Assembly: GCF_001562255.1 (NCBI RefSeq)
Contig: NZ_CP014301.1
Coordinates: forward strand, 5,239,501 to 5,303,500
Source of the DNA: Bosea sp. PAMC 26642
Lineage (GTDB): Bacteria > Pseudomonadota > Alphaproteobacteria > Rhizobiales > Beijerinckiaceae
Direction of reading: 5' to 3'
Length of the DNA stretch: 64,000 nt
Under the pieces are notes generated by a model. The model was not told where the DNA came from. It worked only from the letters and a program-made list of their open reading frames with translations, and ran no database searches. A program made the position numbers and the translations under genes. Below are positions 1 through 64,000 of this stretch, piece by piece (within the stretch, counting starts at the first letter, position 1; the number at the start of each line of letters is the position of its first letter).

Positions 1-451
1 AATTGAACGGCGTGATGCCGGCGACCACGCCCAGCGGCTGGCGCAGCGAATAGATGTCGATGCCCGGCCCGGCGCCGTCGGTGAACTCGCCCTTCATCAG
101 ATTGGGTACGCCGAGCGAGAACTCGACGACCTCGACGCCGCGCTGGATATCGCCCTTGGCATCCGGAATGGTCTTGCCATGCTCGCGAGCGAGCAGCTCG
201 GCCAGTTCGTCATTGTTCTGGGCGATCAGGTCGAGGAACTTCATCAACACGCGGGCGCGGCGCTGTGGATTGACGGCGCCCCACTTCACCTGGGCCTCCG
301 CAGCGTTCTCGACGGCCGTGCGCATCTCGGCCGGCGAAGCCAGCGCGACCTGGCCGATGATGCTGCCGTCCATCGGCTGGTAGATTTCGGCGGTGCGGCC
401 CGAGGTGCCTGCGACATGCTTGCCGCCGATGAAATGCCCGACCTGACGCAT
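1..451 (-). CDS. mmsA: Methylmalonate-semialdehyde dehydrogenase (CoA-acylating), N-terminal 150 residues
   Basis: The reverse strand encodes a protein beginning MRQVGHFIGGKHVAGTSGRT and reading into the aldehyde dehydrogenase N-terminal domain, ending at the window edge in a G-V-V-A-G-I-T-P-F-N segment that matches the MmsA/ALDH6 family. MmsA converts methylmalonate semialdehyde or malonate semialdehyde to propionyl-CoA or acetyl-CoA in valine, inositol and beta-alanine breakdown. Only about 150 of the usual roughly 500 residues are inside the window, so the catalytic cysteine is not visible. The ATG at 451 is preceded by a clear GGGAGGG ribosome site. A LysR gene reads away on the other side of a 125-bp intergenic region with two inverted repeats, the usual arrangement for a LysR-controlled mmsA. 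Confidence 0.85.
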   Translation of the reverse strand, partial: MRQVGHFIGGKHVAGTSGRTAEIYQPMDGSIIGQVALASPAEMRTAVENAAEAQVKWGAVNPQRRARVLMKFLDLIAQNNDELAELLAREHGKTIPDAKGDIQRGVEVVEFSLGVPNLMKGEFTDGAGPGIDIYSLRQPLGVVAGITPFN

Positions 452-479
452 CGCGCCCTCCCTACGAATGGTGGTGTGC

Positions 480-508
480 CGTGAATGGCGCTACCCCTAC
501 CATTCACG
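480..508. promoter_or_regulatory. Inverted repeat in mmsA/LysR divergent promoter region (9-bp arms)
   Basis: CGTGAATGG at 480-488 and CCATTCACG at 500-508 are perfect 9-bp complements with an 11-bp spacer. They lie just upstream of mmsA. Size and position fit a regulator binding site; that the adjacent LysR protein binds here is inference. Confidence 0.5.
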
Positions 509-553
509 TTTGCGCACGGCTATAGCCATCATGGATTGAAGGCCGTGCGCAAA
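509..553. promoter_or_regulatory. Inverted repeat in mmsA/LysR divergent promoter region (12-bp arms)
   Basis: TTTGCGCACGGC at 509-520 and GCCGTGCGCAAA at 542-553 are perfect 12-bp complements separated by 21 bp. The element directly abuts the previous inverted repeat and lies 23 bp before the LysR start codon. Two perfect palindromes side by side in a 125-bp divergent promoter are well beyond chance and suggest two dimer sites, or one tetramer site, for the LysR regulator. Confidence 0.6.
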
Positions 554-576
554 AGCAAATATCAGGGAGAGCGCCT

Positions 577-1491
577 TTGGAGCGGTTCGACTGGGACGAT
601 CTGCGCTTCTTCCTGGCGGTCGCGCGTTCAGGCCGGCTGACCGCGGCGGCCCGCCGGCTCGGCGCCGACCACGCCACGGTCTCGCGCCGGATCACCTCGC
701 TGGAGGACTCGCTCAAGGCCAAGCTCTTCGAGCGCAGGCCGCAGGGCTATACGCTGACGGCTCATGGCGAACGGCTGCTCGCCCGGGCCGAGAGCATGGA
801 AACCGACGCGCTGGCGATCCAGAGCGATATCGGCGGTGCCGACATGGCGCTGGCCGGCACGGTCAGGATCGGTGCGCCGGACGGCTTCGGCACGATTTTC
901 CTCGCGCCGCGCCTCGCCAGACTGGCCAGCGCCTATCCCGGCCTCGAGATCCAGCTCATCGCCATGCCGCGCCTGCTCTCGCTGTCGAAGCGCGAGGCCG
1001 ATGTCGCGATCACGCTCGCCCCTCCCAAGGAAGGCAAGGTCGTGGCGCGCAAGCTGTCCGACTATCGCCTCGGCCTCTACGCCACGCAGGGCTATCTCGA
1101 TTCGATGCCGCCCGTGACGAAGCCGGACGACCTCTTCTCTCACCGCATCGTCGGCTATATCGACGACCTGATCTTCACGCCCGAGCTCGATTATCTCGAC
1201 GAGGTCGCGAAAGGCTTGCGCGCGCAAATCCAGAGTTCGAGCGTCCTAGCGCAGATGAACGCCGTCGTCGCCGGCGCCGGCATCGGCGTGATTCATCACT
1301 TTATGGCGCAGGGCGAGCCCCGCCTTGTGCCGGTTCTGCCGGAGACCGTCTCGATTACCCGCTCGTTCTGGCTGCTCGTCCATGCCGATCTGAAGGACGT
1401 GGCCCGGGTGCGGGCCATCGTCGATTTCGTCGTGCGCGAGGCCAAGGCCAGCCGCGCCCTGCTGATGGGCGAGGGCGCTTCGGCGGCTTGA
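577..1491 (+). CDS. LysR-family transcriptional regulator, divergent from mmsA
   Basis: A 304-residue protein of normal LysR length. Residues about 1-62 form the winged helix-turn-helix (W-D-D-L-R-F-F-L-A-V-A, then T-A-A-A-R-R-L-G and S-R-R-I), and the rest is the periplasmic-binding-like effector domain. The start is a TTG at 577 placed after a CAGGGAGAG ribosome site; no ATG lies at the correct position before the helix-turn-helix. The family activates or represses neighbouring genes in response to a small molecule. Its divergence from mmsA, with two perfect inverted repeats between them, suggests it controls mmsA and itself. The ligand is not known from the sequence. Confidence 0.9.
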   Translation: MERFDWDDLRFFLAVARSGRLTAAARRLGADHATVSRRITSLEDSLKAKLFERRPQGYTLTAHGERLLARAESMETDALAIQSDIGGADMALAGTVRIGAPDGFGTIFLAPRLARLASAYPGLEIQLIAMPRLLSLSKREADVAITLAPPKEGKVVARKLSDYRLGLYATQGYLDSMPPVTKPDDLFSHRIVGYIDDLIFTPELDYLDEVAKGLRAQIQSSSVLAQMNAVVAGAGIGVIHHFMAQGEPRLVPVLPETVSITRSFWLLVHADLKDVARVRAIVDFVVREAKASRALLMGEGASAA

Positions 1492-1493
1492 AT

Positions 1494-3239
1494 TCAGATC
1501 CGCCAGGGCAGAACGTTGGCGGGCAGCTTCCTGGCAAAAAGCTCCAGAACCAGCATCGCGGCAAGGATCACCGCCGAGGCGCTGAGCGCTACCGCCGCAG
1601 CCTCTCCGGCCAGGCCGGCTTCCTTCAGGCTGAACAGCACCACTCCGAGCGTTTCGGTGCCCGACGTCCAGAGCAGGGCCGACACCGTCAGTTCGTTGAA
1701 GGCGACGAGGAACACCATCAGCGCCGAAACCGTCGCCGCCGGCGCTAGGATTGGCGCGACGATGAAGCGCAGCATCTGCCAGAGCGTAACCCCGTCGAGT
1801 TTGGCCGCCTCCTCGTGATGCGCCTCGAGCTGTGCCATCGCTGCGACAGGCGCCTTCAGCGCCAGCGGCATGAACCGTGCGAGATAGGCGAACAGGATGA
1901 TGAAGGGCGTGGCGTAAAGGCTCCATCCCAGCAGCGGCAGCGGCTTCAGGAAGAGCAGGATGCAGGCGATGGCGAGTACGACGCCCGGCAGCGCATAGGG
2001 CAACTCGATCACCAGTTCGACCGCGCGCCGGAACTTGCCCATGCGTCGCTCCAGCCCATAGGCAAAGGCGATCGAGACCAGAGCGAGAATGACCGCGGCG
2101 GCGCCCGCAAACAGGAAAGAGTTGCGGAAGGCGCGCACCGTCACCGTCTGACGGACCAGCACCTCGGTGAACTTGTCCAGCGTCAGGCTGTGCCAGGACA
2201 GGGCGACGCCGAGCGCCGGCGTCAAGGCCTCGCCCAGCAGCGCGAGCAGCGGCAGGCCGAGCTTGAGCGCGAGCAGCGCCCACAAGCCGGCCGCCACGAA
2301 CGGCCTCGCGCGGCCGAGCATCCAGAAGGGCTGCAAGGGCCGTTCGATCTCGACCCGGCCGCCGTTGCGGCGCGTCGCGAACACGCTCGCCAGGATGCCG
2401 AGACCGGCGACGAGGGCGACCAGCAGCGACAGGGCAGCCGCGTCCGACAGGCCTGCCGGGCCGAAGCTCGACAGGCGCCGATAGATCAGCGTCGGCAAAG
2501 TGAGATAGTTGACCGGCAGCCCGAGCAGCGCCGGAATGCCGAAATTCCCGATCCCGGCGACGAAGGCGATCAGGGCCGCCGCGATGATCTGCGGCCGCAG
2601 CACCGGCAGCAGGATGCGCGTCACGATGGTGCGGGGCCCGGCGCCTTCCATCTGCGCCGCTTCGATCAGCGAGTGCGGCACGCTGCGCAGGCCGGTCCAC
2701 AGGGTGATCGCGACCAGCGGCGCATGGTGCAGCGCCATCACCAGAATGATCCCGCCGCGTCCGAGTAGGGGGTTTTGCGTGCCGGGTTCCGGCGACAGGC
2801 CGAGCCAGCCGAGAATGGCCGAATGCGGCGCAAACAGGCTGAGGAAAGCGAGCGCCGCGACCTGCGGTGCGATCATCATCGAGAAGACGAATGTGAAGGC
2901 GAGCGCGCGCTTGCCGCGGACATCGGTCACGCCCAGCGCCAGCGCGACCGCCCCACCGATCAGCAGTGCGCCGAGCGCCGAGGCGCCGGCAGTTTCGAAG
3001 GTATGGAGCGTCGCGTTGAGCGCCGCGCGGCTGCCGATCTGGGCAAGCGCCCCTTCTGGCGCGAAGCGCCAGCCGGGCGCGAAGGCGGCCGCGATGAGCC
3101 GCAGCAACGGCAGCCCGCCGAGAAGGAACGCGGTCAGCGTCAGCAAGGCCGGCAGGCCAAGACCGGCCGGCCAGCGGATGAGCGGCCACGGCGCGCCGGG
3201 GAGATTGCGACTGCCCGGCGAGGATGCGACGGTGCTCAT
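1494..3239 (-). CDS. ABC transporter permease, iron(III)/AfuB-FbpB type (double-length)
   Basis: A 581-residue inner-membrane protein with many hydrophobic segments and two copies of a binding-protein-dependent transport domain, the fused arrangement of the FbpB/SfuB/AfuB permeases. The E-A-A motifs that contact the ATPase are visible in each half (around L-I-E-A-A-Q-M-E-G-A-G in the first and E-E-A-A-K-L-D-G in the second). It starts 25 bp after the stop codon of the upstream periplasmic binding protein and is surely co-transcribed with it. Substrates in this family include ferric iron, phosphonates and sugar phosphates, so iron is only one option. No ATPase gene follows: the next gene is the convergent LysR gene, whose stop lies 2 bp away. 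Confidence 0.85.
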   Translation of the reverse strand: MSTVASSPGSRNLPGAPWPLIRWPAGLGLPALLTLTAFLLGGLPLLRLIAAAFAPGWRFAPEGALAQIGSRAALNATLHTFETAGASALGALLIGGAVALALGVTDVRGKRALAFTFVFSMMIAPQVAALAFLSLFAPHSAILGWLGLSPEPGTQNPLLGRGGIILVMALHHAPLVAITLWTGLRSVPHSLIEAAQMEGAGPRTIVTRILLPVLRPQIIAAALIAFVAGIGNFGIPALLGLPVNYLTLPTLIYRRLSSFGPAGLSDAAALSLLVALVAGLGILASVFATRRNGGRVEIERPLQPFWMLGRARPFVAAGLWALLALKLGLPLLALLGEALTPALGVALSWHSLTLDKFTEVLVRQTVTVRAFRNSFLFAGAAAVILALVSIAFAYGLERRMGKFRRAVELVIELPYALPGVVLAIACILLFLKPLPLLGWSLYATPFIILFAYLARFMPLALKAPVAAMAQLEAHHEEAAKLDGVTLWQMLRFIVAPILAPAATVSALMVFLVAFNELTVSALLWTSGTETLGVVLFSLKEAGLAGEAAAVALSASAVILAAMLVLELFARKLPANVLPWRI

Positions 3240-3264
3240 GAACCGGTCGCGCCCCGCCGAACCG

Positions 3265-4257
3265 TCACTCGAAGATGTCGCTGAAGCGCTTGCGCGCGGT
3301 GGTTTCGTCCGCCAACGCCTTGGCAGCGTCGAACGGCATCAGCTTGATGGTGTCGCGGGCGGGATAGCCCGCAGGCAATGCGACCTGCGGATGTGCGGCG
3401 ACATAGCCCTGTTTCAGCGCGATTTCCTGGCCATCCTTCGAGATCAGGAAATCGACGAAGGCCTTGGCGGCCTCCGGGTTCTTGGTGGTCTTGAGGATCG
3501 CGACCGGCTCGCTCACGGCCGAGACGCCTTCGCTGGGAAACACGAACTCCACCGGCGCGCCCTTGGCCTTTTCACGGATCGGCATAAAGTCGACGATCAT
3601 GCCGTAGAGCTTCTCCCCGGTCGCAACCTGGCGCAGGATATCGCCGTTGCCGCCGGCCGCGAGGGCGCCATTGCTCTTGAGGGCTTCATAGTAACCCCAT
3701 CCGCCGGCGAGATTTCCCGTCAGCGTCATGGTGTGGATCAGCGCGGCTCCCGACGTCAACGGGCTGGGCATGGCGAGCAGGTTCTTCACCTCCGGCTTGC
3801 CGAGATCGGCCCAGCTTGTCGGCTTGAGGCTCGCCTTGGTGTTGTAGACGATGCCGGTGGTGATCAGCTTGGTGGCGAACCACATCTTCTGGGGATCATG
3901 GATGCCGCCCGGATAGGCCGACAGATCGGCGCTCTCATGCGCCAGAAGCCGGCCTTCCTTCTTGAGGCCTTCCATCGTCACCGAATCCGCGATCAACAGC
4001 ACGTCGGCCTGCGGTGCGCCGGCCTCGAACTCGGCCCGGAGCTTGGCCATCACGCGGGGCGTCCCGTCGCGCACGAAGCTGACCTCGACTTTGGGATATT
4101 TCGCCTTGAAGGCGTCGATCGTCTGCTGCGCGTCGGTGTTGGGCTGGCTGGTGTAGAGCACGAGCTTGCCTTCCGCCGCCCAGACGGGCGTCGCGGTCGC
4201 AATGGCTGCGGTCGCCAGCACCAACAGGGCGGTCGTAGCGATCATGGTATGACGCAT
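3265..4257 (-). CDS. ABC transporter periplasmic substrate-binding protein (AfuA/FbpA-like)
   Basis: A 330-residue protein with a signal peptide ending near residue 27 (V-W-A, then A-E-G-K-L-V-L-Y-T-S-Q-P-N). That beginning and the later segments (D-V-L-L-I-A-D-S, K-L-Y-G-M-I-V-D-F, A-V-S-E-P-V-A-I-L) are typical of the AfuA/FbpA group of class II binding proteins. The start chosen is the ATG at 4257, which follows a GGAGAA ribosome site and gives a normal signal peptide; the open frame extends upstream to 4500 but that part is not protein-like. It is the first gene of an operon with the fused permease. Members bind ferric iron, sugar phosphates or 2-aminoethylphosphonate, and the sequence alone does not choose among them. 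Confidence 0.85.
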   Translation of the reverse strand: MRHTMIATTALLVLATAAIATATPVWAAEGKLVLYTSQPNTDAQQTIDAFKAKYPKVEVSFVRDGTPRVMAKLRAEFEAGAPQADVLLIADSVTMEGLKKEGRLLAHESADLSAYPGGIHDPQKMWFATKLITTGIVYNTKASLKPTSWADLGKPEVKNLLAMPSPLTSGAALIHTMTLTGNLAGGWGYYEALKSNGALAAGGNGDILRQVATGEKLYGMIVDFMPIREKAKGAPVEFVFPSEGVSAVSEPVAILKTTKNPEAAKAFVDFLISKDGQEIALKQGYVAAHPQVALPAGYPARDTIKLMPFDAAKALADETTARKRFSDIFE

Positions 4258-4523
4258 CGCGTTCTCCAGTGACAAATCTGCGGTAGGCGGACAAGCGGCA
4301 AGCCGCATCCGGCCTCCGTCTCGGCCAGCCGATTTCCTGCGTCGCCGTAAGGCGCACTCATGACGCATTAGTGACGGTCTGTGTTTCCTTGATGCTGCAT
4401 CGTCGGAAATCGCGGCAAAGCGCGCCAAAAAGCGATTAACCCTCCCCGGCTTTCTCTGGAACTGCTCGAATTTCCGGCGTTCGGGCCGCTTGTTTGTCAT
4501 GGGGGTTTTCGACTAGGGTCCAC

Positions 4524-4539
4524 TTTAAGACGTCCTAAA
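4524..4539. promoter_or_regulatory. Near-perfect palindrome upstream of sugar ABC operon
   Basis: TTTAAGACGTCCTAAA reads the same on both strands at 14 of 16 positions. It lies 35 bp before the sugar-binding-protein start, in the 317-bp region (4258-4574) separating two divergent ABC transporter operons. Nothing else in that region looks like a gene. The palindrome resembles operators of sugar-responsive repressors, but no such repressor is encoded nearby. Confidence 0.5.
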
Positions 4540-4574
4540 TCGTCGGCTTCAAACGTTTTAATTGGGAGGTATCA

Positions 4575-5957
4575 ATGAAATCGGTTCGTTGTCTCGTCAC
4601 TGGCGCGGCTTTTGCCGCGATCGCCGCCGGCTGGTCCGGCGCCGCGGTGGCGCAGGAAACCGTCACGGTCTGGTTCACCAAGGGCTTCTACAAGGGCGAG
4701 GATGATGCCCTGCTTGCCGTGGTGGACAAATTCCAGAAGGCGACCGGCGTCAAGGTCGATCTTTCTCTCTATGCGACCGAGGATTGCGTCACCAAGTCGG
4801 TCGGCGCCGTCGAGGCCGGAACACCGCCCGATGTCGGGTTCTGCACGACCTACGACTTCCGTACCACCGGCAAATGGGCCTTCGACGGCAAGCTCGAAGA
4901 CGTCACCGATGTGATCACGCCGATCAAGGCGGAGTTCCAGCCGCAGGCGCTGGCGACGACTTTCCTGATGAACGGCAAGACCAAGGCGAAGTCCTACTAC
5001 GCTTTTCCGGTCGAACAGCAGATGATGCACATCACCTACTGGAAGGACATGCTTGAGGAAGCGGGCTTCAAGGAGAGTGACATTCCCAAGGGTTGGGACG
5101 GCTATTGGGATTTCTGGTGCGACAAGGTCCAGGGTGCGATGCGCGCCAAGGGCAAGCGCATCTACGCCGTCGGCCATCCCATGGGCATTGCCGCGTCGGA
5201 CACGTTCTACAGCTTCCTGACCTTCGCTAATGAATTCAACGCCCAGATCGTCGACGAGGATGGCAAGGTCGTTCTCGACCAGCCGAAGAACAAGGCGGCG
5301 ATGATCGAGGCCGTGAAGGCTTACGCCAATATTTTCCAGCGTGGCTGCACTCCACCCTCCTCGGTGAACTGGCTCGATCCCGACAACAACGTCGCGTTCC
5401 ACAACCGCACGACCGTCATGACCCATAACGCCACGATCTCGATCGCGGGCAAGCATATGGACGACATGTCCAACCCTGCGCTCACGGAAGAGCAGCGTGC
5501 CACGGCCAAGAAAAACTACGAGGACAATATCCGCACGGCCGAGTTTCCGACCAAGCCGGACGGCAGCAAGATGACCAATCTCGCGGCGGTCAAGACGGCT
5601 GTGATCTTCGCCGACGCCAAGAACAAGAAGCGCGCCAAGGAGTTCATGGCCTTCCTGCTCAAGGACGAGAACCTGCAGCCCTTCGTCGACGGTTCGACTG
5701 GCCGCTGGGTGCCGACCACGCTGAAGGGCATCGAGAGCCCGTTCTGGACCAGTGGCAAGGATCCCCACCGCGCCGTCGTCTACAAGCAGTACAAGGACGG
5801 CACGATCCCGTTCCAGTTCGTCTACAACTACAACTTCACGACCCTGAACGCCGAGAACGTCTGGGCCAAGGCCGTCAACCGCGTGGTCCAGGACAAGATC
5901 GCGCCTGAAGTCGCGGTCGACGAGATGATCGCCCGCATCAAGCAGATCGCCGGCTAA
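4575..5957 (+). CDS. ABC transporter sugar-binding protein (extracellular solute-binding family 1)
   Basis: A 460-residue secreted protein. The signal peptide ends at about residue 26 (A-A-V-A, then Q-E-T-V-T-V-W-F-T-K). The mature part has features of carbohydrate-binding proteins of the MalE/UgpB class: a V-W-F start strand, an aromatic-rich middle (K-G-W-D-G-Y-W-D-F-W) and a C-terminal A-K-E-F-M-A-F-L-L segment. A GGGAGG ribosome site precedes the ATG at 4575. It is followed by two permease genes, and a strong hairpin in between probably lets the binding protein be made in excess. The sugar is unknown. No ATPase gene is present in the operon. Confidence 0.88.
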   Translation: MKSVRCLVTGAAFAAIAAGWSGAAVAQETVTVWFTKGFYKGEDDALLAVVDKFQKATGVKVDLSLYATEDCVTKSVGAVEAGTPPDVGFCTTYDFRTTGKWAFDGKLEDVTDVITPIKAEFQPQALATTFLMNGKTKAKSYYAFPVEQQMMHITYWKDMLEEAGFKESDIPKGWDGYWDFWCDKVQGAMRAKGKRIYAVGHPMGIAASDTFYSFLTFANEFNAQIVDEDGKVVLDQPKNKAAMIEAVKAYANIFQRGCTPPSSVNWLDPDNNVAFHNRTTVMTHNATISIAGKHMDDMSNPALTEEQRATAKKNYEDNIRTAEFPTKPDGSKMTNLAAVKTAVIFADAKNKKRAKEFMAFLLKDENLQPFVDGSTGRWVPTTLKGIESPFWTSGKDPHRAVVYKQYKDGTIPFQFVYNYNFTTLNAENVWAKAVNRVVQDKIAPEVAVDEMIARIKQIAG

Positions 5958-5985
5958 GTCCGACGATCGTAGAATCGACCGACAA

Positions 5986-6020
5986 GGCGTCCCTGCGGCA
6001 AACAACAGCCGCGGGGCGCC
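5986..6020 (+). terminator. GC-rich intercistronic hairpin between binding protein and permease genes
   Basis: GGCGTCCCTGCGGC (5986-5999) pairs with GCCGCGGGGCGCC (6008-6020) through 13 base pairs with one G-T pair and one bulged T, leaving an 8-nt loop. There is no run of T after it, so it is more likely an attenuating or mRNA-stabilising hairpin than a full terminator. This is the common place for such structures in ABC operons. Confidence 0.6.
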
Positions 6021-6060
6021 GACCCGTCTCAGCACGACGGCGACGCCGAGGGAGAAAACC

Positions 6061-6957
6061 ATGACAGCGACCACTATGGCCGCGCCGGCGCTGCCGGCCT
6101 CGAAGTCGAGCGACGCGGTCTCCGGACATACGCGTGACCGCGCGCTTTGGGGCGCGATCATGCTGGCGCCCTATGTGCTCGTCTTCGCCGTGATGGTGGT
6201 CTACCCCGTCGGTTACGGCCTCTGGCTCGGCCTCAACTGGAATTCCTATCGAGCCCTCTTCGCCGACCCGATCTTCATCCGCACGGTCATCAACACCATC
6301 GTCTTCCTGTTCGTCGCGGTGAACCTGAAATTCGCGATCGCGCTTGTCCTGTCGGGTTTCTTTGTCGCGCAGCGGGCCTGGGTGCGCTTCGTGCTGGTGC
6401 TGTTCATCCTGCCCTGGGCGGTTCCCTCCATCCCGACCATCCTGTCCTTCCGGGTCATGCTCAATCCGGAAAACGGCATGATCAACCAGCAGCTGTTCCA
6501 CTGGTTCGGCATTGTCGAGGGGCCCGGCTGGCTGACCGACCCGACATTGGCCTTCTGCATGTCGATCATGGTCCATATCTGGAAGTCGCTGCCGTTCTGG
6601 ACGCTGATCCTCGTCACCGGCCGGCTTGCCATCGCGCAGGACCTCTATGAGGCTGCCAGCGTCGACGGCGCCAGCAAATGGCAGCAGTTCAAGTTCATCA
6701 CCTGGCCGTCGCTGGCGACGCTCTACGTCACATCCACCATGCTCTCGATGATCTGGACACTGGGCGATTTCAACAGCGTCTACCTGCTCACCGGCGGCGG
6801 ACCAGGCGACCTGAACCATGTGCTGTCGACCCTCGGCATCCGCTACATGCGCAACAACAACCTCGATCTCGGCATCGCCTCGATCATCATCGCGATGCCG
6901 CTGATCCTGCCGATGGTCTATTTCATGGTGAAGCGTCTCTCGAAGGGAGCCGAATGA
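6061..6957 (+). CDS. ABC sugar transporter permease, MalF-like
   Basis: A 298-residue inner-membrane protein with six predicted hydrophobic segments starting at about residue 30 (A-I-M-L-A-P-Y-V-L-V-F-A-V-M-V-V-Y). The ATPase-contact loop is visible as E-A-A-S-V-D-G-A-S-K-W-Q-Q-F, the E-A-A motif of sugar permeases. It begins with MTATTMAAPALPASK after a GAGGGAGAAAACC ribosome site. The final codons overlap the next permease gene by ATGA, so the two are translationally coupled. Together with its partner it forms the membrane channel for the upstream binding protein. Confidence 0.88.
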   Translation: MTATTMAAPALPASKSSDAVSGHTRDRALWGAIMLAPYVLVFAVMVVYPVGYGLWLGLNWNSYRALFADPIFIRTVINTIVFLFVAVNLKFAIALVLSGFFVAQRAWVRFVLVLFILPWAVPSIPTILSFRVMLNPENGMINQQLFHWFGIVEGPGWLTDPTLAFCMSIMVHIWKSLPFWTLILVTGRLAIAQDLYEAASVDGASKWQQFKFITWPSLATLYVTSTMLSMIWTLGDFNSVYLLTGGGPGDLNHVLSTLGIRYMRNNNLDLGIASIIIAMPLILPMVYFMVKRLSKGAE

Positions 6958-7793
6958 TGAAGAAGGTTCTCGACGAGGGAAAACTCATCCTGATCGCCAT
7001 CCCCGTCCTGCTCTGGACGCTGCTGCCGATCTACCATCTTTTCGTGCTCTCGATCTCCAATCAGGAATCGATGCTGGCCGGAAAACTCTGGCCCGACGCG
7101 CCGACGCTGCAGAATTTCCAGATCGTCTTCAAGCAGCAGCACTACTACCTGACGAATTTCTGGCTGCAGATGTTCAACAGCTTCTTCATCGCCATCGCGA
7201 CGGGGATGATCACGCTGCTGGTCGCGACCTTTGCCGCCTTCGCGATCTCGCGGCTGAGGGTCAAGGGCGGCCGCACCATCATGAACCTGGCGCTGGCGAC
7301 CTATCTGATCCCGGCCGCCTTCCTCGCCATCCCGATGTACAAGGCGATGGGCTCCTATGGACTCCTGAACACGCAGACGGCGCTGATCCTGGCCATGGTC
7401 GCGCTTGCCTCGCCCTATGCGATCTGGGTGCTCAAGCAGGCCTCCGACAAGCTGCCGAGGGAGTTGGACGAGGCGGCGATCATGGATGGCGCGACCTCGC
7501 TCCAGCTCTTCCGGCTGGTCTATCTGCCGCTGATGAAGCCCTCGATGGTGGTCATCGGCATCTATGCGCTGCTGCTGGCCTGGAACGAGTATCTCTATGC
7601 CTTCCTGCTGCTCTCCAGCGAGAGGGCCGTTCCACTCGCGGTGGGACTCGGCCTGTTTCTGTCGGCCGACGACGCGCCCTGGAACCTGCTGATGGCCGCA
7701 GGCCTTCTCTACGCCATCCCGCCCGCGGTGATCTATTACGGCTTCCGCAAGAACATGGTCGGCGGCCTGACGGCAGGTGCGGTGAAGAGCTGA
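6954..7793 (+). CDS. ABC sugar transporter permease, MalG-like
   Basis: A 279-residue inner-membrane protein with about six hydrophobic segments. The E-A-A loop is E-L-D-E-A-A-I-M-D-G-A-T-S-L-Q-L-F, and the C-terminal G-L-T-A-G-A-V-K-S is the usual ending of MalG-type permeases. The start is ATG at 6954 (MMKKVL), overlapping the stop of the MalF-like gene by four bases; a second ATG directly after it at 6957 is equally possible. A long open frame runs upstream of this point but lies over the other permease and is not used. The operon ends here without an ATPase gene and is followed by a palindromic repeat. Confidence 0.87.
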   Translation: MMKKVLDEGKLILIAIPVLLWTLLPIYHLFVLSISNQESMLAGKLWPDAPTLQNFQIVFKQQHYYLTNFWLQMFNSFFIAIATGMITLLVATFAAFAISRLRVKGGRTIMNLALATYLIPAAFLAIPMYKAMGSYGLLNTQTALILAMVALASPYAIWVLKQASDKLPRELDEAAIMDGATSLQLFRLVYLPLMKPSMVVIGIYALLLAWNEYLYAFLLLSSERAVPLAVGLGLFLSADDAPWNLLMAAGLLYAIPPAVIYYGFRKNMVGGLTAGAVKS

Positions 7794-7799
7794 ACCCCT

Positions 7800-7921
7800 G
7801 TCATTCCGGGGCTTCGCGCAGCGGAGAACCCGGAACCCACGACCGGGCGAGCCCATTTCGGCCGCAGGGTTTTCACCCGGTCGTGGGTTCCGGGTTCGGC
7901 CTTCAGCCGCCCCGGAATGAC
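7800..7921. repeat. Intergenic palindromic repeat, copy 1 (type A)
   Basis: GTCATTCCGGGGC at 7800-7812 is mirrored by GCCCCGGAATGAC at 7909-7921, and an inner pair (GAACCCGGAACCCACGACC and its complement) makes a nearly continuous long hairpin. It sits after the sugar operon. The copy at 39158-39298 shares the same outer and inner sequence. Confidence 0.85.
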
Positions 7922-8023
7922 GTGGGACGCATGCCGGACATTCTCTATTTCCCTCGCCATGCTGCCGAACAGGCGTCACATTGCGAGCGTTAGATTCAAG
8001 ACGAAGACTGCCAGGACCCTGAC

Positions 8024-8995
8024 ATGACCGCTTCCAAGCTCGACCAGCTCCGCGAGATGACCACCGTTGTCGCCGATACCGGCGACATCGAAGCGGTCCG
8101 TCGTCTGAAGCCCGTCGATTGCACCACGAACCCGACGCTGATCCTGAAGGCCGTCGAAACGCCGGCCTATGCCCATCTCGTCGATGAGGCGGTTGACTGG
8201 GGCAAGAAGGCTGGCGACGCGGGCGAAAACACGGTCCATGCCGTCTGCGACCGGCTGGCCGTCACCTTCGGGGCCGAACTCACCAAGATCGTGCCGGGCC
8301 GCGTCTCGACCGAGGTCGATGCCGACCTGTCCTTCGACACGCAGGCCACCATCGACAAGGCGCGTGCGATCATCGCCGCCTATAAGGAGCGTGGCATCGA
8401 GAAGGACCGCGTTCTGATCAAGATCGCCTCGACCTGGGAGGGCATCCAGGCGGCCAAAGTGCTGCAGGCAGAAGGCATCGACTGCAATCTGACGCTGCTC
8501 TTCGCCCTGCCGCAGGCGGTGGCCTGTGCCGACGCCAGCGCCTTCCTGATCTCTCCCTTCGTCGGCCGTATCCTCGACTGGCACGTCAAGGCCGGCGGTG
8601 GTCCCTACACGGCGGAGACCGATCCGGGCGTCGTCTCCGTGAAGAGCATCTATGCCTATTACAAGGCGTTCGGCATCAAGACGGTCGTCATGGGCGCTTC
8701 CTTCCGCAATATGGCTGAGATTGAGGCGCTGGCGGGTTGCGACCGACTGACGATCGGCCCCTCCTTGCTCGACGAACTGGCCGCCGCGACAGGCGACCTG
8801 CCGCGCAGGCTGTCGCCGGCCTCATCGCCCCAGGCCGCGCCCGAATTCGCCAAGAAGATCGTGCTGGACGAGAAGGCCTTCCGCTTCGCCATGAACGAGG
8901 ACGCGATGGCCAGCGACAAGCTGGCCGAAGGCATCCGCGGTTTCGTCAAGGATCTTCGCGGTCTGCGCAAGCTCGTGGCCGAAAAGCTGGTCTGA
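8024..8995 (+). CDS. tal: Transaldolase (class I, TalB type)
   Basis: A 323-residue cytoplasmic enzyme of the non-oxidative pentose phosphate pathway that moves a three-carbon unit from sedoheptulose 7-phosphate to glyceraldehyde 3-phosphate. Recognisable segments are [10 protein letters not shown] near the start, R-V-S-T-E-V-D-A in the middle, and [12 protein letters not shown], which holds the Schiff-base lysine. Length fits the long TalB-like subfamily of about 315-320 residues rather than the short form of about 220. The ATG at 8024 stands alone between two palindromic repeats, so it is probably its own transcription unit. The upstream sugar transporter may feed the same pathway, but that is only a guess from position. 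Confidence 0.95.
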
Positions 8996-9000
8996 TCGGG

Positions 9001-9139
9001 AGCGTCATCCCGTGCGCGCTGCAGCACGCAGTGATGCGGCGCAGACACGGGACCGCAAGACGAGAAGGCGCCTTTTCCTCATGGCGCTCCCGCATCTGCG
9101 CCGCGGCATTGCATGCCGCAGCGCGCGCGGGATGACGCT
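9001..9139. repeat. Intergenic palindromic repeat, copy 2 (divergent type)
   Basis: AGCGTCATCCCG at 9001-9012 is complementary to CGGGATGACGCT at 9128-9139. Internal GCGCGCTGC/GCAGCGCGCG segments continue the stem. It fills the whole gap between the convergent tal and ThDP-enzyme genes and abuts the latter's stop codon. The interior differs from the other copies. Confidence 0.75.
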
Positions 9140-10813
9140 CTAAGACCCCTGTGCCGCGAACGCCTCCGCCCGGATCGTGTTCAGCGACTTCGATGGCGTA
9201 ATCGCCTCGGGATCGAGCAGGCAATGCAGGATCGCCGGCTTGCCGCTGGCGACTGCGCGCTCGAAGGCCGGGCCGAACTCCGCCGTGGTCTCGACCCGCT
9301 CGCCATGGCCGCCGAAGGCCTTCGCGTAGGCCGCGAAATCAGGGTTCTTCAGCGTCGTCGCTGAGACCCGGCCGGGATAGTGCTTCTCCTGATGCATGCG
9401 GATGGTGCCGTACATGCCGTTGTCGATCACGATGACGATCACACCCAGGTCATATTGCACGGCGGTCGCGAAATCCTGCCCGTTCATCAGGAAGCAGCCG
9501 TCGCCGGCAAAGGCGATCACCGTTCTTTCAGGGAACAACCGCTTGGCACCGATCGCGGCAGGCACGCCATAGCCCATCGAACCCGAAGTCGGCGCAAGCT
9601 GCGTCGCGAATTTATTGAAGCGGTGGAAGCGATGCACCCAGCTCGCGTAGTTGCCGGCGCCGTTGCACATGATGGCATCATCGGGCAGGTGCCGGCGCAG
9701 CCAGGTCACCATCTCGCCGGGATGGAAGGTGCCGGCGACCGGAGCAGGCTGGCCGCTCCAGCCGAGATAGCTTTCATGCGCCTGCGCGGCCTCGCCCGCC
9801 CACGGGATCTCCTGCGGCGGATGCACGGTCTCCAGCGCGGCGCAAAACGCGGTCGGCGAGGCGTTGATCGCCAGCGACGGACGGTAGACCCGGCCGAGTT
9901 CCTCGGCGTCCGGATGCACATGCACCAGCGGCCGGCCTGGATTGGGGATGCCGAACAGCGTGTAGGATTGGCTCGGCATCTCCGACAGCCTGCCGCCGAC
10001 GAGAATGACGAGGTCGCTCTCCTGGATGCGCTTCAGCAGCTTCGGATTGGGCCCGATGCCGAGATCCCCAGCGAAGTTCGGATGATCGGCAGGGAACAGC
10101 ATCTGCCGGCGGAAGGAAACAGCGACGGGCAGGTCGAAGCGCTCGGCAAAGCGCTGGAAGCGCGCGATCGCCTGCGGGTCCCAGCGCGAGCCGCCCAAGA
10201 TCGCGACCGGAGACTTCGCCGCCCAGAGCCGCTTCTGCAGGTCGATCGTCTGCAAAAGGGACGGATGCGTCTCGGTGACCTGATAAGGCTCGGCGTCGGC
10301 CACGTCCGCTAGATCGGTCAGCACGTCCTCGGGCAGTGCGATCACGACCGGGCCGGGCCGGCCCGACGTCGCGACATGGAAGGCGCGGCTGATGATCTCG
10401 GGAATGCGCGCCGCATCGTCGATCTCGGTCGCCCATTTCGTCATGGTGCCGAAGACGGCGCGGTAGTCGAGTTCCTGAAAGGCCTCGCGCTCGCGCATGC
10501 CTCGTTCGATCTGGCCGACGAACAGGATCATCGGCGTCGAATCCTGGTCGGCGATGTGGATGCCGGGGGAGGCGTTGGTCGCGCCGGGTCCGCGCGTCAC
10601 GAAGCAGATGCCGGGCTTGCCGGTCAGCTTGCCGGCGGCTTCGGCCATCATCGCGGCGCCGCCCTCGGCCCGGCAGATGGTAACCTTGAGATCGGCGTCG
10701 TGAAGCGCGTCGAGCACGGCGAGATAGCTCTCGCCCGGCACGCAGAAGGCGTCGGTGGCGCCATGGAGGATGAGTTGGTCGACGAGGATCTGCCCGCCGG
10801 TGCGATTAGTCAT
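9140..10813 (-). CDS. Thiamine diphosphate-dependent enzyme, acetolactate synthase-like
   Basis: A 557-residue protein with the three-domain layout of the acetolactate synthase/pyruvate decarboxylase family. The N-terminal domain carries the conserved glutamate (C-R-A-E-G-G-A-A) and F-V-T-R-G-P-G-A-T-N; the C-terminal domain carries the cofactor motif G-D-G-C-F-L-M-N-G-Q-D followed by V-I-D-N-G-M-Y-G-T. The ATG at 10813 overlaps the stop of the CoA-transferase gene by 8 bp, so the two are coupled. Its surroundings (CoA-transferase, glutaryl-CoA dehydrogenase, aminoadipate semialdehyde dehydrogenase) suggest work on a 2-oxo acid in lysine or glutarate breakdown, not branched-chain amino acid synthesis. 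No small regulatory subunit gene is next to it. The true substrate is unknown. Confidence 0.8.
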   Translation of the reverse strand: MTNRTGGQILVDQLILHGATDAFCVPGESYLAVLDALHDADLKVTICRAEGGAAMMAEAAGKLTGKPGICFVTRGPGATNASPGIHIADQDSTPMILFVGQIERGMREREAFQELDYRAVFGTMTKWATEIDDAARIPEIISRAFHVATSGRPGPVVIALPEDVLTDLADVADAEPYQVTETHPSLLQTIDLQKRLWAAKSPVAILGGSRWDPQAIARFQRFAERFDLPVAVSFRRQMLFPADHPNFAGDLGIGPNPKLLKRIQESDLVILVGGRLSEMPSQSYTLFGIPNPGRPLVHVHPDAEELGRVYRPSLAINASPTAFCAALETVHPPQEIPWAGEAAQAHESYLGWSGQPAPVAGTFHPGEMVTWLRRHLPDDAIMCNGAGNYASWVHRFHRFNKFATQLAPTSGSMGYGVPAAIGAKRLFPERTVIAFAGDGCFLMNGQDFATAVQYDLGVIVIVIDNGMYGTIRMHQEKHYPGRVSATTLKNPDFAAYAKAFGGHGERVETTAEFGPAFERAVASGKPAILHCLLDPEAITPSKSLNTIRAEAFAAQGS

Positions 10814-11996
10814 GCTGAGGCCCTCCCCAGGCCGGGTCGTTCAGAATCTCATCCGCATGTTCGCCGAGGCGCGGACTCGAGCGCCCAGACACCTGTCGCA
10901 CCCCGTCCATGACGATCGGCGAGGCGACGGTCGGGATGGCCCCGCCCTTCGCGGCGTCGCTTTCCAGATCGACGCGAATGCCGCGCGCCAGCACCTGTGG
11001 ATCGGCGAAGACCTCATCGACGCCGTTGATCGGGCCGGCCGGCACGCCGACCTTTTCTAGCGCCGCAAGCAGATCGGCTTTCAGATAGCGCTGGCAGAGC
11101 TGGTGCAGCCGCTCGGTCAGCGCGACGCGGTTCTCCACGCGCGAACGGTTGTCGGTATAGCCGGGCTCGTCGGCCAGCGCGGCATCGCCCAGGACCTCGC
11201 AGAGCTTGCGCCACTGCCCGTCATTGCCGGTGGCGATGATGATGTGGCCGTCCGCGACGGGAAAAACGTCATAAGGCACGATGTTGGGGTGTGCGTTGCC
11301 GAGCCGGGCCGGCGGGGTGCCGGAGACAAGATAGTTCATCGCCTGATTGCCGAGCACCGCGACTTGCGCATCGAGCAGGGCCATGTCCAGCATTGCCCCC
11401 TCGCCGGTGGCATCGCGCCGGCGCAAGGCCGAGAGGATGCCGACCGAGGCGTAGAGACCCGTATAGATGTCGGCGACGGCATACCCTGCCTTCATCGGCG
11501 CGCCGGTCGGTTCGCCGGTAACCGACATCGGCCCGCCCATGCCCTGCACGAGGAAATCGTAGCCGGCGCGCGGGGCGTAAAGGCCGGTCTGGCCGAAGCC
11601 TGTTACCGAGCAATAGATCAGGCGCGGGAAGGCCGCCCGCAGCGAGGCGGCGTCGAGCCCATATTTGGCGAGCCCGCCGACCTTGAAGTTTTCGACCACG
11701 ACATCGGCATGGGCAGCGAGCCGGCGCACCAGCGCTTGGCCCTCGGGCGTACGAAAATCGGCCGTGATCGAGCGCTTGCCGCGATTGGCCGAATGGAAAT
11801 AGGCCGCTGAGAGATGCTCGCCGTCCGCCGCCTCGACGAAGGGCGGTCCCCATTTGCGCGTATCGTCGCCCTCAGGTGCCTCGACCTTGACGACATCCGC
11901 GCCGAGATCGGCCAGCAACTGGCCGATCCAGGGACCGGCAAGGATGCGCGCGAGTTCGAGGACGCGCAGGCCGGCGAGGGGAGGGGTTGAAGTCAT
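10806..11996 (-). CDS. CaiB/BaiF family class III CoA-transferase
   Basis: A 396-residue cytoplasmic protein of the formyl-CoA transferase fold. Characteristic segments are P-L-A-G-L-R-V-L-E-L-A-R-I-L-A-G-P near the start, V-K-V-E-A-P-E-G-D-D-T-R, N-R-G-K-R-S-I, and G-Y-D-F-L-V-Q-G-M-G-G. The family's catalytic aspartate should lie in the segment after the latter (A-V-A-D-I-Y-T-G-L-Y-A). Because gcdH is directly upstream on the same strand, the likely reaction is CoA transfer to glutarate, giving glutaryl-CoA for that dehydrogenase; this is inference from context. A palindromic repeat separates it from gcdH. Confidence 0.85.
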   Translation of the reverse strand: MTSTPPLAGLRVLELARILAGPWIGQLLADLGADVVKVEAPEGDDTRKWGPPFVEAADGEHLSAAYFHSANRGKRSITADFRTPEGQALVRRLAAHADVVVENFKVGGLAKYGLDAASLRAAFPRLIYCSVTGFGQTGLYAPRAGYDFLVQGMGGPMSVTGEPTGAPMKAGYAVADIYTGLYASVGILSALRRRDATGEGAMLDMALLDAQVAVLGNQAMNYLVSGTPPARLGNAHPNIVPYDVFPVADGHIIIATGNDGQWRKLCEVLGDAALADEPGYTDNRSRVENRVALTERLHQLCQRYLKADLLAALEKVGVPAGPINGVDEVFADPQVLARGIRVDLESDAAKGGAIPTVASPIVMDGVRQVSGRSSPRLGEHADEILNDPAWGGPQHD

Positions 11997-12012
11997 TGCA
12001 AGTAATCCGCGC

Positions 12013-12119
12013 CGTCATCCCGGCCGGAGCGAAGCGGAGAGCCGGGATCCATGCCTGAACGCTGATCGGCGATGTTCTGGCATGGATCCCGGGTCGAGCT
12101 GCGCTCGCCCGGGATGACG
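12013..12119. repeat. Intergenic palindromic repeat, copy 3 (type B)
   Basis: CGTCATCCCGG near 12013 is mirrored by CCGGGATGACG near 12119, with GGGATCCATGCC and GGCATGGATCCC making the inner arms. It lies between gcdH and the CoA-transferase gene. It shares the CATCCCGG ends and GGATCCAT core with the copies at 15093 and 41514. Confidence 0.85.
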
Positions 12120-12138
12120 CGGAGGGTGTCGGAAGGTT

Positions 12139-13356
12139 TCAGAAGAACGCCTGCAGCCCGGTGATCGCCCGACCCAAAATCAGCGCGTGAACGTCATGCG
12201 TGCCCTCATAGGTATTTACCGTCTCGAGGTTCGCCGCGTGGCGCATGACATGGTACTCGATCGAGATGCCGTTGCCGCCATGCATGTCGCGGGCCTGGCG
12301 GGCGATGTCGAGCGCCTTGCCGCAATTGTTGCGCTTCACCAGCGAGATCATTTCCGGGGCCATCTTGCCTTCGTCGAGCAGGCGTCCGACGCGCAAGCTA
12401 CCCTGCAGGCCGAGCGTGATCTCGGTCAGCATGTCCGCCAGCTTCTTCTGGTAGAGCTGCGTCTGGGCGAGCGGCTTGTTGAACTGCTTGCGGTCGAGCC
12501 CATACGATCTGGCCCTGTGGAAGCAGTCCTCGGCCGCGCCCATCACGCCCCAAGAGATGCCGTAGCGCGCCCGGTTGAGGCAGCCGAACGGACCCTTGAG
12601 GCCCGAGACGTTCGGCAGCAGGTTCTCCTCCGGCACGATCACGCCGTCCATGACGACCTCGCCCGTGATCGAGGCGCGCAAGCTGAGCTTGCCGCCGATC
12701 TTGGGCGCCGACAGACCCTTCATGCCCTTTTCGAGGATGAAGCCGCGGATCTGGTTGTCATGCGCGGCCGACTTCGCCCAGACGACAAAGACGTCGGCGA
12801 TCGGCGAGTTCGAGATCCACACCTTGGAGCCGGTCAGGCGATACCCGTCCGACACCTTCTCGGCGCGGGTCTTCATGCCTGCCGGGTCGGAGCCGGCATC
12901 GGGCTCCGTCAGGCCGAAGCAGCCGACCCATTCGCCGGACGCCAGCTTGGGCAGGTACTTCTTGCGCTGGCTTTCGTCGCCATAGGCATAGATCGGATAC
13001 ATCACCAGCGAGGACTGCACCGACATCATCGAGCGATAGCCGGAATCGACGCGCTCGACTTCGCGGGCCACAAGCCCATAGGAGACGTAGTTGGCGCCGG
13101 CGCAGCCATACTCCTCGGGGACGGTGACGCCGAGCAGGCCGAGTTCGCCCATCTCGTTGAAGATCGACCGGTCGGTTGCCTCATTGAGATAGGCCTCCGA
13201 GATGCGCGGCTGCAGCTTCTCCTGAGCGAAATCGCGTGCCGTGTCACGGATCAGGCGCTCGTCCTCGCTCAGCTGCTCGTCGAGCAGGAAGGCGTCGTCC
13301 CAGGTGAATTCGGCCAGCTTCTGGCTCGTGGCGTGGCTGCGGGCGGCTTCTGCCAT
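12139..13356 (-). CDS. gcdH: Glutaryl-CoA dehydrogenase
   Basis: A 405-residue flavoprotein of the acyl-CoA dehydrogenase family. It oxidises and decarboxylates glutaryl-CoA to crotonyl-CoA in lysine, hydroxylysine and tryptophan breakdown. Matching features are [18 protein letters not shown] near the start, [29 protein letters not shown], and the C-terminal [19 protein letters not shown] containing the catalytic glutamate. The ATG at 13356 follows a GGAAGG ribosome site; the frame continues upstream into a palindromic repeat, which cannot be part of the protein. Neighbours amaB and the CoA-transferase support the role. Confidence 0.93.
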
Positions 13357-13386
13357 GGTATTTTTCCTTCCCTGCTGTCCCAACCG

Positions 13387-13497
13387 CGTCATTCCGGACA
13401 AGCCGCTAAGCGGCGCCGATCCGGAATCCATCCTAGAGTGCTGTCGTTGCCCTATGATGGATTCCGGGTCTGCGCTTCGCTGCGCCCGGAATGACGG
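13387..13497. repeat. Intergenic palindromic repeat, copy 4 (type C)
   Basis: CGTCATTCCGG starts at 13387 and its complement CCGGAATGACG ends at 13496. The interior contains ATCCATCCTAGAGTGCTGTC, which is also found nearly unchanged in the copy at 41514. The element lies between gcdH and amaB. Confidence 0.85.
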
Positions 13498-13525
13498 CGG
13501 CCGTTCCTCGTTTCAAAAGCTCTCG

Positions 13526-15046
13526 TTACGCATCCACATCGAAGCTGACGCCCTGCGCCAGCGGCAATGTCGTGCCGTAGTTGAGCGTATTCGTGGCGCG
13601 GCGCATATAGGCTTTCCAGGCGTCGGAGCCGGCCTCGCGGCCGCCGCCGGTCTCCTTCTCGCCGCCGAAGGCCCCGCCGATCTCCGCACCCGATGGGCCG
13701 ATATTGACGTTGGCGATGCCGCAATCGGAACCTTCCGCCGAAATGAAGGCCTCGGCCTCGCGCATGTCGAGCGTGAAGATCGAGGAGGACAGGCCGGCGC
13801 CGACCGCGTTCTGGATCGCGATGGCCTGTTCCAGCGTCTTATACTTCATCACATAGAGGATCGGCGCGAAGGTCTCGCGCTCGACCGGGCCGCATTGCGA
13901 CGGCATTTCGACCAGCGACGGACGGACATAGAAACCGCCAGCGCCGACCTCGACCTGCTCGCCGCCATGGACGGTGCCGCCCTCGGCCCTGGCCTCGGAG
14001 AGCGCCTTCTGCATGGCCTGATGGGCGGCTTCATCGACCAGCGGGCCTACCAGCACGCCGGCCTTGCGCGGATCGCCGATCGTCACCGAGCCATAGACCT
14101 TGATGAGCTTGGGGATCAGCGCGTCATAAACGCTCTCATGCACGATCAGGCGGCGCAGGGTGGTGCAGCGCTGTCCGGCCGTGCCCATCGCCGCAAACGC
14201 GATTCCACGCAGCGCGATGTCCAAATCAGCCGAGGGTGCCACGATCGCGGCATTGTTGCCGCCGAGTTCGAGGATGGCGCGGGCGAAGCGGCTTGCGAGC
14301 TTCTGGCCGACCTCCTTGCCCATCCGGGTCGAGCCCGTGGCGGAGACGACCGGCACACGATGGTCGCTGACCAGGATATCGCCGATCTCACGCCCGCCGA
14401 TCAGGACTTCGGAGAGGCCGGCCGGCGCCTCGGGGCCGAAGCGCTTCATCGTCTTCTCGACGATCGCCTGCACGGCGATGCCGGTCAGCGGCGTCTTCTC
14501 CGATGGCTTCCAGACGACGCTGTCGCCGCAGACGAAGGCGAGCGCCGCGTTCCACGACCAAACCGCGACGGGGAAGTTGAAGGCCGAGATCACGCCGCAG
14601 ACACCCAGCGGATGCCAGGTCTCCATCATGCGGTGGTTCGGCCGCTCGGTCGCGATCGTCAGGCCGTAGAGCTGGCGCGACAGGCCGACGGCAAAATCGC
14701 AGATGTCGATCATTTCCTGGACTTCGCCCAGGCCCTCGGAGGTGACCTTGCCGGCCTCAAGCGTCACCAGCAGGCCGAGATCGTCCTTGGCGGCGCGCAG
14801 CTCTTCGCCGAGCAGACGCACGAACTCGCCACGGCGCGGTGCCGGCACCTTGCGCCACAGCAGGAACGCCGACTGGGCTCGACCTATGGCGGCCTCAGCC
14901 TCGGCAGGGCTGGTCTCCTTCAGCGTCGCGACGGTCTCGCCCGTGATCGGCGAATGAGCGGTCAGGCCCTTCGGGGCAAAGGCGGCGTCGGTGACGCCGA
15001 GGCGCTTGAGCAGTGCGAGCGCGTCCTGGGGCAGGGGAGAGGTCAT
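13526..15046 (-). CDS. amaB: L-aminoadipate-semialdehyde dehydrogenase (ALDH7 family)
   Basis: A 506-residue aldehyde dehydrogenase of the ALDH7/PcD type. It oxidises 2-aminoadipate 6-semialdehyde to 2-aminoadipate, the step joining pipecolate or saccharopine routes of lysine breakdown to glutarate. Visible features: N-F-P-V-A-V-W-S-W-N-A-A, the catalytic glutamate region L-E-L-G-G-N-N-A, and the catalytic cysteine in G-Q-R-C-T-T, all typical of ALDH7. The ATG at 15046 begins MTSPLPQDALALLKRLGV. It is transcribed in the same direction as gcdH and the CoA-transferase, and divergently from a LysR regulator. Confidence 0.88.
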   Translation of the reverse strand: MTSPLPQDALALLKRLGVTDAAFAPKGLTAHSPITGETVATLKETSPAEAEAAIGRAQSAFLLWRKVPAPRRGEFVRLLGEELRAAKDDLGLLVTLEAGKVTSEGLGEVQEMIDICDFAVGLSRQLYGLTIATERPNHRMMETWHPLGVCGVISAFNFPVAVWSWNAALAFVCGDSVVWKPSEKTPLTGIAVQAIVEKTMKRFGPEAPAGLSEVLIGGREIGDILVSDHRVPVVSATGSTRMGKEVGQKLASRFARAILELGGNNAAIVAPSADLDIALRGIAFAAMGTAGQRCTTLRRLIVHESVYDALIPKLIKVYGSVTIGDPRKAGVLVGPLVDEAAHQAMQKALSEARAEGGTVHGGEQVEVGAGGFYVRPSLVEMPSQCGPVERETFAPILYVMKYKTLEQAIAIQNAVGAGLSSSIFTLDMREAEAFISAEGSDCGIANVNIGPSGAEIGGAFGGEKETGGGREAGSDAWKAYMRRATNTLNYGTTLPLAQGVSFDVDA

Positions 15047-15092
15047 GTGATCGGGGCCTTTACGTCGTGTGCCGCGAGGCCGTCTCTCAACG

Positions 15093-15204
15093 CGCCGTCA
15101 TCCCGGACAAGCGGCGAAGCCGCGCCGATCCGGGATCCATCATAGAGCGCAATGGCCTCCGATGGATACCGGATCTCCGCTTCGCTGCGTCCGGGATGAC
15201 GGCG
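15093..15204. repeat. Intergenic palindromic repeat, copy 5 (type B/C)
   Basis: CGCCGTCATCCCGGA at 15094 is mirrored by TCCGGGATGACGGCG ending at 15204. GATCCATCATAGAGCGC in the interior resembles the core of the copies at 13387 and 41514. It occupies the divergent region between amaB and the LysR gene. Confidence 0.85.
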
Positions 15205-15273
15205 TGGTTGGAGCGCCTCCGAATTTCAAGCCGGAACAATGCCCCCTTCCACCCTGCTCCGGCAACCGATATG

Positions 15274-15293
15274 TTCTCACGACTTGATGAGAA
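15274..15293. promoter_or_regulatory. Inverted repeat overlapping LysR gene ribosome site region
   Basis: TTCTCACGACTTGATGAGAA has perfect 6-bp arms around an 8-bp centre and ends 6 bp before the LysR start at 15300. Its spacing fits a LysR-type T-N11-A site. Binding there would block translation or transcription of the regulator gene itself, so self-control is likely; this is inference. Confidence 0.55.
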
Positions 15294-15299
15294 TAAATC

Positions 15300-16214
15300 A
15301 TGGATTTCGAGATCATCCCCGGCCGGCTTTCGGTGCCCTCGCTCTCGTCGCTTGCTGCCTTCGAGGCTGCGGCGCGCCATGGCAGCTTTACGCGTGCCGC
15401 GGAGGAACTCAACCTCACCCAAGGTGCGATCAGCCGTCAGGTCGCCCATCTCGAGCAGGTGCTGGGGCTCGCCCTCTTCGAGCGTATTCGCAAGCGGGTC
15501 AGCCTGACGCCTGCCGGTGCGGCCTATGCGGCCGATATCCGCGACGGGCTCTCGCGGCTGGCGGCGGCGACCGTTTCGGCCATGGCGTTTCGAGGCGCCG
15601 CCGGCGTGCTCAACCTCGCCATCCTGCCGACTTTCGGCACGCGCTGGCTGATCCCGCGCCTGCCACGTTTTACCGAGGCGCATCCGGGAATCACCATCAA
15701 TTTCGCCACGAAACTGGTGCCGTTCGATTTCAGCCGCGAGCAACTCGATGCCGCCATCCATTTCGGCGATCCCGTCTGGCCCGGCGCGCTCCTGCACCGG
15801 CTGATGGGAGAGGAGATCGTGCCCGTCGCGTCTCCCTCGCTGATAGCGCGCCTCGGCCTCAAGGTCCCGGTGGATATGCTGCGCGCGCCGCTGCTGCAGC
15901 AATCGACGCGGCCGCGCGCCTGGGCCAACTGGCTGGAGCAGCAGGGCCTGCCGCCGCAGCGCGCGCTGATGGGGCCGCGCTTCGAGCAGTTCGCCATGGT
16001 TTCGCAGGCGGCCGTCGCCGGCCTCGGCCTCGCCATCGTGCCGCGCTTCCTGATCGAGGAGGAACTGCGTTCGGGTTCGCTGGTCATCCCGTTCGACCGG
16101 CCGGTCACCGGCACCGAAGGCTATTATCTGGTCTATCCCGAGACGCGTGCGGAGCTGCCGGCCGTCATCGCCTTTCGCGACTGGCTGCTGGGCGAATGTG
16201 CCGCCGCCAACTGA
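15300..16214 (+). CDS. LysR-family regulator, GcvA-like
   Basis: A 304-residue regulator. The helix-turn-helix covers about residues 14-70 (S-S-L-A-A-F-E-A-A-A-R-H-G-S-F-T-R-A-A-E, then Q-G-A-I-S-R-Q-V), which is the GcvA/AmpR subgroup pattern, followed by an effector domain ending G-Y-Y-L-V-Y-P. The ATG at 15300 has no strong ribosome site; an inverted repeat lies where it would be expected. It is divergent from amaB and 87 bp upstream of an FAD oxidoreductase gene. Control of the lysine-breakdown genes on either side is the simplest reading. Confidence 0.9.
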   Translation: MDFEIIPGRLSVPSLSSLAAFEAAARHGSFTRAAEELNLTQGAISRQVAHLEQVLGLALFERIRKRVSLTPAGAAYAADIRDGLSRLAAATVSAMAFRGAAGVLNLAILPTFGTRWLIPRLPRFTEAHPGITINFATKLVPFDFSREQLDAAIHFGDPVWPGALLHRLMGEEIVPVASPSLIARLGLKVPVDMLRAPLLQQSTRPRAWANWLEQQGLPPQRALMGPRFEQFAMVSQAAVAGLGLAIVPRFLIEEELRSGSLVIPFDRPVTGTEGYYLVYPETRAELPAVIAFRDWLLGECAAAN

Positions 16215-16301
16215 CTGGACAAGCGTTGCACGGCGCGCCAATCATGCGCGCAGTTCACCAAGGTGTCGCTGCAAGCGAAACCGTCTCTGCGTGGGACCGC
16301 C

Positions 16302-17525
16302 ATGTCGTCTTCTTCCGAAAGCGTCGATGTCGTGATTTGCGGGGGCGGCGTGATCGGCTCTTCCGTCGCCTATCATCTGGCGGCCGATCCCGGCTTCACC
16401 GGCAAGGTCGTCGTGGTCGAGAAGGATCCAACCTACCGGCTCGCGGCCTCCGCACTCTCAGCAGCCTCGATCCGCCAGCAATATTCGAGCGCCGTGAACA
16501 TCCGGATCTCGCTGCATGGCATCGCATTTTTGCGCAACATCGGGACGCATCTCGCCGTGGATGAAGACGTGCCGGTCATCGATCTGCACGAGGGCGGATA
16601 TCTGTATCTCGCAAGCGAGGAGGGTGCCCCTGTCCTGGCCGCGAACCAGAAGCTCCAGGTAGCCGAAGGTGCCGATGTTGCGCTTTATGCTGCAGAAATG
16701 CTGCGCAGCAAATTCAGCTGGCTAAATACATCCGATATCACCTGCGGCACCCTGGGCATTAGCGGAGAGGGCTGGTTCGACGGCTGGGCCGTGCTGCAGG
16801 CCTTCCGCAAGAAGGCGCGTTCGCTTGGCGTCGAATATCGGCAGGGCGAAGTCGCGCGCTACATTGTCGAGGGCGGGCGCGTGGCTGCCGTCGAGCTTGC
16901 CGACGGCAGCCGCATCGCCTGCGGCGCGGCGGTGAACGCCTCGGGGACGCATGGCGCCAGGCTGGCCGCCACCGCCGGCGTCGCGATCCCGGTTCGGTCG
17001 ATGAAGCGCTACGTCTTCAGCTTCACCTGCAAGGGCGCGGTCGACAACTGCCCGCTGCTGATCGACACGAGCGGCGTCTGGTGCAGGCCCGAGGGTAAAC
17101 GCGGCAGCGACGGCCAGCTCTTCATCGGCAGTTGTTATCCGCTCAGCGCCGAGCAGGACCAGGAGTGGATCGAGACCGATCCGTCCGTCGAGGATGTCGA
17201 TTGGGCCTTCTTCGAGGAGACGGTCTGGCCGACGCTCGCCCACCGCATCCCGGCCTTCGAGGAAATCCGGCCCGGCCGGGCCTGGGCCGGCCCCTACGAC
17301 ATGAACGAGCTTGATCACAACGCGATCATCGGCCCGGCGGTCGGCGCGCCCAACCTCCATCTCGCCAACGGCTTCTCCGGCCACGGCCTGCAGCAGGCGC
17401 CGGCGGTCGGGCGCGGGCTCGCCGAGCACATTTTGCATGGCGCTTATCGCACGCTCGATCTGGCCGATCTCGGCCATGAGCGCATCGTCGCGCGCAGGCC
17501 CTTGCTGGAAACGAATGTCATCTGA
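16302..17525 (+). CDS. FAD-dependent oxidoreductase (DAO/FOXRED1-like)
   Basis: A 407-residue flavoprotein of the D-amino-acid oxidase superfamily. The dinucleotide-binding motif G-G-G-V-I-G-S-S begins at about residue 14 and the C-terminal N-G-F-S-G-H-G-L-Q-Q-A-P closes the FAD site, as in sarcosine oxidase and FOXRED1 relatives. The ATG at 16302 was preferred to a GTG at 16263 because the latter adds a non-conserved leader and lies less well placed after a ribosome site. Lysine catabolic loci in pseudomonads pair an FAD oxidase for pipecolate (AmaA) with AmaB, so this could be an analogous amine oxidase. That assignment rests only on position. Confidence 0.82.
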   Translation: MSSSSESVDVVICGGGVIGSSVAYHLAADPGFTGKVVVVEKDPTYRLAASALSAASIRQQYSSAVNIRISLHGIAFLRNIGTHLAVDEDVPVIDLHEGGYLYLASEEGAPVLAANQKLQVAEGADVALYAAEMLRSKFSWLNTSDITCGTLGISGEGWFDGWAVLQAFRKKARSLGVEYRQGEVARYIVEGGRVAAVELADGSRIACGAAVNASGTHGARLAATAGVAIPVRSMKRYVFSFTCKGAVDNCPLLIDTSGVWCRPEGKRGSDGQLFIGSCYPLSAEQDQEWIETDPSVEDVDWAFFEETVWPTLAHRIPAFEEIRPGRAWAGPYDMNELDHNAIIGPAVGAPNLHLANGFSGHGLQQAPAVGRGLAEHILHGAYRTLDLADLGHERIVARRPLLETNVI

Positions 17526-17542
17526 CGGCACCGCCTGCATGG

Positions 17543-18322
17543 TCAGGCGGGTTGGCCCGCGGCTTCAAGAATCAGATCGCTGATCTCCTGGGCGCGGGAT
17601 ATCAGCGACAGGTGGCTGGCCTCGACTTCGATGGTTCTGGCTCCCATGCGCCTGGCCATGAAGCGTTCGAGATCGGGATTGATCGTCCGGTCCTGAGTCG
17701 AAACGGCATAGAAGCTTGGCTTTGAGCGCCATGCCGCCTGAGTCGTCTTGCCGGCCAGCAGCGCTTTCTGGAAGGGTTGCTGCACCGCATAAAGCACCTT
17801 CGCTTCGGCCTGCGGCAGATCGCCGGCGAAGTCGCGCAGGAATGCGGCCTCGCTGAGGCGCCCCTCGTCCCCGTCGAAGACGATGCCGGCCGTCGCCGGC
17901 GGCGTCGGGAAGGTCTTGGCCAGCGCCGTATAGTCTTCCGCTGCATCCGGAGCCCGTGCCGCGACATAGACCAGTGCCGAGACATTGGGGTGCAGGCCGG
18001 CCTCGGTCACGATCATGCCCGAGAAGGAGTGCCCGACCAGCACAGTCGGTCCATCCTGCCGCGCCAGCACCCGCTCGGCCGAGGCCACGGCATCGGGCAG
18101 CGTCGTCAGAGGATTCTGCACGGAAGTGACATTGAGCCCGGCGGCTTGAAGCCGGGCAATCACCTCTGTCCAGCACGAACCGTCGGCGAACAGTCCGTGC
18201 ACCAGCACGACGTTACGAGCGGGAGTGAGGGCCGCCTTCGCTGTCGCGCTCCGGCCGGACACCACCGAGGTTGCGGCAACGGCGGCCAGAGCCGCAACAA
18301 AACTACGCCTGTCGATCGCCAT
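17543..18322 (-). CDS. Exported alpha/beta hydrolase
   Basis: A 259-residue alpha/beta-hydrolase with an N-terminal twin-arginine-like leader (D-R-R-S-F-V-A-A-L, then an alanine-rich stretch to about residue 30). The nucleophile elbow G-H-S-F-S-G puts the catalytic serine at residue 99, and V-L-V-H-G-L-F-A-D-G forms the oxyanion region. The final histidine is probably in E-A-S-H-L-S-L. This is the EstC/RutD-like group, which cleaves small esters, but the substrate is not evident. It is convergent with the FAD oxidoreductase gene and divergent from the DinB gene. Confidence 0.82.
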   Translation of the reverse strand: MAIDRRSFVAALAAVAATSVVSGRSATAKAALTPARNVVLVHGLFADGSCWTEVIARLQAAGLNVTSVQNPLTTLPDAVASAERVLARQDGPTVLVGHSFSGMIVTEAGLHPNVSALVYVAARAPDAAEDYTALAKTFPTPPATAGIVFDGDEGRLSEAAFLRDFAGDLPQAEAKVLYAVQQPFQKALLAGKTTQAAWRSKPSFYAVSTQDRTINPDLERFMARRMGARTIEVEASHLSLISRAQEISDLILEAAGQPA

Positions 18323-18472
18323 GGCAAATCTTGCTCCTGAAGGGGTTTCGATAAGTGATTATCGGCTTATGGGATGTGTCCGGCGATTATGCTTAGGTAT
18401 GGCGCAGACATCTGGTGGTTGTAGATCGCCTAGCGCGCTGCAGTGGATCAGCGTCACTTCACGGAGCCACCC

Positions 18473-18979
18473 ATGATTGATCCGGCCTTCGTTAAGACCA
18501 TGGCTCGCTACAATGCATGGCAGAACGACAATCTGTATGCGGCTGCCGCGAGCTTGAGCGACGAGGCGCGGCGGCTGGAGCGCGGCGCCTTCTTCGGTTC
18601 GATCCACGGTACGTTCTGCCATCTACTATGGGGCGACCGGATGTGGCTCTCGCGTTTCACGGGCACGCCGAAGCCGTTGGTTCCGGGCAGTGAGTCGGCC
18701 CGGATGATCGAGGGATGGTCGGAACTCCTAGCCGAGCGGCGGGCCACCGACGCGCTGATCGGCGAATGGGCGGCGACGCTCTCGCCGGATTGGCTTGCCA
18801 GCGATCTGACGTGGTTTTCCGGCGCGACGCAGCGCGAGATGAGCAAGCCGGTCGGTCTGCTGGTGGCCCATATGTTCAATCACCAGACCCATCATCGTGG
18901 CCAGGTTCATGCGATGCTTACGGCGGCGGGTGCAAGGCCGAGCGACACGGACCTGATGCTGGTCGAAGACTGGAGCTGA
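18473..18979 (+). CDS. DinB family protein
   Basis: A 168-residue four-helix-bundle protein of the DinB/YfiT superfamily. Three histidines that usually bind a divalent metal are visible: one in I-H-G-T-F-C-H-L-L-W-G-D and two in the C-terminal F-N-H-Q-T-H-H-R-G-Q. Members act as small-thiol S-transferases or damage-inducible proteins of unknown activity. The ATG at 18473 follows a CGGAG ribosome site. Its stop lies 4 bp from the end of the convergent membrane-protein gene. Confidence 0.88.
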   Translation: MIDPAFVKTMARYNAWQNDNLYAAAASLSDEARRLERGAFFGSIHGTFCHLLWGDRMWLSRFTGTPKPLVPGSESARMIEGWSELLAERRATDALIGEWAATLSPDWLASDLTWFSGATQREMSKPVGLLVAHMFNHQTHHRGQVHAMLTAAGARPSDTDLMLVEDWS

Positions 18980-18983
18980 CGGG

Positions 18984-19490
18984 TCAACCGCCGGTCGCTT
19001 TGCTCCGCTTGGCAGGTGCTGCCTGGCTGGTCGCGTCCGCCTCGGGCGGGACTGACGCGGTCGCGTTCTGGCTGAGCTTCTGGAACAGCCCCAGCCCGAC
19101 CATCGCCAGCACGGCGAGCAGCACCAGAAATCCCGGATAGACGATATCGGCCATGTTGCCCCGCGAGGCCTTGGTGATCAGCACCAGCGATTCCAGGCTC
19201 AGCGCGATGATGATGATCGTCATGAACTTCGTCAGCGAGCCGCGCGCTTCGGCCGGGCGGCGCAGTTCACGATCGCTGATGACCTCTTCCTCGAACAGGA
19301 ATTTGCCGACATCGGCGACCGCGACCGCGATGATGATCAGGCCGATGCCGTCCAGCATCGTCTCCAGCGCGCCATCGCCTGTCCAGAAGCCGGTGACCGT
19401 GCGCCAGACCGCGACGCCGATCAAAAGCACCGCGGCCACGAGAAAGGCCCCGGCGATGACGGTGTAGAGGATTCGGCTGAACAAAGTCAT
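18984..19490 (-). CDS. Hypothetical inner-membrane protein
   Basis: A 168-residue protein with four clear hydrophobic segments at about residues 7-30, 45-65, 88-108 and 118-138, and a polar C-terminal tail rich in alanine and lysine. I do not recognise a named family. The ATG at 19490 is the first that leads directly into the first membrane segment; the longer open frame upstream is arginine and proline rich and not protein-like. It sits between dinB-like and oxyR genes with no evident functional tie to either. Confidence 0.7.
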   Translation of the reverse strand: MTLFSRILYTVIAGAFLVAAVLLIGVAVWRTVTGFWTGDGALETMLDGIGLIIIAVAVADVGKFLFEEEVISDRELRRPAEARGSLTKFMTIIIIALSLESLVLITKASRGNMADIVYPGFLVLLAVLAMVGLGLFQKLSQNATASVPPEADATSQAAPAKRSKATGG

Positions 19491-19579
19491 GGCGGCCTGC
19501 GCTGCGGAAGAGCGGCGATGATCGACGCTTGGCCGCGTGCATGCAACCGCTGGCGGGCGAATTAGCGATCGGACATCGT

Positions 19580-20530
19580 TCAGCGCAGGCTGATCAATTC
19601 GGGCTCGGCCCCCAGGCCGCGTTCGCCAGCGGCCGCGATGCCGAGGCCGACTTCGGAGAGGATGCGCCCGAGCGCCTCGAAATCCTGACGGCGCGGCGAA
19701 CTCTTGCGCCAGACCAGGCCGATCGAACGGCGCGGCTCCGGCTCGCCGAAGCGGAACAGTTTCACCGGCATGTCGGGCCTGAGTTCGACCGGCAGTGCCA
19801 TCGCCGGCATCAGCGTCGTCCCAAACCCGTTGGCCACCATCTGCATGATCGTCGAGAGGCTGGAGGCGCCGTATTGCCGGCGCGATTCCAGCCGCGTCGA
19901 GCCGCAGAAGCTGAGCGCCTGATCGCGCAGGCAATGCCCTTCCTCCAGCAGCAGCATGGTATCGCCGGACAGTGCCGTCTCGGGAGTGAAAGCCGCGCCA
20001 TGGGCCGCCGGGCCGGCCGGCACCACCAGCAGAAAAGGATCGTCGAAAAGCGGCAGTGTCTCCAAGCCCGCCCGCTCGACCGGCAGAGAGAGCAGCGCGA
20101 CGTCCAGCTGGCCATCCGCCAATTCGTCCAGCAGTGTCGCCGTCTGCGTCTCGCGCAGGCGCAGATCGAGATCGGGATGGCGCCGTTGCAGCGCCGGCAG
20201 CGTCGCCGGCAGCAGGTAGGGCGCGATCGAGGGAATGACGCCGAGGTCGAGTTCGCCGCTGAGCAGGCCGGGCCGATGCCGGGCCTGGTCGACCAGATCG
20301 CTCGTCTCCAGCAGGATGCGCTGGGCCCGCCCGGCGATCTCGATGCCGGTTTCAGTGAGCGCGATGGCGTTGCGCCGCCGCTCGATGAGCTGGCAGCCGA
20401 GATAGCTTTCCAACTCCTGGATCTGCAGCGAAAGAGCCGGCTGGCTGACATGGCATTCCTGTGCAGCCCGCCCGAAATGGCGGTGTCGCGCCACGGCGGC
20501 GAAATAGCGAAGCTGCTTCAAGGTGATCAT
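19580..20530 (-). CDS. oxyR: Hydrogen peroxide-sensing regulator OxyR
   Basis: A 316-residue LysR-family regulator. The helix-turn-helix spans residues 1-60 ([17 protein letters not shown]). The feature that marks it as OxyR is [14 protein letters not shown], with cysteines at 200 and 209, matching the disulfide pair of E. coli OxyR (199 and 208). Oxidation of these cysteines switches on peroxide defence genes. It is divergent from a catalase gene, with an inverted repeat 8 bp before its own start, so it most likely controls both genes. Confidence 0.95.
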
Positions 20531-20538
20531 GACGATTT

Positions 20539-20550
20539 GATAAACTTATC
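20539..20550. promoter_or_regulatory. Inverted repeat in oxyR/katA promoter region
   Basis: GATAAACTTATC has perfect 5-bp arms around two bases. It lies 8 bp upstream of the oxyR start and 107 bp from the catalase start. Rhizobial OxyR binds A+T-rich GATA-containing half sites, so this is a candidate OxyR site, most likely for self-control. Confidence 0.45.
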
Positions 20551-20657
20551 GTAGCCGCCCGTAAACGGTATTGGACATCATCGTCACAAAGCGCTGTTAG
20601 TTCGACCAATTCGAAATTGGGTTGGGGGGTCCCGCCCATCGAATGATGGAGGACTGC

Positions 20658-22163
20658 ATGTCGAAGAACCCGACCATGACGACGACGGCCGGCGCGCCGA
20701 TTCCCGACAACCAGAATTCGATCACCGCCGGCGAGCGCGGCCCGGTCCTGCTGCAGGACTACCAGCTTCTCGAAAAGCTCGCCCACCAGAACCGCGAGCG
20801 CATCCCCGAGCGCGCTGTCCATGCCAAGGGCTGGGGCGCGCATGGCACGCTGACCATCACCGGCGATATCTCGAAATACACCAAGGCCAAGGTGCTGCAG
20901 CCCGGCGCGACGACGCCGATGATCGCGCGCTTCTCCACCGTGGCCGGCGAAATGGGCGCGGCCGATGCCGAGCGCGACGTGCGCGGCTTTTCGCTGAAGT
21001 TCTATACGGAAGAAGGAAACTGGGACTTAGTCGGCAACAATACGCCGGTGTTCTTCGTACGCGATCCCGTCAAGTTCCCCGACTTTATCCACACCCAGAA
21101 GCGCCATCCCAAGACCAATATGCGCTCGCCCACCGCGATGTGGGATTTCTGGTCGCTCAGCCCTGAGAGCCTGCACCAGGTCACGATCCTGATGTCGGAT
21201 CGCGGCCTCCCGACCGATGTGCGCCACATCAACGGCTATGGCTCGCACACCTTCTCGCTTTGGAACGATGCCGGCGAGCGCTACTGGGTGAAGTTCCACT
21301 TCAAGACTTTGCAGGGCCACAGGCACTGGACCAATGACGAGGCCTCGGTCGTCGTCGGCAAGACCCGCGAATCGACGCAGGAAGACCTCTTCAACGCGAT
21401 CGAGAACGGCGATTTCCCGCGCTGGAAGATGCAGGTCCAGATCATGCCCGAGCTCGACGCCGAGAAGACCTCCTACAACCCCTTCGACCTGACCAAGGTC
21501 TGGCCGCACAGCGAATACCCGGTGATCGATATCGGCGTCTTCGAACTCAACCGCAATGCGGAAAACTACTTCGCCGAGATCGAGAACGCGGCCTATTCGC
21601 CGTCAAACATCGTGCCGGGCATCGGCTTCTCGCCCGACAAGATGCTGCAGGCCCGAATCTTCTCCTATGCCGATGCCCATCGCCACCGGCTCGGCACCCA
21701 CTACGAGAACATCCCGGTCAATCAGCCCAAGGTTCCGGTCGCGCATTATCATCGCGATGGCCAGATGAACACCTATGGCGGCATCAGGACCGGCCATCCC
21801 GACGCCTATTACGAGCCCAACTCCTTCGGCGGTCCGGTCGAGCAGCCCTCCGCCAAGGAGCCGCCGCTGCGGATTTCGGGCGATGCCGCCCGCTACAACC
21901 ACCGCATCGGCAATGACGACTATTCGCAGCCGCGCGCGCTCTTCAACCTGTTCGACGCCGGCCAGAAGGAGCGGCTGTTTTCCAACATCGCTGCGGCGAT
22001 GGGCGGCATCCCGCTGGAGATCGAGGAGCGCCAGCTCGTCCATTTCGACAGGATCCACCCCGATTACGGCAATGGCGTGCGTCGCGCCTTGTCGCAGGCA
22101 GACGGCACCGAGCGGCCGGGCATCTCGGTGACCCCCGCGACCCCGCAGCAGGCCGCCGAATGA
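20658..22163 (+). CDS. katA: Catalase, small-subunit monofunctional haem type
   Basis: A 501-residue haem catalase that splits hydrogen peroxide to water and oxygen. The distal histidine is in [12 protein letters not shown], the distal asparagine is in [12 protein letters not shown], and the proximal haem-ligand tyrosine is in [14 protein letters not shown]. Length and the absence of a C-terminal flavodoxin-like domain place it in the small-subunit group. The ATG at 20658 follows GATGGAGGACTGC, a strong ribosome site; an upstream in-frame start at 20622 lacks one. A terminator lies after the stop codon. Divergence from oxyR indicates peroxide induction. Confidence 0.96.
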
Positions 22164-22187
22164 TCCTGCTGCCAGCAGGAGACAGGA

Positions 22188-22216
22188 GGGCCGTGGCGAA
22201 AGCCGCGGCCCTTTTT
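22188..22216 (+). terminator. Rho-independent terminator of katA
   Basis: GGGCCGTGGC (22188-22197) pairs with GCCGCGGCCC (22202-22211) around a GAAA tetraloop, with one G-T pair, followed by five T. It begins 24 bp after the katA stop codon. Confidence 0.9.
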
Positions 22217-22292
22217 GCTACGATCGCATGATGGTTCAATTACCACGCAGAAGGCTCTAGCGTTCCAGTCTCGTGTTGTGGGGATCGAATCC

Positions 22293-23498
22293 GTGCCTTT
22301 GACTGCCGAAGAGAAGACCGTCACCGACTGGCTCGCCACCCGCAAGGACGCGATGATCGCGTTGCTGCGCGAGATGGTCGACACCGATTCCGGCTCCTAC
22401 GATAAGGCCGGCGTCGATCGGGCAGGGCAGGTGCTGGCGCGCTTCCATGAGCGGAACGGGCTCGACGTCGAGGTCCTGCCCGACGCCCGCTTCGGCGACG
22501 CGGTCATGGCGCGCCTGCCCAATCCGACGGCCAACGACCAGCGCCCGGTGCTGCTGCTCGGCCATCGCGACACCGTCTTCCCCCAGGGCGAGCCGACGCG
22601 CCGCCCCTTCACGATCGAGGGCGGCCGCGCCTATGGCCCGGGCGTCGCCGATATGAAGGCGGGCCTCGTCATCGAGGCCTTCGTGGCGGCAGCCTTCGCC
22701 GAATGCGGCGGTCTCACCGCGCCGCTGATGATGCTGACGACGAGCGACGAGGAGATCGGCTCGCCTTCGTCCCGGCCGGTCATCGAGGCGGCCGCGCGCG
22801 AAGCCCGCTGCGTCTTCAATGCCGAGCCCAGTCGCCTGCCGGCCGGCACGGAGTTTGCCCGCGACCACAGGCAGTCGATCACCTCGGGCCGCAAGGGCGG
22901 CGTCTTCATGCGCGCCGAATTCACCGGCAAGGCCGCCCATTCCGGCGCAAACTACCAGATGGGCGTCTCGGCCATCGTCGATCTCGGCCACAAGATCCCC
23001 AGATTGCAGGGCCTGACCGACCTCGAGCGAGGCATCACCGTCAATGTCGGCCTGATCGGCGGCGGCCAGACCGTCAACACGGTCGCGCCCCATGCCTGGT
23101 GCGAGATCGACCTGCGCTACCTCACCGCCGCCCAGCGGGACGAACTGGTCGGGGCGATCAAGGCGATCGTCGAGACGCCGGAGGTGCCGGGCTCGTCCGC
23201 CGTGCTGAGCATCAAGGGCGAATTCGTGCCGCTGGAAACCACGCCGGAATCGGCGCTACTGTTCGAGACCTATCGCGACGCGGCGGCCGGCTTCGGCATC
23301 GCGACCGTCGCCGAGTTCACCGGCGGCTGCGCCGATTCAGGCTTCACGGCGGCGCAGGGCTGTCCGACCCTGTGCAGCGTCGGACCCATCGGCGGGTTGG
23401 CTCACACGCCCGACGAATTTCTGGAGGTCGAAAGCATCGTGCCGGCGGCGCAGGTGCTGGCGCTGGCCGTGATGCGGACGGCGGCGAGGATGGAGTGA
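22293..23498 (+). CDS. M20 family metallopeptidase (glutamate carboxypeptidase-like)
   Basis: A 401-residue zinc hydrolase of the M20 family, closest in pattern to carboxypeptidase G2 and ArgE/DapE relatives. Zinc ligands are visible in G-H-R-D-T-V-F (the usual H-x-D), G-V-A-D-M-K-A-G, S-D-E-E-I-G-S (the general-base glutamate pair) and the C-terminal G-G-L-A-H-T-P-D-E. The GTG at 22293 after a GGGGAT sequence is preferred to a TTG 78 bp upstream, because it leaves room for the katA terminator. The substrate, probably an N-acyl or glutamyl peptide bond, is not determined. A palindromic repeat follows. Confidence 0.85.
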   Translation: MPLTAEEKTVTDWLATRKDAMIALLREMVDTDSGSYDKAGVDRAGQVLARFHERNGLDVEVLPDARFGDAVMARLPNPTANDQRPVLLLGHRDTVFPQGEPTRRPFTIEGGRAYGPGVADMKAGLVIEAFVAAAFAECGGLTAPLMMLTTSDEEIGSPSSRPVIEAAAREARCVFNAEPSRLPAGTEFARDHRQSITSGRKGGVFMRAEFTGKAAHSGANYQMGVSAIVDLGHKIPRLQGLTDLERGITVNVGLIGGGQTVNTVAPHAWCEIDLRYLTAAQRDELVGAIKAIVETPEVPGSSAVLSIKGEFVPLETTPESALLFETYRDAAAGFGIATVAEFTGGCADSGFTAAQGCPTLCSVGPIGGLAHTPDEFLEVESIVPAAQVLALAVMRTAARME

Positions 23499-23532
23499 GA
23501 CCTGCCAACCGAGCCAAGCCGTGACACAGACG

Positions 23533-23610
23533 CGTCATTGCGAGCGTAGCGAAGCAATCCAGAGGTCTCGCGCAACCCTCTGGATTGCTTCACTGCGCTC
23601 GCAATGACGG
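23533..23610. repeat. Intergenic palindromic repeat, copy 6 (type D, CGTCATTGCGAGC)
   Basis: CGTCATTGCGAGCGTAGCGA opens the element and GCTCGCAATGACG closes it at 23610, with AAGCAATCCAGAGG and CCTCTGGATTGCTT as inner arms. Nearly the whole 78 bp folds as a single hairpin. It lies between convergent genes and belongs to a sequence type common in alphaproteobacterial genomes. Confidence 0.88.
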
Positions 23611-23629
23611 ATGCGCCTTACGCTCGATC

Positions 23630-25468
23630 TCAGAACGCCTCTTCCCAATTCCGGCTGAGACGCATCGCCGAATTGATCATCCCGACCATCGAATAGGTCT
23701 GCGGGAAATTGCCCCAGAGTTCGCCGGTCGTCAGGTCGGCGTCCTCCGAGAGCAGGCCGAAGCTGTTGCGGCGCGTGAGGATGCGGTTGAAGCGCTCGAC
23801 CGCCTCCTCGTGCCGGCCGATGGCGTGCAATGCATCGACATACCAGAAGGCGCAGATCAGGAAGCCGGTGTGCATGAAGCCGAAATCGTCCTGCGTCGCG
23901 TAGCGCAGGAGCAGGTCGCCGCGCGTCAGGTCGCGGCCGATCGCCTCCACCGTCGCGATGAAGCGCGGATCGTCGGCCTTGACGAAGCCGAGTTCCGCGA
24001 AGAGCAGCAACGTCGCATCGAGGTCGGCCCCGTCGAAGGTGGAGACGAAATGGCCCTTTTCCTGGTTCCAGATGCGGTCGCCGATGATCTGCTTCAGCCG
24101 CCTGGCTTCGCCCTTCCAGAAGTCTTTCCGGTCTGCGCGGCCTAGCGTCCCGGCAATGCGGGCGAGCCGGTCGCAGGCCGCCCAGCACATCACGCTGGAG
24201 AAAGAGTGCACCGCCTCCTTCTCGCGCAGTTCCCACGGGCCGGCATCGGGCTTGTCGAAACAGGCGATCGCAAGCTCGCCCATATGTTCGAGCTGCCCGA
24301 ACAGCGCGTCCTTGCCGGGCTGGATCAGGCGCTGGTCGAAGAAGGAATGCGTCGCTGCGAGCACGACCGCGCCATAGCCGTCGTGCTGGATCTGGGTCGC
24401 CGCACCGTTGCCGAAGCGCACCGGCTGGTGGCCGCGATAGCCCGAGAGGTTCTTGGCCTCGAATTCGTCGAGCGCCCCGCCGCGCGTGATCGGATAGAGC
24501 GGCGGCAGATGCTCGGCCCCGCTTTCGGAGAAGGTATCGACGATATTGGTGATGAAGCCAAGATAGTCCTCCATCGTCCGCGTCGTGCCTAGCCGATTAA
24601 GCGCGTGCACGACGAAATAGGCATCGCGCAGCCAGCAGAAGCGGTAGTCCCAGTTGCGTTGCGTGCCCGGCGCCTCCGGGATCGAAGTGGTCAGGGCAGC
24701 CACGATCGCGCCCGATTCCTCGAAGGAGCACAGCTTCAATGTGATCGCGGCCCGGATCACCTCCTTCTGCCAGTCGAAGGGGATCGAGAGAGACCGGACC
24801 CAGTCGCGCCAGTAGTCCGTCGTCTTGTCGAGGAATTCGCGTGAGGTTGTCTCGATCTCCGCCCGCAGCGCCTCGTCCGAGCCGATGAAGAACGAAAATG
24901 GCCGATCGACCGCGAAGGGAACGCCATCGACGACATAGGAAATCGGCGCATCGGTCGTCAGGCGGATCGTCTGGTCGGCCCCGACGAAGCGGACATGGTT
25001 GGAGCCGCGCGTCATCTCGTCGGGCTCTGCGCCGAGGCCGAGGCATGGCTTCACCACGACGCGAATGCGCGGCCGCCCCGAAATCCTCCTGACGCGCCGC
25101 ACCAGCTGCGGCGGCCGGAAGAAACGCTCATAGCGTACGAAGCGTGGCGCGAAGTCGAGGATCTCGATCGCATTGCCATGGTCGTCGGAAAGCACCGAGG
25201 AGAGGATCGCGGTATTGTCGAGGTAAGCCTGCTCGCAGAGCGTCATGCCGACCAGTTCGATCGCGAAGACGCCCTTCGCCGGCATGGCCTCGCCGTCATC
25301 GGGTTGGTTGTCGATCAGCGCGCAGAACACCGGGTCGCGGTCGAAGCGCGGAAAGCAACCCCAGACGATGCGCGCGCGCCGGTCGATGAGGGCTGCGATC
25401 GAGCAATTGCCGATCACGCCGAGGTCGAGCGAGGCTGAATGCAGCCCCACGGTCGTCGAAATTGTCAT
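23630..25468 (-). CDS. Glycoside hydrolase family 15 protein (trehalase/glucoamylase-like)
   Basis: A 612-residue protein with an N-terminal beta-sandwich domain (I-G-N-C-S-I-A-A-L-I-D, then W-G-C-F-P-R-F-D) and a C-terminal alpha/alpha toroid with N-W-D-Y-R-F-C-W-L-R-D-A, a GH15 signature. The two catalytic glutamates are expected near P-I-T-R-G-G-A-L-D-E-F-E and T-G-E-L-W-G-N-F-P. No signal peptide is seen, so it acts in the cytoplasm. It starts 6 bp after otsB, so the two form an operon. Bacterial GH15 members next to otsBA often hydrolyse trehalose; that specificity is inferred. Confidence 0.88.
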   Translation of the reverse strand: MTISTTVGLHSASLDLGVIGNCSIAALIDRRARIVWGCFPRFDRDPVFCALIDNQPDDGEAMPAKGVFAIELVGMTLCEQAYLDNTAILSSVLSDDHGNAIEILDFAPRFVRYERFFRPPQLVRRVRRISGRPRIRVVVKPCLGLGAEPDEMTRGSNHVRFVGADQTIRLTTDAPISYVVDGVPFAVDRPFSFFIGSDEALRAEIETTSREFLDKTTDYWRDWVRSLSIPFDWQKEVIRAAITLKLCSFEESGAIVAALTTSIPEAPGTQRNWDYRFCWLRDAYFVVHALNRLGTTRTMEDYLGFITNIVDTFSESGAEHLPPLYPITRGGALDEFEAKNLSGYRGHQPVRFGNGAATQIQHDGYGAVVLAATHSFFDQRLIQPGKDALFGQLEHMGELAIACFDKPDAGPWELREKEAVHSFSSVMCWAACDRLARIAGTLGRADRKDFWKGEARRLKQIIGDRIWNQEKGHFVSTFDGADLDATLLLFAELGFVKADDPRFIATVEAIGRDLTRGDLLLRYATQDDFGFMHTGFLICAFWYVDALHAIGRHEEAVERFNRILTRRNSFGLLSEDADLTTGELWGNFPQTYSMVGMINSAMRLSRNWEEAF

Positions 25469-25474
25469 GTCAAC

Positions 25475-26266
25475 CTATGAAAAGCTCGAATCGGTCAGGC
25501 TGCCGGTCTCGGCAGCGGCAAGGATGATCGAGCGCAATTCGGTTGGCGAGGCAAGTCTGCGGGCGGCGCAGGTCTCGCCCTCGCCGATCCGGATCGACAG
25601 GCCGCCCATGGCGTTGACAGCCTCGAAGCCGGCCTCGTCGGTGACGTCGTCGCCGATGAAGACCGGCTTGCGTCCGGCATAGGGCGGATGGCTCATCAGC
25701 CAGGCGATGGCCTCGCCCTTGCTGGCGCCGGCCGGGACCAGTTCGGCGACCGCCTTGCCCTCCTGGAGCCGCACGCCGGGTCCCATGCGCAGCGCGATGG
25801 CGCGCATCATCTCCAGCGCCTCGTCCTGCAGGTGCGGCGCCATCCGCCAGTGCAGCGCCACCGAGATCCGTTTATCTTCCACGATCACGCCGACGTTGCT
25901 GTTGGCGAACCGCACGAGATCGCGCGTCGCCTCGCGCATCGAATCCGGAACGTCCAGTTGCGAACGGATCTCGCCGTCCATGCGGATCTGCGCGCCATGA
26001 AGACCCGCTATATCGAAGCGATGAGGCGCAAGCACCTCGTCGAGAAAGTCGATCGGCCGGCCCGAGACGAGGGCAAGGGCCCCGCCGAGGCTGCTCCGCA
26101 AGGCGTCGAGGGCGGCGGGCATCCTGCGGTCGAGCTTCACCGCGTCGGGGAGGGGCGCGATTTCCACCAGCGTTCCGTCGAAATCAAGAAACAGGGCGAT
26201 GCCCGGCTGTTCGCCAGCAGAGGAAACAATACCATCCGTCAAATGAGTGTCGCTCAAATCCGTCAT
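25475..26266 (-). CDS. otsB: Trehalose-6-phosphate phosphatase
   Basis: A 263-residue phosphatase of the HAD superfamily that makes trehalose from trehalose 6-phosphate. The nucleophile motif is L-F-L-D-F-D-G-T-L-V-E near residue 27, motif II is L-V-S-G-R-P, and the metal-binding motif is F-I-G-D-D-V-T-D-E near the C-terminus. The start is uncertain: ATG at 26266 is used here, but in-frame ATGs at 26284 and 26323 are possible and none has a strong ribosome site. It is divergent from otsA across about 270 bp in which I see no gene, and is upstream of the GH15 gene in the same operon. Confidence 0.9.
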   Translation of the reverse strand: MTDLSDTHLTDGIVSSAGEQPGIALFLDFDGTLVEIAPLPDAVKLDRRMPAALDALRSSLGGALALVSGRPIDFLDEVLAPHRFDIAGLHGAQIRMDGEIRSQLDVPDSMREATRDLVRFANSNVGVIVEDKRISVALHWRMAPHLQDEALEMMRAIALRMGPGVRLQEGKAVAELVPAGASKGEAIAWLMSHPPYAGRKPVFIGDDVTDEAGFEAVNAMGGLSIRIGEGETCAARRLASPTELRSIILAAAETGSLTDSSFS

Positions 26267-26533
26267 CACTGTCTGTCTGGCCATGAGGCCGGCAAAATGC
26301 GGCTTCCTGGCTGGTGGCCCCATAGAGTACGTTTACGATGGGTTCGCAGGCTTCGCGAACCGAAATCTTCGTCTTCCAGCATGATCTTGATCTCGAGATC
26401 CGGCCGCGATCCAGCCATAATCCCGCTCGGCGTCCGCGCCGCCTCGGGAAACCTTACGTTCGCAGCAGCGTTCTGTTCCTGCCGCCGGTGTCGAAATTCG
26501 GGCAGGCGTCGTTTTTGAAAGAACTGTTCAGCC

Positions 26534-28072
26534 ATGCGTCTCGTCATCGTGTCCAACCGCGTCACCATCCCCGATCGCCACGAGAAGGCTGCGGCAGGGG
26601 GATTGGCGGTGGCCTTGCGCGAGGCGCTCGAGACCCGCGGGGGGCTATGGTTCGGCTGGAGCGGAAACGTGGTGGAATCCGATGCCAATGCCGTTCGGAC
26701 GGTCCAGCGAGGCAAGGTCACCTACGCCGTTACCGACCTGACCGAGGCCGAGCGCCAGACCTACTACCTCGGCTTCTCCAATCGGGCCCTGTGGCCGAAT
26801 ATGCATTATCGCCTCGGCCTGACCGAATTTTCCCGCACCGATTATGCCGGCTATCTCGCGGTCAACCGGCGCTTCGCCAAGGCGCTGATCGCCTTGCTGG
26901 AGCCCGACGACGTCGTCTGGATCCATGATTACCACCTGATCCCGCTGGCAGCCGAGTTGCGCCGGCGCGGCGTCAGGAATCGCATCGGCTATTTCCATCA
27001 TATTCCCTGGCCTCCGGCCGAGGTTTTCGGCGCGCTGCCGTTCAGCGCCACACTGATCAGCACCATGGCGGCCTACGATCTCGTCGGGGTCCAGACGGTC
27101 GTCGATGTCCGCAACCTGGTTAGTGGCCTCGTGGCGCTATGCGGCGCCAAGGTGGATGGCGATCACGTCAAGGTGGGCCGCCGCGAGACGATCGTGCAGG
27201 CCTTTCCGATCGGCATCGACGTCGAAGCCTTCAGGAAACTCGCCGCGGCCTCGGAGCGGGCCGCGACGCGCCCCATCAAGACGACGAAGGAGACCCTGGG
27301 CGAGCGCAAATTGGTCATTGGCGTCGATCGGCTCGACTATTCGAAGGGCATCGTGCAGCGCCTGGAGGCCTTCGGCCAGTTCCTCCGCAACCATCCCGAG
27401 CAGCGCGGCCGGGTCGGCCTTCTGCAGATCGCGCCGCCCTCTCGCTCCGACGTGCCCGAATATGCCGAACTCGATCGTCAGTCCGACGAGGTCGCCGGCC
27501 GCCTCAACGCCGCGCTGGGCGAATTCGACTGGACACCGATCAGGGTGGTCAAGAAGGCCTATTCCCGCAATGCGCTGGCGGGCTTCTACCGGCGCGCCCA
27601 GGTCGGTCTGGTGACGCCGATGCGCGATGGGATGAACCTCGTCGCCAAGGAATATGTCGCCGCGCAGGACCCGGCCGATCCCGGCGTACTCGTCCTGTCG
27701 CGCTTTGCCGGCGCCGCCCAGCAGATGGGCGAGGCGCTGATCGTCAATCCCTATGACACGCACGAAGTCGCGGAAGCCATCCGCACCGCGCTTGCCATGC
27801 CGAAATCCGAGCGCATCCGCCGCTTCGAGCGGCTCTACGCGACGATCTCCGCGACAGATATCGGCTGGTGGACGCACCGTTACCTACAGGCGCTGTCCGG
27901 CATCGAATTGGCGGGCGCCGAGTCCGCGCCAGCGAATCCGCAACGGCGTCGCCCCGTTGCTCGCAAGAAGGCGCCCATGTCGGCCGTGCCGAAGTCGGAC
28001 GGATCAAATCCGGCAAAGCCCAGACCGAAGCCGCGGGCTGCCAAGACGACACCGGTGTCGCGCCCCGCTTGA
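26534..28072 (+). CDS. otsA: Trehalose-6-phosphate synthase
   Basis: A 512-residue GT20 glycosyltransferase that joins UDP-glucose (or another nucleotide glucose) to glucose 6-phosphate. Clear family segments: I-V-S-N-R-V near the start, [26 protein letters not shown] and [18 protein letters not shown]. coli OtsA is about 474 residues; the extra length is a C-terminal tail of about 45 residues rich in lysine, arginine, proline and alanine that looks disordered. With otsB and a GH15 hydrolase on the other strand, the locus covers both making and breaking of trehalose, an osmotic and desiccation protectant. Confidence 0.95.
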
Positions 28073-28247
28073 ACCGGATACTCGCCTTTCCTGTTCTCGG
28101 TCAGGTTGTAGCCCTTGCCGAACAGGCCCCGGCCTCGCTAGAAGGCGGCTGGAACCAAGGCTCGCTTGCGACTCGGCCATGACAGGTGTCAGGTCTCCGG
28201 AGGCATCGGCCGCGATGGCTGAAGAGGCAGGCGGAGGGCTGAGATCG

Positions 28248-30515
28248 ATGCGAGGCGCTCTCGGAGGACCAGGCGTTCTGCTGCGCCGCCTCCGCGAGGT
28301 GATGGCAGCGTCGATCAGCCCGCAGGAGCGGCTCGACCGGCTCGTCGTCCTGATCGCCGGCAATCTGATCGCTGAAGTCTGCTCGGTCTACGTCCTGCGC
28401 GAGGACGGCTCGCTCGAGCTCTACGCCACCGAAGGCCTCAACCGCGAGGCGGTCCACCTGACGACCATGCGTGCAGGGGAAGGCCTCGTCGGCCTGATCG
28501 CGCGCGAAGCCGAGCCGGTCGCGCTTTCGGACGCGCAGGCCCATCCGGCCTTCTCCTACCGGCCCGAAACGGGTGAGGAAATCTACCACTCCTTCCTCGG
28601 CGTACCGATTCTGCGCGGCGGCGCCGTGATGGGCGTTCTCGTCATCCAGAATCGTGCGACGCGGCTCTACAGCGAGGAGGAGGTCGAATCGCTGCAGACC
28701 ACCGCCATGATCATGGCGGAGATGATCGCAGCCGGCGGCCTCAAGTCGCTAGCCGCCCCCGGGGCCTCGATCGGGCTCGACCGTCCGATCCATGGCATCG
28801 GCGCGTCGCTTGCCGACGGCGTCGGTCTCGGCCACGCGGTGCTGCACGAGCCGCGGGTCGCCATCACCAACCTCATCGCCGAGAATCCTGCGAGCGAGGT
28901 CAGGCGGCTGGAAGCGGCGATCGCGGAAATGCGTGCCTCGATCGACGAACTGATCGAGCGCGGCGACGTCGCCCATACCGGCGAGCATCGCGACGTGCTC
29001 GAGACATTTCGCATGTTCGCCCATGATCAGGGCTGGCTCAGGCGGATGCGCGAAGTCGTCATGACCGGCCTCACGGCCGAGGCCGCCGTCGAACGCGTAC
29101 AATCGGATACGCGCGCGAAGATGCTGCGCCAGACCGACCCCTATCTGCGCGAGCGCCTGCACGACCTCGACGATCTGGCCAACCGGCTGCTGCGGACGCT
29201 GGTGGGAAAGGCTAACGGCGTTGCGCGCGAGCAATTGCCCGAAAACGCCATCCTGATCGCGCGTTCGATGGGGCCTGCTGCACTGCTCGACTACGACCGC
29301 GCCCATCTGCGCGGCCTCGTGCTGGAGGAGGGGGGCCCCACCAGCCATATCGCGATCGTGGCGCGCGCGCTCGGCATCCCGGCGGTCGGTGAAATCGTCA
29401 ATGCCACCGCGCTGATCCAGTCGGGCGATGCGGTCATCGTCGACGGGCAGGCCGGCGAGGTCCAGATCCGGCCGCAGCCCGATGTCGAGAATGCCTATAA
29501 GGACAAGGCGCGGCTGCGTGCCCGCAAGCAGGAGCAGTACCGCAAGCTCAAGACGCAGCCCGCGATCACCAAGGATGGTGTCCCGGTCGTTCTGCAGATC
29601 AATGCGGGCCTGCTGGTGGATATGCCCAACCTCGAGGCCACCGCGGCCTCCGGGATCGGCCTGTTCCGAACGGAACTTCAGTTCATGGTCGCGCAACACA
29701 TGCCGACCACCAGCGAACAGCAGCAGCTTTACAGCGCGGTGCTCGACCAGGCTCAAGGGCGGCCCGTGACCTTTCGCACGCTCGATATCGGCGGCGACAA
29801 GGTGCTGCCCTATATGGAACGCGTCGAGGAAGAGAATCCGGCCCTGGGCTGGCGCGCGATCCGCATCGGCCTCGACAAGCCGCGCCTGCTGCGCGCGCAA
29901 CTGCGCGCCCTTTTGCGCGCTGGCGCCGGCCGCGACATGAAGATCATGCTGCCGATGGTTGCGACGGTGGACGAATTCCAGCGTGCGCGCGTGCTTATGC
30001 AGCGCGAGCAGGCGATGCTGGCCAAGCAGGGTCATGAGCCGCCGCTCAGCCTTAGACTGGGCGTCATGGTCGAGGTGCCCTCGCTTCTCTTCGAACTGCC
30101 GGAAATCGCGCGAGAAGCCGATTTCCTCTCGATCGGAACCAATGATCTGATGCAGTTTCTGTTCGCGGCCGACCGCGAGAACAAGCGGGTCTCGGACCGA
30201 TTCGATCCGCTCGGCGTCAGCGCGCTCAGGGCGCTCCGCAGCATCGTCGATGCGGCCGCCGAGGCGAGTTGCCCGGTTACCGTCTGTGGCGAGATGGGCG
30301 GCAAGCCGCTGGAGACGATGGCGCTGATCGGGCTGGGCTATCGCGCCTTCTCGATGTCGGCGGCCGCGATCGGCCCGATCAAGGCTATGCTGCGTGCGCT
30401 CGATACCGGCAAGCTGCGCGAGCGCATGGACTGGATGCTGGCCTCGCCCGACGGTTCCGCCAGCCTGCGGCCCCAGCTTGCGGCGTTTGCGGCAGAGTTC
30501 AAGGTTCCGGTCTAG
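28248..30515 (+). CDS. ptsP: Phosphoenolpyruvate-protein phosphotransferase of the nitrogen PTS (EI-Ntr)
   Basis: A 755-residue enzyme that passes phosphate from PEP to NPr, the first step of the regulatory nitrogen phosphotransferase chain. An N-terminal GAF domain (about residues 15-160) is followed by the EI domains. The phospho-histidine is in [12 protein letters not shown] near residue 365, and the PEP-binding domain shows G-I-G-L-F-R-T-E and a C-terminal V-C-G-E-M-G-G. The ATG at 28248 follows GGAGGGCTG and gives the usual rhizobial N-terminus; earlier in-frame starts at 28179 and 28215 lack such a site. The gene order ptsP-prfA-prmC is standard in this order of bacteria. Confidence 0.94.
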
Positions 30516-30574
30516 CGAGGCCGTCCTCGCCGCCGGAAGACCCCCCTCGCACCGTTTCAATATCCGAGTTTCCG

Positions 30575-31660
30575 ATGTCGCTTCAGCTTCCCCAGGACCG
30601 CCTCGATGGCATCGTCGCGCGCCACGCCGCAGCCTCCGCCGAGATCAACACCGCCTCCGACGCGGTGCGGACGGTGGAACTCGCCAAGGAACTCTCCGAA
30701 CTCGACCCGGTCGTCACGGCCATCGCAGCCTGGCGCCAGGCGCTCGCGACGCTGGACGAGGCGCAAGGGCTGATCGACGATCCCGCCACCGACGCCGAGT
30801 TCCGCGACCTGGCCTATGAGGAGCGCGACGCTGCGCGCATCGAGATCGACACGCGAGCCCGCGAAATCCTGATCGCGCTGCTGCCGAAAGACGCTGCCGA
30901 CGAGCGCGGCGTCATCCTCGAAATCCGTGCCGGCACCGGTGGCGACGAGGCATCGCTCTTCGCCGGCGACCTGTTCCGGATGTATCAGCGCCACGCCGCC
31001 CAAAAGGGATGGAGCGTCGATGTCCTCTCTGAAAGCGAAGGCACCGTCGGCGGCTTCAAGGAGGTCATCGCCGAGATCGCCGGCAAGGGCGTCTATGCCC
31101 GGCTGAAATTCGAATCCGGTGTCCACCGCGTCCAGCGCGTGCCCGATACCGAGACCAGCGGGCGCATCCATACCTCCGCCGCGACGGTCGCCATGCTGCC
31201 GCTGGCGGGCGATGTCGATATTGTCCTGAACGATGCCGATATCCGCATCGATACGATGCGGGCCGGCGGCGCCGGCGGCCAGCACGTCAACAAGACCGAA
31301 TCGGCCGTGCGCCTGACCCATCTGCCGAGCGGGATCGCGGTCGTGGTCCAGGACGAGCGTTCACAGCACAAGAACAAGGCGCGCGCCTACGATCTGCTGC
31401 GCGCCAAGCTCTACGACATCGAGCGCAGCCGCGCCGATGCCGATCGCGCCGCCGACCGGCGCTCCCAGATCGGCTCGGGTGACCGTTCGGAGCGCATCCG
31501 CACCTACAACTTTCCGCAAGGCCGCGTCACCGATCATCGCATTAACCTGACGCTCTACAAGCTCGACGAGATGATGCAGGGCCTTGTACTCGACGAGATC
31601 ATCGATGCGCTGACCGCCGAGCACCAGGCCGGACTGCTGGCGGAAGAAGGCATGTCCTGA
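30575..31660 (+). CDS. prfA: Peptide chain release factor 1
   Basis: A 361-residue ribosome-binding protein that ends translation at UAA and UAG. The catalytic G-G-Q motif is in [13 protein letters not shown], and the codon-recognition tripeptide is P-D-T ([10 protein letters not shown]), in place of the P-A-T of E. coli RF1 but fitting the P-x-T rule for release factor 1. PrmC, encoded just downstream, methylates the glutamine of G-G-Q. The start is the ATG at 30575, 59 bp after ptsP. Confidence 0.97.
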
Positions 31661-31732
31661 CCATGACGATGAAACCTCCGGGCTTCCCCCGCGTTGATGT
31701 GTCGCAACGACCTCAATCGGCTGGAGAACATC

Positions 31733-31981
31733 ATGATCAAGATCATTTCGAGCATCGCCGTCGCGGGCCTGATGGGGCTGGCCGTGGCGTCCCCGGTACA
31801 GTCGCAGGAGCGTATGCTCCGCAAGGCGACCGCCGGTCAGCCGGCCGCCCTGGACAAGGCGATGACGGAGCGCCAAGCGCGGAGTGCATGCCAGCAGGAG
31901 ATGCGGGGAGCCCGCGAAAGCAAGAGCGCTATCCGCACGAAGATGAAGACCTGCGTAAACGGCAAGATGCAGGGCAACTGA
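31733..31981 (+). CDS. Small secreted hypothetical protein (82 aa)
   Basis: An 82-residue protein with a clear signal peptide: M-I-K-I-I-S-S-I-A-V-A-G-L-M-G-L then a likely cut near residue 24 (V-Q-S, then Q-E-R). The mature part of about 58 residues is basic and has two cysteines (53 and 74) that could form a disulfide in the periplasm. The ATG at 31733 follows a CTGGAGAAC ribosome site. It separates prfA from prmC, which are usually adjacent. Family unknown. Confidence 0.75.
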   Translation: MIKIISSIAVAGLMGLAVASPVQSQERMLRKATAGQPAALDKAMTERQARSACQQEMRGARESKSAIRTKMKTCVNGKMQGN

Positions 31982-32022
31982 GTTCGTCCGCCGAGCCTGA
32001 TTATGGGCAAAGCGATACGATC

Positions 32023-32844
32023 ATGAGTGCGCGCCGCCGGTTGGCGGCGCGTTTTCGCGTTGCTGGCATCGAATCGGCTGCAGTGGACGCACGCTGGCTG
32101 GTCGAGGCGGCGCTGAAGGACCTTCCGGAGGACCTTCATGTTCTCGATCGTGCGACGCTCGATCGCCTCGACGATTTGGCCGCCCGTCGCCTGGCGGGCG
32201 AGCCGGTCTGGCGCATCGTGGGTGAGCGCGAGTTCTGGGGCCTGCCGTTTAAGCTCTCTCCGGAGACGCTGGAGCCGCGGCCCGACAGCGAGACGATCGT
32301 CGAGGCCGCGCTCGAAGCCCTCGATCCGCGCCGCGACGAGCCGCTCGCGATCCTTGATCTCGGCACCGGCACGGGCTGCCTGCTGATCGCGCTGCTCAGC
32401 GAATATGGCGGCGCGCGCGGGATCGGCATCGACATGTCTGGTCAGGCCTGCGCCACGGCGCGCGGCAACGCCGAGCGCAATGGTGTGGCGGCACGCGCCT
32501 CCTTCCGGAAGGGCAACTGGACAGAAGGGCTCGACGAGGCCTTCGATCTCGTCGTCTCCAATCCGCCCTACATCCCGGCCGGCGACATCGCAGGGCTGTC
32601 GCGGGAGGTTCGCGAGCATGATCCGCGCCTGGCGCTCGATGGCGGCCAGGACGGGCTCGATGCGTACCGGGCCCTGGCGCGCGGCCTGCCTGGCGTCCTG
32701 TCCCCGCGCGGCATCGTCGTGCTGGAGATCGGCGCGGGGCAGGCCGACGATGTGATCGCGATCATGAACCTGGCGGGCTTCGTTCACCAAGGAGGGCGTC
32801 ACGATCTCGGAGGACATCTGCGGGCGCTGATCTTCACGCCATGA
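32023..32844 (+). CDS. prmC: Release factor glutamine methyltransferase
   Basis: A 273-residue S-adenosylmethionine-dependent methyltransferase that modifies the G-G-Q glutamine of release factors. An N-terminal helical domain (residues 1-70) precedes the methyltransferase domain with I-L-D-L-G-T-G-T-G-C-L-L motif I and the catalytic N-P-P-Y. The ATG at 32023 begins M-S-A-R-R-R-L. Its frame is open further upstream, but that region is covered by the small secreted protein gene. Confidence 0.94.
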   Translation: MSARRRLAARFRVAGIESAAVDARWLVEAALKDLPEDLHVLDRATLDRLDDLAARRLAGEPVWRIVGEREFWGLPFKLSPETLEPRPDSETIVEAALEALDPRRDEPLAILDLGTGTGCLLIALLSEYGGARGIGIDMSGQACATARGNAERNGVAARASFRKGNWTEGLDEAFDLVVSNPPYIPAGDIAGLSREVREHDPRLALDGGQDGLDAYRALARGLPGVLSPRGIVVLEIGAGQADDVIAIMNLAGFVHQGGRHDLGGHLRALIFTP

Positions 32845-33211
32845 CGCTGCCCACAGGCTTTTTGCGATTTTGCTTGGAAAGATACGCGAAAAGCGCTATG
32901 AGCTTTTCAGCCGAAGCTGGTGTCGTCAGTGCCGAGCCTTGGGTCATCCCCTTATTGGCTAGATGTTGTCTTCGGATTTGTCCGCGGATCGACGACACTG
33001 ACGAAACAGGTTGGAAATCCCAAGGCGTCGTGGCGCCGACGGCCTCCGGGGCGTAAAAGCCCCCCATGGAAAGAGCGCGTGAAGACCAGAAACGGCGTAA
33101 CGCCCCTTCAGGTCAACTCAACCCGGTGCAGCGTCGCAACCCGCTGTGCACCGGAGCGTGCATGACGACGCAACGGTTGCTCAGAACGAACAGAGCGCGA
33201 GATAGACGCTA
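32845..33211 (+). other. 367-bp gene-free region with several hairpins: possible structured leader RNA
   Basis: No protein-like frame was found here. Three pairings stand out: CGTCAGTG (32924-32931) with CACTGACG (32996-33003), or the alternative GTGTCGTC (32920-32927) with GACGACAC (32991-32998); GGGGC (33048-33052) with GCCCC (33059-33063); and CCGGTGCAGCG (33123-33133) with CGCTGTGCACCGG (33142-33154) with a two-base bulge. The first two are mutually exclusive, as in a switching leader. The region ends at the start of the DUF4167 gene. It could be that gene's 5' leader or a separate small RNA. It matches no RNA family I can name. Confidence 0.4.
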
Positions 33212-34315
33212 ATGAGACCAGGTCAGAACCGGCGTATGCGCGGCCGTAACAACAATAGCGGCAATAATAACAACAATAACAGCAATGGTAACCGCAAGGC
33301 GCCGAACCCGCTGCAGCGGAGCTATGAATCCAACGGGCCTGACGTGAAGGTGCGCGGCACAGCGCAGCATGTTGCCGAGAAATACTTGCAACTGGCGCGT
33401 GATGCGCAGTCGTCGAGCGATCCGGTCGCGGCGGAAAACTATTTCCAGCACGCGGAACACTATTATCGCATCTTGCTGGCCGCGCAGGAGCAGATGGCCC
33501 AGCAATTCGGTCACAGTTTCCCGCCCAATCGCGGCTTCGGCGACAATCCCGATGACGGCGAGGAGGAGGGCGATGATGACGCTCCCGAATTCCAGCCCGG
33601 CACCGGGCCCCAGCCTGATCTTCGCGGCCAGAACAACGGCGCCAACGGCAACGGCTATAACGGCAATGGAGCGCCCCGTGCCGAGGGCGACCAGTCCGAC
33701 CCGCAGCAGAACAACGGCCAGCGCTTCGACCGCCCGAATCGGAACAATCAGGACCGCAACGGCCCCGATCGCAACAACTCCGACCGCCAGAACAACGATC
33801 GCCAGAACAACGACCGAACCGGCAATCGCCGCTTTGATCGCAACGACCGCCCGGATCGCGGCGAGAGCCGTTTCCAGCGCCAGGACAATGCGCCCGGCGG
33901 GCAGGGCGGTTATGCGCCCCGCCCCGATGCGCCGAGGTCGGATATCCCCGTGCCGTCCGAACAGCCCGATGTCGCGCCGGTCCGCCAGCAGGCCGAGCCG
34001 CGTATCGAGCGTGACCGGCCCGAGCGTGGTCCGCGTCCCGAACGGGCCGAGCGTCGCCCGCGCCGGGATTTCGATGCGGAAGCCGAACCGGCGATCGATG
34101 TCGCCGCGGCACTGCCGTCCTTCCTGACCACCCCGGTGCGGGTTCCGGTCGCCGTGGTCGAGGAGACGCCGCCCGCGGCTGCTCCGGCCAAGCCTCAGGA
34201 GGCGGCAGCGCCGGTGTCAGACGAGGCATCCGCGCCGAAGCGCCCGCGCCGCCGCCGCTCTCCCCGCGAGGTCATGGACGCGCTCGGCTCCGACAGCGAC
34301 AACGTTACCGAGTGA
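33212..34315 (+). CDS. DUF4167 domain protein, Asn/Arg-rich
   Basis: A 367-residue protein. The conserved DUF4167 block is at the N-terminus (residues about 1-95: M-R-P-G-Q-N-R-R-M-R-G-R, then S-Y-E-S-N-G-P-D-V-K-V-R-G-T and Q-H-A-E-H-Y-Y-R-I-L). The rest is low complexity: asparagine, glycine, aspartate and arginine repeats with an acidic patch near 110-125, ending in a basic S-P-R-E-V-M-D-A-L-G segment. The family is confined to alphaproteobacteria and is usually found next to prmC. The composition is like RNA-binding, condensate-forming proteins, but that is inference. A strong terminator follows. Confidence 0.9.
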   Translation: MRPGQNRRMRGRNNNSGNNNNNNSNGNRKAPNPLQRSYESNGPDVKVRGTAQHVAEKYLQLARDAQSSSDPVAAENYFQHAEHYYRILLAAQEQMAQQFGHSFPPNRGFGDNPDDGEEEGDDDAPEFQPGTGPQPDLRGQNNGANGNGYNGNGAPRAEGDQSDPQQNNGQRFDRPNRNNQDRNGPDRNNSDRQNNDRQNNDRTGNRRFDRNDRPDRGESRFQRQDNAPGGQGGYAPRPDAPRSDIPVPSEQPDVAPVRQQAEPRIERDRPERGPRPERAERRPRRDFDAEAEPAIDVAAALPSFLTTPVRVPVAVVEETPPAAAPAKPQEAAAPVSDEASAPKRPRRRRSPREVMDALGSDSDNVTE

Positions 34316-34341
34316 CGTGAAATCATCTGCCGAAACGATCG

Positions 34342-34369
34342 AAGGGAACCCGCAAGGGTTCCCTTTTTT
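34342..34369 (+). terminator. Rho-independent terminator after DUF4167 gene
   Basis: AAGGGAACCC (34342-34351), a GCAA tetraloop, then GGGTTCCCTT and further T residues. The stem is perfect. It ends the ptsP-to-DUF4167 region. Confidence 0.95.
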
Positions 34370-34405
34370 CTTTGTCGAAGACCGGAGGACCGACCGATTT
34401 CGGTA

Positions 34406-35197
34406 TCAGGCAATACCGAGCGGTGCCACCGCTTCGGCCGGCGAAGACTCCAGCCTGTCGCCTTCCGATAGCGTCCCACCGGCAACGATCTCGCAATAGA
34501 TGCCGCAATCGACATGGCCATAGCCTGTCATCAATGCCTTCGGAATCTGCAGATCGCGCAGGCCCGTCTGCGGATCGACATTGGTCGCGGCGCAGCGCTC
34601 GATTCGCTTGATCACCCTCAGCCTCAGGCCGGATGGGCCGCTGATCTCTCGGCCGACGAGGTCGTTCTCGGCCCAGGGCGCAAGCCCCTCAACCATAACG
34701 TTTCCGCGAAAGCGCAGCGGGTCGAGGCTTGAGCCGATCCGGCCCGCAAGATCGGCGACGCTGGCGAGGTTGATGATGGAGACGAAGCCAGAGCGCGAAT
34801 CGGTGAAGCGGTAGCCGTCCAAGGCTTGCAGCAGCCTTGGCCTGCCGCGCAGCTCTTCGGGCATGAAGCCTTCGAAGAATGTCGTGATGCTGTCCCGACC
34901 CTCTGGCGTCGACGTATTGGCGCGCAGCTCGTCGGTGCCGTTCCGGGTGACGACAAGATCCCCGCTGGCGTCGTCATAGCGCGTGCGCAGCGTCGCCAGC
35001 ACCTCGTTACGCATCAGCATCAGATACTTGATCTTGGGCTGATGGACCGGCTCCGCAGGATCGAAACCCGAAGGCCCGTTCTCGATGGCGAACATCCGGT
35101 CGCCGGGGAAATAGCCGGCGGTCGGGAGGTTGGCACGCGGCAGGCGTTCGGGCGACAGGCCCTTGACCGGATAGCGAAAAAGCGAGGCGATACGCAT
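34406..35197 (-). CDS. MOSC domain protein
   Basis: A 263-residue protein with an N-terminal beta-barrel part (R-I-A-S-L-F-R-Y-P-V-K-G-L-S-P-E) and a C-terminal MOSC domain that includes the conserved cysteine in R-I-E-R-C-A-A-T-N-V-D-P. This is the domain that takes sulfur from the molybdenum cofactor sulfurase in mARC/YcbX-like proteins. It probably works in molybdenum-cofactor-dependent reduction, but partner and substrate are unclear. ATG at 35197 was chosen over a TTG at 35218. Confidence 0.85.
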   Translation of the reverse strand: MRIASLFRYPVKGLSPERLPRANLPTAGYFPGDRMFAIENGPSGFDPAEPVHQPKIKYLMLMRNEVLATLRTRYDDASGDLVVTRNGTDELRANTSTPEGRDSITTFFEGFMPEELRGRPRLLQALDGYRFTDSRSGFVSIINLASVADLAGRIGSSLDPLRFRGNVMVEGLAPWAENDLVGREISGPSGLRLRVIKRIERCAATNVDPQTGLRDLQIPKALMTGYGHVDCGIYCEIVAGGTLSEGDRLESSPAEAVAPLGIA

Positions 35198-35280
35198 GGT
35201 AGACGATCCGAGCGGCAATGGTTGTGGCAGACTAACGCCATATCACCGGCTCGTTCGATCAAATCGTCAGATGAGTTCGA

Positions 35281-35625
35281 TCAGCGCCGGGAAACTTTGA
35301 CCTTGATGGCCTCGGCCTCTACCTCCTCGCTCTCCGTCACGGAGCGTTCGCAGCCCCATCCGGCGAGCACGGCGTCGGTCTCCTCCGCCACGAAGAAGCG
35401 CGCCGCCTCGCGCTCGTAACCGTCCTCGAGCAGCTGCTCGTAATCGGTATGGACATGCCGGACATGGCTGCCGAGTGCCAGCCACAGCGCCGTCGCGGGC
35501 GGCAGATCCTTCATGTGCCGACGCTCCGCCAGCGCCAGCACCGCCTGCGCATCCGCGAGCGGGATCCCCGGTGCCAGCGCCCGAAGCGCCTTGCGGATCG
35601 ACTGCTGTCGCTGCGTCCCTGCCAT
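35281..35625 (-). CDS. DUF2293 domain protein
   Basis: A 114-residue cytoplasmic protein. The segment [17 protein letters not shown] and the conserved [17 protein letters not shown] match the DUF2293 family, whose function is unknown. It starts at an ATG at 35625 and is divergent from clpB, with about 180 bp between them. Confidence 0.82.
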
Positions 35626-35675
35626 GGCCTATCGTGCGCGCTGGATCCAGCCCAGGTCAATTGCAGGCCTGCCCT

Positions 35676-35704
35676 CTTCCGTTGCGCGGATGCCACACCT
35701 ATCT
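35676..35704 (+). promoter_or_regulatory. Possible heat-shock (RpoH) promoter of clpB
   Basis: CTTCCGT at 35676-35682 and CACCTATCT at 35696-35704 are 13 bp apart, roughly matching the RpoH pattern (CTTGAAA and CCCCATNT). The match is partial. Position 100 bp before clpB, a classical heat-shock gene, is the main support. Confidence 0.3.
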
Positions 35705-35803
35705 CTGTCCACGAGGGGCGGCCCAGGCGGGAGCTCCATTCTGACGACAGGCAACCGGACCACGCTGCTACGGGGCGCGCCGGTGGGCAGAGAGACGCAA
35801 GAC

Positions 35804-38425
<2,622 letters not shown>

Positions 38426-38438
38426 CGCGGCGCAGTTG

Positions 38439-38511
38439 CGTCATCCTCGGGCGCCGCGCAAGCGGCGACCCGAGGATTTCGTCCATGAGATGCTCGGGTC
38501 AAGCCCGAGCA
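38439..38511. repeat. Intergenic palindromic repeat, copy 7 (double hairpin)
   Basis: Two hairpins lie side by side: TCCTCGGG ... CCCGAGGA with CCGC/GCGG inside (38444-38475) and GCTCGGG TCAAG CCCGAGC (38492-38510). It lies between the convergent clpB and metW genes. Confidence 0.8.
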
Positions 38512-38524
38512 CTACGGCACGGCC

Positions 38525-39148
38525 CTACCCCCGCTTCAGCAAAAACACCGCCTGCGCGCCGAACAGGTTCCAGAACCACCAGGGCGCGCTGACGCCGACC
38601 TTGCCTCCGGCGGCATCGAGCGCGACCGCGCGCTCTTTCTCGGCGCCGACCGCGTCGCAGAGCGAGACGAAATCGCGGATCGTGCAGAAATGGATGTTGG
38701 GCGTGTCCCACCAGGCATAGGGCAGCGAATCCGTCACGGGCATCTGTCCCCGGAAGAAGACCTGGCTGCGCATCCGCCAATGCCCGAAATTCGGGAAGGA
38801 GACGATGGCGCGGCGGCCGATCCGCAGCATGTGTTCGAGTACGAGCCGGGGATTGCGCGTCGCCTGGATGGTCTGGGAGAGGATGACGTAGTCGAAACTG
38901 TCGTCGGGATAGTCGGCGAGGTCGGTGTCGGCGTCGCCCTGGATCACCGATAGCCCGCGTGCGACGCAGCCCGCCACGCCCGTGCGCGAGAGTTCGATGC
39001 CGCGCGCATCGACATTGCGGGTTTCCGCCAGCAGCGCCAGCAATTCCCCGTCGCCGCAGCCGACATCGAGCACGCGCGATCCGGGCGTCACCATCTCGGC
39101 GACGAGCTTCAGGTCGATACGGTTGGTGTTGAGGTCTGTCGTTGTCAC
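38525..39148 (-). CDS. metW: Methionine biosynthesis protein MetW
   Basis: A 207-residue methyltransferase-fold protein (R-V-L-D-V-G-C-G-D-G-E-L near residue 25). The segments S-F-P-N-F-G-H-W and Y-A-W-W-D-T-P-N-I-H-F-C-T are MetW hallmarks. It always accompanies MetX in this type of methionine pathway and is needed for full homoserine acetylation activity; how it acts is not fixed. It lies 163 bp downstream of metX on the same strand, with a palindromic repeat between. Confidence 0.94.
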   Translation of the reverse strand: MTTTDLNTNRIDLKLVAEMVTPGSRVLDVGCGDGELLALLAETRNVDARGIELSRTGVAGCVARGLSVIQGDADTDLADYPDDSFDYVILSQTIQATRNPRLVLEHMLRIGRRAIVSFPNFGHWRMRSQVFFRGQMPVTDSLPYAWWDTPNIHFCTIRDFVSLCDAVGAEKERAVALDAAGGKVGVSAPWWFWNLFGAQAVFLLKRG

Positions 39149-39157
39149 CGGGCGCTC

Positions 39158-39298
39158 CCGCTGTCATTTCGGGGCTTCGCGCAGCGAAGAACCCGGAACC
39201 CACGACGGGGCTCGACGGACACAGCCGGCCTGTCGACAGGGCTCACCCAGTCGTGGGTTCCGGGTTCGGGCCTGCGGCCCGCCCCGGAATGACAGCGG
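39158..39298. repeat. Intergenic palindromic repeat, copy 8 (type A)
   Basis: CCGCTGTCATTTCGGGGC at 39158 mirrors GCCCCGGAATGACAGCGG ending at 39298 with one mismatch. The inner GAACCCGGAACCCACGAC arm is the same as in the copy at 7800. It separates metX from metW. Confidence 0.88.
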
Positions 39299-39311
39299 AA
39301 GGTGCTCGCCA

Positions 39312-40481
39312 TCAGATCCCCCGTGCCCGCGCCGCCGCGCCCAGAAACCCGCGCGTCGTCGCAAACAGGTTTGGCTCCTCCAGCAGGAAGGCGTCGTGGC
39401 CCTTGTCGCTCTCAAGCTCGACGAAGGAGACCGAGGCGCCCGCCGCGTTCAGCGCATGGACGATGGCGCGCGAATCCGCGGTGGGAAACAGCCAGTCGGA
39501 GGTGAAGGAGGCGACGCAGAACCGCGTTTTCGTGCCCGCGAAGGCCTTGGCCAGCACGCCGTCATGGTCGGCGGCGAGGTCAAAGTAATCCATCGCGCGG
39601 GTGACGTAGAGATAGGAATTGGCGTCGAAGCGCTCGACGAAGGAGACGCCCTGGTGGCGCAGATAGCTCTCGACCTGGAAGTCGGCATCGAAGGAGAAAG
39701 TCGGCGCCTCGCGGTCCTGCAGCCTGCGCCCGAATTTCCGGTGCAAGGCCGGCTCCGAGAGATAGGTGATATGGGCGCCCATCCGCGCCACCGAGAGGCC
39801 CTTGGAGGGCCGGGTGCCCTCTTCGAGATAGCGCCCGCCGCGCCAGTCGGGGTCGGCCATCACCGCCTGCCGGCCGACCTCGTGGAAGGCGATGTTCTGG
39901 GCCGAATGCTTGGCGCCGGTCGCCAGCGGCAGGGCGCAGAACACGCGCTCGGGATAGCTCGCCGCCCATTGCAGCACCTGCATTCCGCCCATCGAGCCGC
40001 CGGCGGCGCAAAACAGGCTGTCGATCCCGAGCGAGTCGATCAGGTGCCGCTGCGCCCGCACCATGTCGCGGATCGTCACCATCGGGAAGGAAAGCCCCCA
40101 GGGCTTGCCGGTCTCGGGGTTCGTCGAGGCCGGCCCCGTCGTGCCGGTACAGCCGCCGATCACATTCGCGCAGATCACGAAGAAGCGCTCGGTGTCGATC
40201 GGCTTGCCCGGCCCGATCATCGCCGTCCACCAGCCTCCCTTGCCGGTGATCGGGTTGCGGCTGGCGACATGCTGATCGCCGGTCAGCGCGTGGCAGACCA
40301 GAACGGCATTCGACCGCGACTCATTCAAAGCGCCATAAGTCTGGTAGGCGATTTGCCAATGCTCGAGCACGACGCCGCAATCCATCAGCAGCGGCGTCTC
40401 GGGGCCGAACCGCGCGACTGCGCTGGAGGGCTCGTTGGCCTCCTTCAGCGGGTCTGCGAGGGTGAAGGAGAGATCGCTCAT
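39312..40481 (-). CDS. metX: Homoserine O-acetyltransferase
   Basis: A 389-residue alpha/beta-hydrolase-fold enzyme that acetylates homoserine with acetyl-CoA at the start of methionine synthesis. The nucleophile serine is in G-G-S-M-G-G-M-Q, preceded by L-V-C-H-A-L-T-G-D and [12 protein letters not shown]; the catalytic histidine is in D-K-G-H-D-A-F-L. The ATG at 40481 begins M-S-D-L-S-F-T-L. Upstream, TTGACA on the minus strand (40568-40573) sits in the loop of a 7-bp GCGCGCG hairpin and could be a -35 box. metW follows. Confidence 0.96.
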
Positions 40482-40650
40482 CTTCGTCCGCTTTGACAGA
40501 ATGATTTGTCTTGCCGGTCTGCTTGTTCGGAAGATCGAACTTTAGCGATGCCGTGCCACGCGCGCGGTGTCAACGCGCGCTGCTATATCGCGGCTTTGCC
40601 AAGTTTCACTATGGGCGCTAAGAGACGCGCGAACCTGCCAAGATTGCATC

Positions 40651-41487
40651 ATGACCGAAGCCGCTCCCACCACCCTTGCCGATCTGCGCGCCGGGATCGA
40701 CCGCATCGACAGCGAGATGCACGCGCTGCTGATGGAGCGCTCCTCGATCATCGAGACCTTGATCGCGGTCAAGAAGACGCAGGTCTCGGGCTCGGCCTTC
40801 CGGCCCGGCCGCGAGGCCGACATGATGAAGCGGCTGGCGCTGCGTCATAAGGGTCTGCTGCCGCTCGATACGATCGAGGGCATCTGGCGTATCATCATCG
40901 CGACCTTCACCTTCGTGCAGGCGAATTATGCGGTCCATGCCGACGTCTCAGGCGGCGATGCGGCGATGCGCGATTCTGCCCGCTTCCATTTCGGCTTCAC
41001 CGTACCCTTCGTCACCCATGAGGATGCGCGCGCCGTCATCCGCGCCGTCGGGGACTCGGCCGGCGATCTCGGCATCTTCCGCATGGACCAGGGCGCCAGC
41101 GCCGGCATCTGGTGGCGCGATTTGATCGGCCCCGACCGTCCCAAGATCATCGCGCGTCTGCCCTTCATCGAGCGCCCCGGCCATCCCGCCGGCACGCCGG
41201 TCTACTGCATCGCCAAGCCGCTGGCCGACGCCGCCGTCCGCGAGATCGTACTCTATGCCGCCCGCGTCGAGCGCTGGTCGGAGACGCTGCGCGCGGGGCT
41301 CGCCCAGCATCTCGCCGAGGTTTCGGCCAGCGCTGCCGACGGTTCGCATCTGTCGCTGCTGGTCGCCGCCTCCGGCGAAGTCGATCAGGGCGTGATCCGT
41401 AAGGCCCTGGAGCCGGCCGGCCTCAGCGATTTCGCCGAGATCGGCAGCCACGCCGCCCGCTTCGCCGTCAAATCCGCCCGCTCGTGA
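40651..41487 (+). CDS. Chorismate mutase (AroQ type) with C-terminal extension
   Basis: A 278-residue protein. Residues about 1-90 form an AroQ helical chorismate mutase domain (L-A-D-L-R-A-G-I-D-R-I-D-S-E-M-H-A-L-L-M-E-R, then R-P-G-R-E-A-D-M-M). The remaining 190 residues do not resemble the prephenate dehydratase catalytic motifs and are a long family-specific extension. It turns chorismate into prephenate for phenylalanine and tyrosine. hisC and tyrC lie downstream on the same strand after a palindromic repeat, so the three may act in sequence. Confidence 0.87.
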   Translation: MTEAAPTTLADLRAGIDRIDSEMHALLMERSSIIETLIAVKKTQVSGSAFRPGREADMMKRLALRHKGLLPLDTIEGIWRIIIATFTFVQANYAVHADVSGGDAAMRDSARFHFGFTVPFVTHEDARAVIRAVGDSAGDLGIFRMDQGASAGIWWRDLIGPDRPKIIARLPFIERPGHPAGTPVYCIAKPLADAAVREIVLYAARVERWSETLRAGLAQHLAEVSASAADGSHLSLLVAASGEVDQGVIRKALEPAGLSDFAEIGSHAARFAVKSARS

Positions 41488-41513
41488 ACCCATCCATGCC
41501 TGTCCCCTGATCC

Positions 41514-41632
41514 TCCACCGTCATCCCGGACACAGCGAAGCGGAGATCCGGGATCCATCCTAGAGTGCTGTCGTGCTCGATGATGGATCCCGGATCGGCG
41601 CGGCTTCGCCGCTTGTCCGGGATGACGGTGGA
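41514..41632. repeat. Intergenic palindromic repeat, copy 9 (type C)
   Basis: TCCACCGTCATCCCGGACA at 41514-41532 is a perfect 19-bp complement of TGTCCGGGATGACGGTGGA at 41614-41632. The centre contains ATCCATCCTAGAGTGCTGTC, also found in the copy at 13387. It lies between the chorismate mutase gene and hisC. Confidence 0.9.
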
Positions 41633-41657
41633 GAGAACCAAACCGGAAGCCAAACTC

Positions 41658-42764
41658 ATGTCCATCGCCAGCCGTCCCGTCCCCCGTCCCGGCGTCCTCG
41701 ACATCGAGGCCTATGTGCCCGGCAAATCCGCCGCCCCGGCCGGCGTGAAGCTGCACAAGCTCTCTTCGAACGAGACGCCGCTCGGCCCGAGCCCCAAGGC
41801 GGTCGCAGCCTATGGCAGCATGGCCGGCAAGCTCGAACTCTATCCGGACGGCGCCTCCACGAAGCTGCGCGAAGCCATTGCCGGCCGCTACGGGCTCGAT
41901 GCTGGCCGTATCCTGTGCGGCACGGGGTCGGACGAACTGCTCCAGCTCATCACCAAGGCCTATCTTGGCGACGGCGACGAAGGCGTCTTCACCGAGCACG
42001 GCTTTCTGGTCTACCGCATCGCCATCCTCGCTGCCGGCGCGAAGCCTGTCGTCGTGCCGGAGACGAACTTCACCGCCGATGTCGATGCGATCCTGAAGGC
42101 GATCACGTCGCGTACGAAGATCGTCTTCCTCGCCAACCCCAACAACCCGACCGGCACCTATCTGCCCTTCGACGAGGTCAAGCGCTTGCACGCCGGCCTG
42201 CCGGCCGACGTGCTGCTCGTGCTCGACGCGGCCTATGCCGAATATGTCCGCCGCAACGACTATGCCTCCGGGCTGGAGCTGGTCGCGGAAAGCGAGAACG
42301 TCGTGATGACGCGGACCTTCTCGAAGATCTACGGTCTCGCCAATCTGCGCATCGGCTGGATGTACGGCCCGGCGCACATCATCGATGCGCTCGAGCGCAT
42401 CCGCGGGCCCTTCAACGTCAACGGCGCGGCGATCGAGGCGGGCGCCGCCGCCATCGCCGACGAGGCGCATGTCGCGGCCGCGAACGAACATAACGACAAG
42501 TGGCTCGCCTGGACGACCGCCGAACTGGAGAAGCTTGGCCTGACGATCACCCCCTCGGTCGGCAACTTCATCCTGATCCATTTCCCCGCGACGCCCGGCA
42601 AGACGGCGAAGGAGGCCGACGCCTTCCTGACCCAGCGCGGGCTGATCCTGCGCGGCGTCGGAGCCTACGGCCTGCCCGGTGCCTTGCGTCTGACCATCGG
42701 CAGCGAGGAGGCCAACCGCCTCGTCGTGGCGGCGTTGGCGGATTTCCTGAAAGACAAGCCATGA
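41658..42764 (+). CDS. hisC: Histidinol-phosphate/aromatic aminotransferase
   Basis: A 368-residue pyridoxal-phosphate enzyme of fold type I. Family segments are [13 protein letters not shown] near residue 36, [19 protein letters not shown], and the cofactor lysine in [16 protein letters not shown]. The ATG at 41658 follows CCGGAAGCC. It overlaps tyrC by ATGA. Being coupled to tyrC and near chorismate mutase, it may also transaminate prephenate or aromatic 2-oxo acids as well as the histidine intermediate. Confidence 0.93.
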
Positions 42765-43708
42765 CCGCGAACCCGGAGAGCTTCGCGCCCCGGCGCGAGG
42801 AGCCGATCTTCGGCCGTCTTGCCATCATCGGCATCGGCCTGATCGGCTCCTCGATCGCGCACGCGGCCAAGGCTTTGAACCTTGCCGGCGAGATCGTCCT
42901 CTACGACCGCGACGAGGCCGCCCGTCTCCGTGCCCGCGAACTCGGCCTCGGACATCGCGTCGCCGAGACGGCGGCCGATGCGGCTCGGGACGCCGACCAC
43001 GTCATTCTCTGCGTGCCGGTCGGTGCCTGTGGGAGTGTAGCAGCCGAGATGGCGCAGGCTCTGAAGCCGGGCGCGATCCTCTCGGATGTCGGCTCGGTCA
43101 AGAGCGCGGTCGTCGAGGCGGTTCTGCCGCATCTGCCGCAGGGCGTGCATTTCGTCCCGGCCCACCCGGTCGCGGGCACCGAGAATTCCGGCCCCGATGC
43201 CGGCTTCCCGAGCCTGTTCCTCAACCGCTGGTGCATCATGACGCCGCCGGACGGCACTGACGAGACCGCCATCGCCCGCACCCGCCAGTTCTGGGAGGGC
43301 ATGGGCGCGATCGTCGAGGTCATGACCGCGACGCATCATGACCTCGTGCTGGCCGTCACCAGCCACCTGCCGCATCTGATCGCCTACAACATCGTCGGCA
43401 CGGCGGAGGATCTGGCGGCCGTGACGCAGTCGGAGGTGATCAAGTTTTCCGCCGGCGGCTTTCGCGACTTCACCCGCATAGCCGCGTCCGACCCGACGAT
43501 GTGGCGCGACGTCTTCCTGCACAACAAGGACGCAGTGCTGGAGATGCTGGGCCGCTTCAGCGAAGATCTCGCGCTGCTGACGCGGGCCATACGCTATGGC
43601 GACGGCGAGACGCTGCACAAGCATTTCACCCGCACCCGCGCCATCCGCCGCGGCATCGTTGCGCTCGGCCAGGAAAAGCCGGAGACGGAAAAGCTGCGCA
43701 AATCCTGA
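42761..43708 (+). CDS. tyrC: Prephenate/arogenate dehydrogenase
   Basis: A 315-residue dehydrogenase of tyrosine synthesis. The nucleotide site is [10 protein letters not shown] near residue 22, with V-G-S-V-K-S and the catalytic-region [11 protein letters not shown] later on; a helical C-terminal domain includes [13 protein letters not shown]. It is coupled to hisC by a four-base overlap. Whether it prefers arogenate or prephenate cannot be read from the sequence. Confidence 0.92.
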
Positions 43709-43776
43709 GCTTGCCCCGCTTCGGTCGGGACTTCACCTTGCCAAGAATCGGCCGGGCTGTTATGGCCCCACGCGTT

Positions 43777-43852
43777 GCCGCTTTAGCTCAGCTGGTAGAG
43801 CACCTCATTCGTAATGAGGGGGTCGGGGGTTCGAATCCCTCAAGCGGCACCA
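43777..43852 (+). tRNA. tRNA-Thr (anticodon CGT)
   Basis: A full cloverleaf of 76 nt: acceptor GCCGCTT/AAGCGGC, D-stem GCTC/GAGC, anticodon stem CCTCA/TGAGG with loop TTCGTAA (anticodon CGT), T-arm GGGGG-TTCGAAT-CCCTC, discriminator A and an encoded CCA. It is intact and marks the left edge of the genomic island, because the integrase crossover leaves a complete 3' end. Confidence 0.97.
43836..43852 (+). repeat. attL: 3' end of tRNA-Thr
   Basis: TCCCTCAAGCGGCACCA is the 3' end of the tRNA gene and is nearly repeated at 63115-63130 in the same direction, missing one G. This is the expected attachment core of a P4-type integrase. Confidence 0.75.
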
Positions 43853-43875
43853 CTCCTACATTCACCGACGTCTTG

Positions 43876-43900
43876 AACCGCCCCGAAAGGGCGGTTTTTT
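43876..43900 (+). terminator. Rho-independent terminator after tRNA-Thr
   Basis: AACCGCCC (43876-43883), loop CGAAA, GGGCGGTT (43889-43896) and a T run to 43900. It lies inside the island end, so the island supplies the tRNA terminator. Confidence 0.92.
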
Positions 43901-43963
43901 GTTGGTTTTTTGGCTCGTTCATGCCGTTGGCGTCCTTTGGCGTACATTGACAGCCGGGCCGAT

Positions 43964-44016
43964 TGTTGGCCTTTCTGTTGGCCAGCCAACGCGGCCAACA
44001 GAGGCGAGGCCAACAG
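43964..44016. repeat. Left cluster of GTTGGCC repeats (probable integrase arm sites)
   Basis: TGTTGGCCTTTCTGTTGGCC (43964-43983) is followed by inverted copies GGCCAACA (43993-44000) and GGCCAACAG (44008-44016), the last ending at the integrase ATG. The direct pair recurs at 63034-63053 with one mismatch. Placement just inside both ends fits arm-type integrase or excisionase sites, and binding over the start region could also repress the integrase gene. Confidence 0.6.
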
Positions 44017-45261
44017 ATGCCGCTATCCGATGTCGCGATCCGCGCCGCAAAGCCCGCTGCCGCTGTGAAAAAACTGTCCGATGGTGGCGGCTTGCAGCTC
44101 TGGCTCATGCCCAGTGGCGCGAAGCTCTGGCGGCTGGCTTATCGTTTCGCCGGGAAGCAGAAGAAGCTGGCGATTGGACCATACCCCGCCATCGGCCTTT
44201 CCGACGCAAGAGCCAAGCGCGACGAAGCGAAGGCGCACTTGGTCGCCGGTCGTGATCCTTCAATTCAAAAGCAGGCCGAAAAGGCGCTGGCGCAGGAGGC
44301 GCAGGGTCAGACTTTCGCCAAGGTGGCTGCCGAGCTTCTCGAGAAGAAGCGGCGGGAAGGCAAAGCGGCCAACACACTTGCAAAACTCGAATGGCTGTAT
44401 GGGCTGACGAATTCTTCGATTGGCGATCGGCCGGTGACGGAAATCACCGCTGCAGAAGTGCTGGTTGTTCTGCGGAAAGCGGAAGGTAAGGGCCGACTCG
44501 AAACCGCCAAGCGCCTGCGCGCCGTCATAGGCGAAGTCTTCCGCTATGCCATTGCGACCGCTCGCGCCGTCAACGATCCCACCTTCGCACTTCGCGGCGC
44601 AATATCCGCTCCTGTGGTGAAGCACCGCGCAGCGATCACCGATCCGGTTCAGCTTGGCGGGCTGATGCGAGCAATCGAGGGATTCAACGGCCAGCCATCG
44701 ACGAATGCGGCGCTGAAGCTGATGGCATATCTCTTCCCTCGCCCTGGCGAGCTGCGGCTGGCCGAATGGCGAGAATTCGATCTAGGCAATGCGCTTTGGA
44801 CGATTCCGGCAATCCGCGCAAAAATGCGCCGTGAACATCGTGTGCCCCTGCCGCGTCAGGCACTGGTGATCCTGCAAGACCTCCAGCGCATCACCGGCGG
44901 CGACCGGCTGGTTCTGCCCGGCTATGGTGTTAGCGGCGGCGAAGGTCGGAAGGTGGAGCAACGGCCAATATCGGAAAATACGCTGAACGGTGCTCTTCGA
45001 CGCATGGGCTATGGCCAGGATGAAATGTCATCGCACGGCTTCCGAGCCGCCGCCTCGTCACTCCTGAACGAAAGCGGCAAATTCTCTTCCGACGCCATCG
45101 AAAGGGCGTTGGCGCATCAGGACCCTGACGCCGTGCGCCGCGCATATGCGCGTGGAGAGCATTGGAAGGAACGGCTCACGATGGCACAATGGTGGGCCGA
45201 TCAACTCGACGCATGGCGCGATGGCGCGCGAGTGATTTCCTTCGGGCCGAAGGCAGGATGA
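44017..45261 (+). CDS. Tyrosine recombinase/integrase, P4 type
   Basis: A 414-residue site-specific recombinase. The N-terminal DUF4102 domain (residues 1-85: L-S-D-G-G-G-L-Q-L-W-L, then I-G-P-Y-P-A-I-G-L-S-D-A-R) is typical of tRNA-targeting island integrases. Catalytic residues are Arg242 (F-P-R-P-G-E-L-R), His340 and Arg343 (H-G-F-R), His367 and Tyr377. The ATG at 44017 gives the standard M-P-L-S-D start; 54 bp of open frame upstream is occupied by repeats. It inserts and, with a helper, excises the island at tRNA-Thr. Confidence 0.95.
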   Translation: MPLSDVAIRAAKPAAAVKKLSDGGGLQLWLMPSGAKLWRLAYRFAGKQKKLAIGPYPAIGLSDARAKRDEAKAHLVAGRDPSIQKQAEKALAQEAQGQTFAKVAAELLEKKRREGKAANTLAKLEWLYGLTNSSIGDRPVTEITAAEVLVVLRKAEGKGRLETAKRLRAVIGEVFRYAIATARAVNDPTFALRGAISAPVVKHRAAITDPVQLGGLMRAIEGFNGQPSTNAALKLMAYLFPRPGELRLAEWREFDLGNALWTIPAIRAKMRREHRVPLPRQALVILQDLQRITGGDRLVLPGYGVSGGEGRKVEQRPISENTLNGALRRMGYGQDEMSSHGFRAAASSLLNESGKFSSDAIERALAHQDPDAVRRAYARGEHWKERLTMAQWWADQLDAWRDGARVISFGPKAG

Positions 45262-45442
45262 ACCCGCCTCAGTAGCAAGGTTCTCAGGGCTAGACTCTCG
45301 CACGTCGTAGGCGGGTCGTTTGCAGAAGTTGGCCAGGCCAACCTGACCGGTCCTGCTTCGGAAATTGACGCATTGCCGGGAAGCGGACATTCCAAGATTG
45401 CGATCTATCCTTATCCGCCGGTCTCTTCATTCCTGCGCCGAT

Positions 45443-48220
45443 CTACTGAAGATGCAATCTGACGTGTGGTCTGTTCCTGGGCTTGAAGTGACAGGTCGGG
45501 AAGTTTGAGCAGGAGCGGAACTCCCCGTACGGCCCGGTGCGTAACACCAGCACGCCCTGCTTGCAGGCGGGGCAGCTCTCCTCCCGGACGGCTATGCCAT
45601 CGGTGTCGGTGATCGACACCGCCCCGTCTTCTACGAGTTCGCGCAGGAATTCGGAGCATTGCCCGCGGACGGTGAACATTGCCACGCTCCGGCGCGCACG
45701 CGTCAAGGCCACGTAGAACAGACGACGCTCTTCACCCTGTGGGAAGTCATCTCCTTCGGGCATGGCCAACGTCAGCACGGGGTCGTCGGCGCGGGTGTTG
45801 GGGAAGCTTCGCCCGCGAAGAGCACTGAGCATCTCGGGCAGAATAACGTAATCCGCCTCGCTGCCCTTCGACCGGTGAATGGTCAGAAATGAAACCTCGA
45901 CCCAGCGATCGATACGGGTCTTGCGGGCCGGTAGGTATTGGCGATCGGCGTTGTAGCGGCCTAACAGGTAGACTGAGATCTTGCCGCTTCGACCCGGAGG
46001 GATGATTCCATCGCGAACGCCCTCGGCCAGTTTCAGGATGAATTGTTCGATCGCGGCGGCCAGCTTGTCCTTGGTATCCACTTGAAAGGCTTGGAGCACC
46101 GGACCTTGTGCCGGGATGACCGACCGTACTCGCTTTGCGATCTGGGCGGGATTCCTCGAAACGAATGCGCTGGACACGTCGCACAAGGCTTGCGGGCAGC
46201 GGAACGTCTGTTCCAGCTTCAGGACTTGGCCATGGCCAAACGACTGTCGGAAACCACTCATCACCGAAACGTCGGCGCCGGCGAAGCGATTGATCGACTG
46301 CCAGTCGTCGCCCACCGTGAATAGGAACCGGCCCGGTTTCTGGACTAATGCGCGGCACAAGCGGGCGCGGCCCTGCGAGGCGTCCTGGAATTCATCGACC
46401 ATTACCAGCTCATACGGGGCCTCGTAGCGGCCGCTTTCCAAGTGCCCTGCCGCCAGATTGAGCATGTCCTCGAAATCAATGCCGTCTTCGGCCGCCAAGG
46501 CGGCGTCCCACGCCTTCAGCAGGGGCGCCACGATGTCGAGGAACACCCGGTATCGGAGTTTGAAGTTACCCTCGGGAATGCCGTCCAAGCGCTGGCACAT
46601 CATTGGAATCGTCAAACAATTGCTTTTGGCGTGGCTGATGAAGGTACGCACCAAGCCTGTCAGTTCGGCCGCTTCCATGGGCTTTCGACCGCCCTCTGGA
46701 ATCTCCCGATCGGGATCGGGATTCAGTGCGGCGCCGCGCGCGGTCAGCTCGGCTTCCAGCCGCGGGAAATCATGGCCGTTGCGAAGACCATGCGAGGTGG
46801 TCTCGAACATCGAAGTGCCCATCTCAAGATGCTTTTGGCGTTTCCAACGAACCCCATCGAGGTACCCTCTGAACTCGGATGGCGGCATGCCATGGGCATC
46901 GAGCGCAAAGTGCTCGTGATAGAGATCCAGCCTGGGGTAGTGGAAGTCCGGCTTGTATTGGCGATGGTCGGCGTCGGCCGTCTCGTGCTCGTAACTCTCT
47001 TCGTAGCGGTACTCGACCCCGTTATAGAAGAGCCAGTCGGCGATCATGGCCTCCTCTTGGCTCTTGACCACTTCGCCAGCGGCGGTACGGATCCCGCCCT
47101 TGCCTTGGCCGTCCCAAACGTCCGCCTTGCCTGGCGCGCCCGGGCGGGCAAGGTCCCTCGCGAAAACGAAGCGAAACAAATCCCAACGCTGCCGAAAGGC
47201 GGGCGAGCTCTCCTTCAAACGCTCGGCGATGTCGGTCAGCTTACGGAAGCCGCTCACGGCATCGCTCGCCCAGTCCGGGACGGACGGTTTCCTTCCCGTG
47301 GCCTTGCCGATGATGCTCAAGCCCAAGGCATGAAAGGTGGAGGTCTCGACCATCACCTCCTCCAGACCCACGCGCTTAAAGGACTTCGCCGCACGCTCAC
47401 CGAGCTCTTCGGCGGCTTGCTTGTTGAACGCCAGCATCACGATGCGCTCGGGATCCACGAACCCGCGGTGAATGGCGTAGGCAGCCTTCGCCACCATGGT
47501 CGAGGTCTTGCCGGACCCGGCCGAGGCGACGAGTTGCACCCGGTTGTCGAAGCAGATGACGGCCCTGGCCTGTTCTTCGGTCAGGGGCTTGCTCTCGACC
47601 CGGTCGAGCAGATCCTTGCAGGCTTTCAGCTCGCTTTCGGTGTGTGCGGCGTTGAAGCTGGCCCAGGCGGGGTGAGGGTCGGCTTCCCATGCCGAGAGAG
47701 ATTGCTCCAGCGCGTCGGCCTTTGGACCCAGGCGCATCGCCACTGCGGGCTCCTTCAGCCGATCGCGAATGGCCTTGGCATCCATAGTCGGGCGAGTAGA
47801 TATCACGGAGGCCTGGAGTTCATGGGTGAACCATCGGCGCCGTTGGGAACAGGCTTGTTCCTGGCTGCTCTTGAACTCCAGCCATCGGTCGATCATCCGA
47901 TGCTGATTGTCGAGAAGCTCCAGCTCTTCACGAAGACGCTTCTCGATCAGAACGGCATTCAACGCCCGGGTCAGGGCTGCCCCTGCGGCGTTTGGTAACC
48001 CATCACCCGCCACCGCCCGCCCATGTTCGGGGTAAAAGGTGATGCCCGTCCAAAGCATGCCGGGCTGGACGCGGTAAGCCGATTCTACCTCGACATTGAC
48101 CCGGTGCGTGCGGCCCTCCACCGTCAGGGTTAGTTCAGGGCCGTCCAGTAGCAAGCGCCAATTGGGCGATCCCGTCAGTCGTCGCCCCAAGAAAGATGGC
48201 TTCCACTCGGTCACGGCCAA
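45443..48220 (-). CDS. Helicase IV-like UvrD-family helicase with nuclease segment and zinc ribbon
   Basis: A 925-residue superfamily 1 helicase resembling E. coli HelD (684 aa) in its N-terminal region and motifs. Walker A is A-S-A-G-S-G-K-T near residue 233, Walker B is V-M-V-D-E-F-Q-D-A-S, and later motifs are G-D-D-W-Q-S-I, T-I-H-R-S-K-G-S-E-A-D and Y-V-A-L-T-R-A-R. Between them, about 387-441, is a PD-(D/E)xK-like segment (K-S-Q-E-E, then Y-K-P-D-F and Y-H-E-H-F-A-L-D). The C-terminus is a topoisomerase-type zinc ribbon with four cysteines (C-P-A-C, C-S-N-F-P-T-C). TTG at 48220 or GTG at 48214 may be the start. It probably acts on DNA ends or repair intermediates, perhaps in phage defence. 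Confidence 0.85.
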   Translation of the reverse strand: MAVTEWKPSFLGRRLTGSPNWRLLLDGPELTLTVEGRTHRVNVEVESAYRVQPGMLWTGITFYPEHGRAVAGDGLPNAAGAALTRALNAVLIEKRLREELELLDNQHRMIDRWLEFKSSQEQACSQRRRWFTHELQASVISTRPTMDAKAIRDRLKEPAVAMRLGPKADALEQSLSAWEADPHPAWASFNAAHTESELKACKDLLDRVESKPLTEEQARAVICFDNRVQLVASAGSGKTSTMVAKAAYAIHRGFVDPERIVMLAFNKQAAEELGERAAKSFKRVGLEEVMVETSTFHALGLSIIGKATGRKPSVPDWASDAVSGFRKLTDIAERLKESSPAFRQRWDLFRFVFARDLARPGAPGKADVWDGQGKGGIRTAAGEVVKSQEEAMIADWLFYNGVEYRYEESYEHETADADHRQYKPDFHYPRLDLYHEHFALDAHGMPPSEFRGYLDGVRWKRQKHLEMGTSMFETTSHGLRNGHDFPRLEAELTARGAALNPDPDREIPEGGRKPMEAAELTGLVRTFISHAKSNCLTIPMMCQRLDGIPEGNFKLRYRVFLDIVAPLLKAWDAALAAEDGIDFEDMLNLAAGHLESGRYEAPYELVMVDEFQDASQGRARLCRALVQKPGRFLFTVGDDWQSINRFAGADVSVMSGFRQSFGHGQVLKLEQTFRCPQALCDVSSAFVSRNPAQIAKRVRSVIPAQGPVLQAFQVDTKDKLAAAIEQFILKLAEGVRDGIIPPGRSGKISVYLLGRYNADRQYLPARKTRIDRWVEVSFLTIHRSKGSEADYVILPEMLSALRGRSFPNTRADDPVLTLAMPEGDDFPQGEERRLFYVALTRARRSVAMFTVRGQCSEFLRELVEDGAVSITDTDGIAVREESCPACKQGVLVLRTGPYGEFRSCSNFPTCHFKPRNRPHVRLHLQ

Positions 48221-48985
48221 GTCGGCCCCGGCCCGACTGTCGGCGCACCGCGTGGTGCGAATTCAACCAACAGTCCATCGATCATCATCGTCAGGATTCA
48301 CCCACGCCTCCACCGAAACCTGATGGCATATGATTCTGAATCGGCAAATCGCGTCAGCCAATATACCTCATCCGCGCCATAGCTGGGTGCCACTGGGGGG
48401 CATTGGCGCCCTGCCCAAAAGCGGACGCTCACGCTCCGCCATATTACTTAAAGTAATCTCTCGATGCCATTGCACGAGGCGTGGATGAGGGGACTCATGC
48501 GGATTGGTCCGCGCAAATGCACGTCCGTTCCTATTCGCGAAAGGCGTGGAAAGCTGACTAAAGGCTTCTTCAGGCCTTCGCGAACTTTTCCAGATCGCCC
48601 AGGTCAAAGAGGTGCACGCCCGATGAGGCAGCCAAATCCTTCGGCCCTCTGCGTTATGGAGTGTCCGACGCCGGCCTGCGGATGGCCCAGCTTGACGCCA
48701 AGATCGATCCGCTCGTTCGCGCCGGACTCAAGAACCTGATGAAGCCGGCAGGCGCGATTGGTGACGAGGTCGCGTTCCTTTTCGACCAGCGGACCTCCGA
48801 GATCGATGCGCTCTTGCAGATCGCCGGCGGCAAGCCCCGCGACGAGGGGAACGTGCTGATCGTCATGCTCACACTCGATCAGTGAGATCGCACGCTACGG
48901 TAGATCCGTGAACCCGCAAGTCCAGGCACGCGAAAGACGAATCGCTATCATGAGTTTTCGGGTGAGGACGGCGACAGCCTCGTGA
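48221..48985. other. 765-bp gene-poor stretch with coding debris
   Basis: No convincing full gene. One short frame at 48661-48885 is listed separately. A further frame ends in E-F-S-G-E-D-G-D-S-L-V-I-N-E-V-V-R (ending near 49047), reads like the tail of a protein, has no start and runs into the next antisense gene. This looks like the remains of deleted genes. Confidence 0.5.
48661..48885 (+). CDS. Short hypothetical protein or gene tail (74 aa)
   Basis: A GTG at 48661 opens 74 residues (V-S-D-A-G-L-R-M-A-Q-L-D-A-K-I-D-P-L, then E-I-D-A-L-L-Q-I-A-G-G-K-P). The same frame stays open upstream without a better start and its composition remains protein-like from about 48620, so this may be the C-terminal end of a lost gene. 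No family is recognised. Confidence 0.35.
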   Translation: MSDAGLRMAQLDAKIDPLVRAGLKNLMKPAGAIGDEVAFLFDQRTSEIDALLQIAGGKPRDEGNVLIVMLTLDQ

Positions 48986-49198
48986 TCAACGAGGTCGTGA
49001 GGCTGGCCGATATCGCCATCGCGATTTGGGGAGGGGCCTCCTCGTGACCCCGCAGGAAAACAGCGCCGCACCGAAACCGGTCAGTAGCTTCGGCCGGCTG
49101 GCGTGAGCCGTGATGATCAAGCGCACGTTGTCCTGCATCTCCGTGTCAGCCTCGGGAAGCGGTTCGGGCTTGCGCTTGAGGAAGTCGAACAAGCCCAT
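48986..49198 (-). CDS. Truncated hypothetical protein (70 aa)
   Basis: A 70-residue frame starting M-G-L-F-D-F-L-K-R-K-P-E-P-L. The first 37 residues look like a true protein start, but the end (G-V-T-R-R-P-L-P-K-S-R-W-R-Y-R-P) is arginine-rich and lies antisense to a piece of another broken gene, which suggests a deletion joined two sequences. Its start lies one base after the stop of the upstream gene, so the two were an operon. Both begin with M-G-L-[FL]-[D]. Confidence 0.45.
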   Translation of the reverse strand: MGLFDFLKRKPEPLPEADTEMQDNVRLIITAHASRPKLLTGFGAALFSCGVTRRPLPKSRWRYRPASRPR

Positions 49199-49199
49199 C

Positions 49200-49850
49200 C
49201 TACGGACCCTTGCCAGCGACGCGGTCGTAGACGAGGTTGTAGACGTCGCGATAGCTCGGGTCGTTGTAGAGGGGCACGCGTAGAACGATGTCGTCCGCGG
49301 TTTCGCCTGCGTGAAGCGTTAGGACGACGGCATCCGAGGCCCAGAGGGCAGCAAGGAGCGCGTCTATGCCTTTCTTGTCGACAGGCATCATTATCGTGGC
49401 GTTCGGCATCCCGCCCATTGGACCGAACTGCAGCGTAAAGAATGGCGCCTTCGCGAATTCTGCGTTCAGGGCGAGGTTGCCGACGAGGTGACCTTTGCGA
49501 TCCGCATATCCCGGCTCGACGATGATGCTGACGATCCGATGGGGTGGCATCAACGGTGAGATGCCTTCTTCCATGCGCACGTGCATGTGGATGATGATCT
49601 TATCAAGCTGTTCGCCGACGCCCTCGACGGTCCATTTCCGGCCGAACTCGAAGCCCTCGAGGAAGATCGTCCACGCGGTATAGTGGACCGAGGTTCGATC
49701 GCCCTTGATCGAGCCGCCGGTTGATAGCGGCGCGCCCGCGGGCGGTACGAACGCAGACTGCCAAGGCACGGTGCCGGGACGTGGCTCGACCTTATTCTGC
49801 TCCCTGCCGCGCCCACGGAAAAGCATGCTGAGTTCGTCTAGAAGCCCCAC
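49200..49850 (-). CDS. Hypothetical protein (216 aa)
   Basis: An unrecognised cytoplasmic protein. GTG at 49850 is chosen because a strong GGAGGGGGGA ribosome site stands 5-6 bases before it and it yields M-G-L-L-D-E-L-S-M-L-F, like the start of its downstream partner; ATGs at 49880 and 49889 lie upstream in frame. There are no membrane segments. The middle (D-K-I-I-I-H-M-H-V-R-M-E-E-G) and the end (V-V-L-T-L-H-A-G-E-T-A-D-D-I-V-L-R-V-P-L) alternate in a beta-strand-like pattern. Confidence 0.65.
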   Translation of the reverse strand: MGLLDELSMLFRGRGREQNKVEPRPGTVPWQSAFVPPAGAPLSTGGSIKGDRTSVHYTAWTIFLEGFEFGRKWTVEGVGEQLDKIIIHMHVRMEEGISPLMPPHRIVSIIVEPGYADRKGHLVGNLALNAEFAKAPFFTLQFGPMGGMPNATIMMPVDKKGIDALLAALWASDAVVLTLHAGETADDIVLRVPLYNDPSYRDVYNLVYDRVAGKGP

Positions 49851-49933
49851 GAAATCCCCCCTCCAGCCTGCTTCATCCATTGCGTGCATTTTGACCCGCA
49901 AGTAACGTCTCCGCGGACTGTGGGGAATTCAAG

Positions 49934-50389
49934 ATGACTGATGCAAGCGCTCCGGCGCCAAGCGGGCTGTCCAACGCCTTGGCGATCGCGCTTGCGATCG
50001 TCTTGATGGTGCCGGGCTATTTTGTCGGCGGCCTGGCCGTGATCGTCTACACATTCCTGAGCGATATCGGCTTCGGTATGCGGTCGGATGGATCTTGGAT
50101 TCCGTTTTTCGACGGACTGATGACCATCATCTGGCGAGTGATCGCACCTGAGTTCATCAGAGGCGTCGTCGCCGCCGGCGCCGCAGTCTGGTTGACGTTG
50201 CTGGTTGTCAAAAGGGCCAACCGGCAGACCGTCGGCGTCGCGACGATCGCGATCTACGTCACAGTCGTGGGCGTCCTCGCGCTGCTGTCGATCGTGATGA
50301 AGGGCTTCAACGGCTACCTGCTCCTCAGCATGGCGGCGTTGGCGGCCGGCTTGGTCGTTGGCGGGCTGACCGCCATGGAAGCGAAGTAA
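49934..50389 (+). CDS. Hypothetical four-helix membrane protein (151 aa)
   Basis: A 151-residue protein with four hydrophobic segments at about residues 15-45, 72-92, 100-122 and 126-146, and short polar loops. I do not recognise a family. The start is the ATG at 49934. Its stop codon overlaps the start of the next frame (TAATG at 50387-50391), so it was translated together with that now broken gene. It is divergent from the 216-aa gene, so this patch may have been a small unit of membrane and soluble proteins. Confidence 0.7.
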   Translation: MTDASAPAPSGLSNALAIALAIVLMVPGYFVGGLAVIVYTFLSDIGFGMRSDGSWIPFFDGLMTIIWRVIAPEFIRGVVAAGAAVWLTLLVVKRANRQTVGVATIAIYVTVVGVLALLSIVMKGFNGYLLLSMAALAAGLVVGGLTAMEAK

Positions 50390-50838
50390 TGGCCGACTGG
50401 GACCCTATGACCTGCAACGATGCTGGGATGCTTCGCTCCTTCATGAAAAACGTGAAGGAGAAGCGACCGGATCTCTACCAGATCGCTTTCGCGCAACTCG
50501 CGAAGGTCGAGGGGAAGAACGTTGACGACCCGGTGGAACTGGAATTCTAGCGGGCAGTAGCCGCCTAGGAGCAGATCTATCTGGAGGAGTCCGGCCAGAA
50601 GCGGGCCAATAATCGCGAAAAGAGCGGCCGGCTGATGGAGGCCTTGGACGCCTGCAATCACAAGCACAGACGCGGAACTGTTTTCTTGGCGGCCACCGGC
50701 ATCGCTCGCCAGCAGAAGGCTTGGGTCACGAATTTCGAAAATGCGGTCGCCGCGTTACACGACGCGGCTGGGAGAGGTCCCGGTCGTCGGGAGGGCGTGA
50801 GCAGCAATCGCGCTATGCGTCGTCTTCCTCCCAGTTGA
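50389..50838 (+). pseudogene. Hypothetical gene interrupted by two in-frame TAG codons
   Basis: Beginning at ATG 50389, coupled to the membrane protein gene, 53 codons read M-A-D-W-D-P-M-T-C-N-D-A to V-E-L-E-F, then TAG at 50548-50550, five codons (R-A-V-A-A), and TAG at 50566-50568. The same frame then stays open to 50838 with protein-like content (E-Q-I-Y-L-E-E-S-G-Q-K-R, then A-W-V-T-N-F-E-N-A-V-A-A-L). A single gene inactivated by two point changes is the best reading. Its end overlaps the 3' end of the convergent Shedu gene by 26 bp. Confidence 0.6.
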
Positions 50839-52333
50839 CGTCCTCCCAATCGGCATCGGGCTCATCGGAGCTATCCTCATCGTCGAGAAGGACCGGCTCG
50901 ATTGTGCTCGCGTTGGAATTGCTCGACAGGAACTCATGTAGCGAGTTCAGCTTTTCGAGAAGCTCATCGAAGGTGACGACGGCGACGTCCCTCAGATTGC
51001 TTCGATACAATTCCAACGATTTCCTTTCGTGTTTCGCATCTGGAATCCTGCCTGCAATCACAGTGCATTGGACGGCGTAAGCCCAGATATCTCGAATATC
51101 CTCATTCTCTTTTTTCTGGGTTATTTCCTGCTGTAGGCGATATCTTTGGTCGAGTATCTGCGTGACGGAGCCCGAGAGCTCCTTTGAGGGCGAGTACACC
51201 TCTCCGCGGTACGCGGCCTTGTCGAGAAGTTTGGTGGAAGGCTTTTTGATCTCGATCAGCGAGACGTTGCCCAGCAGACCGGAACGAACGAGGTAGTCGG
51301 CGATCTTGCCCGTGGACAGTTTGAATTTCCCACCGCCGACCGAGACCTGCTCGCCGAAAATCGATACCGGATATCCGAAAGCAAGCTTCAGGATGAAGGG
51401 GTTAGCCGTAAGGAACTTCTGCCAGTGGCTCTCGCTGAGCTGCTTGCTGATCTTCTCCTTAAAGACCTCGATCAGCCTCGTCAGGCTAACCAGCTCTATC
51501 TCTCTGTTGAGTTTGTACAACTCTTCCGGAGCGTCGGTGGCGAGGTCCTTGGCGGCCGCCCGCACGGTTTTGACGGCGGATTCAGCGTTGGCTGTTTTGC
51601 GAGCACGCGAGCGCTTCCCACTCAGCGCATGTGCAACCTTCTCCCGCAGCACATCCGTCCCTTGGCGAAACGCATCAGCGGATACAGTCTTGAGGACCTT
51701 GTCGGTCAGTTCCGAGGTCACATAGGCGGCCTTGTCCCTTGCGGCGAATGCGAGCGCGGCATCGTGTGCGCGCTTCATCGCCCTTCGGACCTCGTGGTAA
51801 TGGGCCAACGGGAGGCGAATGTCGGCGCCGTCTCGGCTGATCTCGGTATCGCGGCAGAATACGATGCCGCTTACACCTTCAATGCCGTCGAAGGCTTCGA
51901 TGATATACCGTAACGGGTATATCAGGCCGAACCCTTCATTCATTGAGCGTTGGAAGCCCGAGGGAAGATCTATGAGGTCAGACGCGGATGAGGTCTGCGT
52001 TTCGTCGTCATCGATTTGCTCTTTGATGGAGCGTTGGTTTTCAATCGCCAGTTTCTCTATGTCCCCATACTTCGCATCGAGCATGTAGACACTGCCCGCC
52101 TTAGTAAAAATTGGGTAGGTTCTGAGAAGGCGGGTCTGGGGGGCGTAGTCAGCCAGCAGATGTTTCTTGCGCGCTGGCTTGGAATTTCCGGCGCCGAATA
52201 GGTCAGCAGCGCCGTTGTGGATCAGATTGGCTTCAAAGGTGAGCTCCTGAAAGCCCGCCTGGTCTTGGGTCAATGTCCAAGTGGCGCTGTCCTCATTCCG
52301 GACGCCATGAAAGATCACCTGCTTGTTCGACAT
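50813..52333 (-). CDS. sduA: Shedu anti-phage protein SduA (DUF4263 nuclease)
   Basis: A 506-residue protein. The C-terminal nuclease domain (about residues 298-460) has the Shedu/DUF4263 pattern: W304 in S-H-W-Q-K-F-L-T-A-N-P-F-I-L, Asp346 in G-K-I-A-D-Y-L-V, Glu361-Ile-Lys363 in L-I-E-I-K-K-P (the D...ExK active site), then G-E-V-Y-S-P-S-K-E-L-S-G-S-V-T-Q-I-L with its conserved glutamine. Residues 1-290 form the variable N-terminal part that in this family senses or binds the target. The last 23 residues are almost all acidic. Shedu is a one-gene defence system, so no partner is needed. It sits in a defence island between broken genes. Confidence 0.85.
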   Translation of the reverse strand: MSNKQVIFHGVRNEDSATWTLTQDQAGFQELTFEANLIHNGAADLFGAGNSKPARKKHLLADYAPQTRLLRTYPIFTKAGSVYMLDAKYGDIEKLAIENQRSIKEQIDDDETQTSSASDLIDLPSGFQRSMNEGFGLIYPLRYIIEAFDGIEGVSGIVFCRDTEISRDGADIRLPLAHYHEVRRAMKRAHDAALAFAARDKAAYVTSELTDKVLKTVSADAFRQGTDVLREKVAHALSGKRSRARKTANAESAVKTVRAAAKDLATDAPEELYKLNREIELVSLTRLIEVFKEKISKQLSESHWQKFLTANPFILKLAFGYPVSIFGEQVSVGGGKFKLSTGKIADYLVRSGLLGNVSLIEIKKPSTKLLDKAAYRGEVYSPSKELSGSVTQILDQRYRLQQEITQKKENEDIRDIWAYAVQCTVIAGRIPDAKHERKSLELYRSNLRDVAVVTFDELLEKLNSLHEFLSSNSNASTIEPVLLDDEDSSDEPDADWEDVNWEEDDA

Positions 52334-52510
52334 CTGAGACGATACCCCGGCTGCTTGCCTGTATCGTCTGCCATGTCACGCTACCGATGGGAAATAGGTC
52401 GTGATCAGGCGACCTACCGCACAGCCTTCTTCGCCGCCGTAATCGCTTCCTTTTCCAGCCGGACGGCCCGCATGGCGCCCCTGAGCGCGTCTAGGTCTCC
52501 AAGCTCCACC

Positions 52511-52831
52511 TTAGCCGTCGCACCAGGCAGTGAGGATGGCCGCCTTGCGCTTCAGCCGGCGCGCCTTGCTGTAGGCCCCCTCCGTCACATCGTCGGATGC
52601 ATTGCCCTCGGAGTGATCGAGAACAAGCTTCAGCTCGTCGCCGTCGATCTGGAGGACGTCCGGGCCATGCGTCGTCAACCTCGCCGAACGTCGTGCGGCG
52701 ACGCCGTAATGCCGGCAAGGTACGCCAAACCAAATTGCCCGAAACCAGACACCCCACGCGTCATGAATGGGCCAACCCCTGTCGCTGCGACCGATCCAAA
52801 GTCGAGTCCGAGTTGGATCGCCTTCGGACAT
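52511..52831 (-). pseudogene. Probable remnant of a tyrosine integrase C-terminus
   Basis: A 106-codon frame whose second half reads T-T-H-G-P-D-V-L-Q-I-D-G-D-E-L-K-L-V-L-D-H-S-E-G then A-Y-S-K-A-R-R-L-K-R-K-A-A-I-L-T-A-W. The V-L-D-H-S ... Y ... K-R-K-A-A-I-L-x-A-W arrangement is that of the end of phage and island integrases around the catalytic tyrosine. The catalytic domain upstream is missing. A second frame follows at about 52400-52500 with protein-like content (G-D-L-D-A-L-R-G-A-M-R-A-V-R), so the whole 52334-52950 gap is gene debris. Confidence 0.45.
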
Positions 52832-52955
52832 TGCGGCCCGTGCGCCGGCAGTACCCTTTCAGTTTGATCTCTACCGCGGCAGATTGGCAGGGTGCAATGT
52901 AGGTTGGTCTTCAGGCTCAAAGCTAAGCTAGGTGAGGTCATTGGCGGGCGGCGAT

Positions 52956-54947
52956 ATGGATGTCTCGGAAGCCTTGGCCAAAATCGCGGCGGCAATTTCC
53001 CATCGCGGGGACTTGCATGAGAAATGGCAACAAGACTTATCGTCCGCTCGCCTTCTTGGGCTTCAATCAAGCGTGCCAATAGCAATCAAAGAAGCGCTCC
53101 TGCACGCGGCGTCATTGGGCTTGCTGAACGATGACGCGGCCGAACGCCTGGCCGCTGAACTCGATTGTGGGCCCCTGGCCAACAAGCCCGACATCGCCAA
53201 ATTCGACCCCCGTGAAGACGCCTATTGGTCTCTGCCTATGGCGATGGTTTGGATGATGTCTCGCGACTGGGAACGAGTTGCGCTGCAAATGTCCGCCTAC
53301 AGGGCGGCTCACGAAGATTGGTACTGCGAGTCGAACGTTGGTTTGCCGAAGGACGGGGCGCTGAATGGATACCTCATCGCTAAGAGTTGGCAGATCAAAA
53401 GTTGGAAGCCAGCCGCGATCGACCGGTTGTTGCTAGGAGACAGTTTCGACGCTGCACAGTCGGTCCGCTCTGTCAGCACGATGACGGCGACGGAGGCGAA
53501 ACGCTTGTTGTGGCGCGCGCTCCAGGAACAGCTGCTGATCGCGTCTGGCCGTCGCGACGGCGCGCGTAAGCCCATCCCTGCCTTTCTCTGGCAAGATCTT
53601 TTACCATTCCAAGATGGTCTCAACACTCTGGAGTATCTGCGCGAAGGATCACACGGGCCAAGATGGGACGACGTGACTGTCAGCCGAGCTGACGTCTTGC
53701 GGGAGTGGCCTTCAAACACTGTTGAGGTTTCAATGCGTGACGGCGAGCCGGAGGTCGAAAAGTGGCGTCGGTTCGCTTCATTGCCTCTCACGCCGTGGCT
53801 GCCGCTGGAGGTTGTCCTGAGCTTTGTGCAGGACGGATGGGCATTCCATTCCTCGAATACAGCGCTGAACGAATTTGAGGTGCCAACCGGCGAAGACGGG
53901 CGGTGGCGGCGGCAGGGTGCATTGCTAGCGCACCAAGCGCCCGGCACGAGCGACTATGACGACCCGGCTATCGATCGCTTTAACATGGCGTTGACGCGTG
54001 CTGGGCTTGAAGAGCGCGTCCGATTTCGCGGCGTTCCATATGGCAGCGTCGCGACCGACATCCGCGACATACCATCAAGCTACTTCGTCGAAATGAGAGT
54101 TTTTGGACCTATCCCAGTCCATAACCCCACGATTAGCGACATAGCGGAAGGAGCCCGTCGCCAGCATCATTGGGAAAGCGTCACCCTCGAGCGGCTGGGG
54201 TTCCTCAGATGGCTGGCCAACGAATATTCGACGATAGCGCGCTTGCATCGCGATTATGCGCCTGTTGCCCTCCCTTGGGCAGCCGACAGCGTGCGGGAAT
54301 TCATCGCCGGTGCGGCTAAGCGGATGACAGGCGATCCCGGCCCGCTGACTGTATCGGACGCCGCCGCCTGGCTGGCATGGGACGGGATGGACCCGCCGCC
54401 CGATTGTCTGGAAAAGTCGATGGTAGAGGCGCTTACGACGGCTACCGCAAACTTGTTGCACAGGATCGCGATCGGTTCGCTCTCAGCATTCGGATCAAAA
54501 AAGGGACAAGCGCCGGAGCGGCTGGAGTCGCGATGGTTCCGCGACGCGCCGGTTATCTTTGACACCGAAGGCAAGCCCACGCCGCTCGCTTACTTACTAG
54601 GCGAGAAAGGCGTCTGGTTCGATCTGCTGCGCAGTGCCTTGGAACTTGGCCGATCAGAGCCCGGCTGGCCTCGCGATACGACTTTCGAGAACGTAACGGT
54701 GAATTCGACGGACATTGAGGAAATAGCGTCAGCCGGCTTGACCAGAACTGCCGTCATTGGCGACAGCGGCGACACGCCAGCCCATCGGATGATCCGGCGC
54801 GCTGTCGAGAAACTGTGGCCGGAAGTCGATTGGCGGGACCTGCCTGTGAAGACCCGAAATGCTAGAATCAACGTCTGGGCAGAGGCACATGGCGGTCAGC
54901 GATATGGCGACACCACGATCCAGCGCGCGCTGCGCGGCCTCCGCTAG
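52956..54947 (+). CDS. Hypothetical protein (663 aa), possible core of an unknown system
   Basis: A large cytoplasmic protein of no family I recognise. There is no Walker motif, nuclease signature or membrane segment. Tryptophan-rich patches appear early (Y-W-S-L-P-M-A-M-V-W-M-M-S-R-D-W) and mid-protein (R-R-F-A-S-L-P-L-T-P-W-L-P-L). The last 55 residues (A-V-E-K-L-W-P-E-V-D-W to D-T-T-I-Q-R-A-L-R-G-L) look like a small winged-helix DNA-binding end. ATG at 52956 is used; a GTG at 52932 would add 8 residues. It precedes, on the same strand, two small DNA-binding proteins and a recombinase. Confidence 0.75.
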   Translation: MDVSEALAKIAAAISHRGDLHEKWQQDLSSARLLGLQSSVPIAIKEALLHAASLGLLNDDAAERLAAELDCGPLANKPDIAKFDPREDAYWSLPMAMVWMMSRDWERVALQMSAYRAAHEDWYCESNVGLPKDGALNGYLIAKSWQIKSWKPAAIDRLLLGDSFDAAQSVRSVSTMTATEAKRLLWRALQEQLLIASGRRDGARKPIPAFLWQDLLPFQDGLNTLEYLREGSHGPRWDDVTVSRADVLREWPSNTVEVSMRDGEPEVEKWRRFASLPLTPWLPLEVVLSFVQDGWAFHSSNTALNEFEVPTGEDGRWRRQGALLAHQAPGTSDYDDPAIDRFNMALTRAGLEERVRFRGVPYGSVATDIRDIPSSYFVEMRVFGPIPVHNPTISDIAEGARRQHHWESVTLERLGFLRWLANEYSTIARLHRDYAPVALPWAADSVREFIAGAAKRMTGDPGPLTVSDAAAWLAWDGMDPPPDCLEKSMVEALTTATANLLHRIAIGSLSAFGSKKGQAPERLESRWFRDAPVIFDTEGKPTPLAYLLGEKGVWFDLLRSALELGRSEPGWPRDTTFENVTVNSTDIEEIASAGLTRTAVIGDSGDTPAHRMIRRAVEKLWPEVDWRDLPVKTRNARINVWAEAHGGQRYGDTTIQRALRGLR

Positions 54948-55083
54948 TCTCCAAAGACCGCGTCAAACGCGGTCAAATGCAGTCAGGAACCGTCGATAGC
55001 GGTCGGCCCGTTCCTGCACGTCGCATACCGCGCTCTCTCCAGTGTCACCGCAGACGTTCACGCGGCCACATTGGAGACCACCT

Positions 55084-55293
55084 ATGTCCAACATCGATCG
55101 CCTGATTCCGGTTGCCGAAGCTTTCGCAATGGTCGGGATGCGCCGCACCAAGGGCTATGCCGAAGTGACAGCCGGTCGGCTTTTCATCGTCCGCAATGGG
55201 CGCCGGACGTTTATCCGCGCCAGCGAGGTGCAGCGCTATATCGACAGCCTGGACGCGTCGTCGCAGCCTGCGCAGCAAGCCTATGGGCGCTGA
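55084..55293 (+). CDS. AlpA/excisionase-like helix-turn-helix protein (69 aa)
   Basis: A 69-residue DNA-binding protein: L-I-P-V-A-E-A-F-A-M-V-G-M-R-R-T-K-G-Y is a helix-turn-helix of the excisionase/AlpA type, and G-R-R-T-F-I-R-A-S-E-V-Q-R-Y-I-D-S-L is its wing and dimer helix. Such proteins set the direction of recombination or activate an integrase gene. ATG at 55084. The next gene starts 3 bp after its stop. Confidence 0.85.
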   Translation: MSNIDRLIPVAEAFAMVGMRRTKGYAEVTAGRLFIVRNGRRTFIRASEVQRYIDSLDASSQPAQQAYGR

Positions 55294-55296
55294 TCG

Positions 55297-55731
55297 ATGC
55301 CCCGTCGCGGTGCGGTGCTGCGCGGTATCAGCAAGCATCAGAGTTACGACATCGCCGAAACCGCCCGCATCCTGCGCGTCGCTCGTGGCACGGTGGCAAG
55401 GTGGCTAAAGGGCGGGCTACCGGCGATCAGGGACCGGAAGCCTTACCTAATCCAGGGTGCAGACCTGATCGCATTCCATTCGGAGCGCAAGGCGCCGGCG
55501 CAGAAGTGCCGGCTGGCGCAGTGCTACTGCTTTCGTTGCCATGTGCCCCGCAGCCCGGCTCTGGGCATGGCCGATCTCGTCATCGCCGGGGGCCCGACCG
55601 GCAATCTCCAGGCGCTGTGCGAGGTATGCACCACGCCCATGCACAAGCGGGTTTCGCTGAAGCATCTCGACGCTCTTCGTGCCGATCTGGACGTGACGAT
55701 CAAACAGGCTCCCGCACGCATAACCGAGTGA
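55297..55731 (+). CDS. Helix-turn-helix protein with zinc-binding cysteines (144 aa)
   Basis: A 144-residue protein. The N-terminal part has a helix-turn-helix (Y-D-I-A-E-T-A-R-I-L-R-V-A-R-G-T-V-A-R-W-L-K-G-G-L-P-A-I). The C-terminal half has five cysteines (K-C-R-L-A-Q-C-Y-C-F-R-C, then L-C-E-V-C) that could hold a zinc ion. It starts 3 bp after the excisionase-like gene and is followed after 45 bp by a recombinase gene, so the three form an operon. Likely a second recombination directionality or regulatory factor. Confidence 0.78.
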   Translation: MPRRGAVLRGISKHQSYDIAETARILRVARGTVARWLKGGLPAIRDRKPYLIQGADLIAFHSERKAPAQKCRLAQCYCFRCHVPRSPALGMADLVIAGGPTGNLQALCEVCTTPMHKRVSLKHLDALRADLDVTIKQAPARITE

Positions 55732-55776
55732 GTCAACCCCTGTCTGAAAGACACATTCCCAAAGGGATCGATCGCC

Positions 55777-56883
55777 ATGAAAAAACACCACCCGAAAAAC
55801 GAGCGCATCAAGCGCGAATATATTTCGTGGCTCCGGCATGCCGATGGGCAGTCCGACGCGTCCGTCAGTCAGGCGGCGGCGGCCATCGCCGAATTCGAGC
55901 GCTCGACGCGGTACAAGGATTTCGCGCTGTTCCACCGTGAGCAGGCGGTGGCTTTCAAGCGCCAGCTTCAGGACCAGCGTAACGCAGAGACTGGCAAGCC
56001 TCTGGCAACAGCGACGGCTCATGCGCGGCTGATGGCGGTCAAGAAGCTCTTCAAGTTCCTGATCGGCCGGAGCGGGTATCGACGCATGATCGCAAGCGAC
56101 CTGGAGTATTTCAATCTGACGGCCGGCGAGGCTCGCATAGCGACCGCCCCACGCGCCGCCAACCGCCCTGTTCCGAGCCTCGCGATGATCCGGCGCGTCG
56201 TCGAGTTGATGCAGGAGGGGACGGACATTGAAAAGCGCGACCGGGCACTGATCGCCTTCGCCATCGTGTCCGGTGCTCGCGACAATGCCATCGCCAGCTT
56301 CCGCCTGAAGCATGTGGATGCCGCTGGCAGGGCAGTCATTCATGAGCCGCGTGAGGGCGTGCGGACGAAATTCAGCAAGAGCTACCAGACAGCGTTCTTT
56401 CCCGTCGGCGACGACCTAGGCACAATTGTAGCGGATTGGACGGCGCATCTTGCGGAGAGGCTGTTGTTCTCTCCCGACGATCCGCTGTTTCCGGCGACAG
56501 CGGTCGGTTTCGATGCCGCTGGCAGCTTCGCGCCGACCGGCCTCGACCGCCGCTTCTGGTCCAATGCCGAACCTATCCGCCGCATCTTTCGCCAAGCCTT
56601 TACAACGGCGGGCCTGCCCTACCACAACCCGCATTCCTTCCGCAGCACGCTTGGCGCCCTTGGCCAGACGCTGTGCCGGACGCCGGAAGAGATGAAGGCG
56701 TGGTCTCAGAACCTTGGCCATGAGGATGTGCTGACGACGCTGACGAGCTATGGTGCGGTTCCGGCGCACCGCCAGGCGGACATTCTGAAGGCCTTGGCGC
56801 AGAAGAACGACAACAACCACGAGCCGCTGACGCAAGCGACGATCCAGCGCGTTCTACAACATCTCCAGAAGGCATCAGCCTAA
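55777..56883 (+). CDS. Second tyrosine recombinase (368 aa)
   Basis: A 368-residue tyrosine recombinase. The N-terminal arm domain (about 1-110) is followed by the catalytic part with Arg168 (S-G-A-R-D-N-A-I), His286 and Arg289 (H-S-F-R), His315 (L-G-H-E-D) and Tyr325. It lacks the DUF4102 domain of the tRNA-type integrase, so it belongs to another group. The ATG at 55777 follows an AAGGGATCG ribosome site. With the two preceding DNA-binding proteins it may be a separate mobile unit nested in the island, or a regulatory recombinase. Confidence 0.9.
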   Translation: MKKHHPKNERIKREYISWLRHADGQSDASVSQAAAAIAEFERSTRYKDFALFHREQAVAFKRQLQDQRNAETGKPLATATAHARLMAVKKLFKFLIGRSGYRRMIASDLEYFNLTAGEARIATAPRAANRPVPSLAMIRRVVELMQEGTDIEKRDRALIAFAIVSGARDNAIASFRLKHVDAAGRAVIHEPREGVRTKFSKSYQTAFFPVGDDLGTIVADWTAHLAERLLFSPDDPLFPATAVGFDAAGSFAPTGLDRRFWSNAEPIRRIFRQAFTTAGLPYHNPHSFRSTLGALGQTLCRTPEEMKAWSQNLGHEDVLTTLTSYGAVPAHRQADILKALAQKNDNNHEPLTQATIQRVLQHLQKASA

Positions 56884-56936
56884 TCGTCCTCGCCAAAGCG
56901 TTCTCACAACGGCTAGCGTGTCGCTGGGAGGACGGC

Positions 56937-57875
56937 ATGCGCGTAGCTGATATGATGCAACCGGACGGCCACGTTTTCTTGAAAAGCGAGTGGGGTCCCC
57001 TAACCGATTATTGGCCTGCCGTGTCCTTCACGAAACGATCCGTGGGCATAGAGCTCAGTAATCGCTTCCAGCCAGGTCGGGATGTGCTCATCTACGTCGG
57101 GACGACGAGCGAGAACACGCACGATCCTGCGCACCGCGCCCGTTTGCTATCGGCTGTGGTGCCCGAGCCAAACCGCATCCATGAGACGAAACGAATCATC
57201 CCGCCAGATAGTTGGTCGGCGTCTCTTGAGGAGTACGGCGACCGCTGGCCACATTCGCTCGCCATCGTGGATGCGGCGAACTTCGTCAGTTCGCCATTGC
57301 CATACGCTCGGCAGGTGATCCCCCACGCATACGCGTCATTCGCGGAAACTAGGAACCGAGGCAGATTCGTAGAGGCATTCGAGACCGAGCGCGAAGCCGT
57401 CATGACGCTCGAAATTGAACCGATCCGACTTAACCTCGCGGCAGATGTCGTGGCCTATCTCGAAATGCGAGCCAGCGCGAGCGTGAAGCTTCCTGCATCC
57501 GTGAAGCAGGAAGTCTACCGCATGACGATGCTGATCATCGAGCGCGTCAAGAAGGGCGGCGAGTTGTCCGTGCGGATCAATCCGCAGCGCACAGCTCCAA
57601 ATTTCTCGGATCTTTCGGCCCTCATCACGAAGCTCTGGCAGGAGAGCCAGGGGGGAAGTTGCGCATTGTGCGGAGCTGCCCTCCTGGCGAGCACGACAAA
57701 CCGGATGTTGCAACCATCCGCTGATCGGATCGATAGCGCGAACGGTTCATATGGCGAAGACAATGTTCAGATCACACACCTCGCGTGCAACTTGGCCAAG
57801 AATGCCTACGGTATCGACCATTTCGAGGAATGGATTGCGGCTTTGCGGGGAGTGGACTTGACCGCCGACCGATAA
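56937..57875 (+). CDS. HNH-family endonuclease (312 aa)
   Basis: A 312-residue protein with an unrecognised N-terminal 200 residues and a C-terminal HNH-like nuclease: C-A-L-C-G-A-A, P-S-A-D-R-I-D-S, and the D-N-V-Q-I-T-H-L-A-C-N-L-A-K-N segment, with two C-x-x-C type knuckles (first C-A-L-C, second single cysteine). Start ATG at 56937 after GGGAGG. It lies between the second recombinase and a restriction system, and fits a defence nuclease, but its target is unknown. Confidence 0.82.
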   Translation: MRVADMMQPDGHVFLKSEWGPLTDYWPAVSFTKRSVGIELSNRFQPGRDVLIYVGTTSENTHDPAHRARLLSAVVPEPNRIHETKRIIPPDSWSASLEEYGDRWPHSLAIVDAANFVSSPLPYARQVIPHAYASFAETRNRGRFVEAFETEREAVMTLEIEPIRLNLAADVVAYLEMRASASVKLPASVKQEVYRMTMLIIERVKKGGELSVRINPQRTAPNFSDLSALITKLWQESQGGSCALCGAALLASTTNRMLQPSADRIDSANGSYGEDNVQITHLACNLAKNAYGIDHFEEWIAALRGVDLTADR

Positions 57876-57948
57876 CCAATGAGCGGGTGAAATGATCTCC
57901 TGCATTCCTGCCATCGATCAATTTAGTGCATCGCACTGGAGGCCCTTG

Positions 57949-58002
57949 CGATCTTTGCCGATCTGGAACGGTTGAACCCATTGGCGTTCTCGCCAAAGAT
58001 CG
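57949..58002. promoter_or_regulatory. 9-bp inverted repeat before the restriction genes
   Basis: CGATCTTTG (57949-57957) and CAAAGATCG (57994-58002) are perfect complements 36 bp apart, about 34 bp upstream of the mod start. Possibly an operator for delayed expression, as restriction genes often have. No controller gene is adjacent. Confidence 0.35.
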
Positions 58003-58035
58003 GCGAATTAAGAATCGGCAGGGGTGGGGCGCGGC

Positions 58036-60280
58036 GTGTTGACAGAAGACGAGAAGGCCGAAGTCGCCACGCTGGTGGCGGCGGGGAAGCCGCTGCCTGA
58101 CAAATACCGCTGGAAGCTCTTCGCACAATCGCGCGAGACGGAGCTGATCTGGCCCGGCAAGACCTCGGAAGTCGCCAACGTGGTGCTGCCGTTCCAGACA
58201 ATCGAACAGATCGACGAGCCGCGCGCAGAAAGCGCCGGCCCCGTAGGCGACCTGTTCCAGCTTGGCGCAGGCGGACGGCAGAGCGGCGGCTGGAGCAACA
58301 AGCTGATTTGGGGCGACAACAAGCTAGTGCTGTCGTCGCTGAAGAATGGTCCGCTGCGGAAACAGATTGAAAACGCTGGTGGACTGAAGCTGGTTTATAT
58401 CGATCCGCCCTTTGACATATGAGCTGATTTCTCAGTGCAGGTTGACGTCGGCGACGGCGACAGCCTCTCAAAAGAACCAAGTGTCATCGAAGATGTCGCA
58501 TATCGGGACACGTGGGGTCGCGGCGTTGATTCCTATATAGCTATGATTTATGAACGCATTAATTTAATTAAAGAATTGATGGCGAATGACGGGAGCTTGT
58601 ATGTTCATATTGGTCCTCAAATAAATCATTTTGTAAGGAATATTTTGGACGAAATTTTCACTCAGAAAAATTGTCGACGTGAGATTATCTGGAAACGCGT
58701 ATCTTCTCGCAGTCATGGAAATTACTATCCGGCGACCCACGACTGTATTTTGTTTTACTCCAATTCAGACGATGTAATCTGGAATCAACTTTTTGAGCCT
58801 CTGAGCGACGAATATATAGCAAATAAATATAGATTCAGTGATTCTGATGGTCGCAAATATAGGAAAGATAACTGTTTAAATCAAAATAGAAATCGACCAA
58901 ATCTTACATATGAATGGAATGGAAATACTAGAACGTGGCGATGGACAAAAGAGAATATGCAAATCTTGCATAATTCAGGGAGATTGAATTTATACAAGCT
59001 CAGGAATTCCTGAGTATAAGCGATATTTAGATGAGTCAGAGGGTGTTGCCTTGCAGTCCGTTTGGACTGATATTCGCCCGATAAATTCACAGGCGTCTGA
59101 AGATACAGCGTATTCAACGCAAAAGCCGGAAAGCCTTGCGGAGCGAATTTTAAAAGCATCATCTAATCCCGGCGACCTTGTCGCTGATTTCTTCTGCGGA
59201 TCTGGCACAACTCTCGCCGTTGCGGAAAAACTTGGCCGCAAATGGATCGGCTGCGATCTGGGCCGTTTCGCCATCCATACCTCGCGCAAGCGGCTGATCG
59301 GCGTTCAGCGGGAACTGAAGGCGCAGGGCAAGCCCTACCGGTCCTTCGACATCCTCAACCTCGGCAAATATGAGCGCCAGTTCTTCGCCGGCATCGATCC
59401 GACGTTGCCGGAGGCGGAGCGCCGGGCGCAATCGGCCCACAAGGAGGAAGATTACCTCGCGCTGATCCTCTCGGCCTACAAGGCGCAGCGCCTCGCGCAA
59501 TCGCCGCCGTTCCACGGCGCGAGGGGCAGCACGTTGGTGCATGTCGGCCCCGTGGATGCGCCGATCACGCGCGCCGCCGTCAATGAGGCAGTGGAGGCGG
59601 CCGTCAAGCTGGGGGCGACCGCCGTCGATTGCATCGGCTTCGAATTCGAGATGGGGCTGATCCCGCAGGCGACGGAGGACGCCGCCGCAAGGGGCGTGCG
59701 TCTCGCGCTGCGCTATATTCCCAAGGACGTGTTCGACAAGCGTGCCGTGGCCAAGGGGCAGGTCGTCTTCTACGACGTGGCCTATCTCGAAGTGGCTCCG
59801 AAGGTGAAGGGGCTGGAAGCGACCGTAACGCTGGCCGATTTCGGCGTATCCTATCGCCAGGACGACGCCGACGCGCTGACTGGCGAACTCAAGCCCGGCG
59901 GCTCCAAGGTAACGGTTGATCAGGGCCAGGTCGTCAAGATCGCCAAGGCGAAGGACGGAACCGTCTCGCGCGAGGTGCTGACGAAGCAATGGACGGACTG
60001 GATCGACTACTGGTCCGTCGATTTCGACTACCACGCCAAGAAAGAGGTCATCACCGTCACGCTACCGGACGCATCGGGCCGGATGGTGGACCGGCCGCAA
60101 TGGACGGGCGGCCACATTTTCGAGAACGAGTGGCAGAGCTTCCGCACGCGCCGCGACCGCAAGCTGGAGCTGACATCAGCCCCGCACACCTATCCGGCGA
60201 AAGGGCGATACGCCATCGCCGTGAAGGTGATCGACATCTTCGGCAACGACACGACCAAGGTGGTGGAGGTAGTGGTCTAA
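58036..60280 (+). pseudogene. Type III-like DNA methyltransferase (Mod), broken and mosaic
   Basis: Read through, this is a DNA N6-adenine methyltransferase of the beta class: I-D-P-P-F-D (the D-P-P-[YF] motif) near residue 125 comes before the F-x-G-x-G binding motif (A-D-F-F-C-G-S-G-T-T). Two lesions stop it. TGA at 58420-58422 stands where relatives have glycine (D-P-P-F-D-x-G-A-D-F). One extra A at 58987-58988 shifts the frame; removing it joins L-I-Y-T-S-S-G-I-P-E-Y. The middle, 58540-59160, is A+T rich (35% and 27% G+C in lines 58561 and 58861) against 68% in line 59401. The last 60% is intact and runs into res by TAATG. Start GTG 58036 or TTG 58039. Confidence 0.82.
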
Positions 60281-62967
60281 TGCCGGTGCATCCCGACTTT
60301 CCCAAGGATCCGTTCGCGATCATCGATCCGGATCATCGCTGGTATCCCGGCGAGGCAATGCTCGGAAACGCCGGCCTTCAGAACCTCTTGCCGCCGCTGG
60401 TGGATTCTATCCGCCGCAAGGTGACGGACTGGCGATTGAGCGGCTATTCCGGCGCATCGCGCACCACGCGCGCGCTGCTGCGGTGGTGGTTCCAGACTGC
60501 GCATGTCGTGCCGCAGGGCGACGGGACGATGGCACGCTTCCGCTGGTATTTCGCGCAGCGCGAAGCTGTCGAGACAGCGATCTGGCTTTTTGAGGTGGCG
60601 AAGGCGCACGACCCCTACGCGCTGATCAAGTTCGATTCGTCTGGTGCCGTCTCCAAGCAGATGTTCCTGGAGAATTGGACGCGCTACGTGCTGAAGCTGG
60701 CGACCGGTGCTGGCAAGACCAAGGTCATGTCGATTCTGATCGTCTGGAGCTATTTCCACAAGGCATACGAGGCGGACAGCGCGCTGTCCCGCAACTTCCT
60801 GGTGGTCGCACCGAACATCATCGTGCTGGATCGGCTGCGCACGGATTTCGAGGGCGGGCGCATTTTCTTCGCCGATCCACTTCTGCCGGAGAACGGCCAC
60901 GACGGACAGAACTGGCAGGATGATTTCCAGATCAGCGTCCACATCCAGGACCAGATCGGGCATGTCCCGGCGGAGGGGAACCTGTTCCTCACCAATATCC
61001 ATCGCGTCTTCGATGGCGACGGCCGCGCGCCGTCCTTCGATGACGTAGACACAACGGATTATTTCCTCGGCCGCAGGCCGGTGACGAAGACGACCGACAG
61101 CCAGGTGGACCTCGGCCGCATCGTCCGGGAGGTGAGCGACCTTGTGGTGCTGAACGACGAAGCGCATCACCTTCACGAGCGGAATGCCTGGTTCCGCGCG
61201 ATCGAGGACATTCATAACGCGCTAGTGCAGAAAGGCGGCGGACTGGCGGCGCAGTTCGACGTAACGGCGACGCCGAAGCACAGCAATGGCGCAATCTTCG
61301 TTCAGACCGTGTCCGATTACCCGCTTGTGGAGGCCATCCATCAGGGCGTCGTCAAGACGCCAGTGGTCCCGGACCTCGCCTCGCGCGCCAAGCTGGAGGA
61401 GCACCAATCCGCCGACTTCAGCGAACGTTACCGGGACTTTCTCCACTTGGGCTACCGCGAGTGGCAGAAGTCGTTCGAAGAGCTGTCGCGCGTCGGCCGC
61501 AAGCCGGTGCTCTTCGTCATGACGGACGATACGCGCAACTGCGATGCCGTCGCCGACTATCTCGGCAAGACCTATACTGAGTTGAACGACGCGGTTCTGG
61601 TGATCCACACCAAGGCCAACGGCGACATTTCGGAATCCTCCAGCGGCAAGAGCAAGGAGGAGCTAGACCGCCTGCGCCAGGCCAGCCGCGATATCGATAA
61701 GACGGAGGACAAGAACCGCGCCGTCGTGTCCGTCATGGTGCTGCGCGAGGGCTGGGATGTGCAGGGCGTCACCGTAATCGTGGGGCTGCGCGCCTATAGC
61801 TCGGAAGCCAAGATATTGCCCGAACAGACGCTGGGGCGCGGCCTGCGCCGGATGTTCCGGGGGCAGGATGTGCAGGAGAAGGTGAGCGTGATCGGCACGC
61901 CGGCCTTCATGGATTTTGTGGAGGGCATCCGCAGCGAAGGCGTCGAGCTGGAAATGCGGCCCATGGGCGACCGGACGCCGGGAGCCGGGCCGATGGTGGT
62001 GGAGGTGGACCTCGACAACCCTGACAAGGACATCCAATCGCTCGATATCGAACTGCCGGTTCTGACGCGCCGGCTGGAGCGCGAATACAAGAACCTGGAG
62101 CAGCTCGATCCGGCGAGCATCGAACACCGCACCATGCCGCTGAAGGCTTTCAGCCCGGCGGAGCAGCGGCAGATCGTCTTCAAGCATATCGACGACGACA
62201 CGGTGAGCCACGTCACCGAAATGGGCGAAGGCTTCACGCCGACGCCGCAGAACGTAATCGGCTTCTTCGCCAACGCCATCCGCCGCGATATGCGGCTGGT
62301 GGGGGGCTTCGAAATCCTCTTCGGCAAACTGAAGGGCTTCGTGTCGGAACGGCTCTTCGGAAAGCTGGTGCCGCTCGACGACCTGAACGTGCTGCGCAAT
62401 CTCTCCGAACCGGAGGTGGTGGCCACGATCATGCGCGGCTTCAAGAAGGCGATCAACGAACTGACAGTGGTGGATCGCGGCACGTCTCGCGTGGAGAACC
62501 GGATCAAGCTGTCGCACGCCCGGCCGATGGTGGTGAAGCAGCAAGATGACATGCGGCCCAAGCGCAGCCTATTCAACCGCGTGGTAGGCGACAGCGCTCT
62601 GGAGCTGGCGTTCGCGGGCTTTCTCGACGATTGCCCGGACATCCTGTCATTCGCCAAGAATGCGCAGCACACCGGCTTCAGCATCGAATACCGGACGGCG
62701 GACGGATCGATATCGTCTTACATCCCCGACTTCCTGGTGAAGCGATCGGACAAGGAAGTCTGGATCGTCGAAACCAAAGGTCGCGAGGACGTAAACGATC
62801 CGGAGAAATGGCGACGCCTGAAGCTCTGGTGCGCCGACGCCAGCGCCACCGAAGACGGTGTTGTCTATCGGGCGCTCTTCGTGCCGGAGGAGGAATGGGA
62901 AAAGCGGGCGCTGAAGCGCTTCGATCAGGCGGTGGCGGTTTTTGACGGGGTGGAGCCGTTGGGCTGA
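60280..62967 (+). CDS. Type III-like restriction enzyme, helicase-nuclease subunit (Res)
   Basis: An 895-residue protein with a superfamily 2 helicase: Walker A L-A-T-G-A-G-K-T-K-V at about 140-149, the V-L-N-D-E-A-H-H motif II near 290, and V-M-V-L-R-E-G-W-D-V-Q-G and Q-T-L-G-R-G-L-R-R-M of the second half. The C-terminal nuclease is a P-D-F-L-V then I-V-E-T-K-G-R-E active site. Its ATG overlaps the mod stop (TAATG). Type III Res proteins cut DNA only in complex with Mod, so with Mod broken this protein is probably idle unless another Mod exists in the cell. Confidence 0.88.
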   Translation: MPVHPDFPKDPFAIIDPDHRWYPGEAMLGNAGLQNLLPPLVDSIRRKVTDWRLSGYSGASRTTRALLRWWFQTAHVVPQGDGTMARFRWYFAQREAVETAIWLFEVAKAHDPYALIKFDSSGAVSKQMFLENWTRYVLKLATGAGKTKVMSILIVWSYFHKAYEADSALSRNFLVVAPNIIVLDRLRTDFEGGRIFFADPLLPENGHDGQNWQDDFQISVHIQDQIGHVPAEGNLFLTNIHRVFDGDGRAPSFDDVDTTDYFLGRRPVTKTTDSQVDLGRIVREVSDLVVLNDEAHHLHERNAWFRAIEDIHNALVQKGGGLAAQFDVTATPKHSNGAIFVQTVSDYPLVEAIHQGVVKTPVVPDLASRAKLEEHQSADFSERYRDFLHLGYREWQKSFEELSRVGRKPVLFVMTDDTRNCDAVADYLGKTYTELNDAVLVIHTKANGDISESSSGKSKEELDRLRQASRDIDKTEDKNRAVVSVMVLREGWDVQGVTVIVGLRAYSSEAKILPEQTLGRGLRRMFRGQDVQEKVSVIGTPAFMDFVEGIRSEGVELEMRPMGDRTPGAGPMVVEVDLDNPDKDIQSLDIELPVLTRRLEREYKNLEQLDPASIEHRTMPLKAFSPAEQRQIVFKHIDDDTVSHVTEMGEGFTPTPQNVIGFFANAIRRDMRLVGGFEILFGKLKGFVSERLFGKLVPLDDLNVLRNLSEPEVVATIMRGFKKAINELTVVDRGTSRVENRIKLSHARPMVVKQQDDMRPKRSLFNRVVGDSALELAFAGFLDDCPDILSFAKNAQHTGFSIEYRTADGSISSYIPDFLVKRSDKEVWIVETKGREDVNDPEKWRRLKLWCADASATEDGVVYRALFVPEEEWEKRALKRFDQAVAVFDGVEPLG

Positions 62968-63033
62968 TTGGTGCGACGATCTGCCGTCCGTGATCGCTGG
63001 CGGCCGCTCTAAACCGCTTCCATTCGCCCGGAA

Positions 63034-63053
63034 TGTTGGCCTTTTTGTTGGCC
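63034..63053. repeat. Right copy of GTTGGCC pair (probable integrase arm sites)
   Basis: TGTTGGCCTTTTTGTTGGCC matches the left copy at 43964-43983 at 19 of 20 positions. It lies 61 bp inside the right end of the island. This pairing of a 20-bp repeat near each end supports the island limits. Confidence 0.62.
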
Positions 63054-63114
63054 TTTACACGATAAAATGCCTTCAAGTATGATACAAATCAATAATTTAA
63101 CTCGTTTCTGAGGT

Positions 63115-63130
63115 TCCCTCAAGCGCACCA
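63115..63130 (+). repeat. attR: imperfect copy of tRNA-Thr 3' end
   Basis: TCCCTCAAGCGCACCA repeats 43836-43852 except for one lost G. It marks the right limit of the island. Beyond it there is no gene until the TRAP transporter. Confidence 0.72.
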
Positions 63131-63277
63131 TTTTCCCGATATGCCCCGTCAGCGAGACGGCCTGTGGATATGGCGCTTCTTCGGCCAACCGGGAGAGGCC
63201 AGTCTGCGTTCACCGACGATGACCGCTACTGATCGCCAAAGCGGGTTTGGGCCGCCTTGTCGCTCTTCGGTTCGAAT

Positions 63278-63299
63278 CCGGCGCCTGACCCGGCGCCGG
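63278..63299 (-). terminator. GC hairpin after the TRAP permease gene
   Basis: CCGGCGCC (63278-63285) and GGCGCCGG (63292-63299) form a perfect 8-bp stem 18 bp past the dctM stop codon. No T run follows on the minus strand, so termination would need Rho or the hairpin may only protect the mRNA. Confidence 0.4.
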
Positions 63300-63316
63300 G
63301 CGTCATCGGACCCGCG

Positions 63317-64000
63317 CTAGCGCAACATCCCCATCGTTCGCGGCAGCCAGAGCGTCAGCTCGGGGATGAAGGTGATCGCGAAGAGTGCCGCAAAGAGCGG
63401 GATCAGCCACGGCAGGATCGCCATCGTGGTCCGCTCCACCGAGAGGTTGGCCACGCGCGACAGCACGAACAGCACCATGCCGAGCGGCGGATGCAGCAGG
63501 CCGATCATCAGGTTCAGCGTCATGATCAGCCCGAAATGGATCGGATCGACGCCGAGCTTGAGGGCGATTGGCAAAAGTATCGGCACCACGATGGTGATCG
63601 CCGCGATGGTGTCGAGGAAGCAGCCGATGAAGAGCAGCAGCAAGTTGACCAGGATCAGGAAGACCCATTTGTTCTGGGTCAGGCTGAGGATGGCGTCCGA
63701 CATGATCTGCGCGGTGTTCGACACCGTCAGCAGCCAGGCGAAGATCGAGGCGGCGGTGACGATGAACAGCACGGAGGCCGTGGTTTCGATCGTGTCGAAG
63801 GTCGCCTTCGTCAGCGTCCGCAGGGTCATCGACCGGTAGCGCACGAGACCCAGGAACAGCGACCAGATCACGGCGGCTGCCGCAGCTTCGGTCGGCGTAA
63901 ACCAACCCATCGTCATGCCGCCGATCAGGATGACCGGCGTCATCAGCGCCATCACGGCCGAGAAGTCGAAATAATAGTCGAGGCCGAGCAGCAGCGCGAG
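63317..64000 (-). CDS. dctM: TRAP transporter large permease subunit, C-terminal part
   Basis: The last 227 residues of a DctM-type permease (usual length about 430); the start lies beyond the window. About six hydrophobic helices are present, with family segments G-W-F-T-P-T-E-A-A-A near the beginning, F-L-D-T-I-A-A-I-T-I-V-V-P-I-L-L-P, and I-G-L-L-H-P-P-L-G. DctM proteins form the membrane channel of sodium-driven, binding-protein-dependent carboxylate uptake. The small subunit and binding protein genes would be expected upstream, outside the window. Confidence 0.93.
   Translation of the reverse strand, partial: LALLLGLDYYFDFSAVMALMTPVILIGGMTMGWFTPTEAAAAAVIWSLFLGLVRYRSMTLRTLTKATFDTIETTASVLFIVTAASIFAWLLTVSNTAQIMSDAILSLTQNKWVFLILVNLLLLFIGCFLDTIAAITIVVPILLPIALKLGVDPIHFGLIMTLNLMIGLLHPPLGMVLFVLSRVANLSVERTTMAILPWLIPLFAALFAITFIPELTLWLPRTMGMLR

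Follow-up and report, generated by a model that had tools for sequence, protein, structure and literature searches.

An island at tRNA-Thr(CGT), probably integrative and one of a widespread family of mostly compact restriction islands

Bacteria very commonly defend themselves with restriction-modification (RM) systems, and dedicated vehicles for these are so far poorly defined. Among small mobile elements, phage satellites (P4/PICI) carry capsid-redirecting or packaging genes and a primase, and the Gamma-Mobile-Trio reported by Mahata in 2024 is said to be a recombinase-bearing gene trio. The SBW25 islands I23, I44 and I55 and the like have been termed 'phage defence elements' (PMC12595487). 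In the accessible portions of that source, they show a tmRNA or tRNA site, a tyrosine integrase, alpA, a direct repeat, and defence cargo that includes type II RM, without transfer genes; they have a common region of ~18 kb with YqaJ, HTH and Gp2-like proteins as their own feature, RadC is also frequent in the class, and a second recombinase is not mentioned there. Islander tDNA islands possess a tyrosine integrase, a tDNA target and a displaced tDNA fragment, and three crossover subsites are listed for them in the part of the source available (PMC4383910).

The island analysed here lies in a 64 kb window (the whole stretch of DNA analysed; all coordinates are positions within it), and resembles the SBW25-type islands in site, tyrosine integrase, alpA, direct repeat, defence cargo and lack of transfer genes. 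Unlike them, its mapped relatives measure ~10 kb, possess a pair of genes encoding an HTH/zinc-ribbon protein (HTH-ZnR) and a second tyrosine recombinase (TyrR), and carry the RM system beside the right repeat (attR); the RadC, YqaJ and Gp2-like core gave no Pfam match among the window ORFs scanned (small ORFs covered in part). It shares integrase, target and displaced fragment with the Islander islands, and differs from their partial description in that the right fragment is mostly one base short and the crossover would fall at CACCA rather than at the three listed subsites (PMC4383910). By description, its defence cargo recalls that of the Gamma-Mobile-Trio islands (PMC12715929). No capsid-redirecting, packaging or primase genes, and no relaxase or transfer genes of ICE/IME type, were found among the window ORFs scanned. 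A published description of a two-recombinase RM island layout was not found in the literature searched, which is weak evidence as subscription papers lay mostly outside reach.

Overall, the region is probably an integrative island that a P4-type integrase mobilises and inserts at the tRNA-Thr(CGT) 3' end, one of a widespread group of mostly compact restriction islands whose gene order recurs. It spans ~19.3 kb (43,836-63,130), and the last 17 bases (43,836-43,852) of the target tRNA (43,777-43,852, forward strand; ARAGORN, Rfam RF00005) serve as the left att repeat. The right copy (63,115-63,130, forward strand), TCCCTCAAGCGCACCA, is the tRNA-Thr 3' end with a single base absent, and it was the sole match in the 64 kb window at ≤2 mismatches (chance mean 0.08). 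Just inside the ends, arm-type repeats were present on the forward strand at 43,961-43,983, consisting of two TGTTGGCC units, and at 63,031-63,053; GATTGTTGGCCTTTCTGTTGGCC at 43,961 and GAATGTTGGCCTTTTTGTTGGCC at 63,031 are 91% alike. The ORF beside the tRNA (43,963-45,261, forward strand, 432 aa as listed) encodes a P4-type tyrosine integrase with Arm-DNA-bind_3 (PF13356), Phage_int_M (PF22022) and Phage_integrase (PF00589) domains, and its true start is probably internal to the listed frame. An arm-domain integrase adjoining a tRNA and a tRNA 3'-end repeat at the far end, as expected of P4-type islands, are both present, and the tRNA, integrase domains, far-end repeat and inner repeats agree on the limits and the tRNA-linked integrase proposed in the initial annotation. 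G+C was 0.48-0.64 across 44-63 kb, compared to 0.64-0.68 over 8 kb on its left side, and 0.61 in the last kb to the right of the island.

The DNA following tRNA-Thr was compared in six relatives, of which one (G024, of the same genus) matched the island. Its twin island of 10.5 kb occupies the same tRNA, terminates in a different Mod/Res pair, and has the same end signature and similar arm-type repeat pairs at both ends. DNA identity was 81% in the integrase region and 71% over 53,081-56,657, and protein identities were 87% for the integrase, 66% for a 671-aa protein, 67% for HTH-ZnR and 61% for TyrR. A related integrase was present in two of 19 relatives' tRNA-side stretches (G024, 87%; G037, 57%). 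The other five relatives (G009, G010, G020, G035, G039) showed no match to the island after tRNA-Thr; they had 3-14 kb of other DNA and then a first block in common with the present genome, corresponding to a segment 42-48 kb downstream in the latter, outside the window. The dctM/TRAP operon lies ~17-32 kb away and in opposite orientation in four of these five, and ~0.95 Mb away in G020. Since the first common block is other DNA and the operon is far away, the ancestral neighbour of tRNA-Thr in the relatives compared is something other than dctM, and the earlier expectation of an empty site joining the tRNA directly to the dctM region is not borne out; no clean empty site was found among the five. 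Cargo kept without the integrase, or an uninterrupted homologous region, either of which would have spoken against an island, was seen in none of the six relatives, among which the flank of the tRNA is hypervariable.

The central part of the island encodes four proteins on the forward strand. The 671-aa protein (52,932-54,947), termed here slot 1, had 12 matches, its own cluster among them, and distant relatives of it lie beside the HTH-ZnR/TyrR pair in three further same-genus genomes. Its assignment to a known fold was dropped, as the model was too poor (pLDDT 46, exceeding 70 only for some helices, chiefly near both ends). The idea that slot-1 genes form one family was also abandoned: profile comparison linked the 671-aa with the 448-aa proteins and, as a second group, four other clusters with one another, and the two groups stayed apart. 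A small AlpA/excisionase-like HTH protein (55,084-55,293; phrog_66, E 1.9e-4) is followed by HTH-ZnR (55,297-55,731, 144 aa; HTH_17, PF12728), with four Cys kept in all 75 aligned sequences, and by TyrR (55,777-56,883, 368 aa; PF00589), with catalytic positions R168, K198, H286, R289, H315 and Y325 invariant in 84/84 aligned sequences. The gap between the latter two (55,732-55,776, forward strand) contains a short DNA element that is conserved in the family and weak in the present copy. RNAalifold gave no RNA structure there, and a second copy of the element per locus, with which TyrR could recombine it, was seen only as the tandem TyrR duplicate of L120 (mean excess of 0.12 base over shuffles).

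TyrR was found in several phyla. Among the best 80 of 302 relatives, kept for locus counts, HTH-ZnR was present in 75 loci, close upstream of TyrR in 74, and a P4-type integrase lay within 7 kb in 60; HTH-ZnR and TyrR constitute a co-conserved unit. RM matches on the downstream side of the integrase, at a distance of ≤12 kb, were significantly more frequent in TyrR islands (26/31) than in P4-integrase controls (4/34; p = 2.9e-9), with profiles built from the TyrR set itself and hand-picked controls from one family compared to TyrR loci spanning phyla; a motif proxy gave 27/31 and 8/34, respectively (p = 2.7e-7). Three of the 31 loci lacked RM (L085 and L087, no PADLOC match; L116, weak candidate matches only). 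The scarcity of RM in the controls, including 0/5 of those that share the integrase subfamily and lack TyrR, makes it quite improbable that defence genes simply accreted at a tRNA hot spot, with an RM link general to such islands, even though the tRNA flank is hypervariable and the Shedu and helicase segment described below looks like such an accretion. In the 20 att-mapped islands (7.1-13.7 kb, median 10.0 kb), RM profile matches lay between TyrR and attR in 18 and methyltransferase domains in the other two, and all 20 carried a DNA methyltransferase. Mapped on the TyrR tree, RM type (23 labelled rows) required 7 changes, compared to 5-7 (mean 6.7) in 200 label shuffles, and hence shows no signal of descent.

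The variable gene and the HTH-ZnR/TyrR unit could instead be an independent mobile element nested in the P4 island, which we consider unlikely. The unit does occur in three same-genus genomes (G009, G048, G052) where stretches of 15-17 kb showed no P4 integrase, type I RM genes adjoining it in G048, and two Methylomonas loci have close TyrRs at different tRNAs. Against nesting, the unit keeps its place with respect to integrase, RM and attR in the mapped islands, TyrR clades mostly follow the target tRNA, and the comparisons made revealed no end repeats belonging to the unit itself, nor any clean ends of it in same-genus genomes. The variable gene, HTH-ZnR and TyrR are best read as the island backbone. 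A cassette exchange just after TyrR was rejected as unproven: related locus pairs lose DNA similarity near the TyrR stop, being so diverged that non-coding DNA would mostly fail to align, and showed no common DNA site.

Among the 23 TyrR-bearing islands (the present one included) with a repeat reaching the tRNA end, the same base, at about tRNA nucleotide 70, was absent from the right repeat in 20, at Thr, Leu, Phe and Met tRNAs, and the repeat was intact in three; in L064 and L069 the repeat stops short of the deletion place. Of 14 candidate deletion positions, none besides this one gave a match, save a trivial last-base variant of intact repeats. The initial annotation had called the repeat imperfect, which holds in that one base is missing; simple decay of the displaced fragment, free as such fragments are to decay, is highly improbable given this recurrence of one base and one position. 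The simplest reading of these sequences is that attP lacks the base and that strands would be exchanged on its 3' side, in CACCA, attP being presumed to lack it because a functional host tRNA must have it. Alternatively, the difference could arise anew at each integration, by exchange upstream at the T/acceptor junction with the displaced host fragment losing the base. This fits two host-variable bases (AA or TT), for which the right repeat matches the host allele in the present island and G024, as a displaced fragment would, and the crossover subsites given in the available part of the Islander source (anticodon loop, T loop and T/acceptor junction; PMC4383910); it is nevertheless improbable, demanding a precise, recurrent deletion by the enzyme, and some islands show none. 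An attP already lacking the base is retained. Where the stretch seen contained no TyrR, two of four islands had the deletion and two were intact (20/23 versus 2/4, p = 0.14). As an integrase-subfamily rule the signature was rejected: predicted for four islands whose visible stretch lacks TyrR, it was found in 0/4, two of which had intact copies 26.8 and 41.7 kb away (putative ends) and two no exact repeat, although L137 and L140 do show it. It is for this reason not claimed as universal or tied to TyrR.

The family order would run from target tRNA through P4 integrase, variable gene, often an AlpA-like gene, HTH-ZnR, TyrR and RM system to the right repeat. Judging from its domains, the repeats and the twin island, the P4 integrase would recombine the element's attP with the tRNA; the AlpA-like protein, by analogy with the family, would steer excision, and the RM system may protect and retain the element. 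TyrR, controlled by HTH-ZnR, would most likely act on the circle formed by excision or on incoming DNA as a putative substrate. Island mobility and the role of TyrR are putative and unproven, being read from sequence. More tentatively, these islands might form a distinct class, spread over Proteobacteria and further phyla, of ~10-kb self-contained integrative restriction elements with two tyrosine recombinases. The P4 integrase would serve the tRNA, and TyrR, strictly conserved and with its HTH/zinc-ribbon partner, would be dedicated to the RM cargo (e.g. circle resolution, or timing restriction after entry). An attP tRNA end one base short would then place exchange at the 3'-terminal CACCA, outside the three listed subsites, and mark the element end as different from the target. 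Compact islands that keep one backbone and swap the RM type would make new RM and defence genes findable by position, from TyrR to attR, and raise the question of why an RM carrier retains a second recombinase with its catalytic residues complete. The missing base in the att repeat can serve to mark island ends and yields a testable claim on the place of strand exchange in tRNA genes.

The present copy is an expanded form, with ~8 kb including Shedu and helicase genes between the integrase and the variable gene and a broken RM methylase. Its cargo bears out the initial annotation as defence-type, with Shedu (515 bits), a helicase, an HNH protein and type III-like Mod/Res; the proposal that unassigned genes are good candidates for defence functions may be right about the HNH protein and a 233/151-aa pair, and the 671-aa protein, HTH-ZnR and TyrR are better seen as backbone. 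VcaM4I-type EVE-HNH modification-dependent endonucleases join a reader-like N-terminal fold to a C-terminal HNH domain. The HNH protein (56,937-57,875, forward strand), with PHROG matches, no Pfam match and a possible YTH/EVE/ASCH-like N-terminal domain, shares the HNH with them and is a possible candidate for a modification-dependent endonuclease with a modified-base-reader fold. Its possible reader domain gave a weak fold match to the VcaM4I type (Foldseek rank 13, E 0.2), such an enzyme was absent from its sequence matches at E 1, and its fold lists leave room for other folds.

The type III-like methyltransferase gene mod (58,024-60,280, forward strand) is interrupted twice in this sequence, by an in-frame stop at about 58,420 and by a frameshift around 58,990-59,050, and the frame of the restriction subunit Res (60,277-62,967, forward strand) is open. 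Of the type III components, the Res helicase domain is present (PF04851, 52 bits; NF046055, 281 bits, under the cut-off of 800) and an intact Mod is absent. The helicase IV-like UvrD-family protein (45,443-48,220, reverse strand; PF00580, PF12462, PF01396) has a long insert between motifs and a topoisomerase-type zinc ribbon at the C terminus, and scored 365 bits against NF008276, under the cut-off of 543. The 233-aa protein (49,200-49,901, reverse strand), with six relatives found, and the 151-aa protein (49,934-50,389, forward strand), hydrophobic and membrane-like as judged by eye, gave no Pfam, PADLOC, NCBIfam or PHROG match. The predicted Shedu nuclease SduA (50,813-52,333, reverse strand; PDLC00384, 515.6 bits; PF14082; PDB 8ti8, E 1.6e-29) resembles Shedu in its putative C-terminal nuclease domain, the best PADLOC model spanning residues 13-477 of 506.

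The island of Bosea sp. PAMC 26642 (43,836-63,130 of the window G000:C1:5,239,501-5,303,500) was confirmed in its limits, as tRNA-Thr(CGT), the P4-type integrase, the right repeat (the far-end copy of the tRNA 3' end) and the inner arm repeats were all located again in the window where the initial annotation had placed them. The right repeat differed from the tRNA end by one absent base. From the tRNA onwards, the island encoded the integrase, a helicase IV-like protein with a zinc ribbon, two unassigned proteins of 233 aa and 151 aa, Shedu SduA, a 671-aa protein, an AlpA-like protein, an HTH_17 and zinc-ribbon protein (HTH-ZnR), a second tyrosine recombinase (TyrR), an HNH protein, and the Mod and Res subunits of a type III-like restriction-modification (RM) system. 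The 233-aa protein had 6 relatives and the 671-aa protein 12 matches (own cluster counted), with a 69% relative of the latter in Bosea sp. Mod (window 58,024-60,280) carried two lesions in the assembly, a stop and a frameshift, while the Res frame was open; a search of 120 other genomes at E 1e-60 found no relative of Res. As type III Res requires Mod, the RM system is probably silent, given the Mod lesions as assembled. The broken Mod and open Res adjoined the HNH protein, which has a possible m6A-reader-like fold.

Searching named genomes with a profile of five TyrRs gave 302 relatives, of which the best 80 were used as loci; by record titles these belonged to Alpha-, Beta- and Gammaproteobacteria, Acidobacteria, Desulfobulbaceae, Nitrospinota, Nitrospirota and others. 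Among these best 80, the HTH-ZnR gene was present in 75 loci (close upstream of TyrR in 74), and a P4-type integrase was found anywhere in the locus in 64 and at most 7 kb from TyrR in 60. The gene maps showed a recurring order of tRNA, integrase, variable gene, often AlpA, HTH-ZnR, TyrR and RM genes, with Leu(CAG), Thr(CGT), Phe, Met and other tRNAs as targets; several Gammaproteobacteria had a tmRNA site and an integrase facing the HTH-ZnR/TyrR unit. The 671-aa family was not found in the best 80 loci, its slot being occupied by other genes. The six catalytic positions of TyrR were unchanged in all 84 aligned proteins (five from the same genus plus 79 from the 80 loci, L122, split over two frames, having fallen below the score filter), and four cysteines were kept in 75/75 aligned HTH-ZnR partners. 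Solved structures gave no sequence match to TyrR at E 0.01; there were two matches in plasmid records at E 1e-40 and none in phage records at E 1e-15, and TyrR was present at E 1e-60 in 13 of the 289 genomes of the class, own included. At one locus (L053, G048:C20), the HTH-ZnR/TyrR unit adjoined type I RM genes, and the 16.5 kb of sequence there contained no P4 integrase. Two Methylomonas islands (L070 and L127) had close TyrRs and different integrases and target tRNAs, a pattern that suggests module exchange. The nearest published kind found was the SBW25 island class of tmRNA islands with an integrase, alpA and defence genes (PMC12595487), for which the available part of the source makes no mention of the TyrR/HTH-ZnR unit. 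No description of the tRNA/P4 integrase/HTH-ZnR/TyrR/RM layout was found in the literature, with partial coverage that makes this weak evidence of absence.

RM cargo was compared between 31 of the best 80 TyrR loci (those in forward layout with 10 kb of DNA available; others were dropped) and controls. The controls came from 67 rows covering 40 family genomes; 40 rows were picked by hand with a preference for long contigs, excluding the own island and two sites in genome G091 that adjoin TyrR. Of these, 34 were used, after dropping four that were short, one without a called integrase and one with TyrR. RM profiles, derived from the TyrR set itself, matched within 12 kb in 26/31 TyrR loci and 4/34 controls, and a methyltransferase motif, independent of these profiles, was found in 27/31 and 8/34, respectively. 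Controls of the same integrase subfamily (>500 bits) had RM genes in 0/5 cases. Pfam searches on cluster representatives (N6_N4_Mtase, HsdM, ResIII, EcoEI_R_C, Methylase_S, MmeI) confirmed the RM cluster names, and L061 and L069, counted via a further cluster, encoded type ISP enzymes. Of the five TyrR loci that the profiles missed, L086 encoded a C5 and an N6 methylase, L068 the PADLOC candidate pair PDC-M65, and L116 weak PADLOC candidate matches only; L085 and L087 had no PADLOC match in the fetched DNA, the right end being unmapped in these two and in L116. In L085, TyrR was followed by a 2523-aa ORF (L085:11524-19092), polyketide-synthase-like by eye and without a PADLOC match, and TyrR loci may thus lie beside non-RM cargo too. 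Anywhere in the fetched DNA, 49 of the best 80 loci had an RM profile match, many of the others being truncated.

The 20 TyrR islands whose right repeat could be mapped in the fetched DNA (excluding own, the same-genus G024 and L081) spanned 7.1-13.7 kb (median 10.0 kb). RM profiles matched between TyrR and the right repeat in 18 of them, and the remaining two (L086 and L108) had DNA methyltransferase domains in that interval. The first ORF of at least 150 aa after TyrR was on the same strand in 25/31 loci, with a median gap of 135 bases. On the TyrR tree, RM type (I, III or IIL; 23 labelled rows, excluding mixed and unassigned rows) required 7 changes, no fewer than in 200 label shuffles (5-7, mean 6.7); RM type therefore does not track TyrR descent. 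For target tRNA, the raw count was 11 changes.

The absent base of the own right repeat recurred across the family. Downstream DNA was searched in 37 TyrR islands with a tRNA beside the integrase (own and G024 included), with the terminal 14-15 bases of the tRNA as query, either complete or minus any single base; substituted repeats would escape it. In 20/37 islands the copy lacked the base 7-8 positions from the 3' end: 19 by the search, and L081, whose tRNA tail was mis-taken in it and whose deletion was seen in a separate comparison. Three had an intact repeat (L089, L108, L127), L064 and L069 a 16-base repeat ending before the deletion place, and 12 no repeat, several on short contigs; other deletion positions gave no match in these 37, bar the trivial last-base variant of intact repeats. 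The deleted copies corresponded to tRNA-Thr, Leu (two anticodons), Phe and Met, and the lost base was unambiguous in the Met case (L112), where it is nucleotide 70 in standard numbering. No repeat was found in the nine mirror-layout TyrR loci. The deletion was also present in L137 and L140, two of 11 controls that had no TyrR in the DNA inspected, whereas the other nine gave no repeat; a whole-genome pattern search for four of these nine gave intact copies, far off, for two and none for two. Overall, the one-base deletion was common, not universal, and had no significant association with TyrR (p = 0.14). The host tRNA cannot work without this base, so the simplest reading would be an attP (the site on the excised element) that lacks it, with strand exchange 3' of the base. 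The own genome also had another P4-type integrase at tRNA-Leu(CAG) (G000:C1:5,131,797-5,158,572), with an intact tRNA-end copy 26.8 kb away and no TyrR in the 12 kb inspected.

The left flank was matched in 61/61 same-genus genomes searched, own included, and the DNA 3' of tRNA-Thr was compared in six relatives. In five (G009, G010, G020, G035, G039), the first common block after the tRNA corresponded to own 85.9-91.8 kb (window coordinates, beyond the window), and the dctM/TRAP operon lay elsewhere, inverted and ~17-32 kb off in four. The empty site joining tRNA-Thr to dctM, as initially predicted, was therefore wrong for these five, and none offered a clean empty site, as 3-14 kb of other DNA lay between the tRNA and the common block. 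Relative to four relatives, the own dctM/TRAP operon was moved and inverted (window 63,131-64,000, own genome to ~85.9 kb), and own 67.2-85.9 kb had no match >150 bases in the six regions compared; the tRNA-Thr flank is thus a larger variable zone. A T-arm-like tRNA fragment, GGTTCGAATCC, was spotted by eye 3' of the right repeat (window 63,268-63,300), where ARAGORN found no tRNA. The sixth relative, G024, had a same-kind island at the same tRNA, with protein identities of 87% (integrase), 66% (671-aa relative), 67% (HTH-ZnR) and 61% (TyrR), followed by a Mod/Res pair unlike the own one, then arm repeats and the right repeat at 10.5 kb.

The gap separating the HTH-ZnR stop codon from TyrR held a recurring short element, mostly ~34 bases upstream of the TyrR start codon, e.g. 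AACAGTGACTT in 22 of the best 80 loci against a shuffled maximum of 3, a contrast that overstates significance as the loci are related. It had no predicted RNA structure, was weak in the window's copy, and may be an operator or recombinase site. In a tandem TyrR pair (L120:8110-10462), a copy of it preceded the second gene (28/29 bases alike). An operator-like palindrome, AACCGAATTCG, not found in the window's copy, lay upstream of AlpA in alphaproteobacterial loci (e.g. L084, L090), often in two copies 21 bp apart; this sequence occurred in 15 loci.
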